DNA of 64,000 nt, taken from Sphingopyxis sp. USTB-05 (GTDB lineage Bacteria > Pseudomonadota > Alphaproteobacteria > Sphingomonadales > Sphingomonadaceae). The translations under genes were made by a program, and so were the position numbers. The stretch is taken from the NCBI RefSeq assembly GCF_023822045.1, contig NZ_CP084712.1:1426001-1490000 (forward strand), given 5' to 3'. How positions within the stretch are numbered: position 1 is the stretch's first letter; every line of letters starts with the position of its first letter. This document shows positions 1 to 64,000 of this stretch, piece by piece. The notes beneath the pieces are model-generated. The model was not told the DNA's origin. It made no database searches and worked only from the letters and a program-made list of their open reading frames with translations.

Positions 1-786
1 CGCGTGCTGGTGATGGCGCTCGATGTGACCGAACGGAACCGGGCGCAGGCGCGGCTCGCCCAGTCGCAGGCCGAACTGACGCATGTGTCGCGGGTGACGA
101 CATTGGGGCAACTTGCGGCGTCGATCGCGCATGAAGTCAATCAGCCGCTGTCGGCGGTCGTGACCTATGCGAAGTCCGGCAAGCGCTGGCTTGCGCGCGA
201 GGCTCCCGATGCGCCCGAAGTGTCCGAATGCCTCGATCAGATCGCGGCCAACGGCACGCGCGCCGCCGACGTGATCGCGCGGATCCGCGATATGGCGCGC
301 AAGGCCGATCCCGAACGGGGAGTGATCGAACTGGTGCCGTTGATCGATGAGACCGTCGCTTTGTTGCGGCGCGACCTGCAGACGCACGGCGTTGCAATCC
401 GGGTCTCGATCCCGGAAGGATTGCCACCCGTCGCGGGCGATCGCGTCCAAATTCAACAGGTGCTGATGAACCTGATGCTCAATGCCGAACAGGCGATGGC
501 GGACACGCCGCTCGACCAGCGCGAACTGTGCGTCGATGCGATGCGGGGCGACCATGAGGTAATGATTGCCGTGCGCGATTGCGGCACCGGTATCCTGGTC
601 GACCCCGAAAGCCTGTTCGCACCCTTCTTTACGACCAAATCGACCGGTCTCGGCATGGGGCTTTCGATTTGCCGGTCGATTATCGAGCAGCATGGCGGAT
701 CGCTGTCGGCCGCCAACAATGACGATCGCGGCGCGACCTTTCGGTTCAGCCTGCCGATCGCGGGTGCGAAGGAGATGGGGGCATGA
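1..786 (+). CDS. FixL-like sensor histidine kinase, C-terminal part (5' truncated by window)
   Basis: The reading frame is open from the first base, so the true start and most of the sensor region lie outside the window. The visible part begins with what looks like the end of a PAS domain ([10 protein letters not shown]). A HisKA dimerisation helix follows with the phospho-acceptor H-box HEVNQP near residue 43. The HATPase_c domain shows an N-box (NLMLNAEQA), a G1 box (DCGTGI) and a G2 box (GLGMGL). This order and the H-box are typical of FixL/TodS-type kinases, which autophosphorylate and pass phosphate to a FixJ-type regulator. The stop overlaps the next gene's start by 4 bp, so the pair is a coupled two-component system. 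The sensed signal cannot be read here. Its position beside an EPS locus hints at EPS control, but that is only inference. Confidence 0.9.
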
Positions 787-1421
787 CGGGTGCTGCACTG
801 GTTCATGTGATCGACGACGATGCCGGGATGCGCGGTGCACTGGGCAGCTTGCTGCGTTCCGCGGGTTTCGAGGTCGCGCTTCACGCCTCGACCGATGCGT
901 TTCGGGCGGCGGCCGTCGTTGATGCGCCGTCCTGCCTGATACTCGACATCCGTCTGCGAGGTGAAAACGGCCTCGACTTTCAGGATTGGCTTGCGGCTGA
1001 ACGGCGCGAGATTCCGGTGATCCTCGTCACCGGTCACGGCGACATTCCGATGACCGTGCGCGGCATGAAGGCGGGCGCGATCGATTTTCTGCCCAAGCCC
1101 TTCAGCGATGAGCAACTGCTTCGCGCGGTCGCGAACGGGATAGAAAAAAGTAGGGAGCGGCGCGAAGCGGGTGCCGAGACCGCCAGGTTGAGGCAGGGCT
1201 ATGGCAAGCTGACCCCGCGCGAGGCCGAAGTGATGAGCCTTGTCGTCACCGGCCTGATGAACAAGCAGGTCGCCGCGCGGCTTAGCCTGTCGGAAATCAC
1301 TGTGAAGATCCACCGCGGTAACGTGATGAAGAAGATGGAAGCCCAGTCGCTCGCCGACCTTGTCCGAATGGCCGAACAGCTCGGCATTCGCGACGAGAGC
1401 ATCCACCGCTTTAACATCTGA
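783..1421 (+). CDS. FixJ-like response regulator (receiver + LuxR HTH)
   Basis: This 212-aa protein has an N-terminal receiver domain (about residues 7-118) with the acidic pair DDD, a phospho-acceptor Asp in LILDIRL and the conserved Lys in LPKPF. A C-terminal LuxR/FixJ helix-turn-helix begins at LTPREAEVM (about residues 140-205). It is the partner of the upstream kinase, overlapping it by ATGA. Family knowledge predicts that phosphorylation relieves receiver inhibition and allows DNA binding and activation of promoters. Targets are unknown; the EPS genes downstream are candidates. A 75-87 bp gap separates it from the next receiver protein. Confidence 0.93.
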
Positions 1422-1508
1422 GTATGATAGCGGAACCGGACGCGATGCTTCAGACGGGGGCGATGGGATGGCGCGTCGCGCCATGATTTTGCCGGAGTGA
1501 TTGGGTTC

Positions 1509-1886
1509 GTGTCTGTTTCCCGCGCCATCGTGCCCACTATCGCGATCGTCGACGATGACCCCGACGTCCGGGGCAGCATCGACAGCCTTCTTCGCTCGGC
1601 GATGATGAACCCGCGCTGTTTTGCCAGTGCCGAGGAGATGTTGGCAGCGGGAATCGAGGATGATCTCGCCTGCATCGTCACCGACCTGCATATGCCCGGA
1701 ATGACCGGGCTGGAACTTCAAGCCGAAGCCGGCCGTCGCGGCTGGAGCGTCCCGATAATCATCATGACCGCCTATCCGACCGAGATCGTCCGGGGACAGG
1801 CAGAGAAGGCCGGCGCGGTGGCTTTCCTGACCAAGCCGGTCGATCCCGAGGGCCTGCTCGATGCGATCGAGAGGGCGGTCCGCTAG
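1509..1886 (+). CDS. single-domain response regulator
   Basis: The product is about 125 aa and is only a CheY-like receiver: acidic residues in VDDDPDVR, phospho-acceptor Asp in TDLHMPGM, the switch Thr in IIMTAY and the conserved Lys in LTKPVD. No output domain follows. It may act by protein contact or as a phosphate sink for the upstream FixL-like kinase. The start is uncertain: GTG at 1509 has GGAG 11 nt upstream, while GTG at 1497 adds four residues but overlaps that GGAG. It is convergent with the priming glycosyltransferase gene, with 46 bp between them. Confidence 0.85.
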   Translation: MSVSRAIVPTIAIVDDDPDVRGSIDSLLRSAMMNPRCFASAEEMLAAGIEDDLACIVTDLHMPGMTGLELQAEAGRRGWSVPIIIMTAYPTEIVRGQAEKAGAVAFLTKPVDPEGLLDAIERAVR

Positions 1887-1932
1887 ACCGCGGTTCGAAG
1901 CAGGAAGCGCCGATTATGGCTTACGTCCGCCG

Positions 1933-3315
1933 TCAGAAAGTATTGACGTGCACGATGACCTTGAACGTTTGAAACACGATCCTGATGTCGTTCCAGAAGG
2001 ACCAGGACTGCAGATATTGCAGGTCGGCTTCGACGCGGTCGACGAGATCCTTTACACAGGCGGTCGCTCCGCGCAGCCCCTGAATCTGAGCAAGACCGGT
2101 CAGGCCAGGGCGGCAGGCGTGCCGGTGCCAATATCGGTTGTCGATATCCCAGAAGAGCCGGTCTTCGGCCGTCGAGCTTACGGCGTGCGGACGCGGCCCG
2201 ACAACGCTCATGTCGCCTTTCAATATGTTGATGAACTGTGGCAGTTCGTCGATGCTTGTCCGTCGAATGAAATTGCCGATCCGCGTTACGCGCTGATCCT
2301 GCCTGCTGGTTGACTGGGAACCGGCCTTGTCACAGCAGTCCTGGCGCATGCTGCGGAACTTGATCAGGCTGAAGAGCTGATTCTGGCGCCCGATCCGCGG
2401 CTGAACGAAAAACACGGGTCCGGGACTGTCCAGCCTGATGGCGATGGCGGCGACCAGCATCACTGGTGTGAGCAGAATCAGTGCAGCGACAGAAAAAGCG
2501 ATATCGAAGCTGCGCTTGATGATGCGATCGTGCAGATTGAGCGGGCCCCGCGCGACGACGACGGTGCGGCTGCCATTATGCTCTCCAATGCCCAGGGGCC
2601 GTATATCGGTCCATTCCTTTGCCATGAACTCGGCGTGGACATTCATTCCTTGAAGCACGTCCGCCCATGCCGCGCGACGCTGGGTGGAGCAATGTACGAT
2701 CACGCGATCGACGCGGCCGATTATGTGCGACAGCCGGTCAAAGCTCGCGGGCGAGGGATTGACGGGATCAAAGAAGAAGTTGGAATCGACCTCGATATCG
2801 TCGTCGGTCCGAGGAAGCGGGCCATCATAAAGTTCGATGACCGAATAGAGCGAGCCGTCGAGAATCTTGTTCGCGTATCTGGCATGGTAATAGTGGACCG
2901 CCGACATCATCACCGCCGCAAGCGCGAATGTCGTCGCAACCCCGGGGCGGGATATATGCGGTCCGGCGCCCAGGGAGAAAATCATCAGCCCGAGCACGGT
3001 TGCGCTGATCATCAAGGCCAACAGGATACCGCCGATCGAGGCGCTTGGCCGTAAGATACCAGGCCCCGAGTAGGCGCGCACCATGAACGCGCTGATCAGG
3101 AAGATCGGAATGACCGAACCCACCGCAAAGCCCAGCCCACGTAACATGGTGGTTCCGATGAACATCTGGTTCACGGCAACGAATACAAGCTGGATCGACA
3201 GGATATCGAGAATCACAAGAAGCGCGATCAAGCGCAAGCGGACCATCTCTTTGGACGGCTTGCTCTGGAAATGAACGACGACGGAATTGCGAAAATCATG
3301 CGCGATCGTGTTCAT
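1933..3315 (-). CDS. priming polyprenyl-phosphate sugar-1-phosphate transferase (WcaJ/GumD/WbaP type)
   Basis: The 460-aa inner-membrane protein has four or five hydrophobic segments in its N-terminal half (roughly residues 26-145), a central soluble part, then a membrane helix (about residues 275-297) and a C-terminal bacterial sugar transferase domain. The catalytic domain carries the family signatures DSPGPVFFVQPRIG, FSLIKFRSM, DELPQFINIL and GPRPH, and PGLTGLAQI. By family it transfers a sugar-1-phosphate from a UDP-sugar to undecaprenyl phosphate, the first step of EPS repeat-unit assembly; the sugar is not predictable by eye. ATG 3315 was chosen because GGAGG lies 6 nt upstream and homology begins there, although the frame stays open further upstream. 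One base separates it from the stop of the SleB-like gene, so the two are translationally linked. Confidence 0.93.
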   Translation of the reverse strand: MNTIAHDFRNSVVVHFQSKPSKEMVRLRLIALLVILDILSIQLVFVAVNQMFIGTTMLRGLGFAVGSVIPIFLISAFMVRAYSGPGILRPSASIGGILLALMISATVLGLMIFSLGAGPHISRPGVATTFALAAVMMSAVHYYHARYANKILDGSLYSVIELYDGPLPRTDDDIEVDSNFFFDPVNPSPASFDRLSHIIGRVDRVIVHCSTQRRAAWADVLQGMNVHAEFMAKEWTDIRPLGIGEHNGSRTVVVARGPLNLHDRIIKRSFDIAFSVAALILLTPVMLVAAIAIRLDSPGPVFFVQPRIGRQNQLFSLIKFRSMRQDCCDKAGSQSTSRQDQRVTRIGNFIRRTSIDELPQFINILKGDMSVVGPRPHAVSSTAEDRLFWDIDNRYWHRHACRPGLTGLAQIQGLRGATACVKDLVDRVEADLQYLQSWSFWNDIRIVFQTFKVIVHVNTF

Positions 3316-3316
3316 G

Positions 3317-4579
3317 TCACCCTCCGCGCCGGAGGCATTGGGCGCGGTCGCCGCGCGGAAATTCGTTACAGTTCCAGCGTGCTTTGCCGGCGTCGCTTGC
3401 CCCCTGCCTGACGTAACTGAACGACAGCGTGTCGATCGCCCGGCCCGAAACCGGGAACTGGCTGGCTTTGTAAGCGGGGTTCGTCCACCCGAGGAAACGG
3501 CAGGTCGTTTTGCCGGCACATGCCAGTTCGGCCTGGCGGGCAAAGCCGTCGGCACCCGCTTTGTCGAGCGTTACGAGGAAAACGTCGGCGTCCGGCGCGC
3601 GCGCTTGATCTGGCAATATTTCGCGTGCGGCCGTCAGCGCATTTTCCGGCCGCATGGACGGCAGGGCGGCGGCTCCAAAAGGCACGACCGGCAGAGGCGC
3701 GTCGGCCGTCAACAGACCTTCGCGATGCGCGATCGACAGACCAGCCAGCCTGGCGATCAGCGGCTCCGATCCCGAATAGCGCGTGGTGAACGACTGAGGT
3801 TCCCCGATGTTGCCGCGCCAGCGGAAAAACAGATGCGTGTCGATAGCGGCGATCTTGTTCATCTGGCTGCTCCACGCCGGATGAACCCAATCGGTGTGGT
3901 AATGGGTGGCATTGCCAACGGCCGGTTCGATCTGTCCGGTGAGCATTTCCGACGCAGTGATGCGAGCCTGGCGCCAGATAGCGGCCGATGGTTGACGGCG
4001 CGCCATCGAACCATCGCACGCAAAGGTGAACTGGCAGCCGGTCTTGCGTTCCGCGCCCTGGAAGACGACGCCGCAAATCGAGTGCGGGAAGGCGGGATGC
4101 CGGACTCTGTTGAGCACAACCTGCATCACCGCGCGCTGATCCGCCGCACGCGTGCCGGCTTCATAATAGCCTGTGGCGGCAAGGCAATCGGTCGCCCGCT
4201 CGCGGTCCGCCATGTTCCCGGCCCAAAAGAAGGGCTTGGCCGCAACACGTCCAGCCGGCACGATCGCTATGCTGTCGTTGATGAGCCGCGCCTTTTCGGC
4301 CTCGGGCCCAGTCGTCGCGGCCGGTTGTACCCCCGGTGGGAGGAGGGGCGCCGCTATTCCGGAGGCGGACTGACCGGACGATGCGGACTTAGAGTGATCC
4401 TCCGGTTTTCCTGTGCCCTGGTCGGCGAATATGAGGACGAGGCCGATGCATGCCAGCAGAACGATAACCGTCGTTCGGACCGTCAGCAGCGCGGATAGCC
4501 ATCGGGAGATCGCAGCGACAATGTCGAGCGAACCGCCGGCTGATGGATCGGGAGGCGCAATACTAGCCATGACCCGCAT
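3317..4579 (-). CDS. SleB-type (Hydrolase_2) cell wall hydrolase with N-terminal membrane anchor
   Basis: This 420-aa protein has one N-terminal hydrophobic helix (about residues 35-53, TTVIVLLACIGLVLIFA), so it is probably anchored facing the periplasm. A SleB/Hydrolase_2-like domain follows, seen as CLAATGYYEAGT, VMQVVLNRVRHP, QFTFACDG and ATHYHTDWV, which carries the family's catalytic Glu in YYEAGT. Family members cleave peptidoglycan glycan strands. The C-terminal third (after about residue 290) is unassigned. ATG 4579 is preceded by GGAG. A 1-bp gap to the priming transferase suggests local wall opening is coupled to EPS assembly or export; that link is inference. Confidence 0.85.
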   Translation of the reverse strand: MRVMASIAPPDPSAGGSLDIVAAISRWLSALLTVRTTVIVLLACIGLVLIFADQGTGKPEDHSKSASSGQSASGIAAPLLPPGVQPAATTGPEAEKARLINDSIAIVPAGRVAAKPFFWAGNMADRERATDCLAATGYYEAGTRAADQRAVMQVVLNRVRHPAFPHSICGVVFQGAERKTGCQFTFACDGSMARRQPSAAIWRQARITASEMLTGQIEPAVGNATHYHTDWVHPAWSSQMNKIAAIDTHLFFRWRGNIGEPQSFTTRYSGSEPLIARLAGLSIAHREGLLTADAPLPVVPFGAAALPSMRPENALTAAREILPDQARAPDADVFLVTLDKAGADGFARQAELACAGKTTCRFLGWTNPAYKASQFPVSGRAIDTLSFSYVRQGASDAGKARWNCNEFPRGDRAQCLRRGG

Positions 4580-4837
4580 TCACTCCGGCTGGTCAAACTT
4601 GGCTTGCATTGGTCCAAAGCAAGAAGTGCAGGTCATTGATGGCTCCGATACTGCTCAAAGCCTGCGCCAGACGGCGCGTCATTCCTATCGTCAAAAACTA
4701 GGCTGGGATTTGCGTCATGAGTTTCGGCTAGGGAATAATCATAAGGGGAAAGCAGAACACGAAACTGGTTGGATGAAGGGGGAATGCCCCTGACATCCGC
4801 TTTGCTCCATAAGCGTGCCGGGCAGGATGGGGACAAG

Positions 4838-6139
4838 ATGCTGACCGGGTTTCAGACAACAGGGCAGGCGACGACAAGCGGCATGAAGAGGCCAAGCATC
4901 GCCGTGTCCGCGAGAGCCGACGAAAGCGACGGCATCTCGCCGACATCGCGCAAAGTCGCTTATCTGGTGAATGTTTATCCCAAGGTCAGCCATAGCTTTA
5001 TCCGCACCGAAATCATGGCGCTGGAACGACTGGGCATCGACGTTTCCCGCTTTACGATCCGCCGGACGCCCGAGAGCTTCAGCGATGCCGAAGATCGGGC
5101 CGAAGCGGCGCGAACGACGGCGCTTCTCGACGGGAATTGGTGGCTGCTGGCGGGCGCCGTCCTGCGCAGTTTTTTGAAACGTCCGGGCAAAACATGTTCC
5201 GCGCTGGTTCGATCGCTCAGAAAGACCGAAAGCCGCGTGCGCGCCATCGCCTATTTTGCGGAGGCGACGATGCTGGCTGAGCAGATGGAGCGCCGGAACA
5301 TCCGGCATGTTCATGTTCACTTCGGTACCAACCCGGTGGCCGTCGCGCGATTGGCCGCTCGGCTTTCGGCGATCAGCTATAGCTTCACGGCGCACGGTCC
5401 GGACGAATTCGATGCCCCGCTGCTTCTTGATCTGCCTGGGAAGATTGCCGACGCGGCTTTTGTCGCCGGAGTGTCAAGCTTCGGCAGGAGCCAGCTTATG
5501 CGATGGTCCGACCCAGCACATTGGGACCGGATTCAGGTGGTGCGCTGTGCGGTTGCGCCGCATTTCCTGCAGGAGGAGGCAACCGATCCCGCCGGGCTTG
5601 AAAGCCGAACGCTCACTTGTGTCGCGAGGCTGAGTGCACAAAAGGGGTTGCCGCTACTGGTCGCCGCGGCGGCGCGGATCGCCGGATCGCATGATTTCAC
5701 GATCGATATCATCGGTGACGGCGACGGGCGGGCAGTGCTGGAAGAGCAGATCGAGCGCCTGAATCTGACGCACCGGATCCGGTTGCTGGGATGGCGTTCT
5801 TCCGAGGATGTTCGCAAATTGCTGGCTGCCTCGCGTGCGCTGGTTCTGCCCAGCTTTGCTGAGGGTTTGCCCGTTGTTCTGATGGAAGCGCTTGCGCTTG
5901 GCCGGCCGGTGGTGTCGACGGCGATTGCGGGCATTCCCGAACTTGTGGATGACGAAAATGGTTGGCTGATCCCGGCGGGCTCCGTCGATGAGCTGGCCGA
6001 GGCGATGAAGGCGGTTCTCGACGCGCCGCGAGACCAGCTTGAGGCGATGGGGAGAACGGGCAGGGCGCGCGTGCTTGCGGCGCATCATGCGGACATCAAT
6101 GCGCGCGAACTCGCGGCGCTTTTGGATGCCTGTCTTTAG
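4838..6139 (+). CDS. GT4-family glycosyltransferase (EPS biosynthesis, WcaL-like)
   Basis: The 433-aa product is a GT-B glycosyltransferase. The N-terminal domain begins KVAYLVNVYPKVSHSFIRTE, typical of colanic-acid WcaL-like enzymes, and has HVHVHFG and FTAHGPDEF. The C-terminal domain has a typical GT4 donor-binding site: CVARLSAQKGL, LLGWRSSEDV, then LPSFAEGLPVVLMEALALG with the E-x7-E pair. It should add a sugar to a lipid-linked repeat unit at the cytoplasmic face; donor and acceptor are unknown. The start could instead be ATG 4784 or TTG 4769. ATG 4838 is preferred because a purine-rich AGGATGGGG precedes it and it puts the conserved domain near the N terminus. It is divergent from the SleB-like gene and converges on the next gene with 8 bp between. 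Confidence 0.88.
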   Translation: MLTGFQTTGQATTSGMKRPSIAVSARADESDGISPTSRKVAYLVNVYPKVSHSFIRTEIMALERLGIDVSRFTIRRTPESFSDAEDRAEAARTTALLDGNWWLLAGAVLRSFLKRPGKTCSALVRSLRKTESRVRAIAYFAEATMLAEQMERRNIRHVHVHFGTNPVAVARLAARLSAISYSFTAHGPDEFDAPLLLDLPGKIADAAFVAGVSSFGRSQLMRWSDPAHWDRIQVVRCAVAPHFLQEEATDPAGLESRTLTCVARLSAQKGLPLLVAAAARIAGSHDFTIDIIGDGDGRAVLEEQIERLNLTHRIRLLGWRSSEDVRKLLAASRALVLPSFAEGLPVVLMEALALGRPVVSTAIAGIPELVDDENGWLIPAGSVDELAEAMKAVLDAPRDQLEAMGRTGRARVLAAHHADINARELAALLDACL

Positions 6140-6147
6140 CGCCGATA

Positions 6148-7113
6148 TCAGAGCGATGCGGGAGGAATGATCCGCAGCGCTATCGAAAGATATTGTCGCC
6201 AAAGTGCAGCGCGCTGCTGTCGTGGCGGCAGGGGTTTGGCCAGCCGCGAGATATCGCTGCGCTGCATCCCGGTCCGCTCACACAGGAACGGATGGCGCGG
6301 CCTCTGGGCAAAATAACTGTAGAATACGGCCATCCGATCGCGCGCGGTGGCCGGCTTGCCGCGGTGGAAGAAGCGAGCCGTATCGGTGAAGATCACCGTT
6401 CCGGCCGGGCCGCAACAACTGACGATGTCATCGGCATATGTGGCGCCGAGCGTTTCCGTCAGGGCCGCGTCATCCACCAGTTCATAGTTGAACCCGGCCT
6501 CGTCGCTTTGCAGCATATCATGCCGCCTGATCATCTGGAACGGGCCGCCATCCTCGTCCACGTCGTCCAGATATATCGCGACCTTGAGCATCCTCCGATC
6601 TTCCCAATCGCGGTGCCATTTACGGGTGGAAACCTCGCGGCCGTCGGCGACTGTGTAATTGATCGTCACGCCGTCATAGGCTGGCGGCAGCCCGATATAG
6701 CTTTCGGCGATATCCAGTAACCTGTCCTGAAGGCCAAAGAGATAGATTGAAGGGTGATCGATAATTCGATCCGGGGGCACGATCACGAAGACCTCACCAT
6801 TCGCCACCCGCGCTCGCGCTTCGTCCGCAAACGCTTCGCTCAGTGTCCGGGCCTCTTCGATCACGGCATTTGCGTCCGCCAATCCGAGGGCATCGACCGT
6901 CGTGATGTACACACCGTCCCTTTCCAAGGCATCGACAATTTTTGCGTCGATTTCGGAAAGTCGGGGCAGGATCGGCTGGTGGATACGAATTGCGTCGCTG
7001 TACTTACGACCAAGCAGGATACGCACGCCTGGCCGGTTGAAGAGTTTCAGGGCCATGCGGGCAGGCATGCCCCTGAGCCACCGTCGGCGTTGTTCGATGA
7101 TTTGACTGAGCAT
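6148..7113 (-). CDS. phytanoyl-CoA dioxygenase-like Fe(II)/2-oxoglutarate oxygenase
   Basis: The 321-aa protein has a PhyH-like double-stranded beta-helix pattern. The metal-binding HxD is in KWHRDWED (about residue 166), the distal His and 2-oxoglutarate-binding Arg in FFHRGKPATARDR (about residue 251), and YLDDVDEDGGPFQ lies between them. Such enzymes hydroxylate or desaturate small molecules. The substrate is unknown; location just downstream of the EPS export operon (104 bp, same strand) suggests a sugar, a lipid carrier or a secondary metabolite from the nearby NRPS-PKS. ATG 7113 has AAGGG upstream. This is the first of two unrelated 2OG oxygenases in the region. Confidence 0.85.
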   Translation of the reverse strand: MLSQIIEQRRRWLRGMPARMALKLFNRPGVRILLGRKYSDAIRIHQPILPRLSEIDAKIVDALERDGVYITTVDALGLADANAVIEEARTLSEAFADEARARVANGEVFVIVPPDRIIDHPSIYLFGLQDRLLDIAESYIGLPPAYDGVTINYTVADGREVSTRKWHRDWEDRRMLKVAIYLDDVDEDGGPFQMIRRHDMLQSDEAGFNYELVDDAALTETLGATYADDIVSCCGPAGTVIFTDTARFFHRGKPATARDRMAVFYSYFAQRPRHPFLCERTGMQRSDISRLAKPLPPRQQRAALWRQYLSIALRIIPPASL

Positions 7114-7217
7114 CGCGAACCCTTCTCACAAGCCAACAGATGACCGACGTGCCGCGGGCAGAAAACCGATGTGGGGATCGGGCAAAAGAGACACGGTTCA
7201 ACGACCGGCGGATCTAG

Positions 7218-8009
7218 CTAGGGTGATTGGGGCTCCGACATGGCATTGTAGTAATATTCATATTCGTTCATTTGGAGCGGACTCGACAAGGAACGGTTCA
7301 GCACTGCGCCGATGACGGGCGTCGGGCTGAGCGATTTGATCATATTGACCAGCGCGCGCTTGGAAGTCCGCGCTTCTTGAACGACGATGATGACCCCGTC
7401 GACCGCCGGCGCAATCAACATGATATCGTCATGGATCACGGCTGGCGGTGTATCGATGATACAGATTGGCTGATCGTCGGAATTGCGGATAGCGTTGGTC
7501 AACGCCGTCAGCTTGTCCAGGGAAAGCAGCCCCTCCGGATTGGCCTTTGGCGTGCGCACGCGATGGACGGTCAATTTGGTCCCGTCGATACGCATTCCGG
7601 TGTCCTGCAGCGTAGCCAACTCGCCGAGGGCGTCGTCGATGCCAGGCCGAATGGGCGAAAGGCCAAGGGTCTGACCAATCGACGGTCGGCGCAGGTCCAG
7701 TTCGACGAGCGTGGTAGGATGAATGCGGCTGAGAGCCGCCGCGAGATTGACGGCAACATGGGTCTTGCCGTTGCCCGGCTGGACGGACATCACCGCAAAA
7801 ACGCGGGAACCTGTCGCGCGGACGTGCTTCAGCAACTGCGAACGCAGGACGGAAAATGGGTGGACATTCTCGCTGTCGGTGGACTCGAAGCCGACGATAA
7901 GATTGCGTCGCAGCAGTTCGGGATCCAGCATTTGGTCGGCTGTTGGCGTATCCCCGCTAACGGGAGGAGCGATCGATACGATTTTGCCCGTTTCAGCTTC
8001 TGCTCGCAT
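7218..8009 (-). CDS. EPS tyrosine kinase (BY-kinase, CpsD/BceF cytoplasmic type)
   Basis: The 263-aa P-loop protein has a Walker A motif QPGNGKTH (about residues 77-84), a Walker A' VELDLRRP and a Walker B ICIIDTPP. It ends in a Tyr-rich tail (YEYYYN), the usual autophosphorylation cluster. BY-kinases phosphorylate themselves in trans and cycle the GumC/Wzz partner to control polymer length and export. Here kinase and membrane chain-length protein are separate polypeptides. ATG 8009 has GAGGT upstream and the gene overlaps its partner by 17 bp. The frame is open to 8057, but those extra residues lie inside the upstream gene. It is the last gene of the five-gene block before the 2OG oxygenase. 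Confidence 0.9.
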   Translation of the reverse strand: MRAEAETGKIVSIAPPVSGDTPTADQMLDPELLRRNLIVGFESTDSENVHPFSVLRSQLLKHVRATGSRVFAVMSVQPGNGKTHVAVNLAAALSRIHPTTLVELDLRRPSIGQTLGLSPIRPGIDDALGELATLQDTGMRIDGTKLTVHRVRTPKANPEGLLSLDKLTALTNAIRNSDDQPICIIDTPPAVIHDDIMLIAPAVDGVIIVVQEARTSKRALVNMIKSLSPTPVIGAVLNRSLSSPLQMNEYEYYYNAMSEPQSP

Positions 8010-9498
8010 GGCTACCTCGCTTTTGGATATAATTGGACATCTGACCCGCATAGGCATGCGACTTCAGCTGGTCGAAAACAGCCGTTAGACGCGTCAGAGG
8101 CTGCGGACGGTTCGCTTCGGGAATAACCGTTAGCGGCGGGGAGTTGAGCAATCGGGTGAGCGTTTCCGCACCATGTATTTTCCCGGCGACAAGCTCGTAA
8201 CCCAGGATGGTACCGATCCCGACCACAAGCCCGGCGATCAGCCCAGCGAAGAGGATGGTGATCGGATGCGCTCCGAGCGCGTGGTGCGGCATGCTCGATT
8301 CATCGACGACGGAGAAGCGCTCGCCCTTGTCTTCGGACTGAAGCGTCACCGACACCTGAGCGTCTAGCTGCTTCTCACGCAAAGCCTCATATTGCCGGCG
8401 GATATTTTCATATTCGCGCTCGATCATGTTCAATTCATAGGCGGCCTGCGGCGCCTGCGCTGCGCGGCGTTCCATCTCGGCGATGGATCCCACAAGTTCG
8501 GCGCGGCGCGCCGCAAGCATGCGCGTGCGGGCATGGCTGGCGCTGATTTCGCGTTGGACGACGCTGCTGCCCTGCGATGCCTGTGAATCGCGCAAAGCGG
8601 CGCGTTGCTGGCTTACCGCTGCGCGGGCGGAGATCACTTCCGGATAGTTGTCGGCGTAGACCGCACTCAACTGGGCCAACCGTTCTTCGGCGCGGCGCAA
8701 CGCTTCCACGCCCGGTGGGGTACGCGCATTTTCGTCGGCTTGGGCCGCGAGAAGGCTCGCCTGTTGCGAAAGACCCTGTGATTCAGCGTCGATCCGCGAC
8801 ACCTCTGCGCGCAGCGCGGAGTTCGATTGCGCGCTCATCGCGACATGGTCGGGTAAAGCGCCGGCGTAACGCGCTTCGACTTCGCGCCGCTTCTCTTCGA
8901 GACTTCCCAACTGGCGTCGCAATTCATCGGCGCGCCGCGCCAGAAATGCTGCCGTGCCGGTAGCCTGCTCGGTGCGGAAGCGCTTGTCTTCGACAAGGAA
9001 GGTGTCAGTCAACTGACGCGTTACGGCCTGGGCTTTCACCGGATCGAAGTAGGTGAAGGACAGGGAGAATGCGATGGTCGAGCCGCCGCCGCCAGGCTGG
9101 CCCTCGTTCGCGCCGACCAGTTCGACGGCGATCGCCTTACGGACAACCTCCAGCACGTCGTCGATCGGCATATCCTTGCGTTCGTCGGGGAACAGGTTGT
9201 TTTCCTGGACCAACTGCGAGAGGCGCTCGCGGCTCAGTATCTGCTGACGAATCTTGGCGATCCGTTCGTTCGCGACATGTGCGAGCGGCGCGGCAACCAC
9301 GGTTGTCGGAATCTGCTGCGAATCGATCAACAGCGTCGCGGTCGAGCGATACTGTGGCTTTTGAAGCAGGATAGCGGTCGTGGCGATCAGCAGCCCAAGA
9401 AGGACTGGCAAGATGATCCATTTGCGCTTGCGATAGAGGGCGGCCGCGATCTCGCGCGGATAAATGCCCAGACCTTCGCTGTCGTGGTCAGCGCTCAT
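7993..9498 (-). CDS. GumC/Wzz-like polysaccharide chain-length/export protein
   Basis: The 501-aa inner-membrane protein begins with a Wzz domain: cytoplasmic N terminus, a first membrane helix about residues 27-47 (WIILPVLLGLLIATTAILL), then STATLLID. A long periplasmic part is rich in coiled coil (about residues 185-395), and a second membrane helix lies near residues 418-440. This is the GumC/EpsB layout without a fused kinase; the kinase is the next gene, overlapping by 17 bp. The start (GAGGAG upstream) overlaps the beta-barrel gene's stop by ATGA. It should form the periplasmic oligomer linking the polymerase to the outer-membrane export protein. Confidence 0.92.
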   Translation of the reverse strand: MSADHDSEGLGIYPREIAAALYRKRKWIILPVLLGLLIATTAILLQKPQYRSTATLLIDSQQIPTTVVAAPLAHVANERIAKIRQQILSRERLSQLVQENNLFPDERKDMPIDDVLEVVRKAIAVELVGANEGQPGGGGSTIAFSLSFTYFDPVKAQAVTRQLTDTFLVEDKRFRTEQATGTAAFLARRADELRRQLGSLEEKRREVEARYAGALPDHVAMSAQSNSALRAEVSRIDAESQGLSQQASLLAAQADENARTPPGVEALRRAEERLAQLSAVYADNYPEVISARAAVSQQRAALRDSQASQGSSVVQREISASHARTRMLAARRAELVGSIAEMERRAAQAPQAAYELNMIEREYENIRRQYEALREKQLDAQVSVTLQSEDKGERFSVVDESSMPHHALGAHPITILFAGLIAGLVVGIGTILGYELVAGKIHGAETLTRLLNSPPLTVIPEANRPQPLTRLTAVFDQLKSHAYAGQMSNYIQKRGSHASRS

Positions 9499-10667
9499 TC
9501 GCCTGCTCCTCGTAATGATAGGCCGATCGAAAAAACAAATGCGTCGGCCTTCTCGTTTGCCCGCCGGTTGCGCTGCAAATAGGCTAGGTTGGGTGTCAGA
9601 TAGAGATTACGCCCGATCCGGTGCTCATAGCCAACCGCACTGCGGAAAACGCGTGCCGGCGTGCCATCGCCGGGAAGGCGGGCGCGGCGATAGTCGACTT
9701 CCGAACGGATGGTTCCGAATTCGGAGATTCTGTGCCGGATTGCGGTGCCGACCGAAAATTCGCGCTGAAGGCCGCCCAGGCCGCTGACTTCGCTTTGAAG
9801 TGCGCTTCTGAGGCAGACTGATGTGCCGTCGGGTTCATAGCAAAGATTGGCGCTGCCGTTGAAACGGGCGCGGCTTTCACGGGACAGGGTGACGGGGTCT
9901 CGCAGCCTAGTCCATTCGACACCAACCTGCGCTCCGCCGTACCAGAAAGTTGCGAACCGGCGGGTCGCGGTGAGGTTCAGCGAGTTTACCGATGTGTTGT
10001 CGCCGTTGACGATCCGGCTCGAAGTATGATTGCCTTGAACGCCAACCGTCAGCTTTTCGCTGAGACGCTTATTGACGCCTACGCCGAAGTCATAGGCTTT
10101 CGTCGTCTCGAGCAGATCGGAGTCGGGATATCGCAGCCGTTGCCATCCGCCCTCGCCGGTGATCGTCGTCGTGGCGTTCGGGCTCCAAGCCACCGATCCT
10201 CGCCCCTCGACGCTCTCGCGTATGCTGCGGGGATCGATCGCGAAGTCGATGCTGTCGGTCAGTGCGTCCGATACAAGATCGCGCCGGTACGACGCCCGGC
10301 CGGCGACGGTCAGATATTCGTTGCGGCGATGACGGATTTGCAGGTCCGACCGCCCGGTGACGAAATTGCCATAACGCCGCGAATATTGGCGGAGACCCAC
10401 TTCCCCCGTGAAGTCGACATCGGTCCGCGGGTCGATCTGCCACTCGACGCGAGGGCGCGCGACGAGTTCGACGGCACCCGTCGCCTTCTTTTTTTCTGTC
10501 GTCAGGAAAGGATTGTCTGACACCAGCACGGACGTATCAACCTCCAAGGTTACAGTCGGTTTCGCTTCGCTCCTGGCTGCAAGGACAAATGCCATCGCTA
10601 CGGCAAATAATCCGATCGCAAACAGGCGCAGGCTTCCGGAGACATGTTCAAGGGATAACGAGAACAT
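9495..10667 (-). CDS. outer-membrane beta-barrel protein of the EPS export operon
   Basis: The 390-aa protein has an N-terminal Sec signal (LFAIGLFAVAMAFVLAARSEA, cleavage near residue 35). The rest is a repetitive run of alternating hydrophobic/polar strands such as FTGEVGLRQYSR, LTVAGRASYRR and ATRRFATFWYGGAQVGV, ending in FVFSIGLSL, which resembles barrel strands. Beta-barrel proteins of this size often sit between the Wza/GumB and GumC genes in gum-like or EpsX-like EPS operons; their exact role is not settled. The assigned start overlaps the upstream gene by 20 bp, and the Shine-Dalgarno is weak. Confidence 0.78.
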   Translation of the reverse strand: MFSLSLEHVSGSLRLFAIGLFAVAMAFVLAARSEAKPTVTLEVDTSVLVSDNPFLTTEKKKATGAVELVARPRVEWQIDPRTDVDFTGEVGLRQYSRRYGNFVTGRSDLQIRHRRNEYLTVAGRASYRRDLVSDALTDSIDFAIDPRSIRESVEGRGSVAWSPNATTTITGEGGWQRLRYPDSDLLETTKAYDFGVGVNKRLSEKLTVGVQGNHTSSRIVNGDNTSVNSLNLTATRRFATFWYGGAQVGVEWTRLRDPVTLSRESRARFNGSANLCYEPDGTSVCLRSALQSEVSGLGGLQREFSVGTAIRHRISEFGTIRSEVDYRRARLPGDGTPARVFRSAVGYEHRIGRNLYLTPNLAYLQRNRRANEKADAFVFSIGLSLRGAGE

Positions 10668-11313
10668 CGCCGCTCAGAAGCATGGGTAGCGGGCTGCTCA
10701 ATACGCCGGCGTTCATCGCGCGGCCGCCCTTGAGAATAGTAGAGAGCTTGACCGGTTCCACGACTTGGCCATTCGGCGTCTGGCGCAGGATCACGGCGTT
10801 CTTGATGTCTGCGAACTCGGCTGTGCCGCCCGCGACGCTGAGCGCCTGAAGAATGTTGACGGGTGTGCCGCTCGTGAAGCTTCCGGGCGTCCGAACCTTG
10901 CCGACTACATAAAAGCGCATGCCGGTCGCTTCGCGGACCGATACCGTTACATCGGGGACCGATGTGCGATAGTTGACCGAAATGCGTTCGCGGATTTCAG
11001 CGGCGATGTCGGACACGTTGCGGCCTGTGGCCTGCACGGTGCCGGCGAGCGGAAAGGAAAAAGTGCCATCCGGCTGCACGCGCACGGCGCGCTGCATCCG
11101 TTCTTCGCCCCAGACGAACACGTCGAGCTCGTCGCCCGTGTTTACCTTATACTGGCTGTTAGCCGTAGCATCGGCGGTGATACTGGCCGCTGCCTCCTGC
11201 TGGGCGACTGCCGGGGTCTGGAGGACCAGCGCAGCACATGCAATTGCGCCAAAGCCCTTTCCTGCAAGGGCGCCGCAACGGCTTCCTGATATTTGGCGGC
11301 GTGTTGAGAACAC
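10648..11313 (-). CDS. polysaccharide export protein (Wza/GumB family, short form)
   Basis: The 221-aa protein has a Sec signal ending near AVA-QQ and no clear lipobox. The Poly_export domain is seen in YKVNTGDELDVFVWGEE and VRVQPDGTFSFPLAGTVQA (about residues 55-95). An SLBB domain follows (FYVVGKVRTPGSF to ILQALSVAGG), and the protein ends GDVLVIP. It is about the length of GumB and much shorter than E. coli Wza, lacking the C-terminal outer-membrane helix. The neighbouring beta-barrel protein may supply the membrane-spanning function (inference). GTG 11313 has GGGGAG upstream. It heads the minus-strand export operon and is divergent from the wecG-like gene. Confidence 0.92.
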   Translation of the reverse strand: MFSTRRQISGSRCGALAGKGFGAIACAALVLQTPAVAQQEAAASITADATANSQYKVNTGDELDVFVWGEERMQRAVRVQPDGTFSFPLAGTVQATGRNVSDIAAEIRERISVNYRTSVPDVTVSVREATGMRFYVVGKVRTPGSFTSGTPVNILQALSVAGGTAEFADIKNAVILRQTPNGQVVEPVKLSTILKGGRAMNAGVLSSPLPMLLSGDVLVIP

Positions 11314-11515
11314 GATTTCGACTCCCCGAACAACTAAGTGGACAGCATCCTAGTTCTCCGCGCCGCGAGCCGAAATTCGCTGATTGCGGTCCTTCCTATG
11401 GGGGTGGGATATTTCAGATGCCTTTTTACGCTGGGGAGCGTCGCTCGGCGCATAGATCATTGGGTATATTCGGAAGGGATTTCGCCTAGCAGAATTGAAC
11501 GATCATATCTGCATA

Positions 11516-12367
11516 ATGCGGGGCGGCTCGCAGGCATCCTACCGGCGTTCCCGATTCCGTTTCGCAAGAAGGTTCGCCGCTTTGGCAACGTTGCCCGCCT
11601 CGTCACCCTCGTCCGAGCTTGTGGACCTTGATGCTGGTGTCTTCATGGACATCGCTTTCACGCGCAAGACGATGGCTTCCGTGCTGAAAATGCTGGTCGA
11701 GCGGCAAGAGGATGCCCCGTTCGCCTATGTGGTGACGCCCAATGTCGATCATGTTGTCCGCTTGCAGCGTGTCCGGTCGGACTTGTGGCCGGTTTACCGG
11801 TCGGCGTGGGCGACGTTGTGCGACAGCAAGATCCTTGCGATCCTTGCCCGCGGGATGGGGGTCGTGTTGCCGGTGATTCCGGGCAGCGACCTGACCCAGC
11901 AGATTTTCGAGCAGGCGATCAGGCCTGCGGACAAGGTTGCGATCATCGGCGGCAACGCCGAACTCGTAGCGGGTATCGCCGACCGCTATGGGCTGCAGAA
12001 TGTCCATCACTATGATCCGCCGATGGGGTTCATCAAGGATCCCGCGGAAGTGGCTCAGGCCGTCAGGTTCGTCGTCGAAACGCGCGCGCGCTATTGTTTC
12101 CTGGCTGTCGGATCGCCGCAGCAGGAAATATTGGCTTATCGGGTGAAGCAAGCAGGCGGCGCGTGCGGCATCGGTTTTTGCGTCGGCGCAAGCCTCGATT
12201 TCCTGACCGGCGTCCAAAAGCGCGCGCCGCGGTTCATGCGTGTCCTGGCAATCGAGTGGCTCCACCGGCTGTTGTCGGATCCGGCCCGCATGTGGCGCAG
12301 ATATCTATATGACGGCCCGGGCATCTTCCAGATCGCGCGCGACTGGAAACGCGATGCGCGGCCGTGA
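11516..12367 (+). CDS. WecG/TagA/CpsF-family glycosyltransferase
   Basis: The 283-aa product is a GT26-family enzyme. Recognisable blocks are YVVTPNVDHVVRL, CDSKILAILARGMG, PGSDLTQQI, VAIIGGN, the helix LAVGSPQQEILAYR, GIGFCVGASLDFLTG and AIEWLHRLLSDPARMWRRYL. Homologues transfer an N-acetylmannosamine(uronic acid), glucose or similar unit to a polyprenyl-linked first sugar. Here it is the likely second sugar transferase of the EPS. ATG 11516 was chosen; TTG 11495 would add seven residues and ATG 11646 would remove 43. It opens a tightly coupled plus-strand operon of four genes. Confidence 0.9.
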   Translation: MRGGSQASYRRSRFRFARRFAALATLPASSPSSELVDLDAGVFMDIAFTRKTMASVLKMLVERQEDAPFAYVVTPNVDHVVRLQRVRSDLWPVYRSAWATLCDSKILAILARGMGVVLPVIPGSDLTQQIFEQAIRPADKVAIIGGNAELVAGIADRYGLQNVHHYDPPMGFIKDPAEVAQAVRFVVETRARYCFLAVGSPQQEILAYRVKQAGGACGIGFCVGASLDFLTGVQKRAPRFMRVLAIEWLHRLLSDPARMWRRYLYDGPGIFQIARDWKRDARP

Positions 12368-13524
12368 TGTGGCGCGGCTCACGCAATGGAATTGCCGCTC
12401 GCGTGCTCTTGGCATTGTCGCTCATCGGCCTGACCGGATGTATGACTGAAGAGAAACCATCCTCGCCCACGGCCACTTTCTCCGCCGCTTTCGGCTCTCA
12501 GTCCGATGCGCCGAAGAGGCTGTTCATTTCAGGCCACAGCCTGACTGACAGGCCTTTGCCGGACTATCTGGCCGCGATCGCCGACGGCACGGGCAACACG
12601 CTCGAATGGAATATGCAGCATCTCGCAGGATCGTCGCTGCGCGCGCGGACGCAAGGGGACGGTTCTGCGTCGGGGAGCGGCTATCGCGCGGGGACCGATC
12701 GGGATGGCCGGCCGATTAACGTGCTGAAAGAACTGGCGCCCGCGCCCGCAGGGCACGCGTATGACACGCTTGTGCTCAACGAAGTGCACACGCTTCTGGA
12801 AAGCCTGATCTGGAACGACACGATTGGCAATGCGGTCGATTATGAAGCGCGCTTCTTCGCCTCCAATCCCAACGGCCAGACCTATCTCTATGCGGCGTGG
12901 CTCAATGTCGACGACCTAGACGATCCCGCGGGATGGGTTGCGTATGAAAAGGCGGCAACGCGGGCTTGGCAATGCACGACAACGACGATCAACGATAAAT
13001 TGGTCGAAAAGGGACGGACGCGGCCGGTACGATTAATCCCAGCTGCTCAGGCGCTTGCCGCGCTGGTCGAGCAGGCGGCTTCCGAAACGGGGGTGAGCGG
13101 CTTGAGCGCCGCGACGACCCGCGTGACGATGGAACGGCTGTTCGCGGACGATGTGCACCTGACACACCTCGGCAATTACTACATCGCGCTGATAAGCCAT
13201 ATCGCGCTGTACGGCAGCCTGCCTTCCGACCCTTGGGTCGCGGACGATCTCGATCCGGAACAGGCGCGGGCGCTCCAACAGTTCGCGCGGGATTTTATGG
13301 GCCGTTGGCGCCAGCAGCAGGCGAAAGTAGCGATCGATTGCCCCCGATATCTCGCGGACGAGTTCGCAGGAATATATCTAGCTTACGTCAGGGATACGAA
13401 GTGGCGGCAGGACGATGGGCGATTGCGAGCCTATTATAAATGGGCGCGTTTCTCGCGGGCTTGGCCAAAGATCCTGCGTGGAGACGGCGCGGACAATCCC
13501 TTCCGGCGCGGAGAGACAGCATGA
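12367..13524 (+). CDS. SGNH/GDSL-like hydrolase lipoprotein
   Basis: The 385-aa protein starts with a lipoprotein signal ending in the lipobox LTGC (Cys near residue 25). FISGHSL puts a Ser at residue 58 in a block-I-like position, and DDVHLTHLG (residues 261-269) has the DxxH arrangement that carries Asp and His in SGNH hydrolases. The block II Gly and block III Asn are less clear. It may be an esterase or acyl-group transferase/remover acting on EPS in the periplasm, like AlgJ/AlgX relatives; that is inference. The start overlaps the upstream stop (TGATG) and the stop overlaps the next start by ATGA. Confidence 0.72.
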   Translation: MWRGSRNGIAARVLLALSLIGLTGCMTEEKPSSPTATFSAAFGSQSDAPKRLFISGHSLTDRPLPDYLAAIADGTGNTLEWNMQHLAGSSLRARTQGDGSASGSGYRAGTDRDGRPINVLKELAPAPAGHAYDTLVLNEVHTLLESLIWNDTIGNAVDYEARFFASNPNGQTYLYAAWLNVDDLDDPAGWVAYEKAATRAWQCTTTTINDKLVEKGRTRPVRLIPAAQALAALVEQAASETGVSGLSAATTRVTMERLFADDVHLTHLGNYYIALISHIALYGSLPSDPWVADDLDPEQARALQQFARDFMGRWRQQQAKVAIDCPRYLADEFAGIYLAYVRDTKWRQDDGRLRAYYKWARFSRAWPKILRGDGADNPFRRGETA

Positions 13525-15194
13525 TCGATGCCACCGGTTCCTTCTTGGCGTCGGCCGCCAAAGATGCTGCGGCCGCGATGCCTGTCGGCTCGACGAACGT
13601 CAGAGGTCAAGACATGTCGCATCCTGAAGCCAGGCGCCGCTCGCTTTTGCCGCGGGACAGCAGGTTGTTGAAGGTCGGTCTGCTATTTTTCGCTGTCGTC
13701 GCCGCTGCCATCACCATCTTTGCGGCGACCGGCCAGGCGGATTCTGCCGATCAGATAGCGCCGGCCGCACCTCCGCCACCGGATGCGCGAACCGAACTGG
13801 GTATCAATCTGTTCGGACTAGCCAATTTCAATCGACACCAGGTCTATCTGAACCTGATAACACAAAGCGAATGGTTCTCGTCGCAGGGGCAGGGCTGGAA
13901 GCTCATGCCGGCGGCGCAGCTCGATCGGAACGGTTGGGTACGCAGCCTCCAGCCGGGGCAGACCGCGCCGCGCCCCCTTATGCTCCCTCCCGCGCCGTTT
14001 CGTACGGTGGACGTGCGCTGCGAATATCATGGTCGCGGCGAAATTTCGTCGGGTGGCGTCGCACGCGTCAAGGATCGCGGTGAGGGCTGGCTGACACTTG
14101 AACTGTCCCCAACCGGTGCGGCGGACGAGGGGGCATGGATCGAGCTCATCAGCACCGATCCAGCGAACCCCGTCCGCGATATCGACTGCCGCGACCCCGC
14201 CTTTCCCCGCGATGCGCGCTTTCATCCCGATTTTCTGAAGTTCGTGAAGGATTTCAAGGTCGTGCGTTTCCTCGACTGGCAGAAGACAAATGACAATATA
14301 GATGTGAGTTGGGAGACGCGCGCCCGGCAGTCCTATTCGAGTCAGGTGACGGCCGCAGGTGCTTCGATCGAGGATATGATCGCGGTAGCCAACGAAACCG
14401 GTGCGGATCCCTGGTTTCTCATGCCGTACAAGGCCGACGAAACTTATATTCGCGAGTTTGCCCGGCTGGTTCGCGCAAAGCTGAATCCCGACCGGACCGT
14501 CTATGTCGAGCTGGGCAACGAAGTGTGGAACGACATGTTCGACGCGGCCCAGCAGGCGCAGCGTGAAGGCATGATGATGAAGCTCGGCGGCGGGGACGCA
14601 AAGCGTGCGCAGATGATCCGCTATGCCCAGAAAACGCGCGCGGCAATGAAGATCTGGACCGAGGTCTATGCCGACCGGCCCGAACATCTCGTTCGTATCG
14701 CCGCCAGTCAGCATGCCTGGTCTGACCTTGCGAACATCATTCTCGACGATGCCGATACGGCGCGCTGGGTCGATGCCTTGGCAACGGCGCCATACATATG
14801 GTTCGACTTGAACGGCTTCGGCAGCGGCGATCTCGACCGTATATTTGCCGGGATGCCAAAGGCGATCGAGCATACGATGAAATTCGCCGATGAGAACCGG
14901 GCTATTGCGTCGAAACATGGTAAGCGGTTCATCGCTTACGAAGGGGGACAACATCTCGTGACTTCCGACCTTGCGCTGGCCCGCGCCCTGCAGCGCGATC
15001 CGCGCATGGCTGAGGTGTATCGACGCTATCTGGCCGAGTGGGACAGGCGAATTCGAAGTACGCTGATGCTCTACGCGTCGACCGCGCCGATCGCGGATTA
15101 TGGTTCGTGGGGACTGATGGAATATGCGGGGCAACCAGTCGACCAGGCGCCGAAATTGCGCGCCGTCCGGCAATTTCAAGCGGGAGCGCGCTAA
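13521..15194 (+). CDS. membrane-anchored clan GH-A-like glycoside hydrolase
   Basis: The 557-aa protein has a cytoplasmic basic start, one membrane helix (about residues 50-68), then a periplasmic domain. The C-terminal half reads as a TIM barrel: VELGNEVWND places a likely acid/base Glu at 334 after Asn, and IAYEGGQH places a likely nucleophile Glu at 474, the Glu pair expected of clan GH-A. The middle part before the barrel is beta-rich and could bind carbohydrate. It probably trims EPS chains or releases aberrant polymer, a role known for hydrolases in other EPS operons. ATG 13521 has GGAGAG upstream. It overlaps its neighbours on both sides, so it is translationally coupled to the SGNH lipoprotein and the polymerase. 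Confidence 0.8.
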   Translation: MIDATGSFLASAAKDAAAAMPVGSTNVRGQDMSHPEARRRSLLPRDSRLLKVGLLFFAVVAAAITIFAATGQADSADQIAPAAPPPPDARTELGINLFGLANFNRHQVYLNLITQSEWFSSQGQGWKLMPAAQLDRNGWVRSLQPGQTAPRPLMLPPAPFRTVDVRCEYHGRGEISSGGVARVKDRGEGWLTLELSPTGAADEGAWIELISTDPANPVRDIDCRDPAFPRDARFHPDFLKFVKDFKVVRFLDWQKTNDNIDVSWETRARQSYSSQVTAAGASIEDMIAVANETGADPWFLMPYKADETYIREFARLVRAKLNPDRTVYVELGNEVWNDMFDAAQQAQREGMMMKLGGGDAKRAQMIRYAQKTRAAMKIWTEVYADRPEHLVRIAASQHAWSDLANIILDDADTARWVDALATAPYIWFDLNGFGSGDLDRIFAGMPKAIEHTMKFADENRAIASKHGKRFIAYEGGQHLVTSDLALARALQRDPRMAEVYRRYLAEWDRRIRSTLMLYASTAPIADYGSWGLMEYAGQPVDQAPKLRAVRQFQAGAR

Positions 15195-16765
15195 TGCCTG
15201 CCATCCTAATCCTAGTTGCCGGTCTTGCGCTCACATTTCGCCTCGCGGCGGGTGACTATCTTATCGTGAAGCCGAGTTTTTTCGTTGGGACGGTGAGCGC
15301 CGCGGCCATCCTGCTGTTTCTATTCAGTTTGAAGCACGACGTCCGCAAGCCGATCGAGACGCGCATGCTGGCGATCGCGGTGACGATGCCGGTGCTCGCA
15401 TGGTCTGTTCCAAGCCTTGGCCTGTTGTTCGTGATCATGTGTCTTTGGGTGCCGGTCGCCGCGCGGCGCTTCAATCTGATCGCGCCGGTATATCTGTTCA
15501 GCCTGCTGCTTTTGCCGGGCCTTGACTACACGCTCGAGCTTGGCTCACTCAAGCTCGTCGAATTCGGCGTGCACGATGCTCTGGCAATTGGTGCGGCATT
15601 GGCCATCTTCGTGAACCCCGCCAAGGGGCGGTGCCGTATCGAATGGGATTTTGCCGTCCTGCTGGTTGTGTTTACAATTGCGATGGCCGTGGCGCGCGAG
15701 ACGAGCGTCTCTCACCACTTGCGTGCGCTGACCGAAGTTTCGCTGGAACTTGCGCTACCTTACTACATCGTGAGCCGCGGTGTGCGTACCAGCGATGAGT
15801 TGAAGTCGGCGATGCTGTGGCTGGGCGCGGGCGGGGTCGTGATCGCGGCGCTTCTGATCTTCGAGGTCTGGAAGGCATGGCCGGTATATCAGGAACTCTA
15901 TCGGCTCTTCGAATTGCCGACGCTGATGCTGGTAAAGGTGCGGGCGGGCTTGATCCGCGCTGGCGGGCCGTTTGTCGAACCGACCTCGGTAGCGATGGTG
16001 TTGGCGATTTGCATCATGGCTCTCCATCTGTCGCGCGATTTCATCCGTGGCCGCCGCTATTATCTGTTGTTGATGGCAGTCGCGGTGGCCGGGCTGGTGG
16101 CGCCGCAGTCACGTGGCGCGTGGGTCGGCTTGTTCATCGCGATCGTCGCGGCAGATGCGCTCCGCGGCCGCTATGCCCTGCTGGGGCAGAAGTTTTTTGT
16201 GGCGGCCGGCGCTGTCTCCCTGCTGTTTCTTGCCGCGCAGTTTCACCCCTATTTGTCGGAGACTCTAGGGCTGTCCGGCGGGTCGAGCGCTTCGTCGGAT
16301 TATCGGCGTCAGCTATTGAGCCGCGGGTTCGAGGTGTTCGCCAATCGCCCGATAATGGGCTATTCGACGGCTGAACTGCACCACTTGCTGCCCGATCTGG
16401 TGCAGGGGGAAGGCATCATCGACTTCGTCAATACCTATATGTGGATCATGCTGATTGCGGGTCTGTTCGGCCTTATCGTTTTTGTCGCGCCGTTCGTTCT
16501 TTTCTTGACCGGTATCGTGCGCAAGGGGCGGTTCCAGGGCGCGTCGAAGCGCGACGTGGGTGCCGGAGCATTCGTCTTTGGTTGTCTTCTGATGATGATG
16601 GAGATGCTGTTCTTTACCTCCTTCGGAACACGACCAGCCTTCTATCTGTTCGCCCTGTTCGGCTTCGCCGCAGCGTTTCTGCGTCTGCAGCGCGAATCCA
16701 AGGTGGTAACAAGCCCGGCCGAGGCTGATGATAAACCGGAGCTTCTGCTTTTCTACAGGACATGA
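15194..16765 (+). CDS. Wzy-like EPS polymerase / O-antigen ligase-family membrane protein
   Basis: The 523-aa protein is hydrophobic throughout with about 10-12 predicted membrane helices. A large loop in the middle contains GGPFVEPTSVAMVLAI and VAPQSRGAWVGLFIA, the latter resembling the Wzy_C/O-antigen ligase signature (S-R-G-xW). A second periplasmic-looking stretch is around GSSASSDYRRQLLSRGFEV. Such proteins polymerise lipid-linked repeat units. ATG 15194 overlaps the previous stop (TAATG) and has GGGAG 8 nt upstream. It is the last gene of the operon and converges on the flippase gene 107 bp further on. Confidence 0.82.
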   Translation: MPAILILVAGLALTFRLAAGDYLIVKPSFFVGTVSAAAILLFLFSLKHDVRKPIETRMLAIAVTMPVLAWSVPSLGLLFVIMCLWVPVAARRFNLIAPVYLFSLLLLPGLDYTLELGSLKLVEFGVHDALAIGAALAIFVNPAKGRCRIEWDFAVLLVVFTIAMAVARETSVSHHLRALTEVSLELALPYYIVSRGVRTSDELKSAMLWLGAGGVVIAALLIFEVWKAWPVYQELYRLFELPTLMLVKVRAGLIRAGGPFVEPTSVAMVLAICIMALHLSRDFIRGRRYYLLLMAVAVAGLVAPQSRGAWVGLFIAIVAADALRGRYALLGQKFFVAAGAVSLLFLAAQFHPYLSETLGLSGGSSASSDYRRQLLSRGFEVFANRPIMGYSTAELHHLLPDLVQGEGIIDFVNTYMWIMLIAGLFGLIVFVAPFVLFLTGIVRKGRFQGASKRDVGAGAFVFGCLLMMMEMLFFTSFGTRPAFYLFALFGFAAAFLRLQRESKVVTSPAEADDKPELLLFYRT

Positions 16766-16774
16766 GGCGCCGCG

Positions 16775-16817
16775 CGCCTGTCCTTCCCGGGTAAGGGGAG
16801 CCGTCCGAGAACAGGCG
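16775..16817. terminator. possible hairpin between convergent wzy-like and wzx-like genes
   Basis: CGCCTGT at 16775-16781 pairs perfectly with ACAGGCG at 16811-16817, and the 29-nt interior can fold around CCCGGG. No T-run follows on either strand, so this is at best a weak or Rho-assisted end point. Confidence 0.25.
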
Positions 16818-16871
16818 ACGAAATTGCGTGGGCCGCCCTCGGTTCTTCCGGCTCTTCGTCGATGCGGGTTC

Positions 16872-18254
16872 TCAGAGAAGCGGGCGGATTAGCCAGTCGC
16901 CTACGGCTCCGACGATGATGCCGGCACCGCCTGCCCCAAGGAAAAGCAGCTCCTGGCGAAGGTCAAGATATTGCAGGCGATGCATCTGAACCCATTTGAG
17001 AAGGACGGCCGGAATTTCCATCAGGCCGATCGCGATGACCAGCCCTAGGACACCGCCAAGCGCATAGCCCGCGGGCCCCGCGATACAAAACCACATCAGC
17101 TTTGCGACGCTGGCTTGAAAGGTCACCTTGATGTGTCCCGTCGCGGTCAATGTTTCGTTGCCGCTGTTCGACGCGAGCGCGAAGAGCGGTGCGATCGCCA
17201 GTATCTGTAGATAGATTGCGGACGTCGAATAGCGAGGGTCGTACAATATTTCGATCACCAGCGGAGCGGAACCGATCAGGCCGCCCGCTGCGAAACAGTA
17301 AAGGAGCGACGGCAGGCGGCGCTTAGCATAAAATAGCGCGCGCAGATTCTCTTCGCCGTCACGCCATGCCTGTGAGTAGGCTGGGAAAAGGACGCGGCTG
17401 GCGTATGCTGTGGCAAAGGCGAGCGGGGCGGTGGCGAGGTTGCTGGCCAGAATGTAGAATCCGAAATGGTCGAGCGACATCAATCGCCCTAGCGCGAACT
17501 TGTCACTTTGCAGAAGCAACAGGGTGATGATGCTGGAGCCGGTAACGAAGCGCGCAAAGCCCCAGAGCTCTTTTATATATTGCCGATCGAAAGCTGGTTT
17601 ACGCAGCGAGTTCGGAAAAAGCAGATAGCTGAGCACCGATTTGAAGGCGCTTCCCGTCAGCATACTGGCCAATATCGCCCAATAGTTTCGCCAATAATAA
17701 GCGAGGACGAACGACAGCAATATCTGGAGAACCATGACGGAGAGTTCGAGCAGCGACAGCCGCAGGACCATCCGATGTCGCAATGCCGTCAAAAGGGTAA
17801 GCGAGGCGACCCCTTCGAGCACGAAAGTCAGCGATGCCGCGGCGATCAGCGGTGCCAACTCATGCTTGCCAAAGACACCTGCAATTGTCGGTGAAAGCAC
17901 GAACACGACACTTGTCAGGACGATCGATCTGAGCACCGCCATCGTCCAGATCGTATCGAGAAAGCGCGGTTTTTCGCCGTCTGGGTGACGGACAACAAAG
18001 GCCTGGAAGCCAAGGTCGGATATCATGCCGAACGCAAAGACGATCGAGGCGATGACACCTGAAATGCCGAACACTTCCGGCACCAGCAGGCGCGTAAGGA
18101 CGACGCTGCTGAAGGCGCGGAGCAGATTGCCGAGAACCACGGAAACGACGACGACGTTGGTGTCGCGGAGTGCAATGTCCCGAAACCGGTGGATGCGCGA
18201 GGAGGGCCCTGGCGGCGGGGCATCGACCAGCGCGGACACGGGCACTGAGGTCAC
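16872..18254 (-). CDS. Wzx-like oligosaccharide flippase (MOP superfamily)
   Basis: The 460-aa protein has about 12-14 hydrophobic helices and the polysaccharide-biosynthesis (PST) pattern: NLLRAFSSVVLTRLLVPEVFG near residue 45, ISDLGFQAFVVRH, then repeated helix pairs. It should flip the lipid-linked repeat unit to the periplasm for the Wzy-like polymerase. GTG 18254 overlaps the upstream stop by 4 bp, coupling it to the GT4 gene. With the export genes this gives a full Wzx/Wzy-type set. Confidence 0.9.
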   Translation of the reverse strand: MTSVPVSALVDAPPPGPSSRIHRFRDIALRDTNVVVVSVVLGNLLRAFSSVVLTRLLVPEVFGISGVIASIVFAFGMISDLGFQAFVVRHPDGEKPRFLDTIWTMAVLRSIVLTSVVFVLSPTIAGVFGKHELAPLIAAASLTFVLEGVASLTLLTALRHRMVLRLSLLELSVMVLQILLSFVLAYYWRNYWAILASMLTGSAFKSVLSYLLFPNSLRKPAFDRQYIKELWGFARFVTGSSIITLLLLQSDKFALGRLMSLDHFGFYILASNLATAPLAFATAYASRVLFPAYSQAWRDGEENLRALFYAKRRLPSLLYCFAAGGLIGSAPLVIEILYDPRYSTSAIYLQILAIAPLFALASNSGNETLTATGHIKVTFQASVAKLMWFCIAGPAGYALGGVLGLVIAIGLMEIPAVLLKWVQMHRLQYLDLRQELLFLGAGGAGIIVGAVGDWLIRPLL

Positions 18255-19471
18255 TCCGCGCTGTTCCGGAGCGTGGCCTCATAGCATTCGACGAGCTTGG
18301 CTCCGACCGTTTCGACGGAAAAATGGCTGGCGCAATGATGTCCACCGTTCTCAGCCGCCCGTGCGGCCGCTTCCGGATAGTCGAACATCCAGACAAGCCG
18401 CTGCGCAAGCGCTTCAGGATCGCCGATCGGCGTCAGGAAGCCTGATTCCCCGTGCTGGATGATCTCGTCGCACCCAGGCCAATCGGTCGAGATCATCGGG
18501 CTGGCCGAGGCAAGCCCCTCAAGCAGGGCATAAGGAAAATTCTCCACCCGCGAGGCGAGGACAGTGACGAAGGCCTGCCGACGGAGCACGGCGATTTCGG
18601 AAGGCTTCAGCGTCCCGGTCAATTCGACGCGTCGTGCTGTTTCCGGTGAGAGGTTCGCACGCGCATATGCCTCGAAATCGGCGAGCTGCCCCGGGCCCGT
18701 CTCAATGCCGATCACCGGCCCGACCAGCGTCAACCTGGCATCGGGATGTTCACGCAGTAGCTGCTCGAAAGCCAGCAGCATGGTGTCGGCGCCCTTCCAA
18801 TAATCGAAGCGTCCGATCATCAGGATACGATTGCGATCACACGTTGCAAGGTTCCAGCGTTCGCTTTGGGCAGGCAGGCGAATGGGGTTCGGGATGACGG
18901 CGTCGCGTTCCCGAACCGGGCGCCGGTAATTCTCGCAGGTGACCTTCATCATCGCGCGGGTTGGTGCGGTCAACGTATGTGAAGTCCGCACCGCGCGTCC
19001 TTCGGTATGGCAACGCTGCAGGTCGTTCAGCTTGTCGCGAGCCGTTCGCGGCTTGGGAGGCTTCAGAAAGTGAGGGCCATGCAAACGCGTCACGACCGGA
19101 ATTCCGGTGAGGCGCTGCACCGTGTGCGACCAGCCGAAGCTTTCTTCCATTTCGAGGATGTCGATGGGGTCGGCGCGATGGGCTGCACTGACCTGCGCAG
19201 CCAGTTGCTGACCCAGGCGTGGCAAGCCGCCGTGATAAGTGTCTATGCGGCGGGAAATCCGCCGTTGCAGCCGACCGAATCCGCCGAGTGTCTCGATTGG
19301 CGCGAGCAGCGGCATGTCGACGCCATCACTCGGATAGCGTCGCCCTTCGGACAATATCGTGACCCTGTGCCCCTGGGCGATAAGGTATTCCCTTACCGTA
19401 GAGACATAGCTGACGATTCCGTTCGCTGCCCCCGCAGGCGGCCAATGAGGAGAGTAAAGTGCTACATGCAC
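18251..19471 (-). CDS. GT4-family glycosyltransferase
   Basis: The 406-aa GT-B enzyme starts VALYSPHWPPAGAANGIVSY, with the glycine-containing N-terminal loop typical of GT4. TRLHGPHFLKPP follows, then the donor half with ILMIGRFDYWKGAD, LVGPVIG and SRVENFPYALLEGLASASP (E-x7-E). It should act in EPS repeat-unit assembly. GTG 19471 has GGAG 9 nt upstream. It is divergent from the 2OG oxygenase gene at 19653, leaving a 181-bp region that must hold promoters for both directions. Confidence 0.88.
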   Translation of the reverse strand: MHVALYSPHWPPAGAANGIVSYVSTVREYLIAQGHRVTILSEGRRYPSDGVDMPLLAPIETLGGFGRLQRRISRRIDTYHGGLPRLGQQLAAQVSAAHRADPIDILEMEESFGWSHTVQRLTGIPVVTRLHGPHFLKPPKPRTARDKLNDLQRCHTEGRAVRTSHTLTAPTRAMMKVTCENYRRPVRERDAVIPNPIRLPAQSERWNLATCDRNRILMIGRFDYWKGADTMLLAFEQLLREHPDARLTLVGPVIGIETGPGQLADFEAYARANLSPETARRVELTGTLKPSEIAVLRRQAFVTVLASRVENFPYALLEGLASASPMISTDWPGCDEIIQHGESGFLTPIGDPEALAQRLVWMFDYPEAAARAAENGGHHCASHFSVETVGAKLVECYEATLRNSAE

Positions 19472-19652
19472 TGGTGTTTTCTCCGGGAGTTTCCATCTGC
19501 TGTTTTAGCCCCGGCACTATTTTCTGTCGATTATAAGAACTCCCAAGGTGATTTCCCCGGCTTGCTCCGGCCCCGCCGAGCGTGTTTGATAATGGTAAGA
19601 AAGACCGGCCCCTTCCGTCCCGGGGTCTTGTCGACGTTCGGACGAGATAGGA

Positions 19653-20477
19653 ATGCATGTACTCCGTTTAAAAGACCTGGGGGGATACCGGTGCTTCGAT
19701 GCTGAGCAGTGCCATGCTGCGGGCGTGTTGTGGGCGGAGACGTATCAAGCGAACCAGCCGTTTCCTCACATCGTTCTCGATGATTTTCTCGATCGCGATT
19801 TTTTGCGCGGCGTGGCTGAGGAGTTCCCGGACAATGGGGAACAGGACTGCTTCATGCGCGAGCAAGAGCGGCTGAAATTCCAGTTTCGACCTGACCAATG
19901 CGAAGGGCCGCTGACGCGAATGTTGTTCGCCGAGCTGAATTCGCGGGCGTTTATGTCGTTCCTTTCCGGGCTCACGGGCATCCAGGGGCTGATCCCCGAC
20001 CCCTATCACGCAGGCGCCGGGCTTCATGAAACCAAGCGTGGCGGTCATCTCAGCATCCATGCCGATTTTCCTCGGCACAAGGAAATGGGCGTGACGCGCC
20101 GGCTCAACCTGCTCATCTATCTGAACGACGATTGGCGCGACGAATTTGGCGGCGCGCTGGAGTTGTGGGACAAACGGATGCGGGCGGCCACGCAGCGGAT
20201 CATGCCGCTCTTCGGCCGTGCGGTAATCTTTTCCACGGATCGCGACACTTTTCATGGTCATCCCGATCCGTTGTCGTGCCCGGAAGACCGATCGCGACGT
20301 TCGATCGCAACCTATTATTACACGGCCGGCCTTGAACAGGACGATGGCCTGATCGAACGCACGACGGATTTCCGGCAACGGCCGGGCAGCGCTGACAAGC
20401 GCGATTGGCGAGTCCTGTTCCACCATCTCAAGGCCGACTGGTTGCCTCCGGCGCTGCAACGGCGAAAGAACGGATAA
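19653..20477 (+). CDS. prolyl-4-hydroxylase-like 2OG-Fe(II) oxygenase
   Basis: The 274-aa protein has the 2OG-FeII_Oxy fold signatures: HLSIHADFPRH (HxD), NLLIYLNDDWRDEFGGALELW, distal TFHGHPDP and RRSIATYYYT with the 2-oxoglutarate-binding Arg. The layout resembles sugar- or protein-hydroxylating family members often found near glycosyltransferase genes. It is the first gene of the plus-strand run leading to the NRPS-PKS and is followed by a GT2 after 39 bp. It could hydroxylate the NRPS-PKS product, its sugar or an EPS component. It is unrelated in motif spacing to the oxygenase at 6148-7113. Confidence 0.85.
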   Translation: MHVLRLKDLGGYRCFDAEQCHAAGVLWAETYQANQPFPHIVLDDFLDRDFLRGVAEEFPDNGEQDCFMREQERLKFQFRPDQCEGPLTRMLFAELNSRAFMSFLSGLTGIQGLIPDPYHAGAGLHETKRGGHLSIHADFPRHKEMGVTRRLNLLIYLNDDWRDEFGGALELWDKRMRAATQRIMPLFGRAVIFSTDRDTFHGHPDPLSCPEDRSRRSIATYYYTAGLEQDDGLIERTTDFRQRPGSADKRDWRVLFHHLKADWLPPALQRRKNG

Positions 20478-20516
20478 CGCCATGCGGAGGGGGGGACGCT
20501 TCGGAGGGGCAGGGCG

Positions 20517-21671
20517 ATGATAATCGCTTCGCTCTGTATCTGCGCCGCGGTGTTGGTGGCTTTTCTTGCGCTTCAATGCTTGCTGGGATCGGGCGCGCAG
20601 AAGTCCACATTGCTCCCAGAACGGGAAGGGCGGCCGCATTTCACGGTACTGATGCCCGCCCATGACGAGGCGGGAGGAATCGCCGCCGCCGTCCAGTCGA
20701 TATTGGATCAACTGGGCGAGGGCGACAGGTTGCTGGTCGTCGCCGACAATTGCAGCGACGATACGGCGCCTATCGCCCGAAGATTGGGCGCCGACGTCAT
20801 CGAACGCTTCGATTCGTCTTTGAGGGGCAAGGGACATGCGCTCGAGTTCGGTCGCGCCTTTCTCCGCGACCAGCCGAGCGATATCGTGATCATTGTCGAT
20901 GCGGATTGCCTTGCGGAGCCGGCCGCGCTCGCGAAACTCGCTTCTGCCGCCGCCATGGACGATGCGGTTGTGCAAGGCGCCTATCTTATGGCTCCGCCCA
21001 TCAACGCGTCGGCCCGGGTACGCATTTCCTGCTTCGCTTTCCTGATCAAGAACCTCGTTCGCCAGCGTGCCTTGCAACGCTTGGGCGGCTCGGCACTGCT
21101 TCAGGGATCGGGCATGGCCTTTCCGCGCCGGATTTTTGATGCGATCGAGTGGCGGGCGGCGTCGCTCGTCGAGGATCTCGATATGGGGCTCGATCTTCTG
21201 CTGGCCGGGGAACGCGTCACATTTGAGGAAGACGCGCTGTTCGTCAGCGCCGCGAGTTCCGAAAAGGGCACGGCCGGTCAGCGACGGCGCTGGGAACATG
21301 GCATGCTGCACTCCATGGGGCGCTATGTTCCCGCGCTGCTGGGGCGTGCGATCGGCGGGCGCTGGCGGCTCGCTCTCGTGGCTTTCGACCTGATGGTCCC
21401 CCCCACCGTCATGCTGCTCGTCGTCTCGCTGCTCCTGCTTGCGGTCGGAGTTGCGGTGCAGGGCGCGAGTCTTTCGGTTCTGCTTCTTGCACTCGCATTG
21501 GCCTTGCTCTGTCTGGGGCTTGCGCGAGCCTGGCGGGCAGAAGGCCGCGACATATTGCCGTTGCGAACTGTGGCGCAAATTCCGGCCTACATGCTCTGGA
21601 AGCTGCCGATCGCGGCACAGTTTCTTGTCCGCCGCGAAAAGCAATGGATACGCACGGAGCGCGAATCATGA
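20517..21671 (+). CDS. GT2 glycosyltransferase, membrane-bound cellulose-synthase-like
   Basis: The 384-aa protein has an N-terminal helix (residues 3-22), a GT-A domain (VLMPAHDEAGGI, VADNCSDDT, the metal-binding DAD in IIVDADC, the acid EDLDMG and QRRRWEHGM), then two or three C-terminal helices (about residues 295-345). The DxD, ED and QxxRW set marks a processive-type GT2 fold (BcsA/NodC/HasA-like), although single-addition relatives are common. The start follows a purine-rich GGGGCAGGGCG. Its stop overlaps the next GT2 by ATGA. Confidence 0.87.
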   Translation: MIIASLCICAAVLVAFLALQCLLGSGAQKSTLLPEREGRPHFTVLMPAHDEAGGIAAAVQSILDQLGEGDRLLVVADNCSDDTAPIARRLGADVIERFDSSLRGKGHALEFGRAFLRDQPSDIVIIVDADCLAEPAALAKLASAAAMDDAVVQGAYLMAPPINASARVRISCFAFLIKNLVRQRALQRLGGSALLQGSGMAFPRRIFDAIEWRAASLVEDLDMGLDLLLAGERVTFEEDALFVSAASSEKGTAGQRRRWEHGMLHSMGRYVPALLGRAIGGRWRLALVAFDLMVPPTVMLLVVSLLLLAVGVAVQGASLSVLLLALALALLCLGLARAWRAEGRDILPLRTVAQIPAYMLWKLPIAAQFLVRREKQWIRTERES

Positions 21672-22585
21672 CCAACACGAATGCCGCCGCCACGCGAACG
21701 GGCGAAGTCGGTTTCGTCATTATCGGTCGCAACGAGGGCAGTCGGCTGGTGACCTGCGTCGACAGCGTGCTGAGGGAGACGTCGCTCGCGATCTATGTCG
21801 ATTCCGGTTCGCATGACGGGAGCTGCGACTTTGCCCGCGGTCGCGGTCTGCCGGTCGTCGACCTGGACCGGGCCTTGCCCTTTACCGCTGCGCGGGCGCG
21901 CAACGCCGGGGCCAAGTGGATGATCGAGCATTATCCCGATCTGGAATATCTCCATTTTATCGACGGCGATTGCGAACTGGTCGCGGGCTGGCTGGACAAG
22001 GCGATGGACGCGATGCGGGCCGAGCCCGATCTGGCGTCGGTGTGCGGCCGTCGGCGCGAACGTTCGCCGGATGCCAGCCCCTATAATCAACTATGCGATC
22101 AGGAATGGAACACGCCCGTCGGTATCGCCGAAACCTGTGGCGGCGATGCGCTGTTTCGCGTCAAACCCTTCGTCGAGGTCGGCGGTTTTTCGGAGGATCT
22201 GATCGCGGGTGAAGAGCCCGATCTTTGTCATCGTATCCGGCTGAACCACTGGCGGATCCGCCGGATCGGTCATGACATGACGATCCACGACGCCGCGATG
22301 ACCGAGTTTCGGCAATGGTGGCAACGCAGCCGGCGCAGCGGCTATGCGACCGCGGAAGCCTATAGCCGCCGGGGCGAATATAATCCGCGACTGGGTCACC
22401 AGGTCGCGAGTAACCTCTTGTGGGCGCTCCCAATCTTCTGGCCGCTGTGGCCGCTGCTGTGGCTACGTGTCTATTTCAGCGGCGGAGCTTTGCAGGCCAG
22501 CTTCATCACGCTGGGCAAGCTCCCGCACCTGCAGGGCCAGATCGACTATTGGCGCAGGCGTCGCAGGCTGATCGAGTATAAATGA
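21668..22585 (+). CDS. GT2 glycosyltransferase
   Basis: The 305-aa enzyme has the GT-A start GFVIIGRNEGSRL, DSGSHDGSC, the metal site FIDGDCELV and FSEDLIAGEEPDLCHRIR near the acceptor site. A hydrophobic segment near the C terminus (LLWALPIFWPLWPLLWL) suggests membrane association. Coupled by ATGA to the preceding GT2. A gap of 111 bp with no clear terminator separates it from the NRPS gene, so it may be co-transcribed with it. Confidence 0.85.
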   Translation: MTNTNAAATRTGEVGFVIIGRNEGSRLVTCVDSVLRETSLAIYVDSGSHDGSCDFARGRGLPVVDLDRALPFTAARARNAGAKWMIEHYPDLEYLHFIDGDCELVAGWLDKAMDAMRAEPDLASVCGRRRERSPDASPYNQLCDQEWNTPVGIAETCGGDALFRVKPFVEVGGFSEDLIAGEEPDLCHRIRLNHWRIRRIGHDMTIHDAAMTEFRQWWQRSRRSGYATAEAYSRRGEYNPRLGHQVASNLLWALPIFWPLWPLLWLRVYFSGGALQASFITLGKLPHLQGQIDYWRRRRRLIEYK

Positions 22586-22696
22586 CCGGGGGTGTGATTT
22601 CGTCATTCCCCATTTTTACCACATGATTTGCCTACGGAGTTGTTGAAGTAGTTGCGCCCCCGCTTCCGCCCTACGATGTGCTCAAAGGAGAACATC

Positions 22697-25600
22697 ATGG
22701 CGGGACCGGCTCCGTCCAGCGAATCCAGCGTGCATCAGGGTAAGCAGCGCAGCATCCTCATCGGACGCGAAACCTTGCTTGGGGCATGTGGCGGGCTGCT
22801 GCTCGAGCAGCAGCACGAGATTGTCGCGGTCGTCGCACCCGAAGGGCCGGCTGCCGCCTGGGCGCGCCGCGCCGGCGTGCCCCTCTTTGGACGTTCGAAA
22901 GATTTGCTCGAGGCCGACCTCGGTCCGATCGACTATCTGTTCAGCATCACCAATCTGACCGTCTTGTCGCCGGATGTGCTTGCACTGGCGTCACGCGCCG
23001 CGATCAATTTCCACGATGGCCCGCTTCCGGCCTATGCCGGGCTCAACACGCCGAGCTGGGCGTTGCTGGAGGGCGAATCCGAACATGGCGTAACATGGCA
23101 TCTGATGACCGACGCGGTCGATTGCGGCGACATTCTGGCTAGCGAAACCCTTGCGATCGAAGACGGCGAAACGGCGCTGTCGTTGAACACCAAATGCTTC
23201 GAAGCGGGACTGCGGACTTTTGCAGCATTGGCTGAAGATTTGACGGCTGCGGTCGAGCGCCGCCAGCCCGTATCGAGCCCGCCGGAACGCTTCTACGGCA
23301 AGGAAGCACGCCCCGTCGCCGCCGCGACGATCGACTGGGACGCGCCTGCGCACGAAATTGCTCGCCGGGTTTCCGCGCTCGATTTCGGTGCCCATCGCAA
23401 CCCCCTTGGCGTTGCGAAGACATTGTTGGGCGATCGGTTGATCCTGGTACATGCTGCAACTGCGCTGGACCGGGCCAGCGGTGCAGCACCGGGGACCATC
23501 ATTGATGGCGGCGAGTCCCCAATTGTCGCCACGGGCAGCGGCGATATCCGACTGGATCGGCTGACCGATGCCGACGGCGGACCTCTGGCGTTCGCGCCTT
23601 TGTCCGCGGGCCAACGCTTCGAATCGATCGGCGGCGACCGCTTGGACACGCTTGGTACGCTGGACAGCGCCTCGGCGCACTACGAAGGCTGGTGGCATCG
23701 CCGGCTTGCCGGTCGCGATGCGCTGTTGCTCCCGCAGTTTCAGGCGAAAAGCGGTGATCGGTACGAGGCGCCCATCGTGTCGGACCGCAAGGCTCCCGCC
23801 GGACGGGTCCCGTCGGACCTGCTCGCGGCATGGGTTGCCTATCTGGGTCGCGTCGCGGACCGCGATACCGTGGATATCGGATATGTTGATCAGGTTTATC
23901 TGTCCCGGCTCGAGGATGTCGCGCCGTGGTTCGCCGATCAAATGCCGCTGCATGTTGCGATCGACTGGGGGCAACCGCTCGGCGTCTTTGCCGACCGATT
24001 GGCGAACGAGGTCGGCGCCATGCACAAGCGGATCGCGATCGCACGCGATCTGATCGCACGGATGCCGGACCTGCGCGGATCGGACGGCTTCGGCTTTCCC
24101 GTCTCCGTGCAGTTGGTCGATCGGCTCGATCAGGCCGTCTCCGCGCAGGGGACGGTACTCCATCTGGCCATTGCCGGCGATGGCAGCGGCTGCCGGTTGA
24201 TCCATGATCCGGCCCGGATCGACCATGCCGCGCTCGCGGATTTGTGGGTCGGGTTCGAAAGGATGCTGGCGGCGGCCGATGCCGCGCCCGAGACACCGGT
24301 CGGCCGCCTTTCGTTACTCGATGAGGCCGAATATCACCAGGTGATCCGGGTATGGAATGCCGAAGCGGGCGAAACCTCGACCGCGTCGGGCGTCCATCAC
24401 ATGATCGCGGACCAGGCGCGCCGGACTCCCGACAAGGTCGCAGTTACCGCGCGTGGTCGCAGCATGACCTATGCCGAACTCGACGCACGCGCGAATCGGC
24501 TCGCCCGTTATCTGCATGGTCTGGGTGTCCGGCCCAACGTCATGGTCGGCCTCAATGTCGAACGATCCGTCGAGCTCGCTATATGCGTGCTGGCGATCCA
24601 CAAGGCGGGCGGAGCCTATGTTCCGCTCGACCCCGCCTATCCGCGCGACCGCCTTGCGCACATGATCGCGGATTCGGGGATGCCGGTAATCGTCACCCAG
24701 TCGTCGTTGGTCGGCGACCTGCCCGCCGCCGGGGCGCATCTTGTGTGCATCGACCAGCTTGATGGCGAGCTCGCCATGCTGTCCGATGAAGCTTTCGACG
24801 GCGGTGCGACTGGCGAGGATCTCGTCTATGTCATCTACACCTCCGGTTCGACCGGCCTGCCGAAAGGCGTGATGATCGAGCACCGGCAACTCGTCAATTT
24901 CTTCGCAGGGATGGACCGGCAGCTCGAACCCGACGGGGTCTGGTTGGCGGTGACGAGCCTCAGCTTCGATATCTCGGTTCTCGAAATCTGCTGGCCGCTC
25001 ACGCGTGGCTATCATGTGGTGGTCGCTACAGAGCGTGAGGTGCGCGGCGATGTCGTATCGCGCGATGGAGGCAAGGCACCGGAATTCAGCCTCTTCTATT
25101 TTGCGAGCGCGGATGGCGCTAGCGCCGCCGACCACTATCGGCTGTTGATGGAGGGCGCGCGCTTTGCCGACGCCAATGGTTTCGAGGCGGTTTGGACGCC
25201 GGAACGCCATTTTCACGCCTTTGGCGGACCTTATCCCAATCCGGCCGTGATTTCCGCCGCGCTTGCGGCGTCGACTTCGCGGCTCAAGATTCGCGCGGGG
25301 AGCGTGGTCGCGACATTGCACCATCCGGCGCGGATTGCCGAGGAATGGGCGTTGGTCGACAATCTGTCGGGCGGCCGCGTCGGTATCGCTTTCGCCTCCG
25401 GATGGCAGCCGAACGACTTCGTGTTTGCTCCCGACAATTTCGCCGATCGCAACGGTGCGCTGAAGCGCAACATGGACGATGTCCGTGCGCTGTGGCGGGG
25501 CGAGGCGCGCAGCTTCCCGGGACCGCTCGGCGATGTCGAACTGATGACCTACCCGCGTCCGGTGCAGCCGGAACTTCCGGTGTGGATCACATCGGCCGGC

Positions 25601-27343
25601 AATGTGCAGACATTCGAGGAAGCAGGGCGGTCGGGCGCCAATGTGCTGACGCACCTGCTGGGGCAGAATGTCGAGGAAGTGGCCGCGAAGATCGCCGCCT
25701 ATCGCCGTGCCCGGGCAGCCGCCGGCCATCAGGGCGAGGGGCTTGTCACGTTGATGCTGCACAGCTTTGTCGGCGAAAACGCCGACGAGGTGCGGTCGAT
25801 CGTGCACGGGCCGCTGACCGAATATCTGCGTACTTCGACCAACCTCCTCAAACAATATGCCTGGTCGTTCCCGACCTTCAGGCAGCCGGTTGGCGCCGAG
25901 GCGGGCAAGGAAATCGAATTGTCGGGGCTCAGCGACGAGGAAACCGACGCGCTGCTCGATCATGCCTTCGATCGCTATTTCGAGACCAGCGGCCTTTTCG
26001 GGACGCCCGAGGATTGTTTGCCGTTGATTCGGCGCCTTCAGGCGATCGGGGTGGACGAGATTGGCTGCCTGATCGACTTCGGCATCGCCACCGATACGGT
26101 GCTTGAAAGCCTGCCTGCGCTCAACCGTCTACGCTGCCTTGCCGCGGCAGAGGCGGAGGGCGCCGAGAACAGCCTGCCGGAACTGATGGTGCAGCACGGC
26201 GTCACGCATCTTCAATGCACGCCGTCGCTGCTCAATGTGCTGGCGAGCGATGGGGCGGCGCGTCCGCACCTGTCCGAACTCAAGCGCCTGATGGTCGGTG
26301 GAGAGGCTTTCCCGCCGCACCTCGCCCGCGACATGTTCTCGCTTGTCGATGGTGCCGTCATGAACATGTACGGCCCGACCGAGACGACGATCTGGTCGGC
26401 GACCCATGTCTTGCAGGCCGATGACGACGTACCGCCGCTTGGCCGTCCCTTGCTCAACCAGCAGGTCTATGTTCTCGACCGGCGGATGCAGCCGGTCCGC
26501 CCGGGTACGCCCGGCGAACTGATCATCGCCGGCGACGGCGTGGTGCGGGGTTATCTCGATCGCCCCGAACTTACCGCAGAGCGCTTCATCGCGGATCCGG
26601 TCGCATTCGGGGGCCGGGCATATCGCACGGGCGACCTCGTGCGGCAGCGTTCCGACGGAACGCTCGAATTCCTCGGCCGGCTCGATCATCAGGTCAAGGT
26701 TCGCGGCTATCGCATCGAGCTGGGCGAGATCGAGGCGCGGCTGGCCGATCATCCCGATGTTGTCGAGGTGGTGGTCGTCGCGCATCGCGCGGAGGGAGCC
26801 GCAGACTCGCGCCTGATCGCCTATCTGGCGGCGACCGGCGTGGCGTCGAACGACGTGCTACGCGATCATCTGCGGGCAAGCTTGCCCGAATTCATGGTGC
26901 CGTCGGCCTTCATTCAGGTCGACGCATTGCCGCGGACACCGAATGGCAAGATTGATCGTAAGGTGTTGCCCGACCCCGCGCGCGTCGCGATCGAGGTGCC
27001 GGCGAACGAGGTGGTCGAGCCGGCCAGCGGCATGGAAGCACAGATTCACAAGATCTGGTGCGACCTCCTCAACCTGTCCAATGTCGGTTTGCGCGACAAT
27101 TTCTTCGATATCGGCGGCCACTCGCTGCTTGCAGTGCAACTCCACCGCCGCCTTTCGGGGGTATCGGAAAAGCCGGTATCGCTGACCGACATCTTCCGGT
27201 TCCCAACCGTTGCCACGCTCGCGGCGCATCTGTCGGTGTCGCAGCCGCAGGTCGCGGCCGCGCGCGAGGGACAGGATCGCGCGAACAACCGGCGGGCCGC
27301 GCTTCAGCGCCGCGGCGCTGCACGTGCGCTCGCGAGGAGCTGA
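22697..27343 (+). CDS. NRPS: formyltransferase - half condensation - adenylation interrupted by luciferase-like monooxygenase - carrier protein
   Basis: The 1548-aa protein starts at ATG 22697 (AAAGGAG 7 nt upstream). Domains: formyltransferase N and C parts, about residues 14-320, with the catalytic set N104, H106, D142 at the spacing of Met-tRNA formyltransferases; a condensation-like C-terminal lobe, about 327-552, lacking the HHxxxDG lobe; adenylation N part, about 560-785 (A3 YTSGSTGLPKG, A4 LSFDISVLE); an FMN-dependent luciferase-like monooxygenase, about 796-1145 (PERHFHAFGGPYPNP), inserted between A4 and A5; adenylation C part (A5 MYGPTETT, A10 NGKIDRK); and a carrier protein with its pantetheine Ser at 1476 (GGHSLLAV). 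The binding-pocket residues read by eye as D-I-L-Q-M-G-M-I-W-K, close to a published glycine code as I recall it. The expected product is an N-formyl, alpha-oxygenated aminoacyl thioester handed to the PKS 3 bp downstream. The monooxygenase resembles the group called MupA/Atu3671. Confidence 0.9.
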   Translation: MAGPAPSSESSVHQGKQRSILIGRETLLGACGGLLLEQQHEIVAVVAPEGPAAAWARRAGVPLFGRSKDLLEADLGPIDYLFSITNLTVLSPDVLALASRAAINFHDGPLPAYAGLNTPSWALLEGESEHGVTWHLMTDAVDCGDILASETLAIEDGETALSLNTKCFEAGLRTFAALAEDLTAAVERRQPVSSPPERFYGKEARPVAAATIDWDAPAHEIARRVSALDFGAHRNPLGVAKTLLGDRLILVHAATALDRASGAAPGTIIDGGESPIVATGSGDIRLDRLTDADGGPLAFAPLSAGQRFESIGGDRLDTLGTLDSASAHYEGWWHRRLAGRDALLLPQFQAKSGDRYEAPIVSDRKAPAGRVPSDLLAAWVAYLGRVADRDTVDIGYVDQVYLSRLEDVAPWFADQMPLHVAIDWGQPLGVFADRLANEVGAMHKRIAIARDLIARMPDLRGSDGFGFPVSVQLVDRLDQAVSAQGTVLHLAIAGDGSGCRLIHDPARIDHAALADLWVGFERMLAAADAAPETPVGRLSLLDEAEYHQVIRVWNAEAGETSTASGVHHMIADQARRTPDKVAVTARGRSMTYAELDARANRLARYLHGLGVRPNVMVGLNVERSVELAICVLAIHKAGGAYVPLDPAYPRDRLAHMIADSGMPVIVTQSSLVGDLPAAGAHLVCIDQLDGELAMLSDEAFDGGATGEDLVYVIYTSGSTGLPKGVMIEHRQLVNFFAGMDRQLEPDGVWLAVTSLSFDISVLEICWPLTRGYHVVVATEREVRGDVVSRDGGKAPEFSLFYFASADGASAADHYRLLMEGARFADANGFEAVWTPERHFHAFGGPYPNPAVISAALAASTSRLKIRAGSVVATLHHPARIAEEWALVDNLSGGRVGIAFASGWQPNDFVFAPDNFADRNGALKRNMDDVRALWRGEARSFPGPLGDVELMTYPRPVQPELPVWITSAGNVQTFEEAGRSGANVLTHLLGQNVEEVAAKIAAYRRARAAAGHQGEGLVTLMLHSFVGENADEVRSIVHGPLTEYLRTSTNLLKQYAWSFPTFRQPVGAEAGKEIELSGLSDEETDALLDHAFDRYFETSGLFGTPEDCLPLIRRLQAIGVDEIGCLIDFGIATDTVLESLPALNRLRCLAAAEAEGAENSLPELMVQHGVTHLQCTPSLLNVLASDGAARPHLSELKRLMVGGEAFPPHLARDMFSLVDGAVMNMYGPTETTIWSATHVLQADDDVPPLGRPLLNQQVYVLDRRMQPVRPGTPGELIIAGDGVVRGYLDRPELTAERFIADPVAFGGRAYRTGDLVRQRSDGTLEFLGRLDHQVKVRGYRIELGEIEARLADHPDVVEVVVVAHRAEGAADSRLIAYLAATGVASNDVLRDHLRASLPEFMVPSAFIQVDALPRTPNGKIDRKVLPDPARVAIEVPANEVVEPASGMEAQIHKIWCDLLNLSNVGLRDNFFDIGGHSLLAVQLHRRLSGVSEKPVSLTDIFRFPTVATLAAHLSVSQPQVAAAREGQDRANNRRAALQRRGAARALARS

Positions 27344-27346
27344 TCG

Positions 27347-30300
27347 ATGGAACAGAATCACAGCTCCTTCGGTCCCACCAGCGAAGCGGATCTACCCGAG
27401 GCGGCAATCGCGATCGTGGGCATGTCGTGCCGGTTCGCCGACGCGCGGGGAATCGACGACTATTGGGATCTGCTTCAGGGTGGCCGCGAGGCGATCCGTA
27501 CCTATTCGGACGAGGAGCTGCTCGCAGCAGGGGTCAGTCCGGCGTCGCTGCGCAATCGCAACTATGTCCGCCGCGGCGCTCCGCTCGAAGATATGGAATG
27601 TTTCGACGCGACGCTGTTCGGAATGAGCCCGCGCGATGCGGCAATCATGGACCCGCAGCACCGCCATTTCCTGGAATGCACGTGGGAAGCGCTCGAAAAT
27701 GCCGGCTACACGCCGCAGCGTTTCGATGGCGTGGTCGGCGTCTTCGCCGGTTCGGGCCACAACGCCTATATGCCGTATAACCTGCTGACCAATTCCAAAC
27801 TGGTCCGCGACGTCGGCCTGTTCTTGTTGCGGCATACAAGCAACGACAAGGACTTCCTGACCACACGCGTCTCCTATCTGTTCGATCTCAAGGGGCCGAG
27901 CATCAACGTGCAGACCGCGTGCTCGACCTCGCTTGTTTCGATCCATATGGCGGCGCAGAGCCTGCTCAACGGCGAGTGCGACATGGCAATCGCCGGCGGT
28001 TCGTCGATCGAACTGCCGCACCGGCAGGGCTATATTTACGAGGAGGGCGAAATCCTGTCGCCCGACGGCCATTGCCGTCCCTTTGATGCGGCATCGCAGG
28101 GTACAGTATTCGGCAGCGGGGTCGCGGTGTTGGCGTTGCGGCGGCTCGAGGATGCGGTGGCGGCGGGCGATCATATCTATGCCGTGCTGCGCGGGTCGGC
28201 GATCAACAATGACGGCGCCGGCAAGGTCGGATATCTGGCTCCCAGCGTCGACGGGCAGGCCAAGGTGATTGCCGAAGCACTGGCGATCGCCGACATTGAT
28301 GCCGGCTCGATCAGCTATGTCGAGGCGCACGGTACCGGCACGCCGGTCGGTGATCCGATCGAGCTCGCTGCGCTGACCGAGGCCTTTCGTCAGTCCACCG
28401 ACAGCGTCGGTCATTGCGCCATCGGGTCGGTAAAGGGCAATATCGGGCATACCGACACGGCGGCCGGCGCTGCCGGGCTGATCAAGGTCGCGCTGGCGCT
28501 GCACAATGGAGAGCTGCCGGCTTCGCTCAATTTCGATGCGCCCAATCCGGCGCTGGGCTTGGAAGGCAGCCCGTTCCGCATCCAGGCCGAGCGCTCGCCC
28601 TGGACGACGTCGCCCGGCGGGGCACCCCGTCGGGCGGGAGTCAGTTCGCTCGGCGTGGGGGGCACGAACGCACATGTCGTGCTCGAAGAGGCGCCGCCGC
28701 GCCCGGCCAGCGGACCGAGCCGGCGTCGCCAGCTGCTTCTTTGCACCGCCAAATCGTCTGCCGCCTTGCAGGCGAACGCCGCCGCACTCGCCGACTTTAT
28801 CGAGACTCGCCCGCAAGCGGGTCTGCCCGATACGGCGTTCACGCTGTCGATCGGACGCCAGCACCTGCCGCAACGCCGCTTCGCCGTGGCGGCGTGCGGC
28901 GAGGAGGCGGCCGCCCGGCTTCGTGAGATCGCGGGGCAGGAGGTTTCGCAACCGAAGCCGGTCGCCGAGCGCCCGGTGGCGTTCCTCTTCTGCGGTGCCG
29001 GACCGCAACACGCCGACATGGCGCGCGGACTCTATGATACCGAACCGCTGTTCCGACAGGCTGTCGATGACGGTCTCGCCATTCTCGACCGGATCGGCGT
29101 GGCGAACGTACGGCGCTGGTTGTTGCCGAACGATTTGGACCGCGCGCAGGCGGCCGCCGAATTGGAGCGCCCATCGATCGCGCTTCCCGCATTGTTCATC
29201 ATCCAGACTGCGCTCGCGCGACTGTGGATGTCGGTCGGCGTCCAGCCGTCGGCGATGATCGGTCACAGCTCCGGCGAATATGCCGCCGCACATCTCGCAG
29301 GCGTGATCGACATGGAAGCGGGGCTGCGGATCGTGTCGACGCGCGGCCGGCTGTTCGAGACGGTTCGCGATGGCGGTATGCTGAGCGTGCCGCTTTCGGA
29401 GGCCGAACTGCTGCCGTTGTTGCCGCCGGAACTGTCGATCGCCGCGATCAATGCGCCCGGGCTTTGCGTCGTGTCCGGCCCGGCTGCCGCCATTGCGGGT
29501 TTCAACGACCTGCTTGCCGCGCGCGAGATCGAAGCGCAGGTCGTCCGTATTTCGGTCGCGGCACATTCGCCGATGCTCGACCCGATCCTGCCTGAGTTCC
29601 GCGCGCTGATGCGGACGATCGATCTTCGCGCGCCGACGATCCCCTTCGCTTCGAACCTGACGGGTGACTGGGCGACGGCGGCGGACGTCACCAATCCCGA
29701 ATATTGGGTGCGGCATCTGCGCGAGACCGTACGCTTCACCGACGGGCTGCACCGCCTGCTCGACGATCAGGAGAGGGCGCTTCTCGAAGTCGGTCCCGGC
29801 CGCGGGATGGCCAGCCTGGCGCGGCAACATCCCGACCGCGCGCGCGAGCAGCCGGTCATCAGTTCGATGCGGCACCCCGACCAGCGCATCGATGACGATG
29901 CGGCCTGGCTCGACGCGTTGGGACAGCTTTGGGCGGCGGGTGTCGAGATCGACTGGGACGCGTTCTGGCAGGACGAACAGCGCCTGCGCATTCCCTTGCC
30001 GACCTATCGGTTCGAGCGTCAGCGTCACTGGTATGACGCAGGTGCGCAGCTCGCCATGTCCGACGGGGCAGGGGACGCAGCGGACCGATCTGACGATCCC
30101 GCCGAATGGCAATATGAGCCCGTCTGGACGCGTTCCTATCTCGATGCCTCCGCGATGCCGGAAGGCGTGGCGCTGGTCATGGAGGATATGCGAGGGCTGG
30201 GGCGCGAGATTGCCCGTCGTCTGCGCGAAGCGGGACGGGAGGTCGTTGTCGTTCGTGCCGGCGATCGCTTCGGACGGCTGGGCGAGGGGCTGTTTTCGGT

Positions 30301-33300
30301 CAATCCTGCCAGCCAGGGCGATTATGGACGGCTTTTCGATTTGCTGGGCGCCGAAGGCCGCCTGCCGACGCAAATCTATCATTGCTGGCTGGTCACAGGG
30401 ACCGGCCGCAAGCAGCCCGATGTCCGCAGATTGCAGGACCTCGGCTTTTTCAGCCTGATTGCCTTGTCCCGCGAGCTAGCGCACCAGACCGGCGATGAGC
30501 CGGTCGATATCGCGATCCTGACCGATCGCGTGCAGCGGATCGGCGGCGACGGCAATCTGATGCCTGCCAAGGCGACGGTCGTGGGCGCCGCAAGCGTGGT
30601 TCCGGCCGAATATCCCCATCTTCGCATTCGGTGCGTCGATGTGGCTTTGCCGACACCAGATTCGGTTTCGGTGACCGCCGAAGCCGTGGTGAGCGAACTG
30701 GCAGCGGAGTGGCGCGACCGGGTGGTCGCCTATCGTGGCGGCGAGCGCTGGGTTCAGAAATTCAGCCAGATCCCACCGGCGCAGGCTGGATTGACGTCGC
30801 CTGCAGCCGCGCTTCGCCCAGGCGCTACCTATCTCGTGACCGGTGGACTCGGCGGACTCGGGCTCACGATCGCGCGGCATATTGCCGACCGCGGCGATGT
30901 CCGCATCGCGTTGCTGGGCCGGTCGGCATTGCCGCCGCGAGACAATTGGCCGGATATTCTGGCCGACGGAACCGCCGATCCTGCAATGCAGGACCGCATT
31001 CGTAAGGTGATGGGGCTGGAAGCGTCCGGCGCAACCGTGGAAGTTGTCGCCGCCGACGTCGGCAATGCGCGCGCGATGCGTGATGCCATACGCCGGATCA
31101 CGGCAAAACTCGGGCCGGTGACGGGCGTTTTCCACGCTGCCGGTGCGCTGGACGATGGCCTCATCGAAACCAAATCGCATGCGGCGATGGCGGCCGTCCT
31201 ACGTCCAAAGGTGGCCGGCACATTGGCGCTGGAAGACGCATTGGCGGGGCAGAAGCCCGAATTCATCATGCTGTTCTCCTCGATCAGTGCGTTTGCCGGC
31301 TTGCCGGGCCAGGCGGACTATGCGGCCGCCAATGCGTTTCTCGATGCCTATGCACAGTCGCGCCACGGGGTGGGCGGTACGCGCGTCCTGGCTGTTGACT
31401 GGAGCCCGTGGCGCGAGGTCGGAATGGCAGCGGCGCTGGATAGCCGCCCGGACGACGGGCTCGCCGATCAATTGCCTGAGGGCAAGGCCGTCGACCACCC
31501 GTTCCTCGACAGCCTGCATATCATTTCGCCCGACGAGTTCGTCGTTTCGGCGATGCTGTCGCCGGACCGGCATTGGCTGCTCGACGAACATCGGATCGCC
31601 GGGGCGGGCGCCGTTATTCCGGGCACGGGCTTTCTCGAACTTGCGCGCGCCTCTTACAGTCTCGTTCATTCGGGAATGGTTGTGCTGTCGGACGTCCGGT
31701 TCCTGACGCCATTCGCGGTCGAGGACGGTCAGGCCCGCGCCGTGCGGGTCCATCTGAAACGCCGCGTCGGCGAAGATTGGGGCTTCACGATTCTGGGCCG
31801 ACCGGCGGATGCCGCGTCGAATTGGATCGAGCACGCCAGCGGTCAGGTGTCTGCACCAAATTTGCTGGCGGTTCCGGATCCTATGGACATCGAAGGGCTT
31901 GAACGGCGTTGTCCGCGCGTGATCGACGGCAAGGAGGCCTCCAGCGTGGCGCTCCAGTTCGGTCCGCGCTGGTCGACCGTCCAGCGTACTGCCTACGCCG
32001 AAAATGAGGCGGTGTTGCACCTGGAGATGGACCCTGCATTCCATGAGGAGTTCGCTCGGGTGCACCTGCATCCCGCCTTGCTCGACTTCGCCACCGCGGG
32101 CGCGCAGGCGCTGATTCCCGATTATCGGCCGGGCCAGGATTTCTTCGCGCCATTCGCCTATCGGCGGCTAGTGATGCACGCGCCGCTGACTCCATCGGTC
32201 GTCAGCCATATCCGGCATCGGTCCGGAGCGCACGCCAATGTCATGGCCGTGTTCGATGTGACGATTGCCGACCAGAATGGCCGGGTGCTGGCTGAAATCG
32301 CTGAATTCACCATGATGCGCGTGCGTGACACGGGCCTGTTGCCACAAGGCGGCAATGGTGCGGCGTCGTCGAGCCGAGAGGCGACTGGTGCTCTGGCAGA
32401 GCGCGTCAATGCCATCCTGCCCGAGGAAGGCATCAAGGTTATCGAAGCACTGCTTCATGGGCATGCGCGTCCGCAGGTGATCATATCGCCTTCGGATATC
32501 GATGCCGCGCTTACACAGCTACGCGCACCCGTGCGAGCGGTGCGGCGCGATATCTCGGCGGACGGCGAGGCTTCCGTCGATCTGCCCGTGACGGCGATGG
32601 AACAGGTGATCGCCGATCTATGGTCCGACTTGCTGGGCGTGCAGCCGATAGGCCGCAATGACAATTTCTTCGACCTTGGCGGCCATTCATTGCTTGCGGT
32701 GCAATTCACCAACCGGCTCCGCAAAAAGACCGGCAAGATGCTGCCGCTCGCATCCTTGCTCGATATGCCGACGGTGGCGTCGCTCGCTGCCGAACTCGAC
32801 CCGGATGGTGCGGCCTCCACACCCGATTGCGATGAGGCAGCCGATGTCGGCAAGGCCACCACGCGTGAGGTCGTGAACATCCGGAGCGGTGGCAGCGGCA
32901 CGCCGATCTTCTTCGTCCACGACGGTTTGGGCGAAACATTGCTCTATCGGGGGCTTGCTCTTCGGCTCGATCCGGACCGGCCGATCTATGGCATCGAGCC
33001 ACTCAGAAACTCTGCGGGCGGCTACGCCCACACGCATATTCGCGAGATGGCGACGAACTATGTCGAGCGTATCCGAATGGTCCAGTCGCACGGCCCCTAT
33101 TATCTCGCGGGGCTATGCGCCGGCGGCGTCATAGCGTTCGAAATCGCCCGCCAGTTGCAGGATGCGGGTGAGCGGGTCGCCTTTGTCGGGATCATCGACG
33201 CGGCCGACGTGGCGGCGGCGAAACGGCGCTTCTACATCACCCGGGCACGATTTGGCCGGGTGCAGGCGCTGATGCAGGACGAAGGCGCCGCAAGGCTGGT

Positions 33301-33808
33301 CCCGGCACTGGCACGCAAGACGGTCAACGCCGTCCGGTGGGAAGTCGAATCGCGCGCGGCAAAGGCGCGCGACCGGCGCGCCGTAAGGCAATTGGGCGCG
33401 GTCAATGCCGCGCAGTCATCTGTCAGCGAACGGACGGACAGCGAACCGGCAATCCCGTTCTTGAAACTTTATGAGGTGGCGCACACGCTTCATCGGCCAG
33501 AGGGCCTTTTTGCGGACGGCAGCGTCGTGATCTTTAAGGCGAGCGGCGGAAATGGGGAAGTTGACGACATGCCCTATCAGGAAATCTACAGCGACGTTGC
33601 GCTAGGCTGGGGGAAACGGGTGGCCGAACCGGTCACGCTCGTTCAGGTCCCGGGCGGACACAGCAGCGCCTTGCAGGAACCGCATGTCGGCATATTGGCC
33701 CGTCATTTCCAATATGCCCTCGACGGCGCGGCGGAGCGGGCCGACCGGAGCAATCCCGGTGATCAACAGGACCCGAACGGCGGGCGAGATATGGTGGCGG
33801 CAGAATGA
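27347..33808 (+). CDS. type I PKS module KS-AT-KR-DH-ACP-TE
   Basis: The 2153-aa protein begins at ATG 27347 (GAGGAG upstream). Domains: KS, about 18-450, with Cys192 (TACSTS), His328 (EAHGTGT) and His368 (KGNIGH); AT, about 545-860, with Ser641 (GHSSGEY); KR, about 1010-1375, with GGLGGLG near 1164, Tyr1325 and an LDD motif indicating B-type stereochemistry; DH, about 1385-1650, with His1415 and Asp1580 (HPALLDF); ACP with Ser1781; TE, about 1840-2125, with a Cys nucleophile, C1924 (GLCAGG), and His2105. All catalytic residues checked are present. DH follows KR, opposite to the usual bacterial order, and the DH His motif has one extra residue before the Pro. AT specificity (VAAHSP where malonyl types often read HAFH) is unclear; malonyl is assumed. 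It should extend the NRPS product, reduce, dehydrate and release it. The stop overlaps the next GT2 by ATGA. Confidence 0.92.
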   Translation: MEQNHSSFGPTSEADLPEAAIAIVGMSCRFADARGIDDYWDLLQGGREAIRTYSDEELLAAGVSPASLRNRNYVRRGAPLEDMECFDATLFGMSPRDAAIMDPQHRHFLECTWEALENAGYTPQRFDGVVGVFAGSGHNAYMPYNLLTNSKLVRDVGLFLLRHTSNDKDFLTTRVSYLFDLKGPSINVQTACSTSLVSIHMAAQSLLNGECDMAIAGGSSIELPHRQGYIYEEGEILSPDGHCRPFDAASQGTVFGSGVAVLALRRLEDAVAAGDHIYAVLRGSAINNDGAGKVGYLAPSVDGQAKVIAEALAIADIDAGSISYVEAHGTGTPVGDPIELAALTEAFRQSTDSVGHCAIGSVKGNIGHTDTAAGAAGLIKVALALHNGELPASLNFDAPNPALGLEGSPFRIQAERSPWTTSPGGAPRRAGVSSLGVGGTNAHVVLEEAPPRPASGPSRRRQLLLCTAKSSAALQANAAALADFIETRPQAGLPDTAFTLSIGRQHLPQRRFAVAACGEEAAARLREIAGQEVSQPKPVAERPVAFLFCGAGPQHADMARGLYDTEPLFRQAVDDGLAILDRIGVANVRRWLLPNDLDRAQAAAELERPSIALPALFIIQTALARLWMSVGVQPSAMIGHSSGEYAAAHLAGVIDMEAGLRIVSTRGRLFETVRDGGMLSVPLSEAELLPLLPPELSIAAINAPGLCVVSGPAAAIAGFNDLLAAREIEAQVVRISVAAHSPMLDPILPEFRALMRTIDLRAPTIPFASNLTGDWATAADVTNPEYWVRHLRETVRFTDGLHRLLDDQERALLEVGPGRGMASLARQHPDRAREQPVISSMRHPDQRIDDDAAWLDALGQLWAAGVEIDWDAFWQDEQRLRIPLPTYRFERQRHWYDAGAQLAMSDGAGDAADRSDDPAEWQYEPVWTRSYLDASAMPEGVALVMEDMRGLGREIARRLREAGREVVVVRAGDRFGRLGEGLFSVNPASQGDYGRLFDLLGAEGRLPTQIYHCWLVTGTGRKQPDVRRLQDLGFFSLIALSRELAHQTGDEPVDIAILTDRVQRIGGDGNLMPAKATVVGAASVVPAEYPHLRIRCVDVALPTPDSVSVTAEAVVSELAAEWRDRVVAYRGGERWVQKFSQIPPAQAGLTSPAAALRPGATYLVTGGLGGLGLTIARHIADRGDVRIALLGRSALPPRDNWPDILADGTADPAMQDRIRKVMGLEASGATVEVVAADVGNARAMRDAIRRITAKLGPVTGVFHAAGALDDGLIETKSHAAMAAVLRPKVAGTLALEDALAGQKPEFIMLFSSISAFAGLPGQADYAAANAFLDAYAQSRHGVGGTRVLAVDWSPWREVGMAAALDSRPDDGLADQLPEGKAVDHPFLDSLHIISPDEFVVSAMLSPDRHWLLDEHRIAGAGAVIPGTGFLELARASYSLVHSGMVVLSDVRFLTPFAVEDGQARAVRVHLKRRVGEDWGFTILGRPADAASNWIEHASGQVSAPNLLAVPDPMDIEGLERRCPRVIDGKEASSVALQFGPRWSTVQRTAYAENEAVLHLEMDPAFHEEFARVHLHPALLDFATAGAQALIPDYRPGQDFFAPFAYRRLVMHAPLTPSVVSHIRHRSGAHANVMAVFDVTIADQNGRVLAEIAEFTMMRVRDTGLLPQGGNGAASSSREATGALAERVNAILPEEGIKVIEALLHGHARPQVIISPSDIDAALTQLRAPVRAVRRDISADGEASVDLPVTAMEQVIADLWSDLLGVQPIGRNDNFFDLGGHSLLAVQFTNRLRKKTGKMLPLASLLDMPTVASLAAELDPDGAASTPDCDEAADVGKATTREVVNIRSGGSGTPIFFVHDGLGETLLYRGLALRLDPDRPIYGIEPLRNSAGGYAHTHIREMATNYVERIRMVQSHGPYYLAGLCAGGVIAFEIARQLQDAGERVAFVGIIDAADVAAAKRRFYITRARFGRVQALMQDEGAARLVPALARKTVNAVRWEVESRAAKARDRRAVRQLGAVNAAQSSVSERTDSEPAIPFLKLYEVAHTLHRPEGLFADGSVVIFKASGGNGEVDDMPYQEIYSDVALGWGKRVAEPVTLVQVPGGHSSALQEPHVGILARHFQYALDGAAERADRSNPGDQQDPNGGRDMVAAE

Positions 33809-34788
33809 GCACGAACAATCGAAACCCCCAAGCGACGGTCGATGTCATTGTCGTCAACTACCGCACCGGCACGCTCGTAACGCAATGCCTCGAAAGCCTC
33901 GAGGCGGATCGGGAAGATTGCCCGGGCCTGCGCGTGATCGTCATCGACAATGCATCGAACGATGGCTCGGCCGACCTGATCGAGGAAGTAATCCGGGCGC
34001 GCAACTGGGATTGGGTCACGCTGATGCGATCCCCCGAAAACCGGGGTTTCGGTGCAGGCAGCAATCTGGGCATCGCCTGGGCGCTGGATCGACCCGATCC
34101 AGCCGATCTCGTCTGGCTTCTCAATCCCGATACGCGGGTGATGCCCGGCGCCGCGAGCGCATTGGCGCGCTTCATGGCCGCTCATCCCAAGGCGGGAATC
34201 GCCGGTAGCGCGTTACTCGACGCCGACGGCCAGCCCTGGCCCTATGCCTTTCGTTTTCCCAGCCTGCTCGGCGAAATCGAGCGGGGATCCCGCCTGAATC
34301 TGGTATCCCGGCTGCTGCGCGGGAGCGCCACGCTACGCCGGATGGGATCGCGCAGCGAGAAAGTCGATTGGGTTTCTGGCGCCAGTTTCATCATCCGCCG
34401 CGAGTTGCTCGAAGACGACATGCGGTTCGACGAGGAATATTTCCTCTATTATGAGGAAACCGATTTCTGCCTCCACGCGACGCGCAGGGGATGGGAATGC
34501 TGGTACGTCCCCGATGCGGTGGTGTTGCACATCGCGGGCCAGAGTACAGGCATCACCGGCAAGCAGATCAGGTTGCGCCGCCTTCCGGCCTATTGGTTTC
34601 ATTCCCGCCGGCGCTACTTCCTCAAAAATCACGGACGCGTTTACGGCATTCTGGCTGATTTCAGTTGGATCGTCGCGCATGTCCTTGCGCGTTTCAAGCA
34701 GCTCGTCAGAAAAGTGGCCGAGCCAGACCCGCCCTATCTGTTCCAGGATTTTATTCGTCACGCGGCTTTTCTGCCTCGGCGTCGCTGA
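33805..34788 (+). CDS. GT2 glycosyltransferase (WbbL/rhamnosyltransferase-like)
   Basis: The 327-aa GT-A protein has VIVVNYRTGTLV, VIDNASNDGSAD, ENRGFGAGSNLGI, LLNPDTRV (DxD-like), WVSGASFIIRRE and DEEYFLYYEETDFCLHATRRG, all typical of WbbL-like enzymes. It lacks strong membrane helices. It overlaps the PKS stop by ATGA and is followed by the phosphopantetheinyl transferase after 13 bp, so it belongs to the NRPS-PKS operon. That placement argues it glycosylates the NRPS-PKS product or joins it to a glycan; the substrate is inference. Confidence 0.88.
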   Translation: MSTNNRNPQATVDVIVVNYRTGTLVTQCLESLEADREDCPGLRVIVIDNASNDGSADLIEEVIRARNWDWVTLMRSPENRGFGAGSNLGIAWALDRPDPADLVWLLNPDTRVMPGAASALARFMAAHPKAGIAGSALLDADGQPWPYAFRFPSLLGEIERGSRLNLVSRLLRGSATLRRMGSRSEKVDWVSGASFIIRRELLEDDMRFDEEYFLYYEETDFCLHATRRGWECWYVPDAVVLHIAGQSTGITGKQIRLRRLPAYWFHSRRRYFLKNHGRVYGILADFSWIVAHVLARFKQLVRKVAEPDPPYLFQDFIRHAAFLPRRR

Positions 34789-34801
34789 TCGTCACCGTCC
34801 G

Positions 34802-35512
34802 ATGGTCGCGAAAACTGTGCTGGAATTTGACGCCGCGCTATGCGGGCAGGGGCTCGACGCGCGACGTTTGCCGTCAACGGCCAGCGGCTTTCCGATGTGG
34901 CTTGTCGATACCGAGCAAAGCAATGTCGAAGCCTTCGAGCATCTGCTGTCGAGCGAAGAGATGGAAACGGCAAATCGCTTCCGCTTTCGCGCGTTGCGTC
35001 ACCGTTATATCGCCGCCCACGGAGCGTTACATATGCTGTTGCGGGATCGCTACGGCGTCCCGGCCGACGCTTGGGACATCGGCAAGGACAGCTTTGGAAA
35101 GCCGCATCTGATTCGGTTCCCACAGATACACTATAGTCTGAGCTATAGTGGTGGCTTTGCGATGCTGGGCATAAATGAGAGCGAGCCCGTCGGCGTCGAT
35201 ATCGAGGTTCTTCGGACCGTCGAAGATGCGGCCGAACTGATGGATCTGCATTTTACCGAGGCAGAGCAATCCGTGGCCATGCGAACGAGTTCGCCGGATG
35301 CCTGCTACTCCAAGGAGTTTTTAGAGATATGGGTCCGCAAAGAGGCCTGCGTGAAGGCTTGCGGACGTGGCTTGAGCATTCCGTTGAAAGATGTGGAATG
35401 CGTATCTGAAGACCAAGTGACGACGGTGCAGTTCGGTGGAGGCCGTTACCGCACCGGCGCCCTAGAATTGGGCGACCCGATTATGGCTTGGTCTCGTCGT
35501 ACAAGCCTGTAA
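34802..35512 (+). CDS. 4'-phosphopantetheinyl transferase (Sfp/HetI type)
   Basis: The 236-aa protein has the Sfp-type signatures: GKPHLIRFPQIHYSLSYSGG (about residues 97-118), the metal-binding GVDIE (about 130) and WVRKEACVKACGRGL (about 177). It transfers the phosphopantetheine arm of CoA to the Ser of carrier domains, here Ser1476 of the NRPS and Ser1781 of the PKS. Its operonic position, 13 bp after the GT2, supports a dedicated activating role. ATG 34802 lacks a strong Shine-Dalgarno. Confidence 0.93.
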   Translation: MVAKTVLEFDAALCGQGLDARRLPSTASGFPMWLVDTEQSNVEAFEHLLSSEEMETANRFRFRALRHRYIAAHGALHMLLRDRYGVPADAWDIGKDSFGKPHLIRFPQIHYSLSYSGGFAMLGINESEPVGVDIEVLRTVEDAAELMDLHFTEAEQSVAMRTSSPDACYSKEFLEIWVRKEACVKACGRGLSIPLKDVECVSEDQVTTVQFGGGRYRTGALELGDPIMAWSRRTSL

Positions 35513-35519
35513 TCCCATT

Positions 35520-35536
35520 TGCGCTCTCCCAGCGCA
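35520..35536. terminator. hairpin between convergent PPTase and LuxR-type genes
   Basis: TGCGCT (35520-35525) and AGCGCA (35531-35536) form a perfect 6-bp stem with a 5-nt loop in the 29-bp convergent gap. There is only a short T-run before it, so it is a weak bidirectional terminator candidate. Confidence 0.3.
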
Positions 35537-35541
35537 TCTGG

Positions 35542-35799
35542 TTAGTGAGCAGCTGCTGCGCCAATGTCGGTTGTATACCGTTCTTGGGGTAGCAGCCCTT
35601 CCCTGATCACATGAGCGATCAGATGTGCGCGGTTTCGCGTTCTTGTCTTGAGACGAACGTTTTCGACATGACGTTCAACCGTGCACGGTGCGATGTCCAG
35701 TTCCAAGGCCGCTTCTTTGGCGGAAAGTCCAAGGGCTACGAGACGAAGCACCTCATATTCGCGATCTGTAAGTCTGATTCCTTCCGTATATTTGGACAT
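35542..35799 (-). CDS. small LuxR/GerE-type HTH protein
   Basis: The 85-aa protein is almost entirely a LuxR-type helix-turn-helix: LTDREYEVLRLVALGLSAKE, IAPCTVERHVENVRLKT and LIAHVIREGLL (residues 10-70). No receiver or autoinducer domain is attached, so it resembles GerE-like stand-alone regulators. It converges on the NRPS-PKS-GT-PPTase operon and is the most likely local regulator (inference). GGGAGGG lies just upstream of ATG 35799. Confidence 0.85.
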   Translation of the reverse strand: MSKYTEGIRLTDREYEVLRLVALGLSAKEAALELDIAPCTVERHVENVRLKTRTRNRAHLIAHVIREGLLPQERYTTDIGAAAAH

Positions 35800-36355
35800 G
35801 GGTCCCTCCCTCTGGTGATAAAAAAGAAGTTAATTTTGCCCTCGCTGAAACAGAATGTCTTAATCAGGGGGAGGGAGTCACGAAAAAAATTTTGGCGGCT
35901 GTGGGCGTTTTCGATCGCTTGAGAGCGGATCTTAATGTTATTGGTAAATTTTCCGAATCTCATGTTGACTCTGTGAAAATACGAAATTCGGGTGATTCGC
36001 TAGCTCGCCCGGCCTCGTGGGGCGGCTCGAGGCAAGCTGTAACAGGCTAAATCGGGGCTACATTTAGCGGTGGATAAGTTTTCCTTGCCCACAGATTGTT
36101 TCAATCTGGGAGCAGAAATAATGGTTAAGCTGGCCCGGAGCGTGGAGTCCCGCAACCAGATATGTCGCGATCCGACCAAAAAGGTGGCGGAGTGATTCGT
36201 TTCTTGGGTGTGTGAGGCAGGAGTCGCAGCCGCTCAGCGAGTCGGCCGCGACGACAAATCCGTTGATATGAACAGGCCCATTTTGGGGTGATCCCAACCG
36301 GCGCTAAGTTTCTGAACGGTGTTTGATGGGAAACCGAAACCCGCGAATACTCGTC
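35800..36355. other. 556-bp intergenic region, AT-richer than its surroundings
   Basis: No supportable gene was found on either strand. The region lies upstream of the LuxR-type gene and downstream of a methyltransferase gene, both on the minus strand, so it must contain the LuxR-type promoter. It is visibly lower in GC (runs such as AAAAAAATTTT near 35885). It contains a compact inverted repeat, CAGATTG-TTT-CAATCTG, at 36092-36108. A regulatory RNA or leader is possible but not shown. Confidence 0.5.
36092..36108. repeat. perfect 7-bp inverted repeat in intergenic region
   Basis: CAGATTG and CAATCTG are separated by TTT; outside them CCC and GGG could extend the stem with a 2-nt bulge. No T-run follows on the plus strand. 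It could be a transcription end or a protein-binding dyad. Confidence 0.4.
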
Positions 36356-37012
36356 TCAGGCGTCCGTGGATTCCCAGAAGGCGGTGCGATAGTGCAGCGC
36401 GTTCGAAAATCGCTCGGGCTGGGGATGCGTGTCGCCGGTGGGGCGCAGCCATCCCGCCTCATTCAGCACGGCTTCTCCGATCGGATTGACATAGGCTATG
36501 CGCAGCGGTCGCCGAATGCCCGCAACTCGGCGGTCTTTTCGCGCTTTTTCTATCACTTCGCCCAATATCTCGGGGCCGAACGGATGGAAAAGATAGAGCA
36601 GGCTTGTATCGCCGAGGTCGTGATCGAGCGCGTTGCGTGCATGGAAGCGGATATTGCGACTCTTCAATCGGCTGCGCGCCAGGTTGGCGTTGGCCGTTTC
36701 GATCAATGACGGGATAAGATCCACGCCTTCCACCCGCGCGGCGCCGCGGTGACTGGCCGCGAATGCCACACGGCCGAGTCCGCACCCCAGATCGGTCACG
36801 ACATCGTCAGGGCCTAGTCCGGCCCGATCGAGAACGGCGAATACGTCGCGGTAGGACGACGGAATATAATGCATATACCATTCGCGATCGCCGGGCGCGC
36901 CGCTGCCTGGATGGTGGCCGAAGGTGCGCACACCGAGATAGCGATCCCAAAGCTCGTCGACGGGCTGGCGAACGCGCGCCGTCAGATTGCGGTTGCGCAG
37001 ACTAGTCAGCAA
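36356..37012 (-). CDS. class I SAM-dependent methyltransferase
   Basis: The 218-aa protein has motif I DLGCGLGRVAFAA (about residues 72-84), the acidic VEGVDLIPSLI after strand 2 and a Rossmann-like core; the C-terminal part is variable. Substrate unknown. The assigned start is TTG 37012, which overlaps the VirK-like gene by 11 bp; an in-frame ATG about 47 codons later lies before motif I and is an alternative. The tight overlap suggests function with the VirK-like protein. Confidence 0.75.
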   Translation of the reverse strand: MLTSLRNRNLTARVRQPVDELWDRYLGVRTFGHHPGSGAPGDREWYMHYIPSSYRDVFAVLDRAGLGPDDVVTDLGCGLGRVAFAASHRGAARVEGVDLIPSLIETANANLARSRLKSRNIRFHARNALDHDLGDTSLLYLFHPFGPEILGEVIEKARKDRRVAGIRRPLRIAYVNPIGEAVLNEAGWLRPTGDTHPQPERFSNALHYRTAFWESTDA

Positions 37013-38024
37013 GGTCCTGCCCCTTCGCGTGGGAAGCAGCTATGCCGCCGTCCCGCCGTGCGCCAAGTGTCATGGCGATATGTTCCGACGCGGCAGCGAG
37101 CATCGCATAGCGGCGCTCATATTGCCGGCGTTTACGTTGCGGGATGTCGGCCGCGTCGCGACGCTTGGCCCGGAGCGGCAGTTCGAACGTCGATTCGTCC
37201 AATCGCCATGCCCCACGCTCAATCCATATCGTGTCATAGTTCGCGTGCACCTTGTGCCGCGCCACCGTGAAAAACGCATCCCGCCGCTGCTGATGTTCGC
37301 TGGAAACAAGAAAGATCCGTTCCACACCGATATGCTGGCAAACGAGTTGAAAGGTTTCGATAAGCAGGTCGCGGGGGCGCATGCCAAAGGCCGTGCGCGT
37401 CAATTCGCGATAAATGTCCTTCACATCCGGCAGGTCGACATCGTTCCGTCCCTGCACGGCACCCACATGCGCGATCAGGTTGCCCTGTTCGAAGCGCAAT
37501 GCGAATGCGAGGGAGAATATCCGGGTATCGTCCAGAAACAGATTGAAGACGAGAGGCCCCTCGTCTTGAAACCAAATCGCGTCGTCCAGGACGAGGCGCA
37601 AATCGGGATGTGCGGCAAGAAGTTTGCAGAACTCGACCTCGCGCTCGACAAGCGGGTCGAACACCCAGTCCAGTTCCTCCATCGTCCTGTAATGGGCATG
37701 GAGCTTGTTGAGGCGCGTGCGGACGTCCCAGTTGGTCGACTGATAGGGGGCGACCAGTACATTGAGAACGTCCGGGCGTTCCGTGACCAGTCGTTCAAAC
37801 AATGGCGTGCGCCGGTCGCCGAGGAACCGTTCCAGAAGATCCTGATGCTTCCAGCCAAGGTACAGAAAGCGGGCGCGCTTGATGAAAGCGCCCGGGGAAT
37901 GTCCGCTGGCGATTTCTGCTGAGTGACGCCATAGCCAGGCAACATGGTGGGACCGGGCGGGCGTTTGGTCCCGCGCCAGCCTGCGCTTTATCATCACATT
38001 TTGTACGAAAGCTGGAAAGCCCAT
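37002..38024 (-). CDS. VirK/YbjX (DUF535) family protein
   Basis: The 340-aa product matches the DUF535 pattern: WKHQDLLERFLGDRRTPLFE, HYRTMEELD, LVFNLFLDDTRIFSLAF, IAHVGAVQGRN and LTRTAFGMRPRDLLIETF. Family members (VirK, YbjX) are linked in enterics to virulence and envelope stress, but the biochemistry is unclear. ATG 38024 is the chosen start; TTG 38057 would add 11 residues without a Shine-Dalgarno. It lies beside two methyltransferase genes at the edge of the EPS/NRPS-PKS block. Confidence 0.82.
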   Translation of the reverse strand: MGFPAFVQNVMIKRRLARDQTPARSHHVAWLWRHSAEIASGHSPGAFIKRARFLYLGWKHQDLLERFLGDRRTPLFERLVTERPDVLNVLVAPYQSTNWDVRTRLNKLHAHYRTMEELDWVFDPLVEREVEFCKLLAAHPDLRLVLDDAIWFQDEGPLVFNLFLDDTRIFSLAFALRFEQGNLIAHVGAVQGRNDVDLPDVKDIYRELTRTAFGMRPRDLLIETFQLVCQHIGVERIFLVSSEHQQRRDAFFTVARHKVHANYDTIWIERGAWRLDESTFELPLRAKRRDAADIPQRKRRQYERRYAMLAAASEHIAMTLGARRDGGIAASHAKGQDLAD

Positions 38025-38407
38025 GCTTCGCTCAAGCCCCTGATCCCGGGAAGGCAAATGGCGTTGCGGAGTGCTAACGCGCCCGCCCGGCTATTCTTCC
38101 CACGAAAAAGGTGACACAAGCCGGCGGGCTCCGATATCCCGAAAAAACCAAAGGGAATTGCAGGAACTCCACGAGGATTCGTCTCATTCTGACGACCGAA
38201 AAACGGGCCGCACAAGGATAGACCTCCCGCGACGGTATCGACCGAAAGAAATCCCGCCAAATATCGGGTAATTTGCACAATCAAAAATAGGCAGTTCAAA
38301 GTGCCAATGGACCGCGGAACGCCCAGGATATATGGCTGTTCAGAATGCGGCACCCGATCGTCAATCGCTGCTGATGTCCCCGGATGTCGGCGGAGCGAGG
38401 GATTAAC
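38025..38407. other. 383-bp divergent intergenic region
   Basis: It separates the minus-strand VirK-like gene and the plus-strand methyltransferase gene, so it should carry promoters in both directions. No additional coding region, RNA gene or clear repeat was found. The GC content falls in the middle (around 38240-38300). Confidence 0.4.
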
Positions 38408-39055
38408 ATGCTTCGATACGCTCGTATAAAGCTGTTCTATTTCCTGAAAGGGCTTGTCGCTCCTCATGCCCGGCGCGGTCGGATGCAAGATTTCGAACGA
38501 TTGCTGCAGCCATCGTCAGGAACCCGCATCATCGACCTGGGAGGGACACCGCACATTTGGGAATTCGTCGACACCCCGATGGACATCACGATTGTGAATT
38601 TGCCTGACTCGAATATGCGCGAAGAGACGGACAGCCATCATAATTTTACCTTCATCGAAGGAAGCGCGACCAATCTTCCCGATTTCGCGGACAATCACTT
38701 TGATATCGCATTCAGCAACAGCGTTATCGAGCACGTCGGCGGACCGGAAAATGAGAGGCTTTTCGCGCAGGAAGTACGCCGATTGGCGCCATCATATTGG
38801 GTGCAGACGCCATCCATATGGTTTCCGTTGGAAGCCCATACGGGAATTCCGTTCTGGTGGTGGATTCCAAAGCGCGTAAAAGATATGCTGCATAGGAGAT
38901 GGGAAAAAATACTTCCCGACTGGAATCTCATGATTTTGGGGACTGTGGTAATCAAGAAAACAGATCTGAATTCATATTTCCCTGACGGAACATTGAAAAC
39001 GGAAACGATGCTGGGCCTGCCGAAGAGCTATTATACCTATCGCGTGCAGCGGTAA
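38408..39055 (+). CDS. class I SAM-dependent methyltransferase
   Basis: The 215-aa protein shows a methyltransferase core: IIDLGGTPHIWEF (motif I), ITIVNLPD at strand 2, FIEGSATNLPDFADNHFDIAFSNSV-type strand 4 and a following VIEHVGG. These features resemble methyltransferases found near glycan genes. GAGGGA lies upstream of ATG 38408. Codon use looks less GC-biased than its neighbours, and the flanks are AT-richer, so horizontal origin is possible. The substrate is unknown. Confidence 0.8.
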   Translation: MLRYARIKLFYFLKGLVAPHARRGRMQDFERLLQPSSGTRIIDLGGTPHIWEFVDTPMDITIVNLPDSNMREETDSHHNFTFIEGSATNLPDFADNHFDIAFSNSVIEHVGGPENERLFAQEVRRLAPSYWVQTPSIWFPLEAHTGIPFWWWIPKRVKDMLHRRWEKILPDWNLMILGTVVIKKTDLNSYFPDGTLKTETMLGLPKSYYTYRVQR

Positions 39056-39241
39056 TCGCAAAAATTCGACATGAACTTAAAGGGGCGCGCGCGTTCTTCA
39101 GCGTCCATTTCAAAGCAGGTCCAATCGGACATTCTCGAGGCGCCAAACTACAGCCGAAAGAGTTTGCCTGCCCCTAAGTTGGAAACCTGGATGAGAGCCC
39201 ACGCTGACGGGAAGGATTGCCATTCAATATCGAGGGGAAAA

Positions 39242-39317
<76 letters not shown>

Positions 39318-39396
39318 ACTGCCATTTTCAGGCGCGCTTTGCAGTGAAGAGAAGCCCTCTTTGCTGCGAAGCGAGCGGCCCGCTATCATGGCTCTT

Positions 39397-39426
39397 GGGG
39401 GATGGCAATGCCCCCGATGCTTTTTT
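39397..39426 (+). terminator. candidate intrinsic terminator near rodA end
   Basis: GGGGG (39397-39401) and CCCCC (39411-39415) flank a 9-nt loop; a run of six T follows at 39421. The T-run sits on the plus strand, so it would stop plus-strand transcripts before they read into rodA's antisense. Confidence 0.35.
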
Positions 39427-39440
39427 CCCAAGTTTTTTTC

Positions 39441-40547
39441 TCAATGAAATCGGCGCGTGCCCGTTTTGCTGTCGTTTTCGATCGCGAGCATGATTCCGAC
39501 GCAGGTCATGATCGTCAGCATCGACGAGCCGCCATAGGAGAAGAGCGGCAACGGGATGCCGACGACAGGGGCCAAACCCATCACCATCATCAGGTTAATC
39601 GCGATGTAGAAGAAGATCGTCATCGTGAGACCCGCGGCGGTGAGCTGGCCGAAGCGCGTGCGCGCTTTGAGTGCCACGCGGGTCGACCAGCGCAATAGCA
39701 GGAAGAATCCGAACAGCAGTGCAAGCCCACCGATCAGGCCCCATTCCTCGGCCATCGTGGCGAAGATAAAGTCGGTGTGGCCCTCGGGGAGGTAATCGAG
39801 ATGGCTTTGCGATCCGTTGAGGAAGCCCTTGCCGCCGATCCCGCCCGAGCCGATCGCGATCTTCGATTGGCTGATGTGATAGCCGGCACCGAGCGGATCG
39901 CTTTCGGGGTCTAGGAAGATCAGCACGCGCTTTTGCTGATAGTCGTGCAGGAATGAAAAGAGGACCGGTAGCGCCGCGAGACCCGCGACCGCCGTGCTGC
40001 CGAACCACCAGAACGGCAGGCCGGAGCAGAACATCACGACGACGCCGCCGATGCAAATGGCAAGTGCGGTGCCAAGGTCGGGTTGCAGCATGACAAGCGC
40101 GGCGGGGAGGCCAATCATAACCAGCGCTGGCCATAGAGCTGTAAAGGTCCGCGTCTCGCCGGGCGGAAGCTGCGTATAGAAACGCGCAAGCGCGATGACG
40201 ATCGCGACCTTCATCAGTTCGGAGGGCTGGAGGTTCATGAAGCCGAGGTTGAGCCATCGCTGGCTGCCCCCGCCGACGAAGCCCAACAATTCCACCGCGA
40301 TCAGCAGTACGAGCACGCCGATATAGGCGATGTAGGCGAAATCCTCGAAGATGCGGATCGGGAAGCGCCCGATCACCAGTGCCACGCTGAGGAAGACGAG
40401 AAAACGCACGCCCTGATTGAGCGCCCACGGCGTCCAGCTACCGCCCGCGGCCGAATAAAGCACGAGCAGCCCGAAACCGGTTATGCCGGCAAGGATGCCG
40501 ATCAGTTTCCACGGGATGCGCTGGATGGCGGGTGGGACGGGGATCAT
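39441..40547 (-). CDS. rodA: RodA, SEDS-family peptidoglycan glycosyltransferase
   Basis: The 368-aa membrane protein has about 10 helices and the SEDS signatures SQRWLNLGFMNLQPSELMK, MLQPDLGTA and the C-terminal SYGGSSML. RodA polymerises glycan strands from lipid II during elongation with PBP2. ATG 40547 overlaps the mrdA stop by 4 bp; the frame is open upstream but only inside mrdA. It is the last gene of the mreBCD-mrdA-rodA block. Confidence 0.96.
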   Translation of the reverse strand: MIPVPPAIQRIPWKLIGILAGITGFGLLVLYSAAGGSWTPWALNQGVRFLVFLSVALVIGRFPIRIFEDFAYIAYIGVLVLLIAVELLGFVGGGSQRWLNLGFMNLQPSELMKVAIVIALARFYTQLPPGETRTFTALWPALVMIGLPAALVMLQPDLGTALAICIGGVVVMFCSGLPFWWFGSTAVAGLAALPVLFSFLHDYQQKRVLIFLDPESDPLGAGYHISQSKIAIGSGGIGGKGFLNGSQSHLDYLPEGHTDFIFATMAEEWGLIGGLALLFGFFLLLRWSTRVALKARTRFGQLTAAGLTMTIFFYIAINLMMVMGLAPVVGIPLPLFSYGGSSMLTIMTCVGIMLAIENDSKTGTRRFH

Positions 40548-42451
40548 TGCGCGAGCTCCGGATCGGGCTTCGACGCGCCCGCCTTCCACGCCGCATAATC
40601 GCGGTCCATGCGTTCCTTGATCGTGCCGCCCCAGCCGGCCTCGAAGGTTTCGAGCGCCTCCATCGCCTTTTCGCGGTCGAAGAGGAAAGTCATGAAATCC
40701 TTGGCCACGGGCGCCGCGGCGCGCGATCCGCCCATGCCATGCTCGATCACAACGGCGGTCGCATAGCGCGGATTGTCGACCGGCGCGAAACCGATGAACA
40801 GGCCGTGGTCGCGGAATTTCCATGTTCCGGCCTTGCCGTTGCCGGTGTTAAGTCCGCGTACCTGTGCGGTGCCCGTCTTGCCCGCCATCGCGATGCCGTC
40901 GAGCGGCAATTTGCTGCGCCCCGCCGTGCCGCCCGGCCCGTTGACGACGAGGTCCATACCATGGCGCGCGGTCGCGAGCGCCTCGGCGGAAAAGGGAAGG
41001 GCCTCATTCTTGAAGTGCCGATTGACGAGGCGTGGATAGAGGCGGCGGCCCGATGCGATGCGCGCCGCCATCACGGCGAGCTGAAGCGGGTTCACGCTGA
41101 CATAGCCCTGGCCGATGACTGCGTTCAGCGAGTCCGACGCCGACCATGGCTGGTCGTATTTCTTCATCTTCCACGCGCTGTCGGGAATGGTGCCGAAACG
41201 CTGGTTGCTGCCTGCGAGCTGGAACTCTTCGCCAAGCCCCATCAGCTTTGCGGTGGGAGCGATGGCATCATAGCCGAGCCGGTGCGCGACCCAATAGAAA
41301 TAGCTGTTGCAGCTTTTCATGATCGCGGTCGCCATGTCGACGCTGCCATGCCTGCCGAGGCAGCGGAAGAAACGGCTGCCGAGCCGGTAGCCGCCGATGC
41401 AGGTGTGGCGTTCGCTCGGGTCGATGCCATGTTCGATCGCGGCGATCGCGGCCATCGGTTTCAGCGTCGATCCGGGCGGATAGAGGCCGCGCGTCGCCTT
41501 GTTGATCAGCGGCTGGTGATCGTCGGCGCGCAACCAGGCATATTCGCTGCTGCTGATCCCGTCCGAAAAACTGTTCGGATCAAAGCTTGGCATCGAGACG
41601 AAGGACAGGATGTCGCCATTGTGGCAGTCGATCACGACCGCCGCGCCGGACTCGCGCCCCATGCGCCGGGCGACAAACTCCTGCAGGTCGGCGTCGATCG
41701 TCAGGTGGACCGTCTTGCCCTGTACGTCGGCCTGCGTCGAAAGATCGCGGACGACCTTGCCGCGCGCCGTAACCTCGACCCGGCGGGCACCGGGTTGGCC
41801 TTTCAGCATATCCTGGAAATACTTCTCCAGCCCGTCCTTGCCGATCTTGTACCCCGGCGTGATGTAGAGCGGATCCTTGACCTTCTGATATTCCTCGGCG
41901 TTCGGGGCGCCGACATAGCCGATCAGATGGCCGACCGCCGCACCGGTCGGATAGTTGCGGGCAAAACCGCGCTGCGGCGCGATGCCGGGCAATTCGGGCA
42001 GGCGGACAAGGATCGAGCTATACTCGGCCTCGGTCATGTCTTCCTTGATCGCGACGGGCTGGAACCCCGACGCGGCCTTCAGGTCGCGGTTGATCCGTTC
42101 CATCGTGTCGCCGTCGAGCCGCAACAACGTCTGGAGCTGTCCGAGCACGATTTCTTTATTGTGCAGGCGATCGGGAATGATGTCGATGCGGAGGCTGACG
42201 CGGTTGTTTGCAAGCGCCTTGCCGTTACGGTCGACAATCCAGCCGCGACGCGGCGGAATAAGCGTCAGGTTTACACGATTGCTTTCCGATTCAAGGACAT
42301 AACGATCATTATCGACGACCGAAATATACGCCATGCGCGCGGCGAGCGCGACGCCGACCGCCGCCTGCGCGCCGCCGACGACCAGCGCGCGGCGAGTGAA
42401 GGTAAGGCCCCTCCAGGCTTCGGTAATCGGCGGACTCTTCTTCTTCGGCAT
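40544..42451 (-). CDS. mrdA: penicillin-binding protein 2 (elongation transpeptidase)
   Basis: The 635-aa protein has an N-terminal membrane helix (about residues 22-42), a PBP dimerisation domain with RRGWIVDRNGKALA, and a transpeptidase domain with the nucleophile motif GSTLKP, SCNS and KTGT. It cross-links peptidoglycan with RodA during cell elongation. The order mreB-mreC-mreD-mrdA-rodA is the usual one. It overlaps rodA by ATGA and starts 18 bp after mreD. Confidence 0.96.
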   Translation of the reverse strand: MPKKKSPPITEAWRGLTFTRRALVVGGAQAAVGVALAARMAYISVVDNDRYVLESESNRVNLTLIPPRRGWIVDRNGKALANNRVSLRIDIIPDRLHNKEIVLGQLQTLLRLDGDTMERINRDLKAASGFQPVAIKEDMTEAEYSSILVRLPELPGIAPQRGFARNYPTGAAVGHLIGYVGAPNAEEYQKVKDPLYITPGYKIGKDGLEKYFQDMLKGQPGARRVEVTARGKVVRDLSTQADVQGKTVHLTIDADLQEFVARRMGRESGAAVVIDCHNGDILSFVSMPSFDPNSFSDGISSSEYAWLRADDHQPLINKATRGLYPPGSTLKPMAAIAAIEHGIDPSERHTCIGGYRLGSRFFRCLGRHGSVDMATAIMKSCNSYFYWVAHRLGYDAIAPTAKLMGLGEEFQLAGSNQRFGTIPDSAWKMKKYDQPWSASDSLNAVIGQGYVSVNPLQLAVMAARIASGRRLYPRLVNRHFKNEALPFSAEALATARHGMDLVVNGPGGTAGRSKLPLDGIAMAGKTGTAQVRGLNTGNGKAGTWKFRDHGLFIGFAPVDNPRYATAVVIEHGMGGSRAAAPVAKDFMTFLFDREKAMEALETFEAGWGGTIKERMDRDYAAWKAGASKPDPELAQ

Positions 42452-42469
42452 TCGGGGGTTGGAACCAGT

Positions 42470-42991
42470 CTATCGGCGTTTCAGGCGGAAATTGTCAAAT
42501 TTGCCGGTCAGGCGCATGAACAGCGGCACGAGAAGCGCCGAGATGATGATCTGCGGCACCACCAGGCCAAGCACGCGGCCGGTCGCGGCATGCGGGTGGG
42601 TGATCAGTGCCGCAAGCGACTGGATGATCGCAACTGACGCCGCGGCAATCGCCCAGTCGTGAAAGAAGCCGCGCCAATAGATGCGCTGCGACGAATAGGC
42701 GATCGCAATGCTGGCGATCGTCCACAATCCCATCGCGGTGCCGATCGGTGCGCCGCTGAACAGATCGTCCCACAGGCCAAGCGGCAGGCCGATCCACACC
42801 GGCCACATTTCGGCGCGAAGCAATTGCCAGCACAGGAAGAACAGCAGGCCCAGCGGCGGCAGCACCGGCGAGTTGGCGATCAGCGGCAGCATCAGCGGCA
42901 ACGCCGAGGCGAACATCACGCTCGCAATCGGAACAAAGCGCATCCGCCACAGCGATGCGGGTTCGCCGAGGCGCGGCCCCTTCTGGTTCAT
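42470..42991 (-). CDS. mreD: rod-shape-determining protein MreD
   Basis: The 173-aa protein is a small polytopic membrane protein with about five helices and the MreD-like PVWIGLPLGLWDDLFSGAPIG segment. It connects MreC/MreB with PBP2-RodA. Its start overlaps the mreC stop by ATGA. The assignment rests as much on gene order as on sequence, since MreD is poorly conserved. Confidence 0.92.
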   Translation of the reverse strand: MNQKGPRLGEPASLWRMRFVPIASVMFASALPLMLPLIANSPVLPPLGLLFFLCWQLLRAEMWPVWIGLPLGLWDDLFSGAPIGTAMGLWTIASIAIAYSSQRIYWRGFFHDWAIAAASVAIIQSLAALITHPHAATGRVLGLVVPQIIISALLVPLFMRLTGKFDNFRLKRR

Positions 42992-43905
42992 GGCGCTTTG
43001 GTGGGGGCCGGGGCGGCGGCAGAAGGGGTCGCGGGGCCGGGCAGGCCCTGCGCTTCGATATTGTCCGGGGTGTAGGGGCGCAGCACCGACACGGCATCGA
43101 CCTTGCCCGGGTCGGCGAGCGGGCGCGCGAGCGCGCCGTCGTCCTGGCGCCGTACGACAATCGCGACCGGGATATTGGGCGGATAGAGCCCGCCGGTGCC
43201 GGAGGTGACAAGGATGTCACCCGGCTTGAACGGGTTGTTCGCGATGTTGAGCGTGCGGACGTCGAGATCGCCATTGCCGCGCCCGCTGGCAAGCGCGGGC
43301 AGGCCGTCGCGCGCGCGGCGTACAGGGACGATATTGTCGACGTCGGTAAGCAGCAGGACCTGCGACACCGACGGCCCGGCGCCAAGCACGCGGCCGATGA
43401 GGCCGTCGGCACCGCGTACCGGCTGGCCCGCAGCGACGCCGAGGTTGCGCCCGATGCTGAGCAGCGCGATGCGCTTGCTGCTCGTCGAGGTCGAGGTCAG
43501 CAGATAGCCGTTGGCGAGCGCGGTCTTATCCGTTTCCTGCAGCTTGAGGAGCGTCTTGAGCTGGCGATTCTCTTCCTGCAGCGAACTGGTCGCGACGAGT
43601 TCGCGGCGTGTGTCGGCAAGTTCCTTGCGCAGACGCCGGTTTTGCGTGCCCGCGCTGACATAGGCGCCGACGGTATCGTCGATGCCCGAGATCGACCCGA
43701 TGACCGAACGCGTTCCGCGCGCGATGGGCGCAGTGATTTCCTGGCTCGCCACGCGCAACTGCGCGAAGCCGACAGGGTCAACGACCGACAGGATCGCCAG
43801 CAACAAGCCCGCCACTGCCCCTGTCACCGCGATGACATAGGCAACGAACAGGCTGTACTGGGCCTTTCGGGATTGCCCCGGACGCCGATGTGCCGGGCGG
43901 ACCAT
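42988..43905 (-). CDS. mreC: rod-shape-determining protein MreC
   Basis: The 305-aa protein has an N-terminal membrane helix (about residues 18-40), a coiled coil (about 85-115) and a periplasmic beta domain with GYLLTSTSTSSKRIALLSIGRN-type and GLIGRVLGAGPSVSQVLLLTD-type strands and a GDILVTSGTGGLYPPNIPVA block. It scaffolds PBP2 and RodA. A Pro/Ala-rich tail ends the protein. Confidence 0.94.
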   Translation of the reverse strand: MVRPAHRRPGQSRKAQYSLFVAYVIAVTGAVAGLLLAILSVVDPVGFAQLRVASQEITAPIARGTRSVIGSISGIDDTVGAYVSAGTQNRRLRKELADTRRELVATSSLQEENRQLKTLLKLQETDKTALANGYLLTSTSTSSKRIALLSIGRNLGVAAGQPVRGADGLIGRVLGAGPSVSQVLLLTDVDNIVPVRRARDGLPALASGRGNGDLDVRTLNIANNPFKPGDILVTSGTGGLYPPNIPVAIVVRRQDDGALARPLADPGKVDAVSVLRPYTPDNIEAQGLPGPATPSAAAPAPTKAP

Positions 43906-43922
43906 GGTTCAGCGCCGGAGTA

Positions 43923-44984
<1,062 letters not shown>

Positions 44985-45160
44985 TCATCGAAGCCGCGCC
45001 CTTGATGGACGCGCCCTGTCGTGATTTACCGGCGCGCCCGGCCGGCGACAGCTACAATCAGGGGGAGATTCCGGCTCTTCCTTTTGGGGTGGCTGGACAA
45101 AATGATCAGGGCTGTGCGGATGGGTCGCGATTTGCGTTCGACTGCGCTAGGAGAGCGGCC

Positions 45161-46987
45161 ATGTCAATACGTCGCCTGCCGGAAACGCTAGTAAATCGGA
45201 TCGCAGCCGGTGAAGTGGTCGAAAGACCTGCCGCGGCGCTCAAAGAACTGGTTGAAAATGCCATCGACGCCGGTTCGACTCGCATTTCGGTGCGAATCGC
45301 CGAGGGCGGAGTATTGCGGCTGGAAGTCGAGGATGACGGCTGCGGTATGACCGCCGCCGATATGGCGCTCGCACTCGAACGCCACGCGACGTCGAAGCTG
45401 CCCGATGACGCGATCGAGGATGTCACGACCCTCGGCTTTCGTGGAGAGGCGCTGCCGTCGATCGCCAGCGTCGCGCGGCTGACGCTCGAAAGCCGGGTGA
45501 CCGGCGCCGACGGCTGGAAGCGTGTGGTCGACAATGGCGCGGTCGTGGCCGAGGGACCAGCCGCGCTTGCGAAGGGCACGCGTGTGATGGTCGAGGACTT
45601 GTTCGCGCGCGTTCCGGCGCGCCGCAAATTTCTGCGCAGCGGGCGCAGCGAATATGCCGCATGCCTAGACGTGGTAAAGCGGCTTGCGATGGCGCGGCCC
45701 GATATCGGTTTTACGGTCGAGCATGACGGGCGCCGCGTGCTCGACGTGCAAGGCGGGCAGGATCAGCTTTCGCGCGTCGCGGCGTTGACCCAGCGCGATC
45801 TGGCCGCGAACAGCATCGGCGTCGATATCGACCGCGGCGAGGTACATCTGGGCGGCGTGATCAGCCTGCCGACCTACAATCGGGGCATCGCCGACCATCA
45901 ATATCTGTTCGTTAACGGCCGCCCGGTGAAGGATCGGCTGCTCGTCGGTGCGCTTCGCGGTGCCTATGCCGACTTGCTCGCGCGCGATCGCCATCCGGTG
46001 GTTGCGCTGTTCCTCGACGTGCCGACGAGCGAGGTCGATGTGAACGTCCATCCGGCCAAGACCGAGGTGCGCTTTCGCGATCCGCAATTGATCCGCGGCA
46101 TGATCGTCGGCGGCCTCCGCCGCGCGCTCGACGAACATGGTTTTCGTAGCGTCCAGCGCCCGGCGGAAGCTGCGCTTGCCGCTTGGCAGCAGGAACCAGT
46201 CGCGCCGCAGCCGACGGCGCCATCGCTGTTTGCTGTTCCGCCTGCGTATAGCCATTCTCCGGCGGCACATTCCTTCGGAGACGCGGGCGCCGGCGCGTCG
46301 ACAACGGCTTTGCTGCACGATCGCATCATCGATTTTGCGGCTCCGCGCGATGCCCTGCCGATGGGCCGCGCCGAACCGGCGACCTCTCCCGTCCCGCAGG
46401 CCGAGGCGCATCCGCTAGGCATCGCGCGCGGGCAGATCGCGAAAACCTATATCGTAGCCGAGGCCGAGGACGGCCTCGTCATCGTCGACCAGCACGCCGC
46501 GCACGAGCGGCTGGTACTCGAACAGTTGCGCCACGGAATGAGCGGGCAGGCGGTGCCTTCGCAGGGCCTGCTGCTTCCCGAAGTCGTCGAACTCGATGAG
46601 CCCGCGTGCGACCGGCTCGAAGCCGCCGCGCCACAGCTTGCGGCGCTCGGCGTCGAACTCGAACGCTTCGGCCCCGCCGCAGTCATGGTCCGCGCGACGC
46701 CTGCGATGCTGGGCGCGATCAACTGTCAGAAACTGGTCACCGACATCGCCGACGATCTGGCGGGCTATGACGCGGCATTGGGTTTGAGTGAGAAACTCGA
46801 ACTCGTCGCGGCAACGATGGCGTGCCACGGCTCGGTCCGCGCGGGCCGGACGCTCAGCGTCGCCGAAATGAACGCGCTGCTTCGCACGATGGAAGTGACA
46901 CCGCATTCGGGGCAGTGCAATCACGGGCGGCCGACTTGGGTGAAGCTGGCGATGGACGATGTCGAAAAATTGTTCGGGAGGAAATAG
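45161..46987 (+). CDS. mutL: DNA mismatch repair protein MutL (endonuclease-type)
   Basis: The 608-aa protein has a GHKL ATPase N terminus (LKELVENAIDAGST, VEDDGCGM, LGFRGEAL) and a C-terminal dimerisation domain near residue 442. That domain carries DQHAAHERLVLE, the metal-binding motif of MutL endonucleases, and CNHGRPT near the C terminus. This type nicks DNA itself, as expected in species without MutH. ATG 45161 has AGGAG 8 nt upstream. It is followed after 1 bp by a secreted protein gene. Confidence 0.96.
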   Translation: MSIRRLPETLVNRIAAGEVVERPAAALKELVENAIDAGSTRISVRIAEGGVLRLEVEDDGCGMTAADMALALERHATSKLPDDAIEDVTTLGFRGEALPSIASVARLTLESRVTGADGWKRVVDNGAVVAEGPAALAKGTRVMVEDLFARVPARRKFLRSGRSEYAACLDVVKRLAMARPDIGFTVEHDGRRVLDVQGGQDQLSRVAALTQRDLAANSIGVDIDRGEVHLGGVISLPTYNRGIADHQYLFVNGRPVKDRLLVGALRGAYADLLARDRHPVVALFLDVPTSEVDVNVHPAKTEVRFRDPQLIRGMIVGGLRRALDEHGFRSVQRPAEAALAAWQQEPVAPQPTAPSLFAVPPAYSHSPAAHSFGDAGAGASTTALLHDRIIDFAAPRDALPMGRAEPATSPVPQAEAHPLGIARGQIAKTYIVAEAEDGLVIVDQHAAHERLVLEQLRHGMSGQAVPSQGLLLPEVVELDEPACDRLEAAAPQLAALGVELERFGPAAVMVRATPAMLGAINCQKLVTDIADDLAGYDAALGLSEKLELVAATMACHGSVRAGRTLSVAEMNALLRTMEVTPHSGQCNHGRPTWVKLAMDDVEKLFGRK

Positions 46988-46988
46988 G

Positions 46989-47519
46989 ATGACGCTTCGG
47001 ATCCTTGCCATTTCGCTGGCGGCTATCTTGCCCGCGACGGCGTTCGCGGCGCCCGCCGAAAAGGCCGCCACCACCTGTCCGGCTGCGCCCGTGCTGCCGC
47101 CTGAACTCGCCGACTGGGCGCGCGCTGCGTCGAGTAAGACAATCTATGCCTATGGCGACGATCTTGGCGCCGACTGGTCGCCGCTGGGCGCTGCACGGAC
47201 GGCCTTGCCGCTGCACAAATTCGAAAGCCTGCGGTACGGCGTCGCGCCCGACCGCAAGCCCGACGTCTATAAATTCGGCGGCATGATCCCGATCGACGTC
47301 AAAAATCCGGGGCGGCTGGTGGTCGCGCTCGACGCCGGGGCGTGGATCGATCTCGTCCGCGACGGCGTCGTCGTAAAGTCGATCACGCACGGCCATGGCC
47401 CCGCCTGTTCAGGCATTCGCAAGATGGTCGAGTTCGACGTAACGCACGGCCGCTATCTGCTTCAGATCGTCAACGCGCCGACGGCGTCGATCCACGCGAT
47501 GGCACTGCTACGCGACTGA
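46989..47519 (+). CDS. secreted protein of unknown function
   Basis: The 176-aa protein has a clear Sec signal (LRILAISLAAILPATAFA, cleavage AFA-AP near residue 21). The rest is a compact soluble domain with two Cys (CPAAP near residue 30 and PACSGIR near 138) that could form a disulfide, and a beta-rich C terminus. No family was recognised with confidence. Its ATG is 1 bp after the mutL stop with GGGAGG upstream, so it is probably co-transcribed with mutL. It meets the next gene tail to tail with no gap. Confidence 0.75.
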   Translation: MTLRILAISLAAILPATAFAAPAEKAATTCPAAPVLPPELADWARAASSKTIYAYGDDLGADWSPLGAARTALPLHKFESLRYGVAPDRKPDVYKFGGMIPIDVKNPGRLVVALDAGAWIDLVRDGVVVKSITHGHGPACSGIRKMVEFDVTHGRYLLQIVNAPTASIHAMALLRD

Positions 47520-48716
47520 TCAGCGCAGGCGTTTCGCCAGCAAGCCCGTTGCATCGCTGGGCAGCGGGGCGACGCCGATAAGTCGCATGAGCAGCGGGTA
47601 GACCTCGATATTGTCGACGGTGCCGATATCGCCTTTCAGCCCGGTACCGCTGGCAACGAACAGCGCGAGCATCTCGGGGTCGGCATTGTCATAGCCATGC
47701 GCGCCGCCGGTGACTGGCCAGCTTGGCGGCCCCGCGAGGATCGTCCAGCCCGGCTCGGCAATACAGATGATCGCGGCAACGCGCGGGTTCTGGCCATAGT
47801 GGAGCCGCTTGGGGAGCTCCTCGCGGCGGTTGCAGACCATATGCTCATGCGGTTCCAGCAGCGCCTTATACACACGCTCGTCGGTCGCGGCGGCGGGCTC
47901 GATCGCCGCATAGGGGCCGGTCTCGACCGCAATGATGCTCGGCAAGTCGATCAGGTCGGCAAGCTGGATCACGCGGCTCTCGTCGATCGCGCGCATTCCG
48001 TGATCGGCGACGACGACCATCTGTGCGGATTGCCCCATCGCGGCCAGCCCCGAAACAAGCTCGCCGACGCGCGCGTCGACTTCGGTAATCGCGGCATTGA
48101 CCTCGGCGCTGTCGGGGCCGAACTTGTGCCCTGCATCGTCGACCGCCTCGAAATAGAGCGTCATGAAGGCCGGGCGAATGTCTGCGGGGCGCCGCATCCA
48201 GTCGAGGATCGTGTTCACACGCTGCGCATATCCGACATCGGCGTCATAACGCAGCCAGTCGGGCGGGCGGTTCTCGTGGATCGCGACCTCGCTGCCCGGC
48301 CAGAACATCGTTGCGCTGCGCACGCCGGCCTTGCCTGCGGTGATCCACGCGGGCTCGGCCTCGTCCCACCAAAAGGGATCGAGCGATTGCTTCGGATCGC
48401 CGAGGCTGAACTTCACATTCGGTCGCCGCGGGTCGATCATATTGTTGCCGACGATGCCGTTCGTGTCGGGACGTTTGCCCGTGACGATCGCATAATGATT
48501 GGGGAAGGTCTTGGTCGGAAACGACGGGCGCAGCTTGCCGCGCGCGCCTTCGGCGGCGAGCCGCGACAGATTAGGGGTGATACCGCGATCGAGATAATCG
48601 GCGCGAAATCCGTCGATCGAGATCAGGATCGTCACGGGCTTGCGCTCTCCCGCCTCCTGCGCGTGCGCGGCGAGGGGGGCGAGAAGGGCGAGCAGGAGCG
48701 CGAACAGACGGGTCAT
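47520..48716 (-). CDS. secreted nucleotide pyrophosphatase/phosphodiesterase-like alkaline phosphatase-superfamily protein
   Basis: The 398-aa protein has a Sec signal (LFALLLALLAPLAAHA). A type I phosphodiesterase/ENPP domain shows the first metal Asp in ISIDGFRADYL, the catalytic Thr in FPTKTFPNHYAIVTG, FEAVDDAGHKFGP and VVVADHGM, plus a late His in GAHGYDN. ENPP-like enzymes hydrolyse nucleotide or phospholipid phosphodiesters in the periplasm. ATG 48716 was chosen because it begins the signal peptide; the upstream frame has no such feature. It lies 40 bp downstream of the PhoD-like gene on the same strand. Confidence 0.9.
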   Translation of the reverse strand: MTRLFALLLALLAPLAAHAQEAGERKPVTILISIDGFRADYLDRGITPNLSRLAAEGARGKLRPSFPTKTFPNHYAIVTGKRPDTNGIVGNNMIDPRRPNVKFSLGDPKQSLDPFWWDEAEPAWITAGKAGVRSATMFWPGSEVAIHENRPPDWLRYDADVGYAQRVNTILDWMRRPADIRPAFMTLYFEAVDDAGHKFGPDSAEVNAAITEVDARVGELVSGLAAMGQSAQMVVVADHGMRAIDESRVIQLADLIDLPSIIAVETGPYAAIEPAAATDERVYKALLEPHEHMVCNRREELPKRLHYGQNPRVAAIICIAEPGWTILAGPPSWPVTGGAHGYDNADPEMLALFVASGTGLKGDIGTVDNIEVYPLLMRLIGVAPLPSDATGLLAKRLR

Positions 48717-48756
48717 GCGGTGGCCGCTATGGCGCTTATGTGACCGTCCGGCGACA

Positions 48757-50325
48757 CTAGGCCATCTTGATCCCGGCGACATCGCGCTCGACGACGCCCG
48801 TCGCGCGCTTCGACAGCGTGTTCACCGGCGTCGTCACTTTGTCGACGACCATGAAGTGCGTCTGCCAGGCGTCGCGATTGACGTCGCACACGATATAGCC
48901 GCGCTGGTCGTTCGCGAATTTGAGCTCGGGATTCTGGCTCAGAAACACGTCGGTACCGTTGCGCTTGTCGCTGCCGTCGCCGCCGCTGGAGATCGACGTC
49001 GCGACGAACTCGGCGCCGACGACCTTGTCTTTGAGAACCAGATCGCCACAGAAATTCTGATGCTCGTCGCCGGTCAGCACGACATTATTCTTGAGCCCCG
49101 CCATGCGCGACAGGATACGTTCGCGCGGGGCTTCATAGCCCGCCCAACTGTCGAGATTCACGATCTTCTTCGGCTCGTCGGCCTTTCGCCGCCGGTCGAG
49201 CGACATCATCGTGATCTGCTGCGCGAACGCGTTCCACGTCGCGCCGCCCTTCGACAGATTGCGCCCGAGCCATTCCTCCTGCGCTTTACCGAGCACCTGC
49301 GCATTTTTGTCGAAAACGCCGGGGCACGCGGGCTTGAAGCCGTCGTCGCATGCCTGGTCGCTGCGATATTGCCGCGTGTCGAGCAACTGCATCGCCATCA
49401 GGTCACCCCAGCGAAACTCGCGGTTCATCGCGACCATACCGCCGCGCGGAAGCAGCGCCTTGCGCACCGGCATATGCTCGTACCACGCCTGCATCGCCGC
49501 CTGTTTCTTCAGCATGAAGACTTCGGGCGGTGCGGCTTCGGGGTCGTTGACGTCGAGCCCGAGCTTCCAATTGTCGATGTCGGAGACCCAGTCGTTGCGG
49601 ATCTCGTGATCGTCGAAGCTCGACAGAAAGGCGTGGACCGAGCGCGCCGCCTGCAGGTCGATGTCGCCGAGCTGCTGGGCATAGGCGTTGCGGAAATCAT
49701 TGACGTCGACGAGCGCGCGGAAGGCGTGTTTGCGCACCGGACGCGTCGGCAACCCGGTGTTGAACAGATAATCCTCGCTATATTCATAGATGAAGTCGCC
49801 ATAATGATAGACGAAAGCGAGGTCTTCGCGCGCAAGGTGGCGATAGGCGCCAAAAAAGCCCGCTTCGAAATGCTGGCACCCGGCGACGCCGAATTTCAGC
49901 GCATCGGTTTTTGCGTCCGGCGCGGGCAGGGTGCGCGCGCGGCCGCGCAGGCTGCGTTCGCCGCCCGCTGTGAAGCGGTAATAATAGGGACGATCGGGCA
50001 GCAGTCCCGCGACCTCGACATGAACGCTGTGCGCAAGCTCGGGCCGCGCAAATTCGGTGCCCTTTGCCACGACATCGCGAAAGCCGCTGTCGCTCGCGAC
50101 CTCCCAGTCGACCGGGAAATTTGCCAGCGGCATCCCGCCGTGGCGCTCCATCGGTTCGGGGGCGAGACGCGTCCAGATAACGAAGCCGTCGCTCGCGGGG
50201 TCGCCCGCCGCGACACCGAGGCTGAACGGGAATTCGCGGAAAATTCCGCCCTCGGCCCGCAGAATCGCGGGGGCGGCAAGACCGGCGAGGGTGGCCCCGG
50301 CAAGAAAGTGACGGCGGTTGAACAT
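48757..50325 (-). CDS. phoD: PhoD-like alkaline phosphatase/phosphodiesterase, Tat-exported
   Basis: The 522-aa protein starts RRHFLAGATLAGLAAPAIL, a twin-arginine signal. A PhoD N-terminal domain follows (GVAAGDPASDGFVIWTRLAP) and a metallophosphatase domain with CQHFEAGFFGAYRHLA, HYGDFIYEY, SFDDHEIRNDW and VLTGDEHQNF. PhoD enzymes use Fe3+ and Ca2+ and cleave phosphomono- and diesters, often under phosphate starvation. No Pho box could be confirmed by eye. Confidence 0.92.
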   Translation of the reverse strand: MFNRRHFLAGATLAGLAAPAILRAEGGIFREFPFSLGVAAGDPASDGFVIWTRLAPEPMERHGGMPLANFPVDWEVASDSGFRDVVAKGTEFARPELAHSVHVEVAGLLPDRPYYYRFTAGGERSLRGRARTLPAPDAKTDALKFGVAGCQHFEAGFFGAYRHLAREDLAFVYHYGDFIYEYSEDYLFNTGLPTRPVRKHAFRALVDVNDFRNAYAQQLGDIDLQAARSVHAFLSSFDDHEIRNDWVSDIDNWKLGLDVNDPEAAPPEVFMLKKQAAMQAWYEHMPVRKALLPRGGMVAMNREFRWGDLMAMQLLDTRQYRSDQACDDGFKPACPGVFDKNAQVLGKAQEEWLGRNLSKGGATWNAFAQQITMMSLDRRRKADEPKKIVNLDSWAGYEAPRERILSRMAGLKNNVVLTGDEHQNFCGDLVLKDKVVGAEFVATSISSGGDGSDKRNGTDVFLSQNPELKFANDQRGYIVCDVNRDAWQTHFMVVDKVTTPVNTLSKRATGVVERDVAGIKMA

Positions 50326-50403
50326 GGCTGGGCTCCGTGGGGACGAATCGAAGCCCCTGATAGCCCAGCCATATGTTTCATCAATGACCGATGCGGAACG
50401 GCA

Positions 50404-51141
50404 TCAGAACCACATGCGCGCCATCCACAGCGCCATCGCGACCATCATCACATTTTCTGTTAGCGACACGAAGCCGAGGGGCACCTTGCTGCTGCCGCCG
50501 ACGCACGCGCATTTGATGTCGCGCTTATCGATGTAAACCGCCTTGAACACCGACACCGCGCCGATGCCGCCGATGAACAACGCGATCGGGATCGACAACC
50601 AAGGCAGGATATGTGCCGTCATCAACACGCCCGCCAGACCCTCGGCAAAGGGATAGATATTGCCATAGGGCACCCATCGCTTGGCGAGCAGGTCATAGTT
50701 CAGGAACATCGTCGCGAATTTGTCGACATCCTGCAGCTTGAGGAGTGCGAGCACGATCATGCTGAACGAGATGAACCATTCGGCGGCGCGCAGCGTGAAT
50801 GCGCTGCCTTCGACGGCAAAGCTCGCGGCGAGTGCCATCAGCGCGGTCATCGCGAACAGCGCGATCACGGGCGTGTAGCTTGTCGCATTGGGGTCAGCGA
50901 CCTTCAGCCCCAAATGGCGACGCAGATCGTCGTGACCGCCGATACGTGATCCGTCGATGAAGGTCTGCGGCGTCGTCTTGACGTCGTGCTCGGCCTTGAA
51001 CGCGTCGACCGCCTCGCGGGTCGTCAGCCATCGGTCGTCGACCGTGTAACCGCGGCTTTCCAGCAGATGTTTTGCCTTGAGGCCATAGGGACAGATATGT
51101 CCCGGCATGACCATGCGATGGAGTGTTGCTTGCTTCGTCAT
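50404..51141 (-). CDS. glutaredoxin-MauE fusion membrane protein
   Basis: The 245-aa protein joins an N-terminal glutaredoxin-like domain (residues 5-78; CPYG redox motif, TTPQTFIDGSRIGGHDDL) to a MauE-like membrane domain with four or more helices (about residues 88-240), including FVLALLKLQDVDKF-type and PYGNIYPFAEGLAGVLM segments. Two Cys (KCACVGG) lie in a loop near residue 208. It probably handles thiol or metal redox chemistry at the membrane; the MerR regulator is divergent from it. ATG 51141 was chosen because an upstream ATG at 51150 lies inside the predicted promoter -10; the transcript may be leaderless. Confidence 0.82.
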   Translation of the reverse strand: MTKQATLHRMVMPGHICPYGLKAKHLLESRGYTVDDRWLTTREAVDAFKAEHDVKTTPQTFIDGSRIGGHDDLRRHLGLKVADPNATSYTPVIALFAMTALMALAASFAVEGSAFTLRAAEWFISFSMIVLALLKLQDVDKFATMFLNYDLLAKRWVPYGNIYPFAEGLAGVLMTAHILPWLSIPIALFIGGIGAVSVFKAVYIDKRDIKCACVGGSSKVPLGFVSLTENVMMVAMALWMARMWF

Positions 51142-51148
51142 GCGCCCC

Positions 51149-51179
51149 ATATAGCGTCCGTACCATGGTACGGAGTCAA
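51149..51179 (-). promoter_or_regulatory. MerR-type promoter/operator for the glutaredoxin-MauE gene
   Basis: On the minus strand, -35 TTGACT (51174-51179) and -10 CTATAT (51149-51154) are separated by 19 bp that contain the perfect 16-bp palindrome CCGTACCATGGTACGG (51158-51173). The long spacer with the dyad inside it is the hallmark of promoters activated by MerR proteins through DNA untwisting. The divergent merR-like gene starts 10 bp from the palindrome and is probably autoregulated. Confidence 0.88.
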
Positions 51180-51182
51180 GCG

Positions 51183-51584
51183 ATGCAACTCACGATCGGC
51201 AAATTGGCGCAGGCGGGCGAGGTCGGTGTCGAAACCATCCGCTATTACCAGCGCCGCGGCTTGCTGGGCACCCCCGCGCGAAGCGGTGGAGACGGGTGGG
51301 GCGGAGGAATCCGCCGGTACGGCGACGACGATCTTCGCCGCCTGAAATTCATCCGTTCGGCGCAGGCGTCGGGTTTTACCCTAGACGAGATTTCGGAACT
51401 GCTGGCGCTGGAAGCGAGCGACGATCGCATCAGCGTGCGCACGCTCGCGCGTCAGCGGATCGAGGCGCTCGACGAAAAGATCGCGCAAATGACCGCAACC
51501 CGCGCCGCCCTCGCACGCCTCGCCGACCAATGCGCGGCGAGCGATAAAGGGCCGTGCCCGATATTGGCGGCGTTCGAGTCTTAG
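51183..51584 (+). CDS. MerR-family transcriptional regulator
   Basis: The 133-aa protein has a MerR HTH (LTIGKLAQAGEVGVETIRYY, residues 3-22) and wing, the dimerisation helix (about 85-115), and a C-terminal loop QCAASDKGPCPIL with two Cys. Mercury-type MerR uses three Cys; the one at the start of the dimerisation helix is absent here, so the ligand may be another metal or a redox signal. It should act on the palindrome just upstream, on its own gene and the glutaredoxin-MauE gene. Confidence 0.9.
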   Translation: MQLTIGKLAQAGEVGVETIRYYQRRGLLGTPARSGGDGWGGGIRRYGDDDLRRLKFIRSAQASGFTLDEISELLALEASDDRISVRTLARQRIEALDEKIAQMTATRAALARLADQCAASDKGPCPILAAFES

Positions 51585-51590
51585 TGCGGA

Positions 51591-51610
51591 GACGGCCGCT
51601 GGCGGCCGTC
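51591..51610 (+). terminator. hairpin after merR-like gene
   Basis: GACGGCCG and CGGCCGTC form a perfect 8-bp GC-rich stem with loop CTGG, starting 7 bp after the stop codon. No T-run follows, so the termination may be incomplete. Confidence 0.45.
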
Positions 51611-51694
51611 GGCCGTCGCTTATTGGCTTGGCGGCTCAGAAGCTACGCCAGCGCAAAGTGCTTTGGCGCAGGCTTTCGTATGTCTGGAAAAGAA

Positions 51695-51769
51695 TGGCTC
51701 CCCGGGTAGGATTCGAACCTACGACCGATCGATTAACAGTCGATTGCTCTACCGCTGAGCTACCGAGGA
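51695..51769 (-). tRNA. tRNA-Asn (GTT anticodon)
   Basis: On the minus strand the gene begins TCCTCGGTAGCTCAG, has the anticodon loop ACTGTTAA with GTT, a GGTTCGAATCC T-arm and ends in an encoded CCA. TCCTCGG pairs with CCGGGGA with one G-T pair. The discriminator base is G, as usual for Asn. Confidence 0.95.
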
Positions 51770-51830
51770 ACACGCCGCCGATGCGGGCAAGGCGGCCCCT
51801 TTGCCGCCGGTCGCGGGATTAATCAAGCCC

Positions 51831-52601
51831 TCAAACGATAAATTGTTCCATTGCGATGCGTTCGTCCAATCCCTGATCGGGATCGAACAGCAAAGTCAGC
51901 GGCCGACTGCGGTCGGTGGTGACTAGCACCGTCTTCACATCTCGAATCTCGCGCTGGTCGGCAACGGCGCTGACCGGGCGTTTCGCTGCCTCGCGGACGT
52001 TGAAACGGATGCTGGTCGATTCGGGGACGAGCGCGCCGCGCCAACGGCGGGGGCGGAAGGGGCTGATCGGCGTCAGCGCCAGCATTTCGGATTCGAGCGG
52101 CAGGATCGGGCCGTTGGCGCTGAGATTATAGGCGGTCGATCCGGCCGGGGTCGATACGAGCACTCCGTCGCACGCCAGTTCCTCAAGCATCGTCTTTTCG
52201 TTGATCATCACCTCAAGTTTCGCCGCCTGACGTGTCTCGCGCAGCAACGAGATTTCGTTGATTGCCGGCAATATATGCCGTTCGCCGCTGATCGTCGTGA
52301 TATCGCCGCTTAGCGGATGGATCAGGAACGGGCGCGCAGCGGCGAGGCGGTCAACAAGGCCCTCGATCCGAAACTCGTTCATCAGAAAGCCGATCGTGCC
52401 GCGGTTCATGCCAAAGACGGGCAGGCTGCGTCGCTGGTCGAGCAGCTGGTGCAGCATATGCAACAGGAAGCCATCGCCGCCCAGCGCGATCAGCAGGTCT
52501 GCCTCCGCCAGATCAACGAAGTCATAGAGCGGACGCAGTTCGGCTTCCGCCTCCATGGCCGCGGGCGCGTTCGATGCGACTAGCGCAATCTTGCGATGCA
52601 T
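51831..52601 (-). CDS. nadK: NAD kinase
   Basis: The 256-aa protein has the NAD-kinase GGDG motif in IALGGDGFLLHMLH (about residue 41), NRGTIGFLMNE, NEISLLRET and the diacylglycerol-kinase-like STPAGSTAYNLSANGPI. It phosphorylates NAD to NADP. ATG 52601 gives a normal length. It is 43 bp after moaA on the same strand. Confidence 0.95.
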   Translation of the reverse strand: MHRKIALVASNAPAAMEAEAELRPLYDFVDLAEADLLIALGGDGFLLHMLHQLLDQRRSLPVFGMNRGTIGFLMNEFRIEGLVDRLAAARPFLIHPLSGDITTISGERHILPAINEISLLRETRQAAKLEVMINEKTMLEELACDGVLVSTPAGSTAYNLSANGPILPLESEMLALTPISPFRPRRWRGALVPESTSIRFNVREAAKRPVSAVADQREIRDVKTVLVTTDRSRPLTLLFDPDQGLDERIAMEQFIV

Positions 52602-52644
52602 AATGGTCCGGTTCCCCCGTGCCTTCAAATAACGGGATGGCCTG

Positions 52645-53661
52645 TCAGCCGCCCGTTGCACTCATATGACGCGCGACCGCCGGTTTGGACTTTCGCTCGA
52701 TATGAAAGTCATGCGCGCGGGGTTTGCCAGCCAAAGCCGCATCAATCAAGCCGTCGACATCACCGCGCTCGCGCAACGCGGAGCGCAGGTCGACATGGTC
52801 GTCCTGGCCAAGGCACATATAGACGCGTCCCTCGACCGTCAGGCGGATACGGTTGCAGGTCGCGCAGAAATTGTCGCTGAGCGGGGTGATCAGTCCAAGC
52901 GTCACCGGGCTGTTCTCGATCGCGAAATAGCGTGCGGGGCCGCCGGTGCGCTGGTCGATAGGATAGATGGCCCGCGTTTCGCGAAGCGGCGCGATGAAAT
53001 GATGGAGCGGTATATAATGGTCGCTTCGGTCTTCCTCGACTTCGCCGAGCGGCATCGTCTCGATCAGCGTCAGGTTGCATCCGGCCGCGGCGCAATAATC
53101 GAGCATCGGAAGCAATTGATCTTCGTTGAGTCCGGCGAGCGCCACCATGTTGATCTTGACCGCCAATCCCGCACGGCGCGCGGCGTCGATCCCGCGCAGC
53201 GCAACTGCAAGATCCCCGACGCGCGTGATATGGCGAAAGGCGTCGGTGTCGAGCGTGTCCAGGCTGACGTTGATGCGGCGGACGCCCGCCGCTGCCAGCA
53301 TCGGGGCGTGCTCGGCCAGCCGCATCGCATTGGTGGTCAGCGTGAGTTCGTCGAGGCCCTGGCCGATCAGAGCACCCAGCCGCATTGCTAGCGTGTCGAT
53401 TCCGCGCCGTACGAGCGGTTCGCCGCCCGTCAGTCGGATGCGGCGAACCCCGCGCGCAACGAAGCGCTCGGCAAGTTCGCCCATTTCCTCTATGCTGAGC
53501 ACCGCCGATTTGGGTAGGAAGGTCATGTCTTCGGCCATGCAATAACGGCAGCGCAGGTCGCAGCGGTCGGTGACCGACAGGCGTAAGTAACTGATCCGTC
53601 GGCCAATGCCGTCGATCAAAGGGGCCGTCGATGCGGCGCTGTGGGAAAATGTGACAGCCAC
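52645..53661 (-). CDS. moaA: GTP 3',8-cyclase MoaA (molybdenum cofactor)
   Basis: The 338-aa radical SAM enzyme has the N-terminal cluster motif CDLRCRYC (CxxxCxxC), RLTGGEPLVRR, NVSLDTLDTDAF, the C-terminal cluster set CATCNRIRLT...C and the MoaA C-terminal double Gly (SATGG). It converts GTP to 3',8-cyclo-GTP, the first step of molybdopterin synthesis. The start is set at GTG 53661 because the long upstream frame would run into the divergent EAL gene; no strong Shine-Dalgarno is seen, and TTG 53679 is an alternative. Confidence 0.94.
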   Translation of the reverse strand: MAVTFSHSAASTAPLIDGIGRRISYLRLSVTDRCDLRCRYCMAEDMTFLPKSAVLSIEEMGELAERFVARGVRRIRLTGGEPLVRRGIDTLAMRLGALIGQGLDELTLTTNAMRLAEHAPMLAAAGVRRINVSLDTLDTDAFRHITRVGDLAVALRGIDAARRAGLAVKINMVALAGLNEDQLLPMLDYCAAAGCNLTLIETMPLGEVEEDRSDHYIPLHHFIAPLRETRAIYPIDQRTGGPARYFAIENSPVTLGLITPLSDNFCATCNRIRLTVEGRVYMCLGQDDHVDLRSALRERGDVDGLIDAALAGKPRAHDFHIERKSKPAVARHMSATGG

Positions 53662-53721
53662 GCGCGCATTGTGATGCAAAAGGGAAGCGCTTGGCAAGCA
53701 AAGCCTGTTAGAGGGACCGCC

Positions 53722-54918
53722 ATGAATCGCCTGTCCGAATCTCTTTCCGCCTGCGCCCGCAAGCTTGAAACCCTGCACGCCCGGCACGACGCCGACGTCG
53801 GCGTCCTCCTGGTGCAGGTCGACCAGATGGCCCGCATCAACAACAGCGCTGGCACGGCGACGGGCGACTCGGTGCTCGATGAAATCGGGCGCCGCCTCGA
53901 AAATTTCGCGAGCGACGAGTTCGGCCAGGGGTCGTGCGTCGATCGCCTCGACGGTCCGCGCTTCCTCATCGTGCCCGCGACGCCGATGTCGCTGGGGGCG
54001 CTGCGGGCGCAGGAGCGCGCGCTGCACGTCGCGCTCGCCGAGCCGATCGTCGGCGATCCGAACGGCCGCCTGTCGATCCGCATCGCGGCCGCCCTGATCA
54101 CTCGCGACGAGCCCGTCGACGAACAGCTTCGTTCTGCGGGCGACCAACTGGCGCGACCGGCGTCGGCGCGCGACGGGGTGATGGTCCACGCAGCGTTGTC
54201 GCGGAACGAGGTGGTGATCCACTATCAGCCCCAATATGACGTCGCGACCGGCGAGATGACCGGGGTCGAGGCGCTTCTACGCTGGCAGCATCCCGAACTT
54301 GGTCTGCTTGGCGCGGGACCGTTGGTAACAGCGGCGCGCGCGGCGCGGCTCGAATGCGAGCTCACCGAACATGCGCACCGTGTCGCGCTGGCCGAAATGG
54401 CGACCTGGCCAAAAGCGCTGGCGAAGCTGCGCGTCTCGCTCAACATAACCGCCGCCGATCTCGGTGACCCCGAATTTGCCGGGCGTTTTGCGGAGATGGC
54501 AAAGGCCGCGAAAATCGATCCCGATCGGTTGACGCTCGAGCTGACCGAGCAGGCGATGCTGAGCGATCCGGCGAGCGCCGCCGACCAGCTCGCGCAGATC
54601 CGCGCACTTGGCGTCGCGGTCGCGATAGACGATTTCGGTACCGGCTATTCCAGCCTGTCGCTGCTCGCGCGGTTGCCTATCGACTATCTCAAGATCGACA
54701 GCGGCTTTACCCGCACGATCGACGGCAGCGACCGCGACCGCATCGTCGTGCGCGCGATCGTCGACCTCGCGCGCGCGCTCGGCTTGCTGGTGGTGGCCGA
54801 AGGGATCGAGAATGTGCGCCAGTTGGAGCGTCTCTCCGACCTCGGCGTCGCGACCTGGCAGGGCTTTCTGAAATCGGGGCCGGTGCCCTCGGATCAGTTG
54901 CTGGCGTTGATGGAATAG
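53722..54918 (+). CDS. cyclic di-GMP phosphodiesterase-like EAL protein with degenerate GGDEF domain
   Basis: The 398-aa protein has an N-terminal GGDEF-like domain (about residues 15-140) in which the active motif is replaced by LDGPRF, so cyclase activity is unlikely. The EAL domain (about 150-398) keeps GVEALLRW near residue 182, the Asn in NITAADL, LELTEQA, DDFGTGYSS near residue 302, LKID and EGIE, so c-di-GMP hydrolysis is plausible. There is no membrane segment. GAGGG lies just upstream of ATG 53722. With the PilZ protein further on, it suggests a c-di-GMP circuit. Confidence 0.9.
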   Translation: MNRLSESLSACARKLETLHARHDADVGVLLVQVDQMARINNSAGTATGDSVLDEIGRRLENFASDEFGQGSCVDRLDGPRFLIVPATPMSLGALRAQERALHVALAEPIVGDPNGRLSIRIAAALITRDEPVDEQLRSAGDQLARPASARDGVMVHAALSRNEVVIHYQPQYDVATGEMTGVEALLRWQHPELGLLGAGPLVTAARAARLECELTEHAHRVALAEMATWPKALAKLRVSLNITAADLGDPEFAGRFAEMAKAAKIDPDRLTLELTEQAMLSDPASAADQLAQIRALGVAVAIDDFGTGYSSLSLLARLPIDYLKIDSGFTRTIDGSDRDRIVVRAIVDLARALGLLVVAEGIENVRQLERLSDLGVATWQGFLKSGPVPSDQLLALME

Positions 54919-54923
54919 TCCGC

Positions 54924-55006
54924 CGTCATTGCGAGCGAAGCGAAGCAATCCAGAGCGGTGTACGCGACTCTGGATTGCCGCGTCGCCTTCGGCTCCTCGC
55001 AATGAC
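54924..55006. repeat. REP-like palindromic element between convergent genes
   Basis: GTCATTGCGAGCG at 54924 pairs with the reversed CTCCTCGCAATGAC ending at 55005, and GCAATCCAGAG pairs with CTCTGGATTGC; the centre holds the loop. Such imperfect palindromes are common dispersed repeats in many bacterial genomes. Here it lies between the EAL gene and mfd and could serve as a bidirectional terminator. Confidence 0.7.
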
Positions 55007-55015
55007 GACCTCTAG

Positions 55016-58000
55016 TTATCCCGCCACTTGCCGCGCCAGCTTCCCCAGACCCTTCGATAGCTGCAGCGCGCCGTTGAGGCGCGCGCCCGTGCTCACCCAG
55101 TCGCCGCTGATCGAAAGCTTGTTGTCGGGGCGGATACGCGCACGACCTTTCAGCCGTTCGACATAGGCGATGAGCCCGGGGACGTTGGCGAACTGGTCGC
55201 CATGGAAGCTCACGAGTGCGCCCTTGGTTCCGACGTCGAGCTTCGCGATTCCAGCGAGCTTGGCGTTCGCCTTGATCTCCATAAGCTGGATCAGGTTCGC
55301 GGTCTCGGGCGGCAGCGGACCGAAACGGTCGATCATCTCGGCGGCAAAGGCATCGAGTGCCGGGCGATCCACGGCTTCGTTGAGGCGGCGATACAGCGCC
55401 ATGCGCAGCGGCAGGTCGGGGACATAATCCTCTGGAATCAGGATCGGCGCGTCGACCGTGATGACGGGGGAGAGCGCTTCGCGCGGCGGCGCAGCGCCCA
55501 TGCCCTCGGCCTTCGCGACCAGGATCGCCTCTTCGAGCATGGATTGGTAGAGTTCGAAGCCGACTTCGCGGATATGCCCCGACTGTTCGTCGCCGACGAG
55601 GTTGCCCGCGCCGCGAATGTCGAGGTCGTGGCTCGCAAGCTGGAAGCCGGCACCCAGCGTATCGAGATCGCCAAGCAGCTTGAGCCGTTTTTCGGCGGTG
55701 TCGGTGATCGCGCCGCCTTCCATCGTCGTAAGATAGGCGTAGGCGCGCGTCTTCGACCGCCCGACGCGCCCGCGTAGCTGATAGAGCTGCGCAAGGCCGA
55801 AGCGATCGGCTCGGTGGACGATCAGCGTATTGGCGCTCGGGATATCGAGCCCGCTTTCGACAATCGTCGTCGAGACGAGGACGTCATATTTGCGGTCATA
55901 GAAGGCGCTCATCCGCTCCTCGACCTCGCCGGGCGCCATCTGTCCATGCGCGACGACATATTTGATCTCGGGCACGCGCGTGCGCAGGAATTCCTCGATG
56001 TCGGGCAGGTCCTTGATCCGCGGCGTAACGAAAAAGCTCTGCCCGCCGCGATCATGTTCGCGCAGCAGCGCTTCGCGGATCACGACGGGGTCCCATGGCG
56101 CGACATAGGTGCGGACGGCAAGACGGTCGACCGGCGGCGTCTGGATAACGCTGAGTTCGCGGAGGCCCGACATCGCCATCTGAAGCGTGCGCGGGATTGG
56201 AGTAGCGGTGAGGGTCAGCACATGAACGTCGGTCTTGAGCTGCTTCAGCCGTTCCTTGTGGACGACGCCGAAACGCTGTTCCTCGTCGACGATGACGAGG
56301 CCGAGGTTCTTGAACTCGACCGATTTCGCGATGACGGCGTGCGTGCCGACGACGATATCGATCTGCCCGCTCGCGAGACCGTCGCGCGTCTTTTGTGCTT
56401 CGCCCGCCGGGACGAGGCGCGACAGGCGGCCGATGTTGACCGGGAAGCCTTTGAAGCGTTCGACGAAATTCGTGTAATGTTGACGCGCGAGGAGCGTCGT
56501 CGGCACGACCACGGCGACCTGTACCCCCGCCATAGCGGCGACGAAAGCAGCGCGCAGCGCGACCTCGGTCTTGCCGAACCCGACGTCACCGCAGACCAGC
56601 CGGTCCATCGGCCGCCCGGACGCCATGTCGGCGAGCACGTCGCCGATCGCGCGGTCCTGATCGTCGGTTTCCTGATAAGGGAAACGGTCGGCAAAGGCGG
56701 GATATGCCGCATCCTGCGCGAGTAGTTCGCCCGAGCGGAGCGCGCGCTGCGCCGCAGTCGCGAGCAGTTCGCCCGCGATCTCGCGGATGCGCTCCTTCAT
56801 CCGCGCCTTGCGACGTTGCCAGGCTTCGCCGCCGAGCTTGTCGAGGCCAACACCGTCGCTCTCGCCGCCATAGCGTGAGAGGACGTCGAGATTTTCGACG
56901 GGGACGTAGAGCTTGTCGCCGCCGGCGTAGGTCAGCGCGACGCAATCGTGGGGGCTGCTCCCGACCGGGATTTGTGTCAGCCCCTCATAACGGCCGATAC
57001 CGTGGTCGAGATGGACGACAAGGTCGCCGACGCTGAGCGTCGCCAGTTCGGCGAGGAAGGCATCGGCGCTCTTGCGGCGTTTCTGGCGGCGGACGAGACG
57101 TTCGCCGAGGATGTCCTGTTCGGTGAGCAGGCTGATCGCGTCGGAGGCGAAGCCATGATCGAGCGGCAGCACCACCATTGCCGTCGCGCCGCCGCTTTCC
57201 GACGAGGCGGTGCCGAGCGCATCCTGCCAGCTATCGGCGGGCGCAAGCGAGGTGACGCCATGGTCGCGGAGCAGCCCCGAAAGGCGCTCGCGTGCGCCGC
57301 CCGAATAGCTGGCGATGATCGTGCGCCGGCCCTTGCGGCGTTCATCGCTCAGATGGTCGGCGACCTTCGTATAGACATTCTCGTCAGCGGTACGCTCCGG
57401 CGTGAAATCGCGTGCTGCGAAGGTTTCGAGGTCGATCACCGTTGCGGATGGCGGAACGTCGAACGGTGTTACGATATGGACAGGGCGCCCGGACGACGCT
57501 TCGGCCCATTCGCTATTCGTCAGATAAAGCGTTTCGGGTGCCAGTGGGCGATAGCTGCCGGGCGATTCGCGTTCTGCGGCGACGCGGTTCGCATGATAGT
57601 CGGCGATCGCGGCGAAGCGCGTTTCGCCGGTCGCCTCGGTGCGGTGGCCGCGCAGCACCGGCGCCGCGGGATCGATATGATCGAACAGCGTCGCCAGCCG
57701 TTCCTCGAACAAGGGCAGCCAGTGGTCCATGCCGGCCTGCCGCCGACCGTCGCTGACTGCCTGATAGAGCGGGTCACCGGTCGCCTGTGCGCCGAACAGA
57801 TCGCGATAGCTGGAACGGAACCGTTTGATCGTGGCTTCGTCGAGCAGGGTTTCGCTGGCGGGCAGCAGTTGCAGCGCCTTGGCGGGGCCAAGGCTGCGTT
57901 GGTCGGCGGGGTCGAAGCGGCGAATGCTTTCGATCTCGTCCCCAAAGAAGTCGACGCGCAGGCCGTTTTCCTCGCCAGCCGGAAACAGGTCGAGAATGCC

Positions 58001-58513
58001 GCCACGTACTGCGAACTCGCCCTGATCGGCGACGGTGTCGACACGGCTGAAGCCGTTCGACACCAGCAGTTCGGCCAGGGCGTCGCGATCGATTCGTTGA
58101 CCCGGCGCGAGCGTCGTCGCGAGCTGGCGGATGCGAAAGGGCGTCAGCGTCCGCTGGGTGATTGCGGCGACGGTGGTCAGGATCAACTCGCCGCGCTTTG
58201 CGGGAAGCTGCAGCGCGGAGAGCGTCGCCAGCCGGTCGGCGCTGACCCGCATCGACGGTCCCGCCCGGTCATAGGGCAAGCAATCCCACGCGGGGAATCG
58301 GTGGACGATCAGATCAGGCGCAAAGAAGGGAGCCGCGTCGGCAATCGCCTGCATCGCCGCATCGTCGGTCGCTACATAAACGAGGCGCTTGTCGCTTGCC
58401 CGCGCCAGGTCGGCCAGCAGCAGCGGCAGGAAGCCGTCGGCCGCGCGCGCCAGTGTGAGCGGCGCCGACGCCGATCCGATGGCGGCAAAAATGTCGGCGG
58501 CGCTTAAGGTCAT
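55016..58513 (-). CDS. mfd: transcription-repair coupling factor Mfd
   Basis: The 1165-aa protein has the Mfd order: N-terminal UvrB-like domains (VAAITQRTLTP; FPAWDCLPYD), the RNA-polymerase-interacting CarD-like domain (GDLVVHLDHGIGRYEGL) and an SF2 translocase with Walker A GDVGFGKTEVAL (about residue 640), DEEQRFG (about 741) and TATPIPRTLQ, plus a C-terminal TRCF domain. It removes stalled RNA polymerase and recruits UvrA. ATG 58513 overlaps the sdhE stop by ATGA. Confidence 0.96.
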   Translation of the reverse strand: MTLSAADIFAAIGSASAPLTLARAADGFLPLLLADLARASDKRLVYVATDDAAMQAIADAAPFFAPDLIVHRFPAWDCLPYDRAGPSMRVSADRLATLSALQLPAKRGELILTTVAAITQRTLTPFRIRQLATTLAPGQRIDRDALAELLVSNGFSRVDTVADQGEFAVRGGILDLFPAGEENGLRVDFFGDEIESIRRFDPADQRSLGPAKALQLLPASETLLDEATIKRFRSSYRDLFGAQATGDPLYQAVSDGRRQAGMDHWLPLFEERLATLFDHIDPAAPVLRGHRTEATGETRFAAIADYHANRVAAERESPGSYRPLAPETLYLTNSEWAEASSGRPVHIVTPFDVPPSATVIDLETFAARDFTPERTADENVYTKVADHLSDERRKGRRTIIASYSGGARERLSGLLRDHGVTSLAPADSWQDALGTASSESGGATAMVVLPLDHGFASDAISLLTEQDILGERLVRRQKRRKSADAFLAELATLSVGDLVVHLDHGIGRYEGLTQIPVGSSPHDCVALTYAGGDKLYVPVENLDVLSRYGGESDGVGLDKLGGEAWQRRKARMKERIREIAGELLATAAQRALRSGELLAQDAAYPAFADRFPYQETDDQDRAIGDVLADMASGRPMDRLVCGDVGFGKTEVALRAAFVAAMAGVQVAVVVPTTLLARQHYTNFVERFKGFPVNIGRLSRLVPAGEAQKTRDGLASGQIDIVVGTHAVIAKSVEFKNLGLVIVDEEQRFGVVHKERLKQLKTDVHVLTLTATPIPRTLQMAMSGLRELSVIQTPPVDRLAVRTYVAPWDPVVIREALLREHDRGGQSFFVTPRIKDLPDIEEFLRTRVPEIKYVVAHGQMAPGEVEERMSAFYDRKYDVLVSTTIVESGLDIPSANTLIVHRADRFGLAQLYQLRGRVGRSKTRAYAYLTTMEGGAITDTAEKRLKLLGDLDTLGAGFQLASHDLDIRGAGNLVGDEQSGHIREVGFELYQSMLEEAILVAKAEGMGAAPPREALSPVITVDAPILIPEDYVPDLPLRMALYRRLNEAVDRPALDAFAAEMIDRFGPLPPETANLIQLMEIKANAKLAGIAKLDVGTKGALVSFHGDQFANVPGLIAYVERLKGRARIRPDNKLSISGDWVSTGARLNGALQLSKGLGKLARQVAG

Positions 58514-58770
58514 GGCAGCGGGATATAGTCCAGCCGGCGCATCGCGGCGATCATGTCGGGACGGTCGAGATGCGCGGGTGGTTCGCCGGTGCCGAGCGCC
58601 CACGCCATGATGTCGACGTCATCCTCTTCAACGACGATCTCGTACCAGGCGACCTCTTCCTCGCTCCAGCCCGCCGAATAACGATCGAAAAAACCGCCGA
58701 TCATATAGTCGGCCTCGCGCGTGCCGCGGTGCCAGGCACGGAATTTCAGGCGTTTGAGGCGGTCTTGCAT
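58510..58770 (-). CDS. sdhE: FAD assembly factor SdhE
   Basis: The 86-aa protein carries the invariant RGTREAD motif near residue 16 (KFRAWHRGTREADYMIGGF), the SdhE/SDHAF2 signature, and a normal family length. It promotes covalent flavinylation of succinate dehydrogenase. The order sdhE-mfd with overlap is often seen in alphaproteobacteria. Confidence 0.95.
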   Translation of the reverse strand: MQDRLKRLKFRAWHRGTREADYMIGGFFDRYSAGWSEEEVAWYEIVVEEDDVDIMAWALGTGEPPAHLDRPDMIAAMRRLDYIPLP

Positions 58771-58824
58771 GGCGGGCCTTTTAGACAAAACGGATGATGT
58801 AGCAACCAGCCGTTCCCCTTCATC

Positions 58825-58911
58825 CTTCGCCCTGAGCTTGTGGAAGGGACCGTTCTTCCCCGGCAGCGTTGGATTGGGAAGAACGACTTTTCGACAAGCT
58901 CGGCACGAACG
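58825..58911. repeat. imperfect palindromic repeat upstream of recG
   Basis: GAGCTTGT at 58834 pairs with ACAAGCTC ending at 58901, and CGTTCTTCCC at 58851 pairs with GGGAAGAACG near 58876; the outer arms are partly complementary. The GAGCTTGTCGAA-type core is a widely dispersed repeat in sphingomonad genomes (recollection). It lies in the 204-bp divergent gap between sdhE and recG and may have been inserted there. Confidence 0.65.
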
Positions 58912-58974
58912 GACACGAGGTTGCGTTCCTTCGCTCGACATGAGCGGAAGGGCGAGGCTAGAGATGCCCTAGCG

Positions 58975-61041
58975 ATGCGACCCGAGATACTCAATCCGCT
59001 CTTTGCTGCGCTCACCGACCTGAAAGGCGTCGGGCCGCAGCTTGCCAAGCCGCTCACGCGGCTGGGGCTCGAACGCGTGGTCGACGTACTGTTTCATTTG
59101 CCGACGGGATTGATATCGCGTTTTCCGGTCGAGCGGCTCGATCAGGCGCAGGCCGGACAGACGATCATCGTCGAACTGACCGCGCAGGACTATCGCCCGG
59201 GCCGCAGCCCGCGCGCCCCGTTCGGGGTCGAAGCGTTCGACGATGCGGGCGATCATGTGCGGCTCGTCTATTTCGGGCGGACGTCGGGGCTGGCGCGCAA
59301 GCTCTTCCCACTCGGCGAGAAGCGCTGCGTGTCGGGGCGGCTCGACCTGTATGGCGACATGCGTCAGATCGTACATCCCGATCAGGTGGTGGAGCCCGGC
59401 GATGAGGGCGGAATCGCCGAGCATGAGCCAGTCTATCCGCTTACCGAGGGGCTCACCAACGCGCGGCTGTCGCAACTGGGACAGGTCGCGCTCGAACGTC
59501 GGCCCGATCTTGCCGAATGGATCGATGCGCCGCTGCTCGCCAGTCGTGGCTGGCCCGCGTGGCGCGAGGCGATGGAACGCGCGCATGCAAGCCCGCGCGA
59601 CGAACCCGCACGCGACCGGCTCGCCTATGACGAGATTTTCGCGAGCCAGGTCGCGCTGATGCTGATCCGGCAAGGGCTTCGGACACGCAAGGGCAGATCA
59701 ATCGTCGGCGACGGCCGGCTGACCGATGCGCTTAAGCTGCCTTTCGGACTGACCGGAGCGCAGGAACGCGTCGGGCGTGAGATCGCGGGCGACATGGCAC
59801 AGGACACGCCGATGCTGCGGATGCTGCAGGGCGATGTCGGTTCGGGCAAGACGCTCGTCGCGTTGCGCGCGATGCTCGCGGCGGTCGAGGCTGGGACGCA
59901 GGCGGCGTTGCTCGCCCCGACAGAAATCCTGGCGCGTCAGCATTTTGCGACGTTGCAGCGGATGCTTGGCGGACTGCCGGTCAACATCGCGATCCTGACC
60001 GGCCGCGACAAGGGCAAGGTACGTGAATCGACGCTGATGGGGCTTGCGGACGGCACCATCGACATCCTCGTCGGTACGCATGCGATCTTCCAGCAGGCGG
60101 TAAATTACCGGGACCTGGCGCTTGTCGTCGTCGATGAACAGCATCGCTTCGGTGTCGCGCAGCGGTTGATGCTGACCCAAAAGGCGGCGCGTCCGCCGCA
60201 TTTGCTCGTCATGACCGCGACGCCGATTCCGCGCACGCTGCAACTCGCCAATCATGGCGAGATGGACGTGTCGCAGATCGACGAGATGCCGCCGGGACGC
60301 ACCCCGGTCGATACGCGCGTCATTTCGCTCGATCGGCTCGACGACGTCGTGGACTCGCTCGATCGGCACCTTGCAACGGGCGCACAGGCCTATTGGGTTT
60401 GCCCGCTTGTTGCCGAAAGCGAAGGGAGCGAACTCGCCGCCGCTGAAGATCGGGCGGCGTTGCTCCGCGCGCGGTTGGGCGATCAACGGGTCGGGCTGGT
60501 TCACGGCCGGATGAAAGGCCCCGAGAAAGACGACGTCATGGCGCGCTTTCAGGCGGGCGAGATCGGGGTTCTCGTCGCGACGACGGTGATTGAGGTCGGG
60601 GTCGATGTGCCGGCCGCCAGCCTGATGATTGTGGAACATGCGGAGAATTTCGGACTTGCTCAGCTTCACCAATTGCGTGGCCGTGTCGGGCGCGGCGCGG
60701 CGAAGTCGGTCTGCCTGTTGCTACGCTCGCAGAATCTGTCGGAAACGGCGCGCGAGCGGCTCGCTCTGATGCGCGATACGAACGATGGTTTCGTGATTGC
60801 GGAGAAGGATCTGGAATTGCGCGGCGGCGGGGAACTGCTCGGGCTCAAGCAGTCGGGCGACGCCGATTATCGGCTCGCGACGCCCGAACAACTCGTGCGC
60901 CTGCTACCCGTCGCGCATGACGACGCACGGCTGTTTGTCGAACGCGATGGCGGTATGGAGGGCGCAAGGGCAGAAGCCGTGCGCCTCTGCCTCTATCTGT
61001 TTGAACGCGATGCGGCGGTGCCGCTGCTGAGAAGCGGTTAG
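58975..61041 (+). CDS. recG: ATP-dependent DNA helicase RecG
   Basis: The 688-aa protein has an N-terminal wedge/OB domain (GVGPQLAKPLTRLGL near residue 20) and SF2 motifs: Walker A GDVGSGKTLVAL (about residue 286), DEQHRFG (about 387), TATPIPRTLQ, VGVDVPAAS and QLRGRVGRG. It remodels stalled forks and recombination intermediates. ATG 58975 has only a weak Shine-Dalgarno. Its stop overlaps the PilZ gene's stop by 4 bp on the opposite strand. Confidence 0.96.
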   Translation: MRPEILNPLFAALTDLKGVGPQLAKPLTRLGLERVVDVLFHLPTGLISRFPVERLDQAQAGQTIIVELTAQDYRPGRSPRAPFGVEAFDDAGDHVRLVYFGRTSGLARKLFPLGEKRCVSGRLDLYGDMRQIVHPDQVVEPGDEGGIAEHEPVYPLTEGLTNARLSQLGQVALERRPDLAEWIDAPLLASRGWPAWREAMERAHASPRDEPARDRLAYDEIFASQVALMLIRQGLRTRKGRSIVGDGRLTDALKLPFGLTGAQERVGREIAGDMAQDTPMLRMLQGDVGSGKTLVALRAMLAAVEAGTQAALLAPTEILARQHFATLQRMLGGLPVNIAILTGRDKGKVRESTLMGLADGTIDILVGTHAIFQQAVNYRDLALVVVDEQHRFGVAQRLMLTQKAARPPHLLVMTATPIPRTLQLANHGEMDVSQIDEMPPGRTPVDTRVISLDRLDDVVDSLDRHLATGAQAYWVCPLVAESEGSELAAAEDRAALLRARLGDQRVGLVHGRMKGPEKDDVMARFQAGEIGVLVATTVIEVGVDVPAASLMIVEHAENFGLAQLHQLRGRVGRGAAKSVCLLLRSQNLSETARERLALMRDTNDGFVIAEKDLELRGGGELLGLKQSGDADYRLATPEQLVRLLPVAHDDARLFVERDGGMEGARAEAVRLCLYLFERDAAVPLLRSG

Positions 61042-61406
61042 TTTGCGTCGCCGCGAGCGCCCATGGCGCGGATCATCGGCAGATAATCTTCAACAGAGAT
61101 CGACTTGTCGAACTGGACACCGGTCTTGCCGCCGAGCGACCAGACGACCTTTGCGGCAGTGCGGCCGATGATCGGCATGCGGAACACGACAAGGTCGCCG
61201 GGCTCAAGCCCGCGCTCGAAACGCATCAGCAGGCCGTCGGCGCTGATATTGACGCATGTGCACATTTCCTGCCGTCCGTCGGGCATGACGAATGGCAGGC
61301 GACAATAAACGTCGCTACGCGGCGCGATCCGCTGGTCGAGGCCGACATAATGGGCCTTGCTCGTGTCAATCTTGCGCATATCTGTGGACCTTGTTGATTT
61401 GGCCAT
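61038..61406 (-). CDS. PilZ-domain c-di-GMP-binding protein
   Basis: The 122-aa protein is mostly one PilZ domain with the ligand-binding RxxxR (RIAPR near residue 26) and NxSxxG (NISADG near residue 53). These bind c-di-GMP. No output domain is attached, so it should act by contacting a partner. EPS synthesis is a typical target and an EPS locus lies in this window, but linkage is inference. ATG 61404-61406 was used. Confidence 0.88.
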   Translation of the reverse strand: MAKSTRSTDMRKIDTSKAHYVGLDQRIAPRSDVYCRLPFVMPDGRQEMCTCVNISADGLLMRFERGLEPGDLVVFRMPIIGRTAAKVVWSLGGKTGVQFDKSISVEDYLPMIRAMGARGDAN

Positions 61407-61454
61407 GAACGATCCATCCGATTGCTGAAGAAGTAGTAAATGCGTTTGTGGCCG

Positions 61455-62681
61455 TTACCGCGTCACAAGGCCATGTTTTTTTGAGCCGAGGCTCAGCGGA
61501 ATGGGGTTCGCGCCCGGCTGGATCAGGTGCTGCGGGTCGCGAACGACATTGCCATCGACCTTCACGGCGCCCTCTTCGAGCTTGCGGCGCGCCTCCTTGT
61601 TCGACGTCGCAAAGCCGAGTTCGCGCAGCGCATCGACGACGCTGATACCGTCGGCGGGCGCGACAACTTGCGGAAGGTCGCCGCCTATCTGCCCCTTTTC
61701 AAAGGTTTGCGTCGCGGTCGCCGCCGCCGCCTTTGCGGCCTCTTCGCCGCGGCACATTGCGGTCGCCTCGTTGGCGAGAATCTTCTTTGCCTCGTTGATC
61801 TCCGCGCCCTCGAGCGCTTCGAGCCGGGCGATCTCGTCCAGCGGCAGGTCGGTGAACAGCTTCAGAAACTTGCCGACATCGCGGTCGTCGCAGTTGCGCC
61901 AATATTGCCAGTAGTCAAAATGGGACAGTTGTTCCGGATTTAACCAGACGGCTCCGGCAGCGGTTTTGCCCATTTTTGCTCCCGCGGCGGTGGTCAGCAG
62001 CGGAGTCGTGAGGCCATAGAGATCGGCGCCGTCCATGCGGCGGCCAAGCTCCATTCCGTTGACGATATTACCCCACTGGTCCGATCCGCCCATCTGCAGC
62101 CGGACATTCATGTCCTTCGACAGGTGGCGGAAGTCGTATCCCTGCAGGATCATGTAGTTGAATTCGAGGAAGGTCATCGGCTGCTCGCGCTCAAGCCGCA
62201 GCTTGACGGAGTCGAATGTCATCATGCGGTTGATCGTGAAATGCGTGCCAACTTCTTGCAGCAGTTCGATGTAACCGAGTTTGCCGAGCCAAGACTGATT
62301 ATCGACCATAACCGCGTCGGTCGGACCGTCGCCGAAGGTCAGAAACTGCTGAAAGATGCTAAAGATCGACGCGATGTTTGCGGCGATCGTCTCGTCCGAC
62401 AGCATCTTGCGGCTTTCGTCGCGCCCGGTGGGGTCGCCAATCCGCGTCGTCCCGCCGCCCATCAGCACGATCGGCTTGTGCCCTGTCTGTTGCAGGCGCC
62501 GTAGCATCATGATCTGGACAAGGCTGCCGACGTGCAAACTGGGGGCTGTTGCGTCGAAACCGATATATCCGGGGATGACCTGTTTGGCGGCAAGTGCATC
62601 GAGCCCTTCCGCGTCGGTCGTCTGATGGATATAGCCTCGCTCGTCGAGCAGGCGCAGCAGGTCGGATTTGTAACTGGTCAT
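61455..62681 (-). CDS. tyrS: tyrosyl-tRNA synthetase
   Basis: The 408-aa class I synthetase has the HIGH-equivalent HVGS ([11 protein letters not shown]), TyrRS-typical [10 protein letters not shown], a KMSKS-equivalent KMGKTAAG and a C-terminal S4 RNA-binding domain ([20 protein letters not shown]). It charges tRNA-Tyr. Normal length and start for the family. Confidence 0.96.
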
Positions 62682-62722
62682 AGCGGGCGGGCGCTTAGCA
62701 TGGGGTTTGATATTTGGATAGC

Positions 62723-63271
62723 ATGCGCAGAACCCTCATCTGTCATCCCGACACGCCGGCGAAGGCCGTTCGGGCGGTTGCGGTCGAAATCACGCTGTCG
62801 TTCGACGATGGCTTTGCGCTGCGCTATCTCGTCGAAGGCAGGATTGACGAACTCGTCGTGCCGAAGGGGGAGGGCGAATTGGTCATTGCCGATAGCGCGA
62901 CCGACGGGCTCTGGCAGAGCACTTGCTTCGAAGTCTTCCTGACCGAAGAGGGACAGCCCGACTATACCGAATTCAATTACAGCCCCGACGGGCGCTGGGC
63001 CTGTTACCAGTTCGACGATTATCGCTCGTTGCTGCGTTCGGATGAACTCGCGCCATGGGAAATCTCGGCCGAGCGTGGTGAGCAAAGCTATGCCTTGCGC
63101 ATTGAGCCCGGCATCTTTCCCGACATGGGTGCGAAGCTCGCACTGTCGGCGGTGATCGAGGAACTCGACGGTACCAAAAGCTATTGGGCGCTCGCGCATC
63201 CGCCGGGCAAGCCCGACTTTCATCATCCCGATTGCTTTGCGCTCACGCTTGGGGCACCCGACGCGGCATGA
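62723..63271 (+). CDS. DOMON-like domain protein
   Basis: The 182-aa protein has no signal peptide or membrane helix. The pattern [21 protein letters not shown], then [16 protein letters not shown], resembles the DOMON-like (carbohydrate-binding module 9-like) group; function is not established. ATG 62723 was chosen over TTG 62714. The stop overlaps the next start by ATGA, linking it to the NamZ-like gene. Confidence 0.8.
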
Positions 63272-64000
63272 CAGTGAACTTCGGTATCGACCGCCTGCTC
63301 GCCGACCCGGCGCTTCGCAAACCGCTCGAAGGCAAGCGCGTAGCGCTGCTCGCGCATCCCGCCTCGGTCACCGCTGACCTGACGCACAGTCTCGACGCGC
63401 TTGTCGCGATGGGTCTCGATATCACCGCAGTGTTTGGGCCGCAGCATGGCGTTCGCGGTGACCTTCAGGACAATATGATGGAGTCTCCGGACTTCACCGA
63501 TCCGACCTATGGCATGCCGGTGTTCAGCCTTTACGGCGAGGTGCGGCGCCCATCGGGTCAGTCGATGCACACCTTCGACGTGATGCTCGTTGACCTGCAA
63601 GACCTTGGCTGTCGCATCTACACCTATGTGACGACCTTGCTCTATATCCTCGAAGCCGCGGCCCAGCATGGCAAGGCGGTGTGGGTGCTCGACCGGCCCA
63701 ATCCCGCGGGGCGCCCCGTCGAGGGCACGCGACTTCTGCCCGGCTGGGAAAGCTTTGTCGGTGCCGGGCCGATGGTGATGCGTCACGGTCTCACGATGGG
63801 TGAGATCGGGCACTGGTTCATCCGCCACTTCGGCCTCGACGTCGATTATCGCGTCATCGCAATGGACGGCTGGGATCCCAAAGGCCCCGGCTTCGGCTGG
63901 CCTGAGGATCGCGTGTGGATCAACCCCAGCCCGAACGCCGCGAACGTCAATATGGCGCGCGCATATGCGGGCACGGTGATGGTCGAAGGAGCCACGCTCA
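63268..64000 (+). CDS. DUF1343/NamZ-like exo-beta-N-acetylmuramidase (3' truncated by window)
   Basis: The frame starts at ATG 63268, overlapping the previous stop, and runs off the window after 244 codons; the family is usually about 390-420 aa. It shows the DUF1343 hallmarks: ALLAHPASVTADL, VFGPQHGVRGD, PVFSLYGEVRRP, VDLQDLGCRIYTY, VLDRPNPAGRPVEG and HGLTMGEIG. NamZ members cleave terminal MurNAc from muropeptides in peptidoglycan recycling. No signal peptide is visible, unlike some relatives, so it may act in the cytoplasm or the start may be incomplete. Confidence 0.88.
   Translation, partial: MTVNFGIDRLLADPALRKPLEGKRVALLAHPASVTADLTHSLDALVAMGLDITAVFGPQHGVRGDLQDNMMESPDFTDPTYGMPVFSLYGEVRRPSGQSMHTFDVMLVDLQDLGCRIYTYVTTLLYILEAAAQHGKAVWVLDRPNPAGRPVEGTRLLPGWESFVGAGPMVMRHGLTMGEIGHWFIRHFGLDVDYRVIAMDGWDPKGPGFGWPEDRVWINPSPNAANVNMARAYAGTVMVEGATL

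What the first reader, a model, noticed from the sequence alone, without database searches (positions are those of the whole stretch)
19653..35799. NRPS-PKS operon with glycosyltransferases, oxygenase and PPTase inside an EPS locus: candidate undescribed glyco-conjugated metabolite system
A plus-strand run combines a 2OG oxygenase, two GT2 enzymes, a formylating/oxygenating NRPS, a one-module PKS with TE, a third GT2 overlapping the PKS stop, and a PPTase. All lie directly beside a full Wzx/Wzy EPS locus. The overlaps (PKS/GT2 ATGA; 3-bp NRPS/PKS gap) show that GT and assembly line are made together. Known EPS modifications are mostly acetyl, pyruvyl or succinyl; an acyl unit made by an NRPS-PKS and joined to sugar would be new to me. 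I could equally be seeing a separate glycosylated metabolite cluster.
Basis: partly seen in the sequence, partly recalled or inferred. Interest (0 to 1): 0.85.

Follow-up and report, generated by a model that had tools for sequence, protein, structure and literature searches.

The report
Assembly line built into exopolysaccharide locus
A bacterium's gene cluster for its sticky outer sugar coat contains a small peptide-polyketide assembly line, and the same pairing recurs in many related bacteria, which suggests that the coat carries an unusual non-sugar building block.

Summary
Window 19653-35512 encodes a 2OG oxygenase, two GT2s, an NRPS (formyltransferase, Gly-type A domain with an inserted luciferase-like monooxygenase, PCP), a one-module PKS (KS-AT-KR-DH-ACP-TE), a third GT2 and a PPTase. 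It abuts a complete Wzx/Wzy EPS locus (1936-19471). Of 46 alphaproteobacterial loci of the same NRPS lineage, 44 carry at least two EPS core gene kinds nearby; 0 of 10 control regions do. In 248 genomes of one Rhodobacteraceae-like family 84 match the NRPS. One Wzy-like polymerase family occurs in 77 of those 84 but in 10 of the 164 others. In the window's genus (80 genomes) its Wzy occurs in two, both with the PKS. Best reading: the NRPS-PKS makes a short glycine-derived acyl unit that becomes part of the EPS repeat. Chemistry and linkage are inferred, not shown. Some deeper relatives lie away from EPS genes, and the window's PKS groups differently from its NRPS. RkpA/WcbR capsule PKSs are the nearest precedent; ten searches of an open-licence library listed no description of this pairing. 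A new variant of a known kind.

The parts
1936..3570 (-). initiating sugar transferase (PHPT, PF02397)
   Evidence: Pfam E 4e-65
4769..6139 (+). GT4 glycosyltransferase
   Evidence: Pfam
7218..8057 (-). CpsD/CapB-type P-loop ATPase
   Evidence: Pfam ParA E 4e-7; CpsD label is my reading
7993..9498 (-). Wzz chain-length determinant
   Evidence: Pfam PF02706
9495..10667 (-). outer-membrane beta-barrel protein
   Evidence: Pfam PF13505 just over its cut-off
10648..11313 (-). Wza-type polysaccharide export protein
   Evidence: Pfam PF02563
11495..12367 (+). WecG/TagA/CpsF glycosyltransferase; the only PF03808 match in the genome
   Evidence: Pfam; genome search
12364..13524 (+). SGNH-like protein, lipoprotein-like N-terminus by eye; homologues in related loci
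   Evidence: no Pfam hit over its cut-off (a homologue to DUF4886 E 0.0014); G74, S76, D279, H282 (numbered from the open frame at 12313) invariant in 28 aligned rows, window included; 4-bp overlap with WecG
13521..15194 (+). hydrolase-like protein of unknown family (start at 13521 likely; ORF opens at 13440)
   Evidence: 26 hits in the fetched loci, itself included; no Pfam or PDB hit; the hydrolase label is my reading of the sequence
15194..16765 (+). Wzy polymerase / O-antigen ligase family (ORF opens at 15038)
   Evidence: Pfam PF04932 E 1e-11; found in 2 of 80 genus genomes, both with the PKS
16872..18254 (-). Wzx flippase
   Evidence: Pfam PF13440 E 1e-46
18251..19471 (-). GT4 glycosyltransferase
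   Evidence: Pfam
19653..20477 (+). 2OG-Fe(II) oxygenase
   Evidence: Pfam PF13640; also in the G054 locus and one annotated in the Ruegeria conchae locus
20517..21671 (+). GT2, EpsU-like by NCBIfam but far below its cut-off
21644..22585 (+). GT2; homologues in many related EPS loci
22697..27343 (+). NRPS: formyltransferase - degenerate C-like stretch - A (code DILQMGMIWK) split by luciferase-like monooxygenase - PCP
   Evidence: Pfam finds no condensation domain, the C-like label is my reading
27347..33808 (+). PKS: KS-AT-KR-DH-ACP-TE
   Evidence: active-site motifs
33805..34788 (+). GT2 coupled to the PKS; a GT2 matching its profile lies within 400 bp of the PKS in 37 of 46 loci
34802..35512 (+). 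4'-phosphopantetheinyl transferase
   Evidence: Pfam PF01648 E 3e-14
35542..35799 (-). small LuxR-type HTH protein, possible regulator
   Evidence: Pfam GerE

Best explanation
The NRPS-PKS is a working part of a Wzx/Wzy exopolysaccharide pathway and makes a short non-sugar unit that is put on the lipid-linked repeat unit before flipping and polymerisation. Steps: the PPTase charges both carrier proteins. The A domain loads glycine on the PCP (inferred from its code). The formyltransferase formylates it and the inserted flavin monooxygenase hydroxylates the alpha carbon (inferred from family). By analogy with MOX modules this may stay as N-formyl-alpha-hydroxyglycyl or break to a glyoxylyl thioester. 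The PKS adds one malonate-type unit, reduces and perhaps dehydrates it, giving a C4-sized acyl chain, and the TE releases it. The coupled GT2s and possibly the 2OG oxygenase and the SGNH-like protein join it to, or modify, the sugar intermediate (least certain step). Wzx flips, Wzy polymerises and Wza/Wzz/CpsD export the product. Shown here: gene content, conserved catalytic motifs, conserved neighbourhood, co-occurrence with one polymerase family. Inferred: substrate, chemistry, point of attachment.
For: Motifs: FT N/H/D in 51 of 60 NRPS rows, PCP Ser in 59 of 60, A code DILQ-x-GMIWK in 52 of 60 rows. PMC12283262 (passages) gives DILQLGMIWK for four Gly-activating domains with MOX; 14 rows are identical, the window differs at position 299. 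Neighbourhood: 44 of 46 loci of the NRPS lineage have two or more EPS core gene kinds, 0 of 10 control regions have any; leaving out the 8 loci that gave profile seeds, 37 of 38. Co-occurrence in 248 genomes: both 77, NRPS only 7, Wzy only 10, neither 154; of the 77, 60 within 30 kb, 4 on one contig but further apart, 13 on different contigs. Own genus: window Wzy in 2 of 80 genomes, both with the PKS. PF03808 (WecG): a copy in the NRPS locus in 19 of 20 chosen genomes; in 13 of the 14 genomes with a single copy that copy is in the locus. Gene order differs between orders, so linkage was kept through rearrangement. None of the 5 AT3 acyltransferase matches of the genome lies in the window. Among the genes scanned in window 1-40.8 kb the only exporters seen are Wzx and Wza.
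Against: No product, mutant or EPS structure is known. Neighbourhood does not show chemistry. Deeper relatives with a like NRPS lie away from EPS genes as far as scanned (G421; Planctomycete L014, no PKS beside it; Aliiroseovarius L037). In the PKS tree the window's lineage groups with Gemmatimonas and Deinococcus, not with the Rhizobiales/Rhodobacterales set as in the NRPS tree, and its TE has Cys in the place of Ser, so its chemistry may differ. PMC12283262 places MOX insertions between motifs A8 and A9, while here the insertion lies between the FDxS and NxYGPTE motifs, so the analogy is loose. Rhizobiales PKSs have an altered KR motif. Ten genomes have the Wzy-like family without an NRPS match and 7 the reverse. 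Counts are not corrected for shared ancestry, and the 46 loci are not a random sample.
Confidence: 0.65

Rival explanations
1. The NRPS-PKS makes a lipid-like or primer molecule needed once per chain (carrier, anchor or end group of the polysaccharide), as has been thought for RkpA/WcbR-type capsule PKSs (recalled), rather than a group on every repeat.
For: A dedicated type I PKS gene in capsule loci is known (rkpA/wcbR, PMC3908369 passages). The same locus and co-occurrence data fit it.
Against: One elongation module plus a glycine loader gives a short polar unit, not a lipid, unless the PKS is iterative. The tie to one polymerase family is expected if the unit is part of the repeat that Wzy recognises, less so for an end group.
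Confidence: 0.16
2. A separate small glycosylated metabolite (toxin, siderophore or signal) whose cluster happens to sit beside EPS genes.
For: Like enzymes serve free metabolites elsewhere: fabrubactins are proposed to use a flavin-dependent monooxygenase, FbnE (PMC12971057 passages; not compared by sequence), and deeper relatives exist without EPS neighbours.
Against: 44 of 46 loci with EPS genes and the polymerase co-occurrence. No dedicated exporter or resistance gene was seen among the genes scanned beside it.
Confidence: 0.14
3. Linkage without function: both sets ride on the same mobile island or plasmid.
For: Relatives are found on plasmids and the set is rare in the window's genus (3 of 80).
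Against: Linkage persists in three orders with different gene orders, and the two halves co-occur in 4 genomes where they are over 50 kb apart on one contig. Translational coupling of GT2 to PKS.
Confidence: 0.05

Closest known systems
RkpA/WcbR-type PKS of rhizobial and Burkholderia capsule (K-antigen) loci
   Same: A type I PKS gene is a standing member of a surface-polysaccharide locus (PMC3908369 passages).
   Different: Here the PKS has a TE and a formylating NRPS partner and lies in a Wzx/Wzy locus; no capsule ABC-export gene was seen among the scanned genes. No sequence comparison with RkpA was made.
Promonan EPS pathway of Sphingomonas sp. LM7 (PMC11340318, section 11 and passages)
   Same: Same list of assembly genes: PHPT, outer-membrane beta-barrel, Wza, Wzz, CpsD/CapB, WecG, Wzx, Wzy, GT2s, glycoside hydrolases; an acyltransferase (PrmO, OafA family) is needed for EPS.
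   Different: The paper's text names no NRPS and 'polyketide' occurs only in its references; the window has no AT3 gene, so the NRPS-PKS could stand where PrmO stands. No sequence comparison made.
MOX-containing Gly modules (myxothiazol/melithiazol type; recalled) and the MupA/Atu3671 monooxygenase family TIGR04020
   Same: Monooxygenase inserted in a Gly-type A domain, code alike; TIGR04020 491 bits.
   Different: Those are chain-terminal modules that leave an amide (recalled); here the module starts the chain and carries a formyltransferase, and the insertion site differs from the one given in PMC12283262.
Linear gramicidin synthetase LgrA initiation module
   Same: Formyltransferase-A-PCP start module (recalled); LgrA is the best PDB match.
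   Different: LgrA has no monooxygenase, makes a long peptide and is not tied to polysaccharide (recalled).

Membership tests
Wzx/Wzy-dependent EPS locus | initiating PHPT, Wzx, Wzy, Wza, Wzz/CpsD and GTs together | tested here: met
MupA/Atu3671 monooxygenase domain family (TIGR04020) | monooxygenase domain over the curated cut-off | tested here: met
   491 bits, cut-off 244
MOX Gly module | Gly-type A-domain code DILQLGMIWK | tested here: inconclusive
   window DILQMGMIWK, one position off; 14 of 60 rows identical; code from PMC12283262; activity not tested
MOX Gly module | insertion between motifs A8 and A9 as PMC12283262 puts it | tested here: not met
   insertion lies between the FDxS and NxYGPTE motifs; passage
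Formylating start module (LgrA-like) | FT with N, H, D catalytic residues and no working upstream C domain | tested here: met
   NHD in the window and 51 of 60 rows, no HHxxxDG in the window; triad and motif recalled
RkpA/WcbR capsule PKS | PKS in an rkp/wcb locus with that type of capsule export | tested here: not met
   Wzx/Wzy locus instead; no sequence tree with RkpA was made
Promonan pathway | prm gene set including the PrmO acyltransferase | tested here: not met
   assembly genes alike by name, but no AT3 match in the window
Fabrubactin-type siderophore cluster | chelator-forming and siderophore-uptake genes | tested here: inconclusive
   no uptake gene among the genes scanned in window 1-40.8 kb; FbnE not compared; 40.8-64 kb not scanned
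Holdfast/UPP-type adhesin pathway | WecG able to replace HfsJ | not testable with these tools
   needs complementation; PMC11340318 reports it for P. inhibens WecG and not for Sphingomonas PrmH

The most novel reading that the evidence does not exclude
A class of alphaproteobacterial exopolysaccharides, its genes matched in about a third of the sampled genomes of the Rhodobacteraceae-like family, carries in each repeat a small acyl residue built by a dedicated formyl-Gly/monooxygenase NRPS plus one PKS module. The formyl group may serve only as a leaving group, so that the NRPS turns glycine into a glyoxylyl starter. The matching polymerase depends on this residue, and in roseobacters the product may be the polar, holdfast-like adhesin, since the locus holds the only WecG-family enzyme in 13 of 20 genomes examined.
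Probability: 0.3. Interest if true: 0.88.

Novelty: new variant of a known kind. Interest (0 to 1): 0.74.

Why it matters
Known EPS decorations are mostly acetyl, pyruvyl, succinyl or single amino acids (recalled). A conserved assembly line inside Wzx/Wzy loci would join natural-product enzymology to biofilm polymer chemistry. It could recast some NRPS-PKS clusters of marine bacteria, noted in genome papers as secondary-metabolite genes (for instance PMC11225332 and PMC4062626, passages; not shown to be this set), as polysaccharide genes. It would also give a handle on adhesion in common marine and soil bacteria.

Tried and rejected
Little return: a one-sequence AlphaFold model of the SGNH-like protein (mean pLDDT 33.6, not used, no fold search made). 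PDB search with the hydrolase-like protein (no hit). Ten paper searches: searches found no paper; of the others I saw titles and starts of abstracts, only part of the list (20 of 88; 10 of 54; 12 of 278), and none of those seen described this set. The fabrubactin paper is not held.

Considered and dropped: using the deeper lineages as an EPS-free control. My narrow profiles found at most one core marker in each of 11 such loci (Deinococcus had itself given a seed), but Pfam or annotation then showed polysaccharide genes beside four of them: Methylobacterium L023 (Wzz-type protein and GT4; aminotransferase), G766 (UDP-glucose dehydrogenase, two AT3, polysaccharide lyase), Gemmatimonas L016 (UDP-glucose dehydrogenase, polysaccharide deacetylase) and Deinococcus L024 (annotation). 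So the profiles undercount, and that contrast is not used. A Phaeobacter inhibens PKS/NRPS pair (Inhi_1972 and Inhi_1974, PMC4062626) looks like this set by numbering, but its sequence was not examined and the numbers given for strain DSM 17395 do not clearly agree.

Rows dropped: the NRPS tree left out G728, G728xx, G728xxx and Plancto_L015, the PKS tree left out RhizobiumBG6. The 57 loci scanned are the window, 2 genus hits, the 6 other class-sample hits, the 10 further phylum-sample hits, 20 of the family-sample hits picked from the listing by score and contig before their neighbours were seen, 15 of the first 18 listed plasmid hits (H3, H4, H8 not opened) and L014-L016; 46 of them are the alphaproteobacterial clade. 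Of the 10 control regions, 7 are from genomes of that clade and 3 from G362, G766, G728. One search uses one NRPS and one Wzy position per genome, and some of the 84 NRPS matches are partial. I take the 248 genomes to be the same draw, from their handles.
Full report
What is there. The window is 1426001-1490000 of a one-contig 4.68 Mb genome; the nearest named relatives found are Sphingopyxis MAGs. The reported genes are all present with open frames. The NRPS reads as a start module: formyltransferase with N119, H121 and D157; a stretch that I read as the C-terminal half of a condensation domain (Pfam finds none; no HHxxxDG motif); an A domain interrupted between its FDxS and NxYGPTE motifs by a luciferase-like monooxygenase (TIGR04020, 491 bits against a cut-off of 244); and a PCP. 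The PKS reads KS-AT-KR-DH-ACP-TE. GT2 33805-34788 overlaps the PKS stop by 4 bp, and the PPTase follows 13 bp later. The NRPS start is better placed at 22697, behind AAGGAG.

The EPS locus beside it has a PF02397 initiating transferase, GT4, CpsD-like ATPase, Wzz, outer-membrane beta-barrel, Wza, WecG, Wzy, Wzx and a second GT4. WecG, an SGNH-like protein, a hydrolase-like protein and Wzy overlap one another by 1-4 bases if the later starts are used. The SGNH label rests on invariant G-x-S and D-x-x-H positions in 28 aligned rows and a weak DUF4886 match of a homologue; a one-sequence structure model failed.

How widespread. With a nine-row NRPS profile, matches at E <= 1e-250 occur in 7 of 385 genomes of the class sample and 16 of 398 of the phylum sample. 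Both counts include the window's own genome, and five further genomes are in both. Two of the 16 (G766, G728) match without the formyltransferase part. In the family of G410, which I take to be Rhodobacteraceae because like loci on named plasmids are from Ruegeria, Paracoccus and Parasedimentitalea, 84 of 248 genomes match, some of them in part. In the window's genus the PKS is in 3 of 80. On plasmids, 17 records hold a place covering at least 80% of the NRPS; 15 hits were opened, of which four carry no usable gene table and were read from their DNA.

Is it tied to EPS genes? I built profiles from annotated neighbours and scanned 57 loci and 10 control regions taken 0.4-1 Mb away in ten of the sampled genomes. 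Of 46 loci in the alphaproteobacterial NRPS clade, 44 hold two or more kinds of EPS core gene (Wzx, Wza, Wzy, CpsD, sugar transferase, WecG). The two exceptions are an 11.7 kb contig (G068) and Ruegeria 43209, which has a sugar transferase by profile and other polysaccharide genes by annotation. None of the 10 controls has any. Eight loci of the clade supplied profile seeds; without them the count is 37 of 38. A GT2 matching the profile of P0006 lies in 43 of the 46 loci and within 400 bp of the PKS in 37; a PPTase is found in 40. Gene order varies: NRPS-PKS-GT2-PPTase in the window, PKS-GT2-NRPS-PPTase in most Rhodobacterales seen, divergent PKS and NRPS in the Rhizobiales loci.

Co-occurrence is the strongest result. 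The Wzy-like protein near the PKS in Rhodobacterales (Pfam Wzy_C E 1e-4, under its cut-off) was sought in the 248 genomes. Both present 77, NRPS only 7, Wzy only 10, neither 154; Fisher p = 4e-44, not corrected for ancestry. Of the 77, 60 lie within 30 kb, 4 are 50-416 kb apart on one contig and 13 are on different contigs, where some assemblies are fragmented. With only Wzy matches of 420 bits or more the table is 75, 9, 3, 161. In the window's genus the window's Wzy occurs in 2 of 80 genomes, both with the PKS; the third PKS genome is a fragmented assembly. A WecG-family match lies in the NRPS locus in 19 of 20 chosen genomes, and in 13 of the 14 genomes with one copy that copy is the one in the locus; G752 is the exception. 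Wzy polymerases recognise their repeat unit (established knowledge), so the tie suggests that the NRPS-PKS product is part of the repeat.

What it might make. The A-domain code read by motif is DILQMGMIWK; DILQ-x-G-M-I/V-W-K holds in 56 of 60 rows. PMC12283262 (passages) reports DILQLGMIWK for four Gly-activating domains with MOX and says that MOX cleaves the Gly backbone; it places such insertions between motifs A8 and A9, which is not where this one lies. I infer formyl-glycine, alpha-hydroxylated, either kept or split to glyoxylyl, then one extension with reduction and perhaps dehydration. The AT motif does not settle the extender. The TE of the window's lineage has GLCAGG, most others GFSGGG or similar; a Cys nucleophile might favour transfer over hydrolysis. 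The Rhizobiales PKSs have a changed KR cofactor motif, so the unit may differ between groups. The chemistry in this paragraph is inference.

Phylogeny. In the NRPS tree (midpoint root) the window's lineage is sister to the Rhizobiales plus Rhodobacterales clade (support 1.0). In the PKS tree it groups with Gemmatimonas and Deinococcus (0.997), next to that clade. So the two genes may have separate histories in Sphingopyxis, or the deep branches are poorly resolved. Deeper relatives are mixed: polysaccharide genes near Methylobacterium, G766, Gemmatimonas and Deinococcus; none among 10 proteins scanned near G421 and 10 near Planctomycete L014; near Aliiroseovarius only a GT2 about 16 kb off and an exosortase by annotation. 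G362, G740, G728 and Planctomycete L015 were scanned with the narrow profiles only.

Known relatives. The nearest functional precedent is RkpA/WcbR, a type I PKS in rhizobial and Burkholderia capsule loci (PMC3908369, passages). The nearest EPS pathway by gene list is promonan of Sphingomonas LM7 (PMC11340318; section 11 and passages), where an OafA-type acyltransferase, PrmO, is needed for EPS and is proposed to act on a lipid-linked intermediate; the window has no AT3 gene. The same paper reports that the WecG of Phaeobacter inhibens can replace HfsJ of the Caulobacter holdfast pathway while PrmH cannot, which makes a holdfast-like role in roseobacters a lead, not a result. Ten searches of an open-licence paper library listed nothing, among the entries shown, that describes an NRPS-PKS as a regular part of EPS loci; most subscription papers are not in that library.

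Verdict. The EPS reading is favoured; the chemistry is open.

Noticed in passing
window 27347-33808 (TE near residue 1920 of the PKS): The TE nucleophile motif is GLCAGG (Cys) in the window, G054 and G068, while most other PKSs aligned have a Ser motif such as GFSGGG.
   Followed up: partly
L021 1-1485, L022 781-4659, L036 1-2405, L038 781-4659: Paracoccus loci carry a second NRPS directly before WecG in the same EPS locus.
   Followed up: no
L017, L018, L032, L034 and G701 (Rhizobiales-type loci): The KR cofactor motif of the PKS is changed (TGGLGDLA, SGGLSEIA and like), so ketoreduction may be lost there.
   Followed up: no
L022 20108-24699: In Paracoccus marcusii CP157 the formyltransferase and the rest of the NRPS are annotated as two overlapping genes, so the gene looks broken or split.
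   Followed up: no
L120 7081-8163 (G766): The SGNH-like protein also stands directly beside the PKS in G766, with AT3 acyltransferases and a polysaccharide lyase nearby.
   Followed up: partly
G851 merged stretch 21931-24570 and like frames: The hydrolase-like and SGNH-like profiles both match one long open frame in several genomes, next to a separate SGNH-like gene in some.
   Followed up: no
window 37002-38057; L018 8402-9511: Among the 57 loci scanned a DUF535 protein was matched only in Sphingopyxis (window, G054) and the two Shinella loci.
   Followed up: no
L014 15631-17594: A Planctomycete has the NRPS without a PKS beside it, near two proteins that match the PEP-CTERM sorting motif, one of them under the cut-off.
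   Followed up: no
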